Assembly: GCA_949130485.1 (NCBI GenBank)
Contig: OX422184.1
Coordinates: 3,657,204 to 3,721,203, forward strand
DNA length: 64,000 bases
From: Agelas oroides
Lineage: Eukaryota; Porifera; Demospongiae; Agelasida; Agelasidae
Direction of reading: 5' to 3'
Under the pieces are notes generated by a model. It did no database searches. It had not been told where the DNA came from and saw only the letters and a list, made by a program, of their open reading frames with translations. A program made the translations under genes and the position numbers. Shown in pieces: positions 1 to 64,000 of the stretch; position 1 is the first letter of the stretch, and every line of letters starts with the position of its first letter.

Positions 1-796
1 TTGAGCCGGGACATATCTAGCACACAATTTTTGTGCATTATGCCTAATCTGCACATCAACTGGTCAACTGTGCCAATATGTGTTTATTGGTACTGTCTGT
101 TGTGCCAGAATCTCATTTATTAGTGCCTTTATTTTAAGTGTCTTATCAGTGATGCCACATTACATTTGCCACAGGGCCATAGTCTAATCCATCACTGATG
201 CACCACTCATCAACAACCTCTCCTCCAACCGGTAGGTATCTTGCATAACCTGTGTCCTGGAATGTACATACAAAAACTTAGAAACTCTTGAAGCACTTTA
301 TGCACTGCACAGTAATGAGAAACCCTAAGAGCAATGAAAGAGTGTTAAACAACTTTAAGTACTCGGTGAGTAAACACCATTCCCTTCTTCTAGCCCCAAC
401 TGCAAGTTCCTAAAAGGGTAATTTTATTTTCACTGGTTGAAGGACCCGTGATGAGTGTTTTCTACAATGTACTGTTCTCTTAGCCTCGTTCCCAGGCCCC
501 ACCCAGCTTTCCGTCGCTTGCAGTATGCGCGCGGGGAGAGCCTGGGAACGAGGCTACAACTTTTTAGCCCTTAATTTTAACATTCCTGACCCAATTGTTT
601 GTTGATGCACCATGCTTGAGCAGCACAGACCTAGCTATGTGGCTCGTCAGTGTTGCAAACACTCTTTGGAAATCTTTGCAGCATACAGATACCACTGCAC
701 TGGTGTAAAACCATATTTTGCAGGCCTTACGTTTGTTTTTTGTTTGTTGTTGTAGTTGATGTTTTGTCTTTGTTTGTTTGTTTGTTTGTTTTACAG
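1..796. other. Upstream intron of the left-edge death-domain gene
   Basis: No coding exon can be supported here. The stretch ends in a T-rich tract and the splice acceptor TTTTACAG at 789-796 that opens the exon at 797. It contains one short foldback element (481-556) and a (TTTG)n-like tract at about 735-790. Confidence 0.5.
481..556. repeat. Short foldback element, TAGCCTCG family
   Basis: The left end reads TAGCCTCGTTCCCAGGC and the right end GCCTGGGAACGAGGCTA, an inverted pair of 17 bases around a GC-rich core. It is a member of the family seen at least ten more times in the window (see 52363, 54071 and 63636 for copies with target duplications). No clear target duplication is visible at this copy. 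Confidence 0.8.
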
Positions 797-1078
797 ACCA
801 TCACATAGCAAGTAAGCAGGATCTCTACACGATGCTTGCAAACATTGGAAACTGGCACTGGGCAGTCTCTCTGTACATATTTGGAGGTGCCAGAAGCAGC
901 ACTTAGTAATCTAGTACATGAGGACCTGGAGAACAATGCTAGAAAAGGGAAGTGTTTAGCTGCATACATTGATCAGGGAAAAGCTTGCTGGGAGAAAGTC
1001 ATTGAGGTTGTTGCTGGTTATCCTTTTTATAAGAAGAAACTTGCTACACAGATTGCTCAGAAGTTTGGTGTTAATTGA
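797..1078 (+). CDS. Death-domain terminal exon (5'-truncated gene), with one frame break
   Basis: This is the final exon of a gene that starts left of the window. A TTTTACAG acceptor precedes it. The frame opening with AC CAT CAC gives DLYTMLANIGNWHWAVSLY and then ends quickly. The continuation of the same fold (EVPEAALSNLVHEDLENN, then CWEKVIEVVAGYPFYKKKLA, stop at 1076-1078) lies one frame over, with the switch at about 860-870. Helix spacing and the W/L pattern match death domains, such as the one ending the large gene at 33354, so a multidomain paralogue upstream is likely. The one-base shift is either a real lesion or a sequence error. I see no splice signal that would remove it. Confidence 0.6.
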
Positions 1079-2417
1079 TATTCCGAAGACAAATACATTA
1101 TTAAAGAATTTTTTTGTAGAGAACCATGCAGTCTATATTTACTTGAAGGTTGGGGCTGAAAGCTTGCCCCATGTGGGAACTGCTCTTGTCCTTTAATTTA
1201 CGCCAACTAGAGGCAGCTTTAGCAATTACCTGATTGTGAGGTGAGAGAAACTTAGGCCTTCATAACTCCTAGTGAGAGCAAGCTTGCAGCCCTTAAAACG
1301 TTTTATGGACACAAGAATCATGTCACTGTTGTACATAACAACATACCATGTATTGGAACTATCACTTATCTGATGACATTTGTGCCTACAGCATGCACTC
1401 ATGTGCTACAGTTGTGATTGTGCAGTTCCTATAGAACTAGACCCAAGATGTGGAAGAAAATAAAAACAACAACATTTTAGGAAAGTTACACCCCCTTAGG
1501 AGTGATGGTCTCAATTATTGCTCTGCAAACTGTCATCTTACCAACAGTCCTTGCAATTGCCTCCCACGCACTAACAGCATTCACCAGCAGATTGTTATTA
1601 TATAGGGTTCGCAACTTGGAATACGAAAGCACTGCAATGAACGATTTCATGCGCTCGGTGAAACACTGTGCTCAAGTCCTAATCGTGGGTGCACATTGCG
1701 TTGACTGGAGCTGTACGTTTTCCGACAGTGACGTAATGAAAAATTTTCGTTTCCGGTCAAATTTTGGTCACGAAACTTTTCAAGGCTCACATGTTTCTCT
1801 AAGCTGTAGCTAGTCAAAGCGTAGAAAGTTGCTGTTGTTTAGTCAACTTTAGAGAACGTTTGTGATGATATTTCAAGAGTGAAAGTGACTGCCGACCTAC
1901 TGCGTCAATTTCCGGAGCTGTGGTGGTTCCTACGGGATTCCAAGCCCAAGTGAGTTTGATCCTGCGCTACTTTGATATTAACTGTAGCCAGCCTAAGCTT
2001 ACTTTTGAGCATAGTTGATTTTGTGTGTCACTTGAAAAGTCACCTGAACCGGATGCCCTATATTTTCTGTACTTACTGCATGGGAAAAGGGGCGGGGACG
2101 CCGCTTGTACACGAATTCTGCATAGATTCACTTGCGCGCGGTATCAGCAGTTTCAGTCCGTAGGGACCTTTAAAACAAGGGTAGTTTGATGCCTCTACTA
2201 TTACAAAAGTCAACTAAATTTTCATACCTTTGATTCCTGAATGCGTATGCCCTTCACTGAAGTCAGTGAAGGGTTATTTTGTATGATTGCACTCCTGTGA
2301 CGTTCAACGGTAAAAAAAAGTATTATTAGTACTAAATGATGTGCTTTTTATGTTTGTAGTATGTTTCCAGTAGCAAAGGTTGGATATTGCTCAAGTGCTT
2401 TGAGTACATGGATGGAC
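1079..2417. other. Spacer with one weak exon candidate
   Basis: Apart from the possible exon at 1843-1949, nothing is recognisable. The open frame at 1502-1813 has no splice context, no domain and an unremarkable composition, so I leave it out. TTATATAG at about 1598 is a possible TATA-like string without support. Confidence 0.4.
1843..1949 (+). CDS. Orphan exon candidate of unknown family
   Basis: A pyrimidine/G tract ending in TTTAG is followed by an open frame containing DLLRQFPELWWFLRDSKP, and it closes at a perfect GTGAGT donor. The frame runs 35 codons plus two bases. The amino-acid pattern (amphipathic, WW pair) looks coding, but I do not recognise a family, find no ATG for it, and see no partner exon with the matching phase. 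Splicing it to the MATH exon at the nearest acceptor gives a stop at once. It may belong to an unseen small gene or be chance. Confidence 0.22.
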
Positions 2418-2506
2418 TAGCCTCGTTCCCAGGCCCGCGCCCAGCTTCCCGTCGCTTGCAGTACTGCAAGCGACGCGAAGCTGGGCGCGGGCCTGGGAAC
2501 GAGGCT
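2418..2506. repeat. Foldback element, TAGCCTCG family, with target duplication
   Basis: Almost a perfect hairpin: arms of about 42 bases run from TAGCCTCGTTCCCAGGCCCG to its complement, with an AGTACTGC-type centre. The flanks repeat TGGATGGAC (just before 2418 and again at 2508-2516), consistent with an 8-9 bp target-site duplication made on insertion. Confidence 0.85.
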
Positions 2507-2664
2507 GTGGATGGACGAGATGTCCAGTCACTAGACATTCCAGCCTGGTAGCTTGTACAAGTTTCCAGTAAAGTGCATGACTGGGGGATTCAGTAGAACT
2601 TATGCAATAGCTGACTGTATATGGCTGGTCATGCATCTGGTTAGACTGTATATATACATGCAGG

Positions 2665-3088
2665 TACACTGTAAAAAAAATTAGGTTACTTTAACCATAT
2701 TTGTAGGTTATCTCAGTTGCACCGAAGTGGTATATACATATCATTATCAGAAGTCTCAGGAATGCTTCTAAAAAGGTTTCCTGAAATTCCATCCAAGAAC
2801 TTCTTCTTTAGTTAAATTAGTTTCTTCTTTGAGAAGTCCTATTGGGCTACATTACTGGCATTTCTACCATACGTATGCAACCAAACCTTTTCCAGAAATG
2901 ATAATTGATAGGTGTTCTGAAAAGAAGACTGGGTTTAATTAAAATAGAAGCTTCTCAACATTTTGATTTTAAGGTCTTCAGAAGACTTGCTTGGAAGCAT
3001 TCCTTGAACTTCATGATGTGTACACCATACACATGCAACTGAGATAACCGAAATATGGTTGAAATAACCTAAATGTTTTTACAGTGTA
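2665..3088. mobile_element. TA-flanked MITE, CACTGTAAAA family, copy 1
   Basis: The ends read TACACTGTAAAAA and TTTTTACAGTGTA. Further in, the arms stay complementary (GGTTATCTCAGTTGCA near the left end, TGCAACTGAGATAACC near the right). A TA dinucleotide flanks each side. No transposase frame is present, so it is non-autonomous. The TA target suggests a Tc1/mariner-type mobiliser. A second copy lies at 10895-11357. Confidence 0.8.
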
Positions 3089-3736
3089 GTAGAAAATAAA
3101 GAGTAATATGCAGTTCATAAGACGTACTACCTTATTTATACCTTGTAGGTGGCTACAGCAAGAATACTGGTTCCTGGAGTTCTGTTGCAGCAGTCCTGAT
3201 CTTGAACGTGCTGTTCAAATTACTTTTCATGCCTAAATCAACATATTTATTTATGCAGGCACTGTTCATGTCTCAGTTGTTACTCACATCTAATATGCAT
3301 GAACAATCAACGAACCACATCTCCCTTATAAAACAGGCCTAGATGTTATGCAAAGTCACCCACTGCACATGTGTATCATCCACTCAATGGAGGGTGGAAG
3401 TTTGTGAAGACAAAAGCGTTATTGAAAGTAGAATATAGAGTAACCGTGGATTATCACCTTTCTCGTCCCCCTCCTTCTCGCTTAGTACACAGAAATTAGC
3501 ACTGAATACTCATTTCTGTACTGCGCATCACAGGAAACACGTAATCCCAATTTTCGGCGTAGGTGGGCATTTTCGCAAACATTTACACGCACGTTTACCG
3601 CGAAGTGAAGAAGACTTGAAAAAAGTTACTGTACGATCTGAATTCAGTACCTGGCGGTTAGTGCTGGCATTTACTTTTGGAACATTATATGAAGAAAAAT
3701 TTTTTTTCGATTGTGAACCCTATATTATATAATGCA

Positions 3737-3746
3737 GGGATTTCCC
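3737..3746. promoter_or_regulatory. NF-kB-type site (candidate)
   Basis: GGGATTTCCC fits the general kB consensus GGGRNNYYCC exactly. It lies about 690 bases before the MATH-like start codon and is repeated at 3886. Function is inferred only. Confidence 0.35.
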
Positions 3747-3885
3747 TGGTGCTTCCCCGAGCAAACGCTAACATCAGCAGCATGTTGCAGCTGCTTAGCA
3801 TAGTTTGTTGGCTTTTTCCATGAGGCGACTGACTGGCTCTACACAGCTTATATAATTACATAATTTGTGTACGGGGTGGGATCAG

Positions 3886-3895
3886 GGGATTTCCC
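3886..3895. promoter_or_regulatory. NF-kB-type site (candidate), second copy
   Basis: GGGGATTTCCC, again a full kB consensus, is followed by TTGTAATTCCCCG. The surrounding module resembles those at 3737 and 4303, so the match could reflect a repeat rather than selection for binding. Confidence 0.35.
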
Positions 3896-4194
3896 TTGTA
3901 ATTCCCCGAGTAAAATGCTGGATGTATATCATTGCACCGCATATATGTATGCTATGACGCCATGCATAGCAACAGCATGATACGTCATCGGTATCGAGAG
4001 CGAATTGTTTAGAGACCCATCCAATTTTGAAACTGAGTTCACAGGTGCTACAGTACAGGTGTTTCATCAGTCTAGCAGAACTTCCCCTAGTCTCGCGTGG
4101 CCAGAGTCAATCTGCTATTAAACCCTTCCTCTTGTGTCCCCTAATCTCACAGTCAGGACGTTCATACAGCGTTGCTAGTTGACATTTTAATTAC

Positions 4195-4240
4195 ATCATG
4201 GATAATATAGTACACTTATAGGTACTATATTATCCATGAT
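4195..4240. repeat. Short perfect hairpin
   Basis: ATCATGGATAATATAGTA at 4195 pairs exactly with TACTATATTATCCATGAT ending at 4240, leaving a loop of about 10 bases. It lies about 185 bases upstream of the MATH-like start codon. Confidence 0.7.
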
Positions 4241-4424
4241 TACACAACACACTGAATTATTTGTGTACGCTCCGGCCCACGCGTAATCGGGATCCCAGGG
4301 TACTTTCCCTGGTAATTCCCCGCACCCCCAAAGTGTACTATTTAAAGGGAAGACAGAGATGTTGATCTACAGAGCTAACACTAGAGGCATGTTTTGTATT
4401 CATGTAGGTTAGTTTACGAATGCA

Positions 4425-5120
4425 ATGGAGAAATTGCGTCTGACTGAATTGCTGAGAAAATGCAAAGGGAGTGCAGAGGAAATCGAGCTGCGAGAGACGC
4501 GTAAGCGGTCCGCCTCGGACAAAACTGAGCATCCACAGGAGTCAACGCTCACTAAAAGCTGTAAAGGACCCGAGTCTACAACCCCAGAAGATAGTTTGGT
4601 GGAATCTTCGGTACTGGTAGAAGCTCCTGAACCCGATAAGTTGCAGGCACAAAGCCGATCATCGCCAGAAATCAAAGGGAGTGAAAAACCTGCAGTGAAA
4701 AGCTCAGCATCATTTGAAGAAGAGAAACAAGAGGATCCAGTCATCAGGATATATAAACAGCTCATCAAACAAACTGTTACCAGCCCTAGATTCTACTCCT
4801 CTGGGGGTGATAATGGTTATCTAGTGGAGCTATCGATAAAACTTGCCTGCAAATCAACAAAAAGCCATCGGAATAAAGTGAACATTTACACTTTCATACA
4901 AGCTGGAAAGAATGACAGTCGGCTTATGTGGCCACTGAGAACCAGAGTGCAACTTCTGTTTATTGATCCTCAAGGTGACACCTACCATGTAGCAGAAATA
5001 TCAGGTACTTGGAAAAAGCCAGGAACCTATTGTAAGGATGAACTTGATATTGCATATGAAGAACTTTGGCCAGACAAAAAGGGAATGCTTAAGATTCAAG
5101 TACGATTGGTGGACTGCTGA
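4425..5120 (+). CDS. MATH/TRAF-C-like protein, single exon
   Basis: The protein has 231 residues. Residues 1 to about 100 are charged and low in order (Glu, Lys, Ser rich). Residues from about 110 to 231 resemble the second half of a MATH (TRAF C-terminal) domain: SPRFYSSGGDNGYLVEL matches the SPPFYT..GY strand, and LMWPLRTRVQLLFIDPQG matches the PWPF..KVTL.L.D strand of TRAFs. The first MATH strands and any RING or TRAF zinc fingers are missing, so it cannot be an E3 ligase by itself. It may act as an adaptor or decoy in TRAF-type complexes (inference). The start is chosen because an in-frame stop lies just upstream of ATG 4425. Two kB-like sites lie upstream. Upstream non-coding exons are possible, given the ATGTAG at 4402-4407. 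Confidence 0.7.
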   Translation: MEKLRLTELLRKCKGSAEEIELRETRKRSASDKTEHPQESTLTKSCKGPESTTPEDSLVESSVLVEAPEPDKLQAQSRSSPEIKGSEKPAVKSSASFEEEKQEDPVIRIYKQLIKQTVTSPRFYSSGGDNGYLVELSIKLACKSTKSHRNKVNIYTFIQAGKNDSRLMWPLRTRVQLLFIDPQGDTYHVAEISGTWKKPGTYCKDELDIAYEELWPDKKGMLKIQVRLVDC

Positions 5121-5753
5121 TAAATCAAATTTTACCAACACCGTAAGATGTTAACATTTTTACTCCACATACCTGAAATTTTTAACATTCATTCTCCTAC
5201 TACATTGATATGAACTCAGAAGTTGTACGTACTTGAGTGATCTATCTGAACAAAGGCTTGAGTGCATGGAATTCCTGCATCTGCAGTGGCATATCACTTC
5301 AGTGGCCTGTACATACCCCCATGGTGCATGAGTGCATTAATGCCATCAACAGGGTGATGTTGGCCATCGTTGTATTCGTGATACCATCAGAAGGTTGCCT
5401 AACTGAAGATGTTAGTTAGCACTTGAATCTACTCTTTCCCTTTCCCCACTTCCTTTCTCATTTTATTGTCTTCCATAGTCAAATATGATTGTACTGTTTC
5501 ATAGTTTGCTGTACATATTTTGTGCTTACATATTGTATACTTACTAAAGTTGCTGTCTTGTATATATAGGCTCGCTGGTCTCTGTATTAATAATTTGATA
5601 GATTCTTGAAAACCCATTTTGAGCGAGCCCCACACTAGCGGGACCGCATTGCAAGACGGTTTGTATATACCGTAAATTTTAAATGCGCGTTTACGTCATC
5701 ATTACGTGCACTTAGTAGGTAGTCTAGTCTCATGCTCAGCTCAGTAGGTGACA

Positions 5754-6147
5754 TAGTCTCGTGCCCAGACCCCACCCTCCCACGAGGAAAAGGGGTCTGG
5801 TGACCAGAGGAGGTCGGACATGGTTGAACTTTACTAATTAAAATGGCTGAGGTCACACTAATTGATTTTTCGTATCTCAACAGACTAGCAGTCTCTCGGC
5901 TTTCACTGAGGTGGGCCCCAGTTTTCAAATCAGGGTTCAAGGCTGGATCCAGTCATAGAAAAAGCTAAAAAAACTTTCTACCTTGCAATATCCAAGATCA
6001 ATTAGCGTGACCTCAGTTGTTTCAATTAGCAAAGGTCAACCCTGACCATTGAGCGATTTCTTGGTTGTGCCGAGTCAGCAAAATGCCATTAGTCATGTGA
6101 CTTGAGTAGCGCAACAGAGGCGAGGGTGGGGTCTGGGCACGAGACTA
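5754..6147. mobile_element. Non-autonomous TIR element, TAGTCTCG family, long form
   Basis: The left end TAGTCTCGTGCCCAGACCCC is inverted at the right end as GGGGTCTGGGCACGAGACTA. The interior is about 350 bases without a transposase frame. The termini put it in the same family as the short foldbacks. Confidence 0.75.
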
Positions 6148-6236
6148 CAAATACGTCGGTCGATCGATCGATCGAGCACATGGTTGCATGACGTAGCACT
6201 ATTTGTTCAGTATCAAGACTGCTGACTCGACACAAC

Positions 6237-6290
6237 TAGCCTCGTCCCCAGGCCCCACCCAAAAATCGGGAAGGGGCCTGGTGTCACCTG
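6237..6290. repeat. TAGCCTCG family fragment
   Basis: TAGCCTCGTCCCCAGGCC is followed by a weak inverted GGGGCCTGGTG without the usual CGAGGCTA end. It looks like a truncated copy. Confidence 0.6.
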
Positions 6291-6972
6291 CAAAAATTCC
6301 CGTATGTGCTGTGTCAGCAGTCTTCGTTTGGAGTAGAGGAATCACGTTCGCCATTAGTAATTACTAAATGGTTCCTGTTAGGTACAGGCCGAATGCCGCA
6401 TCCGGTGGGTGGAGCTATGGGCGTGACCTTGTGTCACTGCCGTGAAAGGGGATACATATACACGAACGCGTCGAAATTATTTCACTACTTCCGGTGAAGG
6501 GCAATGCGTGAACAATGAATAATTCCGGGGATTGAGTTCAGTTATAATACTGTATTTTCTAAACTATGCTGGTGTTCGTCCTCAAACTTTTATATGCTTT
6601 AGAGGGATGTCTCCACTCCACGATATTATAAATACCAAAGCATGGGTGTACCGTGCTCCAGCACAGAGCTACAAGCGAATACGTGAGACACAGCGCGTGG
6701 CTACTTTGATTTACTGGACAAAGTGGAGCAAAGGATATTTAAATCTCCATACTTTGTACACTGGTACATTAGCTTCCAAACTAAACAAAACTGAAGGCTG
6801 CAGACATAGTAGCAAGTCACAACCAAGTTGTAGGTAAAGCAAATCAGGGAAAAATGCCACAATTCCAACAAACACAGCGACAGATCTGTCCACGTACAAA
6901 CTTCAGACAAGCTCCAGGTATAGGCCCTGGCATAGAACTATAGCTTGCTAAAAACTGCATATCCATACCTAC

Positions 6973-7083
6973 CTTAGGAGCTGAGATACTGGTACTTTTG
7001 CTCATGATATCCGCTATCTCGACAAACTTGTGCCATCTTTGATTTACTGGACAAAGTGGAGCGAAAGCACATACAGCCGCCAT
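6973..7083 (-). CDS. Orphan first-exon candidate (MAAVCAFAPLCP...)
   Basis: On the minus strand ATGGCGGCTG, a typical metazoan start context with a YY1-like core, opens 37 codons beginning MAAVCAFAPLCPVNQRWHKF. It ends exactly at AAG followed by GTAGGT, a strong donor in phase 0. No family is recognised and no downstream exon could be placed. Part of it (FAPLCPVNQ) recurs at about 6706-6733, so it may lie inside a repeat. The string TTCCGGGGA(A/T)TGAG is inverted on both sides (about 6520 and 7190), which also hints at a mobile element. Confidence 0.25.
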
Positions 7084-8732
7084 ACTTGCCTAGCTGGTAC
7101 GTGACACTCGGCCGTATAACATAGGGTTACAACGAAGCATAACTCCGTTCCACTCTCGGGATACTCTACTTGTAAATTCAGAAACTACTCATTCCCCGGA
7201 ACGGCTTCCAAGATAATTGCATTCCAAACATTTCTTGCGTAACCATAAACATTGAGCGCGCGCCCTGCAAGCATGCACAAGCATTTTATTCAGACAATTT
7301 GGCAAACAAATAAGCAGTCTTCAATGCTCGTGGCTTCTCAATTTCACAGGCCTCTGACGCTGAATGATGATCCTGTAGTAAGGGAAAAAGACATAGCAGT
7401 AACAACACTGCTTGCTGTTTCTTTGTATACCTAGCACACTAGTGCATCAACTGTTCTTAGCTTGGCGTCATTGATCAGTTCACTGACATACTAGAGATCC
7501 ATAGCATTGCTAAATCACTCACCAGACTCTTCCCTCCCTCCTCCTTTCTGTCGGCACTAGGGTTATACCAATTTCTTGATTTTGTGACCAGTTTTAAGCC
7601 CACCACCGACCCTCTGACCATCTGGCCTGAGTAATATAGAAACAAATTAGTGACTGCCTCACTGCAAAATGCACTAACAACTTTCCAAAAGAGTCATCTC
7701 ATCTATGGTACATTGACATTCACATTCTTGGACTTTGCATGATCTTCAGGCCATATTTCGACAATACATTTCTGTTCTCGAAGCTTGATGCTGTAATTTA
7801 TCTCAAGCCACACACAGCAATGAACTATAGAGGTCAGCAGTAGTTTATGCTGAACTTGAGGTCAACAAATTCTAGCCTACGTGTCATCTTGCAGCAAAGC
7901 TGCTTCTTCCATGGAAAAGTGTGTTGAAATGGCTGGTTGTGTTCGGTATCAATATCAGATTCCAATTCAAGAGCACCATCACACCGCTAATGTGTACTGC
8001 GCTAATGCCTACCAATATAACCCTGTAGCGCTAGCTGTAAGCATAGGGAGTAATAATAGGGGGCAGACGACAGACGTCAGTATGACGTCATCGGGCATGA
8101 AGCGCGGTGAACAAAGTAAATGCCGTGGCGGACCCCTCGGGCCGAACTGAATATCTCGAAGCAACTCTAGGCCTAGTCAAACGTCTGGAGATCAGTAAGG
8201 AACTGATACGTGAGTGTGTAACTGTGCCTGGTTGTTGTTGCTGCATGCCACTGCTGCATAATCATTTGATGGACTCGTGCAGTTATGTACGCAAAATACA
8301 TTACTAGCCGCCAAAGGGGGGTGCATTTGCACCCCCCTTACCCCCCCTAAATCCGCCACTGACAAATACTTAGGCCTATCAACTAGCTAAACAAATATAT
8401 ACCGTACGGCGGAGGACGTAGGCTAATTTCTGGCTACAAATTGTAGTTAAACAGTACACAGTAGGTAGGCTTACTAAATTTTACAACTTACCAAACCAGA
8501 GATGGTAGTAGAAAACACGCTCCCTCCGAGGTCTGCCGCGAAACAGCCTTCTCTACGCTCTTGTTTGTCCTCGAGCGCTACTGCCAAATACAAATTACAT
8601 TCCAACGTGCGTAATTAACATTCCTCTGACGTACGCGCGGGCCGCGTGTATTACTTCCGGCAAATTCCTTTTTGACATAACACACCCACATTTCTGGCGC
8701 GTTCGTGTAGACTATACACCCGCTTTGAAACG
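7084..8732. other. Spacer without recognisable genes
   Basis: Nothing is supported. The open frames at 7881 and 8107 lack splice context and domain similarity. A palindromic run of Gs and Cs at 8315-8350 (GGGGGGTGCATTTGCACCCCCC) followed by CCGCCACTGA looks like the end of a repeat. Confidence 0.4.
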
Positions 8733-8739
8733 GTTACAT

Positions 8740-8975
8740 GCTTGATGACTTTAGCAAGGTGGTCAACTTCTTCTGAAGGTTGTTCTGCATGTTGATGAGC
8801 AGGACGTACTAGTTGCCATGTCAAGAACTCCGGCCAGGTACTTTACAGAGATGATGGGAACTGAGCTATGACAACCGGAAAACCTGTCCTGGGTTTGATT
8901 CCTGGTGACTGCCGGCCTTCACTTTCCTCTATTTTAGCCTCATAACATCTAAATTCTCTTTATAACTGCGTGAAT
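8740..8975 (+). repeat. SINE-like element, copy 1
   Basis: The 3' portion from about 8886 (TCCTGGGTTTGATTCCTGG, then CCGGCCTTCACTTTCCTC and CATAACATCTAAATTCTC) is shared with the copy at 9045. The GGTTTGATTCC string resembles a Pol III B box, suggesting a tRNA-derived SINE. Confidence 0.45.
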
Positions 8976-9044
8976 GATGTAATCATACAGACCGCCAAGA
9001 CAGCCCATAGTGAAAGGATTTCAAAAACAGCCTAAGCCTGAATG

Positions 9045-9185
9045 CAGAATCTCATCACTTTCCACATGCACACTGGCAGAGCACTGGCTGCACAAGCCAG
9101 GTGTCCTGGGTTCAATTCCCAGTGACCACCGGCCTTTTCACTTTCCTCTATTTTCGCCTCATAACATCTAAATTCTCTTCATTCC
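9045..9185 (+). repeat. SINE-like element, copy 2 (tRNA-like head)
   Basis: A 5-bp stem and 7-base loop (CTGGC TGCACAA GCCAG, about 9083-9099) is followed by a T-arm-like CTGGG TTCAATT CCCAG. The order and spacing are those of a tRNA 3' half. The loop lacks the usual U33 and there is no paired acceptor stem, so it is not a functional tRNA. The tail matches copy 1. Confidence 0.5.
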
Positions 9186-10836
9186 AACATGAGGCAAGAG
9201 TTCTAAGCATTTACCAGTTTGTTTCCAGCCCTCTCTGGTGACACTGCTCCTAAAGAACACGCTCAAAATTGAAGACACTTTGCACCAAGGCAGGGGGAGG
9301 AGGTATATTATCTATGGTCAAACTGCTCTGCGTACATAAATACTGACTTTTATGTTTGGCTAGAAAAATAGCATACCAAATCTGAAAATGTAATATGCGT
9401 ACGTATATGCATAAATTTACATGCGCATGTGGTATCCTGCCACCTTCAGTAACTTACTATGCAGAAATGTATGCTTGGATCTGGAGCACACACATCACGT
9501 CAGTTTTTTCATGACATCACATCATTCTTGTGTACATGCATGATTATCAAGATATCGCAGGTTTGAAAGCCATGGGAGCCCGCATTCTAAAAGTATGACT
9601 AGTGACATAATTATTGCGCGAAGTAGAAATTGTCAACTCCTTGATTTTGTGAGAAGAATTGAGCTTAGAAACAAAGGCAATTAAATGATACATGGAATGA
9701 CAAACATATTGCAATTAGTGTTTACAAATATTACTTATAATCGCGTGAGCATGCAATAAACATCTTTTCAGGAACACACACATATTAAGTACTTTCATGG
9801 AGATGCATCATCTTTGCATGTGTGGTGTACATGAATTTCAAGATATCTGTTGTTTTATTGCTGCTAGCTATATGGGTGGGGTCCTCATTCTATACAGTGT
9901 TTGATAGCTCCAGGCATGCTAAGTATATAGCAGACAATGGAAACTGTGGACTGGATTGAGTGAAGAGTAAGGCACAGGCAAACAATATTACTTACCAAAT
10001 TGCAAAAATTCAACTATAATATGTAGTTTTGTACACAGCACAGAGTTGCACATAGTTTGTCAATGGTACACATTTGGAGTGTTTTCATGGGCCATCCTTG
10101 AATAGCCACAGCATGAATTTCATTTGAGTAGAGGCATTCATTTATGCAAGCAAAAGCTTTCTTGTGACAGCAAAATTGGGGTGGCATTCCATTCAGCTCA
10201 TGCATGGGGCTGAGCCCAACTCAGGGAATAAATTATTGTTGTGCATGGAGGAGTAGATAATGTACCTATAAGTATATATATTTAAAATGTGCAAGCATTT
10301 TCATGCATGAAGCTTCTTATCATCTCCATTGAGTGGTTAGATGACTGTAGCATTTTTATACCACAATGTCATGATCACTGGAAGTGTGATACATTTGGAG
10401 GGGGCTGTCACTAGTTTTGTTTTTATATCTGTGACACCCAGACCACTGATCCAAGCATGGTTTGGGAACATGCATCTGCGTTTTTTAGAGTTAAATTATC
10501 ATGAGTATACATGTGTATGCTGATGAATTTCAACAGCATGCAGCTGGTGTTTGTTTACTCGTTGGAGGTCCTCATTTCATTTAAGTTTCATATTGACATG
10601 TTTAGTAACAATGCATGTGTAGAACTGTGAAGTGGTAAAGGATACTACCCCCAGCACTTCACTAGCTAATTAGGACATTTTTGTTAACCTGACATAGAAT
10701 TTATGCTTGTATTAATTCCTTGCTGAATGTTTAAAAGGGGCTAACTCAGCTTCATTTATGCATATGTATAGCTACAATAAACATCTCAGAATAGATATAG
10801 ACTAAATCATATATACAGACCATACCAAGACCATAC
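9186..10836. other. AT-rich spacer
   Basis: I see no gene, RNA or clear repeat. CATGCA-rich and ATATAT strings are frequent. Confidence 0.4.
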
Positions 10837-11603
10837 CAAGAGTTCATTAGTGTGCAACTCCCACATGGATTCTATACACCTACCATCTGGACAGTACACT
10901 GTAAAAAAAATTGGAGGTTAATTAAGGTCATCTCAGTTGCAGTCTGGATTCATCATTCAGTTTAAAATGGGTTACCTCAGTTGCAGGATCTATACCACCT
11001 TCCACTTTTACCACAGTGTAGGGTTACAGTGTTTGTGTACTCAAAGTTCCAATATGGCATGAATACTTGCATAAAAGCACAATAAATACTGCCCAAAGGT
11101 TAGCCAATAGTGCATGAATATTTTTCAGAGTCAATCCAACAGTACATGAATATAGTGAGAGTTCCACCCCCTTTGGCACAAACAACAAATTGAATTTCAT
11201 GTGCAACCCTGTTTGCTAGAAACCTCCACTGGACAAGGGGTGTAACCCTAAACCCTGGCAAAAGTAGGTGAGCCACTGCCTGGACCTAGATGAATCCAGA
11301 CTGCAATTGAGATGACCTTTTCTGGGTTAAATCAACCTCCACTTTTTTTACAGTGTATGACATGACGTATACGCAATCAGCAGTAAATATGCTTAGCAGG
11401 CGCTTAAAATGCATGCAGCCATTCTAGGTACAAGTGTATTTTAGCTGTCTGAACACTGTAGCAAAAACCCGCCCTTTTCACTGCAGTGTTTTCACATGCA
11501 GATTATCATATTCACTGCTGATTGCCTACGTCATATACTGTCCAGATAAGGGGTGTGGAAACTGTAGGTGAGTTGCACACTCTTAATGTAATGAACTCTT
11601 GGA
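10837..11603. mobile_element. Outer inverted-repeat element interrupted by a MITE
   Basis: The arms CCAAGAGTTCATTAGTGTGC (from 10837) and its diverged complement ending at 11603 (ATGAACTCTTGG) enclose the MITE at 10895-11357. They also enclose a second inverted pair (GACGTATACGCAATCAGCAG near 11367 and CTGCTGATTGCCTACGTC near 11517). The CACTGTAAAA element therefore inserted into, or next to, an older foldback. Confidence 0.6.
10895..11357. mobile_element. TA-flanked MITE, CACTGTAAAA family, copy 2
   Basis: The ends are TACACTGTAAAAAAAATTGG and ACTTTTTTTACAGTGTA. Internal arms GATCCAGACTGCA-type and CATCTCAGTTGCA are inverted, as in the copy at 2665. No transposase frame is present. Confidence 0.75.
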
Positions 11604-13669
<2,066 letters not shown>

Positions 13670-14678
13670 ATGGCGGAGAAAATAGTAGAAGCTTGTCAAA
13701 ATGGCGACGTCGAAAGTGTAAAGGACTTCGTGGAAAAACAGCACGTTAACCCGAATAAATGTCAAGATGATGAGCACGGAAAAGCTCCACTCCACTGGGC
13801 CTCGCACTACGGCCGCCTGAAAGTTATGAAGTATTTAGTAGAGAATTGTAAATGTGATCCAATGTGCAGAGATGTTACGTGGAACACTCCACTGCATTGG
13901 GCCGCGCGCTATGCAAACCTGGAAGCTGTGAAATACTTAGTAGAGGACTGCAAGTGTGATGTAATGTGCAGAAATGAACAGAACAATACACCTCTCCATG
14001 ACGCTGCGATGGGTGGCCAAGTAGAAGTTGTGGATTTTCTGATAAGCCAGAAAAACTGTGACCCTGGGGTTTTAGGTCAATGGGATAGAACTCCTCTTCA
14101 CTATGCTTGTGAGATGGACAACACTGCTGTAGTAAGATTTCTTCTAGAAAGTTCATGGTATGACAAACCCTCATGCAAAGATAAAGCAGGCCTTACCCCT
14201 CTTCACTTAGCAGCCTCAAATGGAAGTTTAAGTGTAGTTCAATACCTGATTGAAGAAAAGAACAGTGAGATGGAATGTAAAAACAATGAAGGTGAAACTC
14301 CACTCCATGAAGCCATTAAAGGAGGCAGATCAGACACAATGAAATACCTAATCAATAAAGGTTGTGACCCAATGTGTCGGAGCAAGTTTGGTGGAACTGC
14401 TCTTTACTATGCCTGTCAGAATGGAAGAGTTGATGAAGTGAAATATTTGATTGCAGATAAGAACCTTGCAATTGACTCCCCATGTGATAGTAGTGGTGCA
14501 TCACCACTCCATATTGCAGCAGCCAATGGACAACTGGATATAGTGAAGCTGCTAGTGGAAACCTTTATGTGTAAATTTGATGTTCGAGATAGCAATGGAC
14601 AAACTCCATTAGAGTATGCTCAGAATAATCACAAGGAAGAAATTGCTTCGTACCTGCTGGAGTTTGATGAAAAGTCTG
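13670..14678 (+). CDS. Ankyrin-repeat exon (first coding exon)
   Basis: The ATG sits in GCATGGCGG, a good start context. About nine ankyrin repeats fill residues 5-333: the TPLH-type helix starts are seen as APLHWASHYG, TPLHWAARY, TPLHDAAMGG, TPLHYACEMD, TPLHLAASNG, TPLHEAIKGG, TALYYACQNG, SPLHIAAANG and TPLEYAQNN. The repeats bind protein partners. If not spliced, the frame would stop 11 bases past the donor (Gly-Lys-Asn-stop). The GTAAGA donor at 14679 leaves one base (phase 1), which pairs exactly with the phase-1 kinase exon at 17016 to make a Gly codon. A stand-alone 339-residue ankyrin protein is the alternative reading. Confidence 0.9.
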
Positions 14679-14830
14679 GTAAGAATTGAATTGTACTGTG
14701 TTATGTAGTGATGAAATATTATGATTGTGATTAATGACCTTAATTATCACTCATAGATGTAAGAACCAAGGGAGCACTTGGAGCATGTATCCCCCCAACA
14801 TTTATGCTATTTGCCACATCCATTTTGCAT

Positions 14831-16087
14831 GTAGAGTAAGTTAGCAATCATCGGACGACAGGTATATTCGGACACTCAAACGCGGAGGGAAAACTGCGTA
14901 AACATTCGGCGATACCACAAGACTGTAGCTGAGGTACGTGGTACCTGGTGTACCAAAAATGACGCCCGCGCATTGTTTCCTGTTGGCGCTAGAAGCGATA
15001 AAATGGCCGTCCGAAAAACATCAATATTCGGAAAAGTGTATGTATTTTCAGACACTGTTGTTTTTGCCTTCTCTGAAGCTGCTTTTGGAGAGATTTTAGC
15101 ATCGATACGATGCCCCAAGACCTCCCCAATTCGCAATATATTTTGGTAGCGGTAGCTGCTTTGAACACTCAGGGGCGCAGCTGAACATGGACCAGTCCGA
15201 TTCGATCGATATCGGACGGTGAAATTTGTCATTTCTTGCTGTGTTGTCTCCAAACAAGTTGAAGTCTCCACCATATTAGCATCAGTAGAATCTACAGGCT
15301 CTTGGCTACATGCTGGTACTTGTCCATAGTTTGTGCGTTGAGTAGTTCTCGAGATATAAATATATCTGTGACAGTCCCGTGTAGAAATCGAAGGTTATTC
15401 CATTGCGTATTTCGATCGCATCGCTGCGTTCAAAGCGCCGTATCGCTGAACTTCCGTTAAGGGCGGGGCTCATACGCGCTTCGTAGATGCATTCTCATGT
15501 TTAAACTACGCTGGTTGATTTATGTGCAGCATAAATAGGTGAGTTCAAACGATATCGTGCAATATCTCGAGAACTAATCAACGCACAAACTCCGGACAAG
15601 TACCAGCATGTAGCCAAGAGCCTGTAGATTCTACTGGTGCTAATATGGTGGAGACTTCAACTTGTTTGGAGACAACACAGCAAGAAATGACAAATTTCAC
15701 CGTCCGATATCGATCGAATCGGACTGGTCCATGTTCAGCTGCGCCCCTGAGTGTTCAAAGCAGCTACCGCTACCAAAATATATTGCGAATTGGGGAGGTC
15801 TTGTATCTCGTATCGATGCTAAAATCTCTCCAAAAGCAGCTTCAGAGAAGGCAAAAACAACAGTGTCTGAAAATACATACACTTTTCCGAATATTGATGT
15901 TTTTCGGACGGCCATTTTATCGCTTCTAGCGCCAACAGGAAACAATGCGCGGGCGTCATTTTTGGCACACCAGGTACCACGTACCTCAGCTACAGTCTTG
16001 TGGTATCCCCGAATGTTTACGCAGTTTTCCCTCCGCGTTTGAGTGTCCGAATATACCTGTCGTCCGATGATTGCTAACTTACTCTAC
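14831..16087. mobile_element. Giant foldback element (arms about 525 bp)
   Basis: The left arm 14831-15358 and right arm 15565-16087 are near-perfect inverted copies, starting GTAGAGTAAGTTAGCAATC and ending with its complement. Only some 205 bases separate them. The arms code the same chance frame on opposite strands, so it is not a gene. The centre carries a half copy of the GTGACAGTCCC palindromic family. It lies in the intron between the ankyrin and kinase exons, and its transcript could form a long RNA duplex. Confidence 0.9.
15350..15510. repeat. GTGACAGTCCC family, half copy inside the foldback centre
   Basis: GTGACAGTCCCGTGTAGAAA, the string CGCTGAACTTCCGTTAAGGG and GGGGCTCATACGCGCTTCG match the left halves of the elements at 34227 and 36820. 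The right half is missing. Confidence 0.65.
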
Positions 16088-17015
16088 ATTAAGTATTGCA
16101 CTAGTTTTGTCTGTAGCGAACATGAGCCTCCGATTGTCAAGAAAGTAAAGCAATGTAAGCATACCTTTGTTAGAGCCACACAGTCAGTTTTCTCGACACC
16201 AACTATGAGCCACCATCATTTATAGTCTGCAAATAAGGTTCGAGCATGAGATTAGTTCACTGAGTCGCCATTCCTTCATTACAACGATGACGGCCGGCAG
16301 CAACAGGTACACACATCTATTTACGTAGAATCTGCAAACACTAGTATTAGATCTATATCTCTATGTGTTGTGTACATACCAAATTAAAACTCTGCTTTCC
16401 GAAAAAAAGAAACAATCTCCAAGGAAATGGCCCGGTTGCTGCATGTAGTAATGTATGCAGAATCTGTGGAAGTGTAGCAAATCAGGAATTCTGCTTCCCA
16501 AGACCTACATGTACCAACAAGACTTGCATGGCTGTAGCAAGCGGTTGGGCTGGTCGGGGTTTGGCCCGACCAACTTTTTTGGCGTATGTGCACTAAGTTA
16601 CGCGCAATCTGCAATCACTACCTCACATAGAGTACGTGTAGCAACTACTGAAATTCTGTTTGCTAAGAATTGCAGAACATATATGATGTTTGGAGCCTAA
16701 AATTGGCCTCAGAAGCAATCTCTTGGTGTCTATATTAACAAAACTTTCCTGGGGGAGCATGTCCCCAGATCCCCCTAGATACTACATGTGGTATGTAGAC
16801 TTTGGCCACACCACCTTCAAATAGCTTGCTACGGCCCTGTCTTGATCCTCAAAACAGCTTTAGAAACCATCTCCAAGTATCTAAACTTTTCCTCGGGGCA
16901 TACTCCCAGAGCCCCTGTGTGCTCTTGCATGCAACTTGCTTTGGCTTTGACAATGATCTGTACCCTCCCCAATCAAAAAATGTTCCTACACGTATGTCAC
17001 TGACCACTTCTTTAG

Positions 17016-17906
17016 GTAATATGCGGAAGACCTTGATGAGGCAGCTGAGACCTAAAACTAAGCAAGCAATACGTACTGGAGTTGTGTTAGGAAGTGGAGC
17101 ATACGGTTCAGTCATTGAGCTGAGATGTGAGGGGAAAATTGTTGCTGGGAAGATATTTCGGACAATGTCTACAGCTCATACAGATACTGTGCAGAAGAGA
17201 ATAGAAGAAAAACTGAATGTCTTGATGGCAGTTAACCACCCACATATTGTCCAAACAATGGGAGTGTGTTTTCTTCCCGATGAACCCCTACCTGTGCTTT
17301 TAATGGAACGAATGGAGTACAGTCTGCATTCTTACCTTCTGGACCAAAAACACTCGAGTGTTCCAATTGAGACAAAAGTATCCATTTTATGTGACATTGC
17401 TAATGGACTGGCCCGCCTTCATAACCACAGACCTCCAATTGTGCATCAAGACCTGAAGGCAAACAATGTGCTGTTGGACTCACAGCTGAGGGCAAAAATA
17501 GCAGACATTGGAAACTTCCAAATCTTGAACTGTCACATAACGATTCGAGGATCCTTCAGTTCTCTTCAAGAGCCTGTAGACTATAATCCCCCTGAGGGCC
17601 ATGAGGAAATGTCAGACTGCAGCACAAGCTTTGATGTGTTCCAGTTTGGACATTTGGCACTTTTTACCATCATTCAGACACCAATACGACCCATCCTTGC
17701 TCAAACTTACACTAATGAAAAAACAGGTGTTCTTCATGCTCGTTCTGGGGTGGAGAGACGGCAGCAATTTATAGAGAAAGCTGAGCGGCTGTTGTCTAAG
17801 AATCACTCACTAGTGGTGCTAATCAAACAGTGTCTTCATAACAACCCAACAGAGCGACCTTCCACTGAAAAGCTGTTGACAACACTACAAAAACTATTGC
17901 CTCCAG
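17016..17906 (+). CDS. TKL-type protein kinase exon, copy 1
   Basis: A complete kinase domain of 297 codons in one exon, phase 1 at both ends. Visible: glycine loop GSGAYGSV, lysine in VAGKIF, helix-C glutamate in IEEKLNVL, hinge LLMERMEY, catalytic loop VHQDLKANN (HRD is HQD, but Asp, Lys and Asn are kept), DIG in place of DFG, YNPPE for APE, DVFQFG, and a C-lobe ending CLHNNPTERPS. The catalytic Lys, Asp and Asn are present, so activity is plausible despite the HQD and DIG variants. The PERP-like ending and DVFxFG motif point to the TKL group (LRRK/RIPK/MLK relatives). The intronic codons upstream in the open frame are not part of the exon: TTCTTTAG at 17008-17015 is the acceptor. Confidence 0.9.
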
Positions 17907-18283
17907 GTAATTGTTGATCTACTATACTGATCTAGTAGTGTCACTAGCTACACCCTGTTCCACAAGAGAGGAAAGGCATCTGGTAACTTGTATTGCATTG
18001 CACTGTGCCGTAGAGCACAGTAGATGCTTCAATGATAACTATATCAAGCTGTGTATGGTCCAGCAACTGGATGTGTCCAATTTATGGCGAATTTACCCAA
18101 TGCTGTTTTTTCGCTTTTGAATGGTTGTAATAGCTTTAGGAATACTGTGACAAAGATACTATAATATTATTTGTAGACTCATAACCTATATAATATCTAT
18201 ATGTCAGATCCACACAAACACCCTAGTTTACTATGAGATGTACGTACGTAGACAGTAGGAACCGTATGGCTCCATTGATAACC

Positions 18284-18375
18284 CGGATCGAATCCGCTGA
18301 GGTGGGATCGAAACCGCTAGCATATCTGATCCAGCCCGGATCGGATTTTCGGGGGGATCGGATCCGCTGTGACAC
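18284..18375. repeat. GGATCSGATYCGCT-rich repeat, copy in first duplication unit
   Basis: Several imperfect GGATCGAATCCGCT or GATCCGCT strings in both orientations. The same stretch occurs at about 20507-20598 as part of the duplication, and an independent diverged copy is at 21465-21630. Confidence 0.6.
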
Positions 18376-18640
18376 TGGCAGGTGATTTGAGAGCATAGTA
18401 ATTTGCCTGGTGGGATGAACTGGGGGCGGGGGTGTGTGTATTATGTGTGCACTTCGCGCGGTATTATGGCCGGACCATTTCAAATTTGGTTCCTACGGGC
18501 CTGTGCTAGATTAGTCAACAGCCTCTATGAGCCATATCAGTATCACGCACACAGTAAAGTTCTCACATGTTATACAATGTAAATGTATAACATGTGTATG
18601 GCTGTTTCATATACAATGTAATTACATTATGCATCTGCAG

Positions 18641-18757
18641 GAATAACTGAGCAAATCCTTCGCACACCTCAGAATCTTGAACTTCTGAAACACATTCAAC
18701 AGGGATACAAACACTCTGATGTTGTCCAGAAAAATGTCATTGATATCACTTTGAAGA
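18641..18757 (+). CDS. Small exon between the two kinase exons
   Basis: 39 codons, phase 1 at both ends, from GCATCTGCAG to GTAAGTG. It encodes ITEQILRTPQNLELLKHIQQ and then GYKHSDVVQKNVIDITLK, probably helical, with no known domain. It lies outside both duplication units, so only one copy exists. It can be spliced after kinase copy 1 and before copy 2 or the Roc exon without changing frame. Confidence 0.65.
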
Positions 18758-19166
18758 GTAAGTGCATGCATGCTCACTGCTTCATCTTTTAATAGTATGA
18801 CTTGCACTCTGGTGTTATGGTTAATTAAGTAGTCCTGCATAAATGGTGGTACAGATACTAGTGGCATGCTGCGGACAATGCATAGAATTAGATCACACTG
18901 TCAAACATTTTATGATGTAGATTGAATACATACACACATCATGTTAGTGCCAAGTATCTTTCCTTTAATCAATGGGAGAGAAACAAGAAAGCAAGTCTTA
19001 TGTAGACTTTGGCCACACCACCTTGAAATAGCTTGCTACGGCCCTGTCTTGATCTCCAAAACAGCTTTAGAAACCATCTCCAAGTATCTAAATTTCCTCG
19101 GGGCATACCCCCAGACCATGTGTGCTCTTGAACGCAACTTGCTTTGGCTTTGACTGTGATCTGTAC

Positions 19167-19187
19167 CCCCCCCCCCCCCCCCCCCCC
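19167..19187. repeat. Poly-C tract
   Basis: An unbroken run of about 21 C, some 50 bases before the acceptor of the second kinase exon. In copy 1 the same place reads only CCCTCCCC. Confidence 0.9.
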
Positions 19188-19238
19188 TCCCCAAATCAAA
19201 AAATGTTCCTACACCTATGTCACTGACCACTTCTTTAG

Positions 19239-20129
19239 GTAATATGCAGAAGACCTTGATGAGGCAGCTGAGACCTAAAACTAAGCAAGCAATACGTACT
19301 GGAGTTGTGTTAGGAAGTGGAGCATACGGTTCAGTCATTGAGCTGAGATGTGAGGGGAAAATTGTTGCTGGGAAGATATTTCGGACAATGTCTACAGCTC
19401 ATACAGATACTGTGCAGAAGAGAATAGAAGAAAAACTGAATGTCTTGATGGCAGTTAACCACCCACATATTGTCCAAACAATGGGAGTGTGTTTTCTTCC
19501 CGATGAACCCCTACCTGTGCTTTTAATGGAACGAATGGAGTACAGTCTGCATTCTTACCTTCTGGACCAAAAACACTCGAGTGTTCCAATTGAGACAAAA
19601 GTATCCATTTTATGTGACATTGCTAATGGACTGGCCCGCCTTCATAACCACAGACCTCCAATTGTGCATCAAGACCTGAAGGCAAACAATGTGCTGTTGG
19701 ACTCACAGCTGAGGGCAAAAATAGCAGACATTGGAAACTTCCAAATCTTGAACTGTCACATAACGATTCGAGGATCCTTCAGTTCTCTTCAAGAGCCTGT
19801 AGACTATAATCCCCCTGAGGGCCATGAGGAAATGTCAGACTGCAGCACAAGCTTTGATGTGTTCCAGTTTGGACATTTGGCACTTTTTACCATCATTCAG
19901 ACACCAATACGACCCATCCTTGCTCAAACTTACACTAATGAAAAAACAGGTGTTCTTTATGCTCGTTCTGGGGTGGAGAGACGGCAGCAATTTATAGAGA
20001 AAGCTGAGCGGCTGTTGTCTAAGAATCACTCACTAGTGGTGCTAATCAAACAGTGTCTTCATAACAACCCAACAGAGCGACCTTCCACTGAAAAGCTGTT
20101 GACAACACTACAAAAACTATTGCCTCCAG
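19239..20129 (+). CDS. TKL-type protein kinase exon, copy 2
   Basis: 891 bases, the same length, phases and splice sites as copy 1. By eye only two coding differences exist: CGG to CAG near the start (Arg to Gln) and CAT to TAT in the stretch GVLxARSG (His to Tyr). All catalytic motifs (GSGAYGSV, VAGK, HQDLKANN, DIG, PPE) are intact. Because both exons are phase 1-1, transcripts could carry one or both. A tandem-kinase protein or mutually exclusive exons are both possible. Confidence 0.85.
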
Positions 20130-21162
20130 GTAATTGTTGATCTACTATACTGATCTAGTAGTGTCACTAGCTACACCCTGTTCCACAAGAGAGGAAAGGC
20201 ATCTGGTAACTTGTATTGCATTGCACTGTGCCGTAGAGCACAGTAGATGCTTCAATGATAACTATATCAAGCTGTGTATGGTCCAGCAACTAGATGTGTC
20301 CAATTTATGGCGAATTTACCCAATGCTGTTTTTTCGCTTTTGAATGGTTGTAATAGCTTTAGGAATACTCTGACAAAGATACTATAATATTATTTGTAGA
20401 CTCGTAACCTATATAATATCTATATGTCAGATCCACACAAACACCCTAGTTTACTATGAGATGTACGTACGTAGACAGTAGGAACCGTATGGCTCCATTG
20501 ATAACCCGGATCGAATCCGCTGAGGTGGGATCGAAACCGCTAGCATATCTGATCCAGCCCGGATCGGATTTTCGGGGGGATCGGATCCGCTGTGACACTG
20601 GCAGGTGATTTGAGAGCATAGTAATTTGCCTGGTGGGATGAACTGGGGGCGGGGGTGTGTGTATTATGTGTGCACTTCGCGCGGTATTATGGCCGGACCA
20701 TTTCAAATTTGGTTCCTACGGGCCTGTGCTAGATTAGTCAACAGCCTCTATGAGCCATATCAGTCATTATCGAGTGTTTCATGAGCAACAGGATGGTTAA
20801 CTTTGCTGGAAAACATCGCTAAAGTACCAGTCTGAGACCGGCAAGTTGCTAAAACAGGTAAATCGTCTATCTTCTTTGTTCTTCTCTCTACTTTCCACCG
20901 CGATAGCACGATAATAGCTTTAGTCAGTGTCTGACTTGACTAACCCTTGACGAACGAATATCCATGTCCAAATAATACTATAGTTTGGTCTGAAATACAT
21001 ACTTACAATTTTACAACAGTTATTATGACTGTATAGAGCAATTGCTACAATTCCATTGCTCTTGCTTGGGTGGTGGTCTTTCAAGTCCTACACACTCCAT
21101 ATGGTACAAGTCCCAACACTTGTCAATCGCAAAGCAACTCTGGTGATGCGGGGCTGTCTGGG

Positions 21163-21387
21163 TCAGTGGGAATGGCTTTCCTTCTTCTGAAAGCAATTAT
21201 GTATATGCTTCCATTCCTTGGCTATGTAGTGTAAAATGCCATCCTTGATGACAAACTTCTTCCGTGTTGCTCGCTTCTGGTTTACACATCCGTTCCCAGT
21301 TCCTGCTGGATACTGGAGTTCGTGGAGATAGTCATAGATCATCTGGTAGTCGATTTCCATGAGTCCCAAAGTTCTGAATAATGTCAA
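21163..21387 (-). mobile_element. Fossil integrase-type fragment
   Basis: A short remnant whose residues (YLHELQYPAG, then KRATRKKFVIKDGILHY) resemble the zinc-binding N-terminal region of Ty3/gypsy-like integrases and related Ginger-type transposases. Only this piece is visible, without flanking repeats or other parts. It is a broken, old insertion in the intron upstream of the Roc exon. The family assignment is tentative. Confidence 0.45.
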
Positions 21388-21464
21388 AATTATGTTCTAA
21401 AAGTGTTAAGAAATTGTACATCATCCTGACAGCTAGTGATTTTTCTTAACAGAACACTTGCACC

Positions 21465-21630
21465 AAAGACGGATCGTTTTCGCAGCGAAGGATCGAATCC
21501 ACTAGTAAAACTGATCCGGGGGCGGATCGGATTCGCTAGCAGATCCGATCCAACAGACTGATTCCGCTAGCGGATCCAATCCGCCCAGATCGGTATAGGC
21601 ACGGATTGGATTTCCTGTGACACCGGACCT
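21465..21630. repeat. GGATC/CCGCT-rich repeat, independent copy
   Basis: GGATCGAATCCACTAG, CGGATCGGATTCGCTAG, GCGGATCCAATCCGCC and further variants, ending GTGACACCGG. It is related to the stretch at 18284 (which also ends GTGACACTGG) but diverged from it, so this element is older than the kinase duplication. Confidence 0.6.
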
Positions 21631-21878
21631 GCTCCTACGGCCCTGTAGCACAGACATTTTGAGCTTGTCATTTGGGCATGTTTTAATGTGACCACCATTT
21701 TTTTTCAGGGCCGTCCCTACATACCGTACGCCATGTTACAGGATATGCATTATTGAACGTTCATTGATGTGTGGGCTGTAGTTATCCCTTTGAAAGTGTT
21801 CAATCTGTTGCCAGTACATGCATGGTTGCATACTCTGAAGTTCAGTCTCAGTGGTTACATTTTCTTCTTTTACCACAG

Positions 21879-24193
21879 CTCTGGAAAACCAATCACATTA
21901 TGAAGCCTATCAAAGGGCATTAAAGGAAGGAGTTGCAATACCACTGAAGTATCTGAAAGTCCTCTTTTTTGGCCCTCCGCGAACAGGAAAGACATCCATG
22001 AGGCGTCGCTTGGTTGGAGAGATTCGGAACCTTACAAATTTAGAGGAACCTGTTCAACCAAGTACTGGCACAGCAGAAGTTTATGATGTCATTGTCAAGC
22101 TAGTTGAGGACACGACTACCACTTCAACAGCAGTCATCACAAAGTCCGAGTGGTCAAGTGTAAAAACATTGTTTGGCCAACAAAAAAGCACCCATGAGAC
22201 AGACTTGGATGACGAATTACGGTTTCTTTTCCGGTTTATTTATGAAGCTGATCCTACAACTCGAAAGAAGTCTCCTGTTTCTAAACCAGTTAAGGAAGAA
22301 GCTGAGAAAAAAAGCCTGGATGAAGCTAGCAAAGGACACAGTCCAGCTATATTGCAAATAGATAATGTTACAGGTCCCACTGTATCACCCAAAACTATTG
22401 ATCCTGAAAGCTCTAAACTTCAGGAAGTCTCACCAGAGTATGAACTTAGTGCTGAACAAACGGAAGAAATTGAAAAAGCATTTGAAGCTTTTAATAAGAT
22501 ACTGCATACAGCTGGAGAGGAAAAGCTTCAGGTTTTGTTGGAAGGAACTATTCTTATGAACATGGTTGACACAGGTGGTCATCCAGCATTCCTTGAGATG
22601 CTTCCGGCCCTGACAATGGGCCCAGCACTCTATCTCATTTTCTTCAGGCTCAACCAAGAGCTGAAAAATACATATTGGATACAGTATGTCAGCGAAAACA
22701 ATGAAAATATCCAAGTAGGTGATTCTTCATACACTGTTGAAGAAGTAATCTTTCAGGCCCTATCAAGCATAGCATGTTTCAGCTGCACTGCACCAAAGAA
22801 AGCTAACATGCCCAATCCATCTCATGCTGCTATGCTCATAGGTACACACAAGGATCTGCTTGGAAGTGATCCAGAAGCAGAAATTAAAGCTAAAGATGAT
22901 GCACTGCAGAAAGAGATTTCAGTAGACGACCTTTTCAAGGAAGGCAAAAAATTTCTGCGTTATGCTTTTGAAGATCAGCTCATGTTTGCAGTTGATAACA
23001 TGAACGGAGATAAAAAAGAACTTACAAAAGTTCATAAACGGCTTGAGAATATAATGAAAAACTACTTTGATAACTTTTCCATTCCAGCTTCTTGGCTTAT
23101 GTTCAGTATCTTCCTTCGTAGGATAAGTAAGATGGGCAACCATACCTTGAGTTTGTCACAATGTCGCGAGATTGGTGCCAGACTAAAAGTGAGAGACATA
23201 GATGAAGCACTGTGGTTCCTACACCACTGTGTTGGAACCCTGATGCACTTTCCTGATGTAGGTGAGATTAAAGACATTGTGATCTGTGATCCTCAAGTTG
23301 TCTTTGACAGTGTTACAAATCTGATTTTGAACAGCTTTACATTTAACACTGTAGACAAGCTAGCTAGTGAAACTTTCAAAAGAACTGGCCAGTTTAGCAT
23401 TGAGGACATTAAGATGACTGCAAAAAAATTGAAATGTGACATCCTTCCCCAGCTGAAACTTTTGAAGCTCCTTGAACACCTCAACATCATTGCACCTATC
23501 AAATCTGAAGGCAGTAGCCCACAATCAGATGCATACTTCATGCCTGCTGTGCTCAAACATGCCACAGAAGAAGAACTACACATGGAGCAAAGCTCCACAG
23601 ATCCAGTCCCTCTCATGATTCACTTCAAGTGTGGCTTTGTACCTATTGGTGTGTTCTGTGCTATGATAGCCAGCCTTGTTGCTCAAGGGGAAACTCTTGG
23701 GTGGGTTCAGGAACCCAGAGATGGTCATAATTTGTATAAGAACAAAGTCACATTTCGTATCAATGGTGCCTATAATATCACCTTGATATCAAAGCCAAAG
23801 CAGTATGAAATTCACATTGCTCGTATCTCAACTACAGACAGGGCATTGGAAGAAATCTGTGTACATGTTTTGGAAACTGTTTGTGACATTCTGGACGAAG
23901 TAATCTCCAAAATGAAGTACAAACGACTGATCTCTTCCCTTTCTGATCAAACACTCTATGAGCTGGGTTTCAAATGCCCAAAACATCTGAGTAGTGATCA
24001 CCTAGTCATTAACAAACCAATAGGTGGAGTAAAATCTCGGCCATCACGGTCTGCAATGTCTCTCTGGTCAAACTACCTTGCAATAGGAAGAAAGTCAACG
24101 ATGATTTGTCTGAAAGAACAAGTTTTCATTGATCTTAGAGATACAACTTTGTCTCCACCTTTTGCTCAGCAGAGTCTTGTCTGGTTTGGAAAA
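21879..24193 (+). CDS. Roc-COR (ROCO) GTPase exon
   Basis: About 771 codons in one exon, phase 1 in and phase 0 out. Roc GTPase: P-loop GPPRTGKTS (near exon residue 32), switch II VDTGGHPAFLE, and the base-specificity motif THKD in IGTHKDLLG. A Ser/Glu/Lys-rich insert of about 90 residues (KKSPVSKPVKEEAEKKS...) separates the P-loop part from the DTGG strand. COR domain: ASWLMFSIFLRRI, then LWFLHHCVGTLMHFP, and later the FMPAVLKHA and FIPIGVFCA-type strands (here FVPIGVFCAMIASLV). ROCO proteins use Roc-COR for GTP-dependent dimerisation that controls a neighbouring kinase or death domain. The donor GTAAGT at 24194 replaces an early stop in the unspliced frame. Confidence 0.95.
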
Positions 24194-24255
24194 GTAAGTC
24201 AGTCATGATACCGTTTCCCTTACTGTTATGGATTTGTCTTACTCTATGCTTGTAG

Positions 24256-24319
24256 GCTACAGAAATTTCTTCTGCATTATCTGCTAAGGACGCCCCCCAT
24301 GACGTACAAGGAGACCAAG
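24256..24319 (+). CDS. Linker exon after COR
   Basis: 21 codons plus one base, from TTGTAG to GTATGC, phase 0 in and phase 1 out. It encodes ATEISSALSAKDAPHDVQGD, a flexible linker before the death domain. Confidence 0.75.
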
Positions 24320-24387
24320 GTATGCAAGATGATGTACCTTAACCAGTCTTGCCATGACTTGTCTCCCCCTTTTATTTTTTTGCTTAG

Positions 24388-24678
24388 CTAAAGAGCTAGA
24401 TGTGAAGAATATTGTGAATGTACTTCATGAGGCTAACTTTTCTGATGGTCGTTGGGAAGAACTTGGCCAGCAGTTGATAGACCATCCTGATTTAACAACT
24501 ATCAGAGCAAATCGTCACAATAACTGTAGTCTCTGCATGAGTGACACAGTATCCCAGTGGCTAAGGACTGATACTCAAGCATCCTGGGAGAAGCTTGCTG
24601 ATGCTGTATCTAAGGTGGGAGGATATGGAGAAGCCACTGCAGACTGTGTTCGGCATAAAGCAGGAATAGTCCACATAG
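24388..24678 (+). CDS. Death domain exon 1
   Basis: 97 codons, phase 1-1. The six-helix death pattern is clear: LDVKNIVNVLHEANF, RWEELGQQLIDHPDL, then VSQWLRTDTQASWEKLADAV with the conserved W in helix 5 (SWEKL). Following Roc-COR, this repeats the DAPK order. It likely mediates homotypic death-fold contacts. Confidence 0.85.
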
Positions 24679-24883
24679 GTATGTTTTGTCTGATGAGTGT
24701 ATTTTGTGAATTGCAATTTAGATCTCATATTTTCTTAACTGCCTTAATTTGCAGTATCACCAACTGTCCATGATATCACCAAGTTGTAGCTACAGACAAA
24801 ATCTTTGCTTCTTACAAATTACCACCATAAAAACTTACACTTCCAGCAAGAGTCTGGCTACGCGAGACTAGCTAGGAGGAAAG

Positions 24884-25798
24884 GGCATATGGAAAAGCAG
24901 GAAATGGAAATGAAATGGAAACTGGAAACAGAAACTGGAAACGGAAATGGAAACAAAAAACGCACCAATCACTGGTGCAATGTTTTCTTCATAGTGTGCT
25001 TAGTCATTACTCTTGTATTCTACTTAGCAATGGTTATAGGACTGGCTTTATGAGTCGTGCTTTGCCTTTACTCCTGTACTGTGCTTTGTGATTACTGCTT
25101 TTAGTGTGATTGAGTAGCGCTTGCTCATGTTGCAAGCAATGTTGCAATCTAGTGTGAGAGGGTCTGGGCACAAGACTATACTAGTTGCAATCTGACCATG
25201 AGAGTAACGTACTTCGTTTTGGAACAAGGCCAGCATTCCTACTCTTGCAGCCTCTTTCTTAGACCCACTTCCAGTTTGATTGCTTGCAGTGTGTGAAGCA
25301 AATTATTAGCCCCGGGTACAATAGCCCCATTCCCAACCATTGCCCCCCCCCTCCCCCCCTCCCCAATACTTGCCAATGCAGAAATACTGGTGTAGTGTTC
25401 TGATTCAAACATTAATCTCAGGACATGTACAGGGCATATTTATACAGAATAAGCTAGTTACTAAGTGTGGAACACCAAAGATAGAATACTGCTGAGAACA
25501 TAAACAATGACTTGCACAACCCAAGTGAGAACTGGGGGGCGGTGAAGGCCTGGGAACAAGGTTAGGCTAGCAAAGCAGCTGCATGATCACAAACTGGAGG
25601 CAGGGAGAGCACTAGCTGGGATGCCTAGGAACGAAAACCAACAACAATTGAATCTCGCTAGGACTACACAGCTAAGAGGTTGCGTTTCCATTTCTGTTTT
25701 CAGTTTCCGGTTTCCGCTTTTTGCTTTCACTTCCGTTTCCAATTTCCAATTTCCAGTTTCCATTTCATTTCCATTTCCTGCTTTTCCATATGCCCAGG
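24884..25798. repeat. Inverted GGAAAY-rich arms
   Basis: The left arm (24884-24960) is a string of GGAAATG and GGAAACTGG units opened by CATATGGAAAAGCAGGAAAT. The right arm (25675-25798) is its complement, with further TTTCCRTTTCC variants. They enclose about 715 bases. Confidence 0.65.
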
Positions 25799-25940
25799 AG
25801 GAAAGGAGGAAGGAAAGAATGGAGGGAGAGGGAAGGGAGGGAGGGAGAGTGAGGGAGAGAAGAGGATGGGAGAAAGAAGAAAAGAGGATGAAAAGGGGCA
25901 GGGAAGAAGGGGGGAGGGAAGCAGGGGAAGGAAGTGGGTA
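25798..25940. repeat. Purine-rich (GGGA/GAAA)n tract
   Basis: About 140 bases of almost pure G and A on the plus strand, without regular period. Confidence 0.8.
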
Positions 25941-26539
25941 TAACCTCTATGCAGCTGGATGAAAATGCACCAACTCCAAGACACCCTATTTCTGAAGTCA
26001 TGGCGAACATTAGCCCCACAGCTAGGGCTTTCAAGTAGTGAGGTGGAAGCAATTGAAGGGGATGCACATAGTGAAAGAGAGAATGCAGAAGAACCTTCAA
26101 TCATTGAAGACTAAGTTTGCATTCAAGGCAAAGTACCAGGCACTTGTTGAACCACTTCTGAAAATTGGCAGTGCTGACCAGGCATACAAGTCTGTCATTC
26201 TCTGGCATCACAACAAATGGATGTGTCTGGAAATAAGACTGGTCTACAATAACATTGACCACTAAGCTATTTCTCTGCTAGTACTAGTATCTAATCACTT
26301 GTGTACCAGGGCACTTTCTAATTATGCATCACTCAAAACATTTTGCAACGTACTGGTAATGCAAGAATAGAAATTCAATCATCCCAGCTGTTGTACAAAA
26401 TTAGAAGTATGCCGCACAAACAGAAAACTCCTTTTATGGCACATCATAACCTGGAGTCGGTGGCTCAATAAGTACTACCTTTCTTCCAAAAATGCATGCA
26501 TACCTACCTTGTGTTTTTAATTCTCTTCCCCTACTGTAG

Positions 26540-27245
26540 AAAAACTGCCCTCTCAGCTACTTAGTCACCAACTCAAGTGTACTCAACCCCAGTTGCTCAG
26601 TGTGAAAAAAGAAATAGAGCAATTGCAGAAGAAATATGAAGTCCTCACAGGTGATGTTCTGAAGGCTTTTAAAAGGAGAAATTTGCCTGTTGAAGAGGTT
26701 AGGACCTGCATCAGACAGCTCCCAGAGCCCCTGAAGCACCAGTGCAGTGAATTTATTCTAAACCAAGCATCACGCCTCTCTCAAGCTTCCAGCATTGATG
26801 AACTCTTTTGGATATTATCCATCTACTGGGATTTTCTAAATCCTGACCTACTTGTCCACCTGACTGACAGATTTGGCGATGGTCAAGTAAAAACATCAGT
26901 AACATATACATGGAAGAGCTACGGGGATTTCGAAGGCGAACCAAACTCAAAGATTTCATCAACCAATGGACAAGCCATGCTAGACATGATTTTCACAAGA
27001 TTGTCGTGGTATTAAAAGATGAATGGAAAGAGCGCAATCTTGAAGATTTGGAGGGATTTCGAGATAAACTCTCACTTAAACAATGGCTAATGCTACGGTT
27101 TGATGGTATTGTAGAAGGTTGTATGGCTGCTATGTTTTCTTTCCCAAAGGCAGCTGACCTTGAGCTTGAAAGTCTCCATGGATTCTTCCAAAAGTATCAG
27201 ATCCTAAGGGTGTTTCTTAATGGAGCCTGCATTTTTAATTTACAG
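26540..27245 (+). CDS. Helical regulatory domain exon, with a one-base frame break
   Basis: Phase 1 in (CTACTGTAG acceptor), phase 0 out (CAG/GTATAT). First frame: coiled-coil-like LLSVKKEIEQLQKKYEVL, then SIDELFWILSIYWDFLNPD and LLVHLTDRFGDGQVKTSV. From about 26900 the match continues one frame over as YMEELRGFRRRTKLKDFINQ, then FHKIVVVLKDEWKERNLED and FNLQ at the end. The exon is one base short of keeping frame, so either a base was lost in the locus or the sequence has an error. From memory, similar regions (ILSPYWDFLNYxLLEHI..., YMxELxxFR) occur in sponge and cnidarian multidomain proteins; I know no name for the domain. Confidence 0.7.
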
Positions 27246-27598
27246 GTATATACCCTTGTGTTAAGTAAAAGACCATTGTTCCATATATAAAAGCTGAAAG
27301 GAAGATATATACTGTGATGTGAATCCACTGTGAGGTTTACCACTTAATTGGAACATCACATGCATGTAGTTTTACATTACATATGGTCAACATCTAGTGA
27401 TAGCTGTAAATACAGAAAGTAACTAACTCTTTAGAGGCCAAGTTTGGTAACTGTGAGTTAAGGAGTTATAACTGTTTTAATTCATGGACACATGTAGCAT
27501 AAAATCAAGCTAACTGATAAGGTGAACTTAGGTACACTATTAGTAGCCAACACTCGAAAGCTGTAATAATTATTAAATTTTGGTTTCTGCCCCCGTAG
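27246..27598. other. Intron
   Basis: 353 bases, AT-rich. Nothing further is seen. Confidence 0.6.
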
Positions 27599-27740
27599 GA
27601 AGCAGATGGTGCAATGGTGCAGCCAGTGGTGGAAAGAGAATCTAAGTTTCAGGGAGAAAGAGTGAGAGAGAGAACGGGGGAAAGGAGGAATGATGAGGAA
27701 AAAGGGAAAGAATGGAAGAAAGAAGAGAGGTTGAAGGCAG
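27599..27740 (+). CDS. Charged linker exon with a GC donor
   Basis: CCCCCGTAG is the acceptor. It encodes EADGAMVQPVVERESKF and then a run rich in Arg, Glu and Lys. The frame would stop at TAG two codons later, but AG/GCAAGT at 27740-27746 is the classic GC-AG donor consensus. Using it gives phase 0 in, phase 1 out, exactly what the neighbours at 27245 and 28555 require. Alternatively it is a terminal exon ending at 27750. Confidence 0.55.
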
Positions 27741-28554
27741 GCAAGTAGTGAATATGAGAGCTGTTGAAAGGTCCATGCAAACCTGGTCACATACTGTACA
27801 CAGTATACAAGCAAAGCAGATGATATACCTCTGTACTTACTCAATATCTTACACTCAACTAAACAAGGTTAACAGGTTGCATAATCTCAAAAACAGAATA
27901 CACCTCACTTTGTCATTTTCCAACTTCTTTAACATGACATTGCCTAATGAGATGCTTTCTTTATCCCAATTATTTCCGTGTTAGATCTTGCTAGCAATTT
28001 TAGTACAGTACAACCACAGAGATAATATCATCCCAGATGCCTCTCATCATGCACTCTTTTTTCTTCCATGCTAAATAATGACAGTCATGCTCAGCTTGTT
28101 GGAACTACCTCTCAGCCCAGAAACTGTCATGGCAAATTGTTGTAGCACAACCTTAAATTAAGAGACAGTATTCACCAACAAAAATTTCCAACTACCTATC
28201 AGTATAGTAATAGTTCCAGTAAGGTAGATGAGTGCATGTTATAAACTCGGCTAAGTATTGTTAATAATTAGTGCAGCAGCAGCCTTCCATATAACTGGAT
28301 TAGCCAAAATAAAAATTCTAAGAGTTGAACCCTTGCTAGATTGGATCTACCGTTCTATATATAATGATGGTATGCTTACTGTAAAACTGATGCTATTGCA
28401 TATGATACTGTAACTCCTTTTTTTTTTACATGGGACATAATATTATAACTTCAACGCTCGTGCATGGTTTGCATGAAAAAGAGAGTTAATTAGATGGTGA
28501 TGAATTCTGTACATGGATGTATGAATTGCCTTGAGATTCATATTTTCATTGCAG

Positions 28555-28656
28555 CTGGTCCAGACAAGATAGAGATAAAACACCAGAATATGCAGAGAGA
28601 AACTGTGGAGATCAAACAGCAGCATGTACAGGCAAAAGCTACATCCAAGGAGCAAA
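28555..28656 (+). CDS. Linker exon before ZU5
   Basis: 34 codons, phase 1-1, from CATTGCAG to GTATGTG. Residues GPDKIEIKHQNMQRETVE then IKQQHVQAKATSKEQ form a helix or coiled coil. No known domain. Confidence 0.7.
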
Positions 28657-28747
28657 GTATGTGATTGTTAAGTGTGCATCTGTGGCTCTTTTATTGTGCA
28701 CAATGCATGCCTAGATACTCTTTGAAGTGCAGTCTTTCTGTCTACAG

Positions 28748-29352
28748 CACACATAAGGGGAACTGAAGTTATTGCACAGAAGACCTTTATTCTCACACAA
28801 GAAGAGATTGAGATCAAGTTTGAGGGCTATGGATTCAAGCTGCATGTACCAGAAGGCAGTCTACCAGCACAAGTGTCAGAAACTCAGCTGAATGTGCGAG
28901 TTAGCCTGTCTGGCCCTTTCCAGATACCTTCCAATTCTGAACTTCTCAGCGCGGTTTATTGGATCTCCAGCCCCCACAAGTTTGCAAAGCCCATCACTGT
29001 CAGAATACAGCACTGTGCTGTACTCTCTAGTGATAAACAATGTTCAAAACTAACATTCGTCTATACCAAGTGTACCCAGAAGGAAGGTCCTTACATCTTC
29101 AAAGAGCTAGTGGGCGGAGTCTTCAGCACCCATAGTTCATATGGTAGTTTATCACTATCCCACTTTTCTGGTCTTGCTATAGTAAATAGATCACCTCTTG
29201 AGTTAGAACAACAACGACAACAGACAACACAGACTGGACAGGAGGCAGGGGGAGTTGTTGAGCAATACTGTGCTCAACTCTACACCCACAAATTGGTCAA
29301 TGAGTGGAAGGTGATCTTTGTTGTCACAAAGGACCTTGACAGTTGCTCAACT
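28748..29352 (+). CDS. ZU5 domain exon
   Basis: Phase 1 in (CTGTCTACAG), phase 0 out (ACT/GTGAGT). ZU5 signature: GYGFKLHVPEGSLPA, then strands LNVRVSLSGPFQIP, ELLSAVYWISSPHKFAKPIT and IQHCAVL, and SLSHFSGLAIV at the end. This is the ZU5 beta-fold of ankyrins, UNC5, ZO-1 and PIDD, which packs against UPA and death domains to keep them autoinhibited. After it comes a Gln-rich stretch (LEQQRQQTTQTGQEAGG) and the start of a UPA-like region. The frame-open tail after the donor (VSASQNFVMNV) is intronic. Confidence 0.9.
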
Positions 29353-29417
29353 GTGAGTGCATCACAAAATTTTGTTATGAATGTATAGCTATTAGTCATG
29401 CATATACTTCCCTGCAG

Positions 29418-29561
29418 GTTGTGAAAAAGGAGTACTCCTCTCATGCTCATCAACAGTTTTCATTCATTTTTGGTTTTGAGAGTGAATCTGTGTCCCTTAA
29501 AATTCCTAAGGAGGGTCTACAGCTTGGCAAATGGCAAATTACCCCTTTCTATGACCCTATA
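29418..29561 (+). CDS. UPA-like region, exon 1
   Basis: 48 codons, phase 0-0, CCCTGCAG to GTAAGT. Beta-strand pattern VVKKEYSSHAHQQFSFIFGF and LQLGKWQITPFYDPI. By position after ZU5 it should be the UPA domain. Similarity by sequence is modest. Confidence 0.75.
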
Positions 29562-29609
29562 GTAAGTTTCTTACTGTGTATAGTAATTCTATCTTTGCTT
29601 TGTGTGCAG

Positions 29610-29823
29610 AACAGCACCCAAGATCCATCAATGGTCTGTGTCTTCGTAAATCTGCTACAGATCACAAGGCAGCAGGTCAACCACTTCATTTCTGGAAAAA
29701 CTATCCCCAAATGTGAGCTGGTTCTGGAATGGGGTGAAAACACACCACCAGCTCTCTTGCACCATCCAGTTGATCTGCTTGGTGCACGTGATCACAACTA
29801 CTTCCTGCTACGTGTTAATCCAG
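29610..29823 (+). CDS. UPA-like region, exon 2
   Basis: 71 codons plus one base, TGTGCAG to GTAAAT. It encodes MVCVFVNLLQITRQQVNHFI, CELVLEWGENTPP and YFLLRVNPG. It completes the ZU5-UPA unit. The intron before it is only 48 bases. Confidence 0.75.
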
Positions 29824-29898
29824 GTAAATGACTTGCTATTACAGCCTTTGTACTCAGTGCTTGCAATACTAAAGTGGGAGAGAGCCTGACAAACTTGT

Positions 29899-30533
29899 AT
29901 ACCGTATTCTCTCTAAAATAATTAAAAATGGGAGTATCCGTAAAATTTTAGAGAGTTAGTCATTTTTGAATGGAAGTGTCTGGTGCGAACTAGAGAGTTT
30001 TATAGCGCCAGTTTCATAGTGCTATGTCTGATTATTGCTGCCTTCTGTGTGCATCGGTCAGGACCCACGAAGACACGTACTGAGCATTGCCTTTCAAAGT
30101 GGCGAAGTGTAGTGGCCGAAGCAAAAACGACTTATTGGGCACCTTTCAACGCCGATAAGCAGAAGCACATCACTAACTATGGAGGTACAGTAGTACTTGG
30201 GCTTCCTAAATATTGGAGTTGCGCCTTGCTATCAACGAAAGACGGCACACACGACATGCAGCAGGTAAGCGTTCTCCGGCTGTAAGCAGATGACCTATTT
30301 CAAAAGAACATACCATTTGTTGAAATAACCTCGTGAGCCTCTCTTCATACCTTGTTTCGCTCTGGAGTTTCTTTATTACCCAACACTCCGACAAACGATT
30401 TCAGCATCGTTAGTGTCCGAGTGTATTAGAGGGGAAAAATTCCTCTGCTGTCCAGTTAGTTAGAGAGATGAAAAATTCATAATTGAGGTTTCCGGACAAT
30501 TAGAGTGTCCACTATTTTAGAGAGAATACGGTA
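29899..30533. mobile_element. TIR element ACCGTATTCTCTCTAAAATA
   Basis: The left end TACCGTATTCTCTCTAAAAT is inverted at the right end as ATTTTAGAGAGAATACGGTA, with TA at each flank. The interior of about 595 bases has no transposase. It is a non-autonomous element in the intron after the UPA exons. Confidence 0.85.
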
Positions 30534-30874
30534 TCAAGTATTTCCGAGCATTATCCAGTGTACATCCGGAGATGTGGTGTAATCCCGAAAAGTTGTATTT
30601 TGATCTGCTTGCGTGCAAGCTCAGTAGCTGAGCTCAAAGCAAGTTAAACTGTAAGTGATTGCAGCAGCACTGTCAACGTCAAGGCAAAGAATCATTTGGG
30701 AGTTTTGTGAGATTAAGATACACATCAAGATACATCTATACATGTGGCAACCTTTGCCAGGCCTTCTCACACTTTAGTACTACGGAACAAAATCTGGACT
30801 GAAGATCTTGATATGAGGCTAGGATACTACACATAATGTTACGGTGATGATGGTAACCATCCTCTATTATACAG

Positions 30875-30949
30875 ATGTAGACACATCCACTCCCAGGGCT
30901 GTAGAGGCATCCTCACCTAGCAGTGCAAGTCCCCCATCTTTACATGAAG
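30875..30949 (+). CDS. Ser/Pro linker exon
   Basis: 25 codons, phase 1-1, TATACAG to GTTGGT (a weak donor). Encodes DVDTSTPRAVEASSPSSA and more Ser/Pro. Probably a disordered linker between UPA and the last death domain. Similar in composition to exon 32427-32528. Confidence 0.5.
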
Positions 30950-31212
30950 GTTGGTCCAAACTTGCCTCAGGCCTTTATGTGAATGCTATAGCTCAGTACT
31001 ATGCATCAGGCACATATGGTGAACTGTGTTCATACTATGTTATACTTGGCACCAAGATGTGAAATCTATATATAGCTAGGACACAGATAGTACTCACTAT
31101 TTCACTACTATTGAGATGACTGTCATTGTGAGATAAGCATTAGCTAATACCTTAAAGTGTAAGCAGAATGGAGGGTGTTGTCTGCAGATGGATTACCTGC
31201 ATGATGTACCAT

Positions 31213-31713
31213 CATTATTCTAATAGAATGGTAGGAAATTAAATCTGGCTTCACAAAAACTTCCAAGAACCCAATTGCTTCCACTGGATTAGATCTATCG
31301 CTGTAATGGAAGCACATTTTCAAGCACTAGCCACACACGGCCTTGACCAGGGAGTGTTGCTTGCAGTACTAAATTACCGTAGGCTTTCCCACTTTCGGAA
31401 CAGTATCGGCTCCGGGAACTTCAACCGTCTGAGCATCGTTCTGTCTGGGTGCACTACAACACCTCTGCCAGTGACTTCACAAGTGCTGTTTTGATAACAA
31501 CACTTCCTGGTGTACTCAACAGTCTTGCTCTGCCCGTAACTACGCTGTTTTTGCTAAGAACGCTTTGTGGTGTCTACTGCTACGGACTCTTCCGCTAAAT
31601 TGGATTCACTCTAAAACAATTAGTGCAGCTACCTTCCGCAAATTGGATTAACAAAAATCGCAAGAATTGAATTTCTTCCGCTAGATTGTATCTACCGTTC
31701 TATTAGAATAATG
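31213..31713. mobile_element. TIR element CATTATTCTAATAGAA
   Basis: CATTATTCTAATAGAATGGTAG at the left end is inverted at the right end as CTACCGTTCTATTAGAATAATG. The interior is about 460 bases without a transposase frame. A related right end occurs near 28300-28365. Confidence 0.75.
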
Positions 31714-31864
31714 TATAAAAATCGTGTTGAACTGGAGCACAAAGTGGATCTACTGGGAAATAAAGGCCCCCATCAGTTTTTCACCATCACTTGCTCTCCC
31801 CGAGGTAAACATCAGGGATATACAATTTTATGCTCAAATGCATGTTTTTATTGAAAATGTCTAG

Positions 31865-31933
31865 AATATGTTGTTGAGAAGCCAGCTAGAGTCACTGGTG
31901 GAAAAAGAAAACAGGTGGAAGAGAAGCAACATG
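31865..31933 (+). CDS. Linker micro-exon a1 (basic)
   Basis: 23 codons, phase 1-1 (TGTCTAG to GTAAGC). It encodes a stretch with KPARVTGGKRKQVEEKQH. It pairs with the next exon, and the pair is repeated at 32172/32316. Confidence 0.6.
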
Positions 31934-32024
31934 GTAAGCTAATGCACTGTAAGTGTGATGCCTGATCACAGATACTTACTTTTAAAAAACCATTTGCTGT
32001 TCAATTTCCTTCTGCACTGTACAG

Positions 32025-32054
32025 AAGTGCCAAAGAAGAGGCATTTAAGCGATG
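32025..32054 (+). CDS. Linker micro-exon b1 (PKKR)
   Basis: 30 bases, phase 1-1 (TGTACAG to GTAAGT). It encodes VPKKRHLSD, an NLS-like basic cluster. Confidence 0.6.
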
Positions 32055-32171
32055 GTAAGTTGTACTATATAGCCAGGCAAGAAATTCACACAAATAAAAC
32101 AATACAACCAACACTTCCAAATTGCTACTATTTGAGATATCTAATAACACTTCACCGTCTTTCCTCATTAG

Positions 32172-32252
32172 AATCTCCCACAGTAGAAGATATGGAGAAG
32201 CCAGTTAGAGCCACTACTGGGAAAAGAAAACAATCAGGAGGAGAACAGCAAG
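32172..32252 (+). CDS. Linker micro-exon a2
   Basis: 27 codons, phase 1-1 (CTCATTAG to GTATTA). It encodes SPTVEDMEKPVRATTGKRKQ and SGGEQQ, a clear paralogue of exon a1 (EKPxRxTxGKRKQ in both). Confidence 0.6.
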
Positions 32253-32315
32253 GTATTAACCATCGTATGGTCTAGTTTCTTGTTAGATTCACACTACAAA
32301 TTCTCTACTGTGCAG

Positions 32316-32345
32316 GACTGCCAAAGAAGAGGTGTTCAACCAATG
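32316..32345 (+). CDS. Linker micro-exon b2 (PKKR)
   Basis: 30 bases, phase 1-1 (TGTGCAG to GTACGT). It encodes LPKKRCSTN, a paralogue of b1. Confidence 0.6.
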
Positions 32346-32426
32346 GTACGTATGTAGCACTAGCCAGTAGGTCGACCACAAAATCAATACTTAGAATTAC
32401 TATGCTGTTTGATATCTGTACTTCAG

Positions 32427-32528
32427 TTTCAGTCACCAGTGCTGCAGCCACTCACACTCCTAGTCTTGCAGCTACAGATGATGGAATGCTTTCCCCCAGC
32501 AGTGAAAGCACCACATCTTCAAGCCAAG
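32427..32528 (+). CDS. Ser/Thr/Ala linker exon
   Basis: 34 codons, phase 1-1 (ACTTCAG to GTATGT). Low-complexity VTSAAATHTPSLAATDDG and SPSSESTTSSSQ. A second AG six bases in could be used instead, also in frame. Confidence 0.55.
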
Positions 32529-32849
32529 GTATGTAGGAGTATGTCAATACTCCTTAGTTGGGAATTGATGCAACATTGTAGCAAGTGATGTTTGACAGAT
32601 CCTTTGGGCCAAGTACATACCAGTCTCACTTCCATTAAGGAATGGTACAACACAGAAGTGCAGACTCAGCTACATGTTTCGAGGGCAACTGCTTGTTATG
32701 TCTTAAGCCTTTACCCAACATTGTAGCTACCGGTATATAACCTTCACATCATATTCTCACACGAAAGTAATATATACCCTACATGCTTAAGCTTTTACCA
32801 GTGACGATGTACATTGTTTCATTTGCCATTATACTTTTTATTCTGTCAG

Positions 32850-32882
32850 ATCTTGGGACGCATGATGGAGCTGAAACACTTG
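32850..32882 (+). CDS. Micro-exon before the last death domain
   Basis: 33 bases, phase 1-1 (CTGTCAG to GTAAGT). Encodes LGTHDGAETL. Small, but its phase and both splice sites fit the chain. Confidence 0.45.
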
Positions 32883-33064
32883 GTAAGTGTAATGAGTGTA
32901 TTTCCTTTAGAAAGCCATCTAGCCTGCATGGTGTCAAGCTAGGGGGAAGAGTGCTTGGTTCCCACTGTATGCAGTATCATAATGTAAATATTAGTGTGAC
33001 ACAAGTGTATGCTTTTTACATGCATCTATAAATAGTTGATGATTGCAAATCATCATATGTGTAG

Positions 33065-33354
33065 ACATAAACAACGTTGCTGACATCACCCACTACCTCC
33101 ACTCACTGGACAGAACAGCATTATTTAACCTGGGCCTGGTCCTGGGCCTTGGCTACGAAAGACTCAGGGCCATGATGGACACGCCCACCTTCCTTCAAGA
33201 CATGCTAGCTGGGTGGCTACAGAGGGTGGACCGAGTGCTAAGGACAGGAATCCCGACATGGACGAAGCTAGTGGAGGCCTTAAAGGATCCAAGAGTAGGC
33301 CAGAATGGACTTGCTCGTGAGATTGAGCAAAACGAGCAACAATTACTGAGTTAA
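33065..33354 (+). CDS. C-terminal death domain exon
   Basis: Phase 1 in (ATGTGTAG), stop TAA at 33352-33354. Helices: VADITHYLHSLDRTALFNLG, LVLGLGYERLRAMM, DMLAGWLQRVDRV, and PTWTKLVEALKDPRVGQNGL with the helix-5 W. This is a classic C-terminal death domain after ZU5-UPA, as in UNC5 and PIDD. It is different in sequence from the death domain at 24388, so the protein would have two. Confidence 0.9.
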
Positions 33355-34002
33355 TTAATGTAGGAAACACTCCTGTTGCCAACATATATGCTGTGTTATG
33401 TTTTCATAGAGGCTTTAGTAGTTACGTTTATTAGCATGTATTGATAGAGGGTAGGCAGTGATTGTGATAGTGATAGTAATTACTGGTAGCTTGTTAGCAT
33501 AATTATATTGATAGAGGAGAAGGTATGGTATACCGCTGTGATAGTGATAACACTAGCTAATCTGTTTCAATTACAAGTGACAGTACTTATCAATTTGTAA
33601 CTTGATTTCTGTAGCTAATCTCATGTTTAAATTCGTATACATTATTATGTTTTAACCTGAATGTATGATGTTGTTGGGAATCAACAGAAGTATATTATTG
33701 TTGCAAACACAATAGTAAACATGTAATAACAACAGAAACAATGAAACAAAATGTACCATGAATGTAACCAGAATTATGTATACTATCATCAAGAGTGCAT
33801 AATGTATGACCTGCAAACAACAGCTTGCTGCCAGGTACTTTCATACATAAACAACCCCCCATGAACATCTCTAAGAACTTTGATGAACATCTGTTTTATG
33901 TGACGTGTATGTGAAGGAAAACATGTCTAAATAGGCAGGAAAAGATGATACATAACACATTTAAAATATTGTTACTATCTGTGTCAGTCTGGTGTGCTCC
34001 AT
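33355..34002. other. Convergent 3' ends of the death-domain gene and ras
   Basis: About 650 bases between the stop codons of two genes that face each other. TGATAGTGATAG-type imperfect repeats occur at 33440-33550. No clear AATAAA on either strand close to the stops. Confidence 0.5.
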
Positions 34003-46534
<12,532 letters not shown>

Positions 46535-47078
46535 TCTCCAACTCCGTAGCTCTCTTCCCTAGCACTCTCGATCTCTTCAATCTTTTTCTCCACTTGCGAT
46601 TATCACTGGCTCGATCCACCACCTGAAAGCGTGATGCTATTTATACAATTTCCGCAGTGAGTCTATTTTTAGAAGAGACTATTCTTCCAAACATGGTAAG
46701 CCATCTGTGTTTACAGCTGGCCGCACACGTTGAGGCGCGCGCCATTCAAGTGCACGTGATTCTGCTAAGGGGTGTCCGTGTACAATTTTACAAGAAACAA
46801 ATCAGTCGAAGACTAGACTTCAGTGAAATATCGTCTAGCCCCGAGTACAGTGCGAATCCTTCACAGAGGGTAGGTTTCAAGATGTCTCTAAGGGCACATA
46901 AGTCATTATACTACGCTTATATACCATGCCACACACATAAGGACTTGTAAACAGCCTAGGTCCTGAAAGCCCATGGTGGCTCCTAAATGTACGACTATTT
47001 TTCAATAAATTTTGAGGAATAGGAACTCTCTTTTTCACAGACGCTACAGACTTGTAGAGCTAGACGCCAACATTGAAG
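46535..47078. promoter_or_regulatory. Shared divergent promoter region of ras and G-gamma
   Basis: 544 bases separate the ras start codon (minus) from the G-gamma start codon (plus), including both 5' leaders. A GC-rich patch (TTGAGGCGCGCGCCATTCAA, about 46730) contains a palindromic GGCGCGCC core. No TATA box is evident. Confidence 0.55.
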
Positions 47079-47173
47079 ATGTCTTCGACAGTGATGCAAG
47101 CGCAAGTGGTCGTAGAGCAGCTACGTCACCAGGCATCGCTGGAGAGGGTTAGGGTCTCTGAAGCAAGTCATGA
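47079..47173 (+). CDS. gng: G-gamma exon 1
   Basis: 31 codons plus two bases, ending CATGA/GTAAGT. Encodes the G-beta-binding helix VVVEQLRHQASLERVRVSE. Confidence 0.88.
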
Positions 47174-49166
47174 GTAAGTTTTGCCTCATACTGTTTTCTT
47201 CCTCCCCAGGAATGATAGTTTGCACTAGCCTCATTCCCAGGGTATCCCTTAATAGCCTCGTTCCCAGGCTCTCTCCTCAAAAACGGGGGGAGGGGGGGAA
47301 GGAAAGTGCCTGGTAACATCCGCGGGAAAAGTTGTCGACTTTCGGTGCCTGGCTCTGGTGGTACCAGTCAGATTGCAGAATGAACCACGTGTACACGTGA
47401 TGTTTTGTCCATTTAGCAAAAAACTGTCAACTTGAAAGTAAACTTATAAGCAAGCACTACACCTCAAAAGTTGGTGAAAAACAGTTTTCGGATGTGCCAA
47501 AGGAGCCGCAAGTCCAAAAAGTCTAAGTTTACATGTAAAAAGTGTGTCACAAAACTCACCAGAGCTGTGGATGCCTCGAGGATGAAGAGCACAATTGTGA
47601 ATAGCTTGCACTGCTACTAGATATAGTACTGATATTGCATGGCAGCATATTAAATCACATGACAATTATTACTGAAGTGGGAGTGTCCTATGTTGATCAC
47701 ATGAATGATGGCACACCAGAAGTCAACAGCTTTTCTTGTGGATGTTACCAGGCTCTCTCCTCCTCCTGATTTTGAGGAGAGAGCCTGGGAACGAGGCAAA
47801 CTCCTTAGTCTATTGAGCTTGAGGTGGGAGAGAAATAATCTAGCATGTTAGACTAGCTCCCTGTCTGTGCTCCAATGAAAAATCTATACCCTTAACCCCT
47901 TCCTTCTTTATTTTGTTTTTTGAGGTTGTGGGTAGGGAAAGTGGGAGGTAGGGGGGAGGGTGGGGGGATACTAGGAACAAGGCTGTATGTTCATCATAGT
48001 TGTTACTTGTTGTCGATCCATGTGTGTGCATGTCAGTGTTGGATACAACTAGTTATTGGTAGGTATTTTACAAGTATGCATTATCAAACCCTGACGGTGC
48101 TCTTTGAACAGTGATGTGCAAGTAAACTACACAGCTGACATCTCTACTCAGAACTGCCTTCTTTGAATTCTTTCTAAGCAATGATACCAAATATGGGTGT
48201 CCATCATAACAGTGTAGCCTCATTTGCTGTTTTTATTCTTTGGTTTGTGTTGACATATCACACAAGAGGGGAAGAAAGAAGAAAGAAGGAAGGCCTATGA
48301 ACAACTTATCGTGTAAATCTCGTCAGGTGGCATGGACAAAAGGAGAATTAAGGGGGAAGGGTCGGTATTTGTATGACATATGAACATACCTTTCATTACT
48401 AGGAATTTTCCATAAATTCCTGTGATAAGAATAGAATAATCCTCAGACTCACTTTTAGGTTAGTCTCGTTCCCAGACCCTCCCAGAAAATCAGAAAGGAG
48501 GGTCTGGTAAACAGGGTGGGGTGGAAGTGTACACAGTGGAATGTCAGGAATTTTAATAATTCCTGATCTTCCATAGCCAGTTGAGCTTTCTGCTGAACCA
48601 GACACTTGCAAAAGTGTTCTAATCTTTCCTGCTTGGTGTTCACAGCTTTCTAAAACGAGGCAGAAACTCAACGATGACTCTTGTACGGTTAGCATTCCCA
48701 ATAAACGCACATCAAAATGCTAGTCAAAAGTTGATCGGAAGTGTACCTGCACCAGGCATAGTGTACACTTCCACCCCAGCCCATTTACCAGACCCTCCTT
48801 TCTGATTTTTTTGAGGGTCTGGTTCCGAGACTACATTTAGATCTAGTCCATAGTTACTTGTATTTATGGTTGAGCAACAACATCTACCTGAAGTTCGCCT
48901 GACATTATGATTTAAGTATTCCCAGGCATTCCCCGTTCTTTTGTTGCTCTTCTGCTCTTCTATGTATTACTGTCAACAATAAACAGGGAAAGCCTGAAAC
49001 AAGACACACAACCTAGTAAAAAAAACTAACTCTTTATGCCATTTTTTTTTGTGTGTTTTGTTTCAGTTTGGTTCAGTATATTGCAGCCAACGAGCCTGAA
49101 GACCCCCTGGTGCATCCAAGTGATGTGAATCCTTTTAAGGATAAGCGGCAGTGTGTCATCTTGTAG
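47079..49166 (+). CDS. gng: G-protein gamma subunit (two exons)
   Basis: Exon 1 is 47079-47173 and exon 2 is 49067-49166, joined in phase 2 to 64 residues: MSSTVMQAQVVVEQLRHQAS, LERVRVSEASHDLVQYIAAN, EPEDPLVHPSDVNPFKDKRQ, CVIL. The VEQLR..A...R..VS.A....L.Y coiled helix, the EDPL turn, the NPF motif and the CAAX box CVIL are all those of heterotrimeric G-protein gamma. CVIL predicts geranylgeranylation. It binds G-beta and anchors it at the membrane. The intron (47174-49066) carries two TIR elements. Too short per exon for frame scans. Confidence 0.92.
47253..47797. mobile_element. TAGCCTCG family TIR element (long)
   Basis: The left end TAGCCTCGTTCCCAGGCTCT (then CTCCTCAAAA) is inverted at the right end (TTTTGAGGAG, then AGAGCCTGGGAACGAGGC). 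About 545 bases; no transposase. In the G-gamma intron. Confidence 0.85.
48461..48833. mobile_element. TAGTCTCG family TIR element with 70-base arms
   Basis: The arms hold TAGTCTCGTTCCCAGACCCT, then AGAAAGGAGGGTCTGGTAAA and GGTGGAAGTGTACAC, all inverted at the right end. About 373 bases, in the G-gamma intron. Confidence 0.88.
49067..49166 (+). CDS. gng: G-gamma exon 2
   Basis: Acceptor TTTGTTTCAG. LVQYIAANEPEDPLVHPSDV then NPFKDKRQCVIL and TAG. NPF and the CAAX box are diagnostic. Confidence 0.93.
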
Positions 49167-49340
49167 AGTATTTCATGAACACAAGACTGTTTTTTACAAT
49201 TGTTGTAAACTTTCAGTATCATTCTCATTGCACTGTGTGTAAAAAGTACTCTATAGATCTAACAGCAATATTATGAAATTTTGAATTGACGGTTAATTAG
49301 ATCGTCTACTGCGCATGCGCGGTTTGGGTGTGTCGGATCA

Positions 49341-49352
49341 GCGGCCATTTTG
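49341..49352. promoter_or_regulatory. YY1-like core promoter motif of the ZC3H gene
   Basis: GCGGCCATTTTG contains the YY1 core (CAAAATGGCCGC on the other strand), which is typical around transcription starts of TATA-less animal genes. It lies 362 bases before the ATG at 49714 and just after the G-gamma stop. Confidence 0.45.
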
Positions 49353-49713
49353 TTAGACCACAAAGGATTTGGAGTAGGTGGATTTTTCACAGTCAGTACA
49401 CCACAGCTGTAGTTTGTTCCATGAAACACACTCCTTTTTCTTCCCACTTGTAAGGAGTGTATCTACAGAGCGAGGGACAGCAAGCACGTACGGAGTAGCT
49501 ACTAAACACGCAGTGTAACCCACCCTTGGTACTTGATCGTGTGTATTAACTATTCAGTAGTTTGAATAGTCAACCAGCCAGGGAACCGTAGCAGTATAAG
49601 GGGGCAAGGACAGCCTTCACATGAACTAAGTGTCCGGGAGTTTGTAGTCCCGGGAAAGTTGTCCTTTTTGGACCGTTTTTTGCCCGTTTTCACCCAACAA
49701 ATTTGACCCTTTC

Positions 49714-61167
<11,454 letters not shown>

Positions 61168-61781
61168 TACCATTGGATTTGATTCTCGGTTGGACACAGG
61201 ATCACTCTCTTTTTGCAGAGGTTTGTAAGATGCACTTTTTCTTTCCTTGTTGTACCTCAATTCAGTGTGATGCCTTGCACAGAGTGTGGCATCGTAAAAT
61301 TGGCTTATATTGCATGTTTGCAATGTCGGCCTTTTTTCTTTGTATGAAGATTTGATGTTCAATATCATGTTTTCCTCAATAATTTCAAGGTTTCAGTGTC
61401 CACTACAAATATATCGGCGGACAAAAAAATTTGATCTTAAAGCTTGGATAGACCCCACCTCATGTAAAATAATTTATCAGAGAGTCGGTAGACTCTCTAT
61501 GTAGGGATGGCGCCGACGCGCAATATATGCAATACTTAAGCAAAAGCCGTATAACTTCACCACAAACACGCTAAAAGCTTATTTAAGCGCCCAGGCTTCC
61601 TCTTTGAGTGACTTTGTGATCAGCAAGACTCATATAAGTGGCCAAAAGCCACGCGGAAGACAGCTAAACGCAAAAGTGTGCGGTCATGAAAGTGCCATTT
61701 TTCGTATTCTTTCTTTCTTTCTTTCTTTGTTCAGACCACTTTTAAAACAACGATAACTCCAAAACGGCTCAAGCACTCACC
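61168..61781. other. 3' flank of the zc3h4-like gene
   Basis: Probable 3' UTR followed by spacer. A short (TTTC)n tract is at about 61710-61728. No gene seen. Confidence 0.4.
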
Positions 61782-61880
61782 TTGATTTTAGCACGAAATT
61801 GATGCTCATCACAGCGTGCAGCTTCCCAACCACTAAGCGTCTTCATAGCTTCAAATTCACCCTGGTCAACAAAAGCCATT
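61782..61880 (-). CDS. First-exon candidate (MAFVDQGEFEAMK...)
   Basis: On the minus strand ATG at 61880 opens 33 codons, MAFVDQGEFEAMKTLSGWEA then ARCDEHQFRAKIK, ending at a perfect phase-0 donor (AAG/GTGAGT). Upstream is AAAATGGCGTCC, a YY1-type initiator with its own short uORF. Composition looks coding. The family is not recognised, and no downstream exon could be placed in the 600 bases before the zc3h4-like stop, so the rest would lie in or beyond that gene on the opposite strand. It could also be chance. Confidence 0.35.
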
Positions 61881-61950
61881 CACAACACTCTGAGGCTGCT
61901 GTCCGTTGCTTAGGACGCCATTTTATAATTTTGTACGCATGCGTACACAA

Positions 61951-62001
61951 AGTCTCGTTCCCAGACCAAAGACCACGGTCATTGGTCTGGAAGCGAGACT
62001 A
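61951..62001. repeat. Minimal TAGTCTCG family foldback
   Basis: AAGTCTCGTTCCCAGACCAA, short centre, TTGGTCTGGAAGCGAGACTA. Flanks share GTACACA. At 51 bases it is the smallest copy. Confidence 0.8.
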
Positions 62002-62014
62002 GTACACAGGCGAA

Positions 62015-62092
62015 ATGGCCAGCGGGCAGTACGCATGGCTAGCACGGACTTTTCCCCCCGCGGCATTGGGCAAGGCTTATGAACACCACGTA
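62015..62092 (+). CDS. First-exon candidate (MASGQYAWLART...)
   Basis: ATGGCCAGCGGG opens MASGQYAWLARTFPPAALGK and AYEHHV, then GTAG/GTAAGG as donor. It faces away from the candidate at 61880 with 134 bases between the two ATGs. No family is recognised and no second exon is found before the window ends. Confidence 0.3.
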
Positions 62093-62397
62093 GGTAAGGC
62101 GCTACCTACTTGTAGCTACACTAAAAACAGCCAACTCACCGCTTTAGTGAAGCTAGGATGGTCAGTTGTCAGTATGATAGTTTTCTGTGCTGCAGCTGGT
62201 CAGTCGTCATGACAACTGAATCATGAAATTGGTTTCACAAAGTTTGGTAGGGAGAGCGGTTGGCCCTTTATCAGGTTCTAGCTGGCTATATTACTCATTA
62301 TTATTACATGCCTGGAACTACTACTAAACTGTCAACACCGTTTCAAGTTCTGGTGTTGTGGTTACACTTGAAATATTCTTCTTAGGCTTAGGTCTAA

Positions 62398-63185
62398 CTG
62401 TAACTGAGATTAACATCAAAAAAGTACAGAAACAAGACTTAAAAACATTAAAAATGTAAAAAGATGTAGGGATGGCATGCCAAAAAGTATACAAACAAGG
62501 TAGGGATGATAGCATAAAAGCAAAGGTCAACATAAAGGCAATGCCCCATCCCTACATCTTTTTCACACTGCAGTTATGACAGTGTATTGGAGGTCTCTAT
62601 AAAATGTACAACAACCTTACTGGCAGTTCTTGAAGGGCATAGCTGTAACCTTGTTCTCAGGCCACTTTCCTCCTCCCACATGGCCTGGGTTCTGGACTCC
62701 AAACCCTTCGAAAGGGCAAGAAGGGTCTGGGGTCCAGATTGCAGTGTAGTCTAGCAGCATGGGATATGTGGTGTATGTGTACCTTGTCGGAAGCTATGCA
62801 TGTAGCGACCAGGTAGCTTTTGATGCTGACATGCTATTTGTAGTAACAGTGGAACCCTTGTTGGCATTTAATATTGTATACGGACCGCTTATACAACCTA
62901 GACACCGAGCTGAAGTGAGCTGCAGGACTGCATGGTCATATAGTAAGTGCTGTAGTATTTAAAAACTCAAGTAGTTGGTGCTCATTTACAGCATATTAAC
63001 TCCACAGATGTTGCAGGTTTAGGTTTCAAGCATGCTGTCTAACTGCAGTGTGAAAAAGATGTAGGGATGGGGCATTGCCTTTATGTTGACCTTTGCTTTT
63101 ATGCTATCATCCCTACCTTGTTTGTATACTTTTTGGCATGCCATCCCTACATCTTTTTACATTTTTAATGTTTTTAAGTCTTGTA
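62398..63185. repeat. Large inverted repeat with GTAGGGATG units
   Basis: The left arm 62420-62574 and right arm 63045-63185 are near-perfect inverted copies (AAAGATGTAGGGATGGGGCA, TTGACCTTTGCTTTTATGC, GGCATGCCATCCCTACATC). Each arm is itself opened and closed by AAAAGATGTAGGGATGG in opposite directions, so each is a TIR element of about 130 bases, inserted twice in opposite orientation. Confidence 0.8.
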
Positions 63186-63514
63186 TACTGTAGGAATAAT
63201 CAGTATAAGCATGGCATACAAGACTGAGAAACCAGGGTGGCCAGCCTAATAAATGTTGAGTTAGCCCCCTCTAATGTGGGAATACTCCTTTAAAAAATGT
63301 GTTTCAGAAACTGCTGAACATTTAAGATTTTCAAATATCTAATCCAGTACTAACTCATAATTTTGGGTTAGGCCACTCTGGTTCTTGCCCTTTAATTATG
63401 CATTATAGCAAAGGTAATGTGTGATGACGTACGTTACAAGGCAAAAAGAGTGGCAATCGATCAAGAGAAAGGCTGGCTGTTGCCAAGCATGCATCAAACC
63501 GAGGACACCTGTCA

Positions 63515-63590
63515 GCCTTGTCTCCAGGCCTTCCTTGCCTCAAGCGATCTAAAACTTGAGATAGGGAAGGCCTGGGATCAAGGTTAACTG
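63515..63590. repeat. TAGYCTCG family, degraded copy
   Basis: CCTTGTCTCCAGGCCTTCC and GGAAGGCCTGGGATCAAGG form an inverted pair around 35 bases. Termini altered (CCTTG for CCTCG). Confidence 0.65.
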
Positions 63591-63635
63591 ACCTACAACA
63601 ACCAGCAGCCTCACAATCCTCCAATATGTCCTGCA

Positions 63636-63693
63636 TAGCCTCATACCCAGGCTCCACCATGATTATCTGGGGAGGAGCCTGGGTATGAGGCTA
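63636..63693. repeat. TAGCCTC foldback with perfect 8-bp target duplication
   Basis: TAGCCTCATACCCAGGCTCC and GGAGCCTGGGTATGAGGCTA, centre ACCATGATTATCTGGG. The flanks repeat GTCCTGCA (63628-63635 and 63694-63701). The arms carry compensatory changes (CATACC against GGTATG), so they stayed matched while diverging from the other copies. Confidence 0.9.
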
Positions 63694-64000
63694 GTCCTGC
63701 ATTGATGTTGAGTTAATTAGTGACATGAATGATGACTTTAAATGTTATAAGTTAATGTTATTGAGTTAATTGAATGATACTTAATGTTTTGTTGTTCGAG
63801 CCCGGCGGGTCAAAATTTTTCCATTTTCAAAAAAAATTAAATTTGATCATGTGATTGAATTAATGCACATGCGCACGTGGCTTCGTCACAGATGGCTCGT
63901 TTGGCTCAGCATGAAAGTCGTTCGGGTCCAGTTTGTCATTTCTACCTGGAAAAGGATTGGTCATGAGACTTTTTTTTTTTTTTTTTACCGGCCACCCGGC

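Follow-up and report, generated by a model that had tools for sequence, protein, structure and literature searches.

Positions 13670-33354 of a 64,000-nucleotide stretch of the Agelas oroides genome (the window) probably contain one gene, whose product is predicted from sequence to be a multi-domain, cytosolic scaffold of the death-fold type, about 2,150 residues long; we give this reading a probability of roughly 0.57. The gene is best read as a mosaic of shuffled, symmetrical phase 1-1 exons, a Roco and PIDD-like hybrid in a large exon-shuffled family, and this big, modular family looks like a candidate for cell-death or immunity genes. The direct support is the continuous frame, the identities of the modules and the recurrence of their sub-order elsewhere.

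One open frame links the modules

Joined-exon translation gave an open frame of 2,153 codons on the plus strand, on which all exons described here lie. It runs through 18 AG/GT exons from the ATG at 13670, which has an in-frame stop immediately 5', to the stop codon at 33352-33354. The predicted modules follow in the order ankyrin, kinase, Roc-COR, death domain 1 (DD1), ZU5, UPA-like and death domain 2 (DD2). The first-pass annotation had named this order and both ends, and the DNA bears them out, as it does the junction of the ankyrin and kinase exons, where one base, G, joins GT to make Gly. Exon 1 (13670-14678) holds the start codon and ankyrin repeats (336 residues; Pfam Ank_2, E 1e-74) and ends in phase 1 at a GT donor with the frame open. 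Intron 1 contains an unstranded fold-back repeat outside the protein (14829-16089; arms of 282 and 242 nt, 98-99% complementary), which is probably a mobile element. One linker exon (24256-24319, phase 0-1) was placed by AG/GT borders and frame. The same evidence alone was used for seven short linker exons, each in phase 1-1, that span 30875-32882 (30875-30949, 31865-31933, 32025-32054, 32172-32252, 32316-32345, 32427-32528 and 32850-32882).

The earlier claim that every neighbouring exon pair agrees in phase holds only when a coding-like exon, g (26540-27245), is skipped. Exon g encodes a helical-looking module that is frameshifted at about 26890-26907 relative to the intact relatives L052 and L053; its inclusion gives the wrong exit phase and a stop at codon 1721, and we rejected it as part of the full-length frame. 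The frameshift and the forced skipping were absent from the first-pass annotation. We also dropped phase agreement as proof of one gene: it is weak evidence because nearly all modules are symmetrical phase 1-1 cassettes, and recurrence of the module order is the better evidence. Exon h (28555-28656, phase 1-1) is coiled-coil-like; the upstream tandem paralog has a matching stretch (56%) 5 kb beyond its DD1, and a C7 gene has two further matches ahead of its ZU5.

A duplicated and divergent kinase exon

The kinase exon (Pfam kinase, E 5e-31) is present as copy A (17016-17906) and a tandem duplicate, copy B (19239-20129), both phase 1-1. The copies are identical at 889 of 891 bases, with 631/634 in the 3' intron and 209/220 aligned bases in the 5' intron. 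This duplication had not been reported in the first-pass annotation. Exon m (18641-18757; 39 codons, phase 1-1) has four genomic copies; the one in the upstream tandem paralog is 97% identical, and two other paralogs also have m ahead of their Roc exon. At the other m loci, C2up and L054, a different, non-kinase ORF lies 5' of m. It is possible, although we doubt it, that the duplication is an assembly artefact in which two haplotypes were placed end to end, leaving a single kinase exon in reality. The identity of the exon and 3' intron would be plausible as allelic divergence, but the 5' flank is less similar, the two copies flank a single exon m, and the 90% cluster P0121 counts three members on a single contig of another record, a count whose meaning is ambiguous.

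In copy A, HRD is replaced by HQD and DFG by DIG; with the window kinase counted, HQD occurs in 3 and DIG in 1 of 120 aligned kinases. The catalytic lysine and both aspartates are kept. Given the departures at HRD and DFG, the kinase of this protein, described earlier as kinase-bearing, may not be fully active. Against PDB sequences the best match was TNNI3K, followed by EGFR, BRI1, TYK2, CTR1 and RIPK2, and neither DAPK nor a CaM kinase was found among the best 60 of 1,836 matches. By this rank only, the kinase appears to be TKL-type and not CaM-dependent. Two kinase relatives share their ORF with a death-like domain: P0209, where it matched with E 0.0014, below the cut-off, and P0175, where it was judged by eye.

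The Roc-COR and death domain 1 core

The Roc-COR exon (21879-24193; 771 residues, phase 1-0) matched COR-A (E 2e-6) and Roc (E 1.3e-4) at scores under the Pfam cut-offs (28.2 versus 35.3 and 22.6 versus 27). Its GTPase motifs are readable, namely the P-loop (G1, GPPRTGKTS), G3 (DTGG) and G4 (THKD), and Roc is followed directly by COR, as in Roco proteins. The exon matched 579 proteins, and a COR Pfam entry was found for 113 of the 120 listed, among which P0002 is the same gene. In PDB, the profile matched only 4wnr, in the region of the P-loop (E 7e-4); an AlphaFold model of the exon was too poor for the fold to be judged (pLDDT 44.9). The dN/dS of Roc was 0.39-0.43 in eight usable pairs; two of ten pairs (L014 and L017) were dropped for nonsense alignments, and L016 and further loci were excluded.

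DD1 (24388-24678, phase 1-1) matched a Pfam-positive death domain at the C9 locus (E 3e-9, 19 kb search), and its dN/dS against the neighbour was 0.89. In the Pfam check suggested by the first-pass annotation, the ankyrin, kinase and ZU5 domains were supported, Roc and COR-A fell short as given above, and the DD1, DD2 and UPA-like exons by themselves matched neither Death nor UPA. The death domains of the window are supported instead through the C9 locus, where both pass the cut-off; one of these C9 domains found no match among PDB sequences. The Roc-COR-DD1 core appears to be part of a Roco family that is present in many copies on C1 and C2. Roc paralogs of this family often have a DED-like exon (12 copies, each 5' of a Roc exon); this exon has no match in the window, and a short adaptor exon between kinase and Roc was rejected there.

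A ZU5 domain with a predicted cleavage site

The ZU5 exon (28748-29352, phase 1-0) scored 24.9 bits against a Pfam cut-off of 21. At the C-terminal end of the domain, codons 29161-29169 encode HFS, a predicted autoproteolysis site; among 121 aligned ZU5 sequences, 89 have HFS, 118 the F and 112 the S. This motif was absent from the first-pass annotation. HFS is the autocleavage site of PIDD, according to the available part of PMC3210808, and its presence sharpens the earlier view of ZU5-UPA as autoinhibitory, with self-cleavage in the style of PIDD and NLRP1 becoming the more specific expectation. The ZU5 profile found no ZU5 among PDB sequences and the single exon gave weak matches to ZO-1 ZU5 (E 0.15); fold comparison does recover ZU5 domains. 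Two UPA-like exons follow, the first (29418-29561, phase 0-0) with 68% identity in a ZU5 gene of C7 and the second (29610-29823, phase 0-1) with 56% in C7 and 39% in C9. DD2 and the stop codon occupy the last exon (33065-33354), which matched the first C9 death domain (E 7e-7) and has relatives at 65-74%, mainly on C7. The dN/dS values were 0.17 and 0.26 for ZU5 and 0.39 for DD2, and all pairs used for Roc, ZU5, DD2 and the UPA-like exons stayed below 0.45.

Module order recurs at other loci

The C9 locus repeats the order Roc-COR, DD, ZU5, UPA-like, DD at about 27-39% identity. Its death domains score 26.6 and 23.5 against a cut-off of 22.6, the first matching both DD1 and DD2 of the window and the second DD1; its ZU5 and COR-A are over the cut-off (COR-A 35.7 versus 35.3) and its Roc is at 15.8 versus 27. 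Extra death-domain-like stretches lie upstream of the C9 Roc, and the limits of that gene are thus uncertain too. The two nearest kinases (72%, both C16) are followed 3' on the same strand by ZU5 and then by death exons matched weakly in a similarity search of these loci (E 1.6e-4 and 7.8e-4). Together with the continuous frame, the C9 and C16 arrangements argue for the single gene proposed in the first-pass annotation.

We counted co-location from 62 Roc, 79 DD1, 150/156 ZU5 and 102 DD2 rows and the best 30 of 135 kinases; rows are matches, one locus may count twice, and DD1 and DD2 queries can match the same exon. For 14 of 62 Roc rows (10 loci: the window and nine others), a DD1 match lay on the same strand no more than 10 kb downstream; none had one upstream or on the opposite strand. 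ZU5 lay within 20 kb downstream in 5/62 Roc rows, or four loci (the window, C7:8276612, C2:2979729 and C9:9051639), and otherwise in none. Among the 30 best kinase rows, ZU5 was within 20 kb downstream in four (window copies A and B and both C16 loci) and upstream in one, of the C16 pair; the window apart, none of these kinases lay within 20 kb of a Roc row from this family. In other assemblies, contigs of at least 10 kb, shared in the sense of equal size only among the best 120 rows each of 579, 422 and 330, numbered 12 for Roc-ZU5, 2 for Roc-kinase and 1 for kinase-ZU5, or 11, 1 and 0 without the contig holding the window gene. Below 10 kb, the kinase and ZU5 lists additionally share one contig size, 4,674. 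In 48 kinase rows with hand-picked partners, a 42% kinase at C5:3429684 precedes another Pfam Roc match, at C5:3435021, by 4.5 kb.

Alternative readings of the locus

The locus might instead hold two adjacent genes, which we consider unlikely: an ankyrin-kinase-Roc-COR-DD gene, with the domain set of DAPK1 in a different order, and a C7-type ZU5-UPA-DD gene beginning near exon h, their phase agreement being merely the common 1-1 habit. In the upstream tandem paralog, m, DED-like, Roc, DD1 and h exons are present, ZU5 and DD2 have no match and the 6 kb leading up to m contain no kinase, so the blocks are separable; yet C9 repeats the entire Roc-to-DD order. DD2 follows ZU5 within 10 kb in 25 of 150 ZU5 rows, window included, as well as in the C7 gene, mostly away from Roc, whereas the Roc-to-ZU5 order is one-sided within 20 kb. 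The halves also differ in their nearest relatives. The closest ZU5 and DD2 relatives are on chromosomes other than most close Roc relatives, and the ZU5, UPA-like and DD2 exons are nearest C7 genes, which fits two adjacent genes too; the kinase, ZU5 and DD frame as such resembles the C16 loci. At E 0.01, the window contains nothing that matches the coiled-coil exons preceding ZU5 in one C7 gene, before h or elsewhere. An AATAAA at 28308 falls between the two halves, but there is no AATAAA or ATTAAA within 2.3 kb 3' of DD1, and no AATAAA after the stop codon as far as 35500, which leaves polyadenylation signals undecided as a test of either end.

A pseudogene or decaying copy seems improbable. 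The lost HRD and DFG residues, the TGA inside the Roc exon of a neighbouring paralog and the broken exon g between DD1 and ZU5 point that way, and the last of these also weighs on the reading as one gene, which could be decaying. All 18 model exons are open, however, the catalytic lysine and aspartates are retained, and dN/dS is low for every module compared except DD1.

Comparison with known proteins

The complete domain order was not found in the open-access literature searched, in agreement with the first-pass annotation. The position of the kinase before Roc-COR, which it listed as a distinguishing feature, is also found in DAPK1 (Roco group 3), the only group to have it in the available part of PMC6337361. 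Like DAPK1, the window gene has ankyrin repeats, a kinase N-terminal to Roc-COR and a death domain after COR. It differs in that DAPK1 runs kinase, ankyrin, Roc, COR, death and has a CaM-dependent kinase, whereas here ankyrin precedes a kinase that ranks as TKL-like, and a ZU5, a UPA-like region and a second death domain follow DD1. PIDD1 shares the HFS at the end of ZU5 and, more tentatively, the UPA-like region and the C-terminal death domain. For its UPA-then-DD arrangement, the window offers a DD2 backed by C9 and UPA-like exons conserved in C7 and C9. PIDD has N-terminal leucine-rich repeats and two ZU5 domains, in contrast to ankyrin-kinase-Roc-COR and one ZU5 match here; no leucine-rich repeat or WD40 Pfam match was found in the window exons scanned. 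The FIIND proteins NLRP1 and CARD8 have a CARD where the window has a death domain, and no NACHT was seen in the window. LRRK1/2 also combine ankyrin repeats, Roc-COR and kinase in a single chain, but with the kinase C-terminal to Roc-COR. TNNI3K has ankyrin repeats and then a TKL kinase, as does the window, and is the nearest kinase of known structure by sequence; it is not known to have a Roc-COR, ZU5 or death domain.

Amphioxus RIP-like kinases are reported to combine kinase and DEATH and, within the group, ZU5, and the available part of that report mentions no Roc-COR with ZU5 (PMC9573974). Among sponges, the accessible portions of two reports describe a lineage-specific death-fold expansion of TRADD-N proteins in Amphimedon (PMC8195603) and NACHT-ZU5 and NACHT-Ank genes in Dysidea avara (PMC12909245). 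As far as these sources go, both are likewise large families with many one-off mixes of death-fold, ankyrin, kinase, caspase or ZU5; the window family differs in being built on Roc-COR and ZU5.

Discussion

We tentatively propose that the gene encodes a receptor for death signalling that cleaves itself. Its N-terminal half would carry a GTPase switch and a kinase, the latter possibly as two tandem, partly degenerate cassettes, ahead of a PIDD/NLRP1-type ZU5-UPA-DD release module. The ankyrin repeats would sense a ligand and the GTP state of Roc-COR would set dimerisation and conformation. ZU5 would cleave its own chain within HFS, between the F and the S, and the UPA-DD2 fragment would stay bound yet releasable, as in PIDD and NLRP1, for DD2 (and DD1) to nucleate a death-fold complex. 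The kinase could act catalytically or, given HQD and DIG, as a scaffold or pseudokinase. The exons would come from a stock of phase 1-1 cassettes spread across the genome (ankyrin, kinase, caspase-like, DED-like, Roc-COR, ZU5-UPA and death) that recombine into new receptors.

If this is right, a single protein chain unites a Roco GTPase with the ZU5-UPA module that cleaves itself in PIDD and NLRP1, a link that the C9 recurrence makes more than a one-off. The gene would then be a concrete candidate for a GTPase switch that gates release of a death-fold fragment, and for the assembly of receptors by phase 1-1 exon shuffling within a single genome.

A continuous frame across the locus

Joining 18 AG/GT-bounded exons on the plus strand of the window yielded one frame of 2,153 codons, opened by an ATG at 13670 in the first exon and closed by a stop at 33352–33354 in the last. 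It encodes, in order, ankyrin repeats, a kinase, a 39-codon exon that we call m (18641–18757), Roc-COR, a linker, a first death domain (DD1, 24388–24678), a short exon h (28555–28656), ZU5, two UPA-like exons, seven small linker exons and a second death domain (DD2, 33065–33354). The first-pass annotation had placed a single gene with these domains at 13670–33354, and this joined frame bears out both its coordinates and its module list. A further coding-like exon, g (26540–27245), exits in the wrong phase and carries a frameshift between about 26890 and 26907 relative to two intact relatives that a genome search located on C21 and C1 of the same genome; the full-length frame therefore requires that exon g be skipped.

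Pfam scanning strongly supported the ankyrin and kinase assignments, and ZU5 exceeded its cut-off. Roc and COR-A scored under theirs; of 120 matching proteins listed, 113 have a COR annotation. Neither DD1 nor DD2 had a Pfam Death match of its own in the scan of the window exons, and we identify both as death domains because they are homologous to Pfam-positive domains on C9. The first intron contains a long fold-back repeat (14829–16089) with arms that are 98–99% complementary, and a shorter inverted repeat (24883–25795, 83% complementary) flanks purine-rich sequence in the DD1–h intron. Outside the gene, an ORF at 4413–5117, between an upstream tandem paralog of the Roc gene and the gene itself, encodes a MATH domain of the TRAF type, which scores 40.2 bits in Pfam against a cut-off of 27.4, and another at 35607–36398, with weak QRICH1 and DUF3504 matches that are both below cut-off, is perhaps a recombinase-like mobile element.

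A tandemly duplicated kinase exon

The kinase exon is present twice in tandem, 2,223 bp apart, as kinase A (17016–17906) and kinase B (19239–20129), the latter occupying the interval between m and Roc. The copies agree at 889 of 891 exon bases; the introns that follow them match at 631 of 634 bases and those that precede them at 209 of 220 aligned bases. The proteins differ at two residues (R3Q and H240Y). As the frame stays open with kinase A alone, with both copies or with ankyrin–kinase B–Roc, the genomic sequence is compatible with the use of either copy or of both. The kinase has HQD and DIG motifs and retains the catalytic lysine and both aspartates. When it was aligned with 119 of its 422 matches, HRD was present at the HQD position in 115 and DFG at the DIG position in 117 of the 120 sequences, and DIG solely in the window kinase. 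Its best PDB matches by sequence search include TNNI3K, plant receptor kinases and RIPK2. Two kinase relatives, P0209 (Pfam E value of 0.0014, below cut-off) and P0175 (by eye), have a death-like domain in the same ORF, an association that fits a RIPK/IRAK-like role.

Recurrence of the module order

Nearly every module is of phase class 1-1, so agreement in phase is not decisive for one gene; recurrence of the module order elsewhere is better evidence. At C9:9051000–9063000 (L050–L051), Roc-COR, DD, ZU5, UPA-like and DD modules follow one another as in the window at ~27–39% identity, with COR-A, ZU5 and both death domains above their Pfam cut-offs and Roc below. The window's kinase and ankyrin exons had no match at an E value of 1 in the 7 kb upstream, where further death-domain-like stretches precede Roc, so that this gene may reach beyond the modules named. 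Among the 62 Roc matches listed, of which one locus may give several, 14 (10 loci) were followed by a same-strand DD1 match less than 10 kb away, and none had one upstream or on the other strand; ZU5 matches lay within 20 kb downstream in 5 (4 loci) and on any other side in none. This one-sidedness was weaker at 40 kb (15 downstream and 6 upstream for DD1; 7 downstream, 0 upstream and 1 opposite for ZU5). The nearest kinases, two exons on C16 at 72% identity in the genome search, each precede, on their own strand, ZU5 (4.5 and 7.3 kb away) and weak death-domain matches, forming two tandem arrangements without a Roc match (C16:1580675–1614354). Among the matches listed in other assemblies, at least 12 contigs that are 10 kb or longer (one of 31 kb) are common to Roc and ZU5 relatives, at least two to Roc and kinase and at least one to kinase and ZU5, each figure including one contig that holds the window gene.

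That the blocks are separable and belong to two genes is the reading favoured by the upstream tandem paralog, which has m, a DED-like exon, Roc (with a TGA), DD1 and h; ZU5 and DD2 had no match there, nor did the kinase in the 6 kb before m. Likewise, apart from the window, none of the 30 best kinase matches has a match of the same Roc family within 20 kb. Given the recurrent order, we consider two genes unlikely and favour one. The interval C5:3429684–3435362 has a 42% kinase match and, 4.5 kb downstream of it on that strand, a separate Pfam Roc match.

Origin of the modules

The genome search found close Roc relatives (60–77%) at 17 other places on C1, C2, C3, C6 and C7, three shorter fragments being left out of the count, and the nearest ZU5 and DD2 relatives mainly on C7. 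In one C7 ZU5 exon (L049, reverse strand; 629-codon ORF), a long repeated insert rich in glutamine separates ZU5 from the exon end. Many Roc paralogs carry a DED-like exon ahead of Roc (12 copies, each on the same strand and 0.4–15.8 kb upstream of a Roc exon); its name is descriptive only, there being no Pfam death-fold match, and it has no match in the window. In the two paralogs whose sequence ahead of m was examined, the position of kinase A is occupied by an unrelated ORF. A Roc paralog at L042 (C1:5049538–5051872) has a caspase-like exon (L042:5939–6781; Pfam C14, E value of 1e-24), then the DED-like exon (L042:8037–8273) and Roc-COR; by eye, the sites where the catalytic Cys and His of the caspase-like exon are expected read QAYLG and SRG. 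One ORF of P0001, which comes from another assembly, contains a duplication of most of its Roc-COR segment. The likeliest inferred history is that an ankyrin–kinase unit was inserted ahead of m, the kinase was duplicated in tandem, the DED-like exon was lost and the Roc–DD1 core became linked to a ZU5–UPA–DD tail.

A candidate death-fold scaffold

Roco proteins form three groups, and the kinase precedes RocCOR only in that of DAPK1 (PMC6337361). Other studies describe ZU5 and DEATH in the RIP-like kinase group of amphioxus (PMC9573974), sponge NACHT-ZU5 genes, with a COR domain in a figure legend on NLR genes (PMC12909245), and 357 TRADD-N proteins in Amphimedon, up to half with unique architectures (PMC8195603); because of these cases, odd death-fold mosaics would be expected in such animals. 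We recognised no description of Roc-COR and ZU5 in one protein in the open-access text available, and the joining of Roc-COR and a kinase to a PIDD-like tail seems to be undescribed there.

The window's ZU5 ends in HFS. According to PMC3210808, self-cleavage of PIDD takes place at HF/S behind both of its ZU5 domains, CARD8 and NLRP1 cut at SF/S and UNC5b has Leu at the Phe position. Of 121 sequences, made up of the window and the 120 best-ranked of 330 relatives, 89 have HFS intact, 118 retain F and 112 retain S. We infer a scaffold in which the ankyrin repeats would act as a sensor and Roc-COR as a GTP-dependent switch and dimeriser. By analogy with PIDD and NLRP1, self-cleavage of ZU5 would leave a UPA–DD2 fragment bound yet releasable, and DD1 and DD2 would provide surfaces for assembly.
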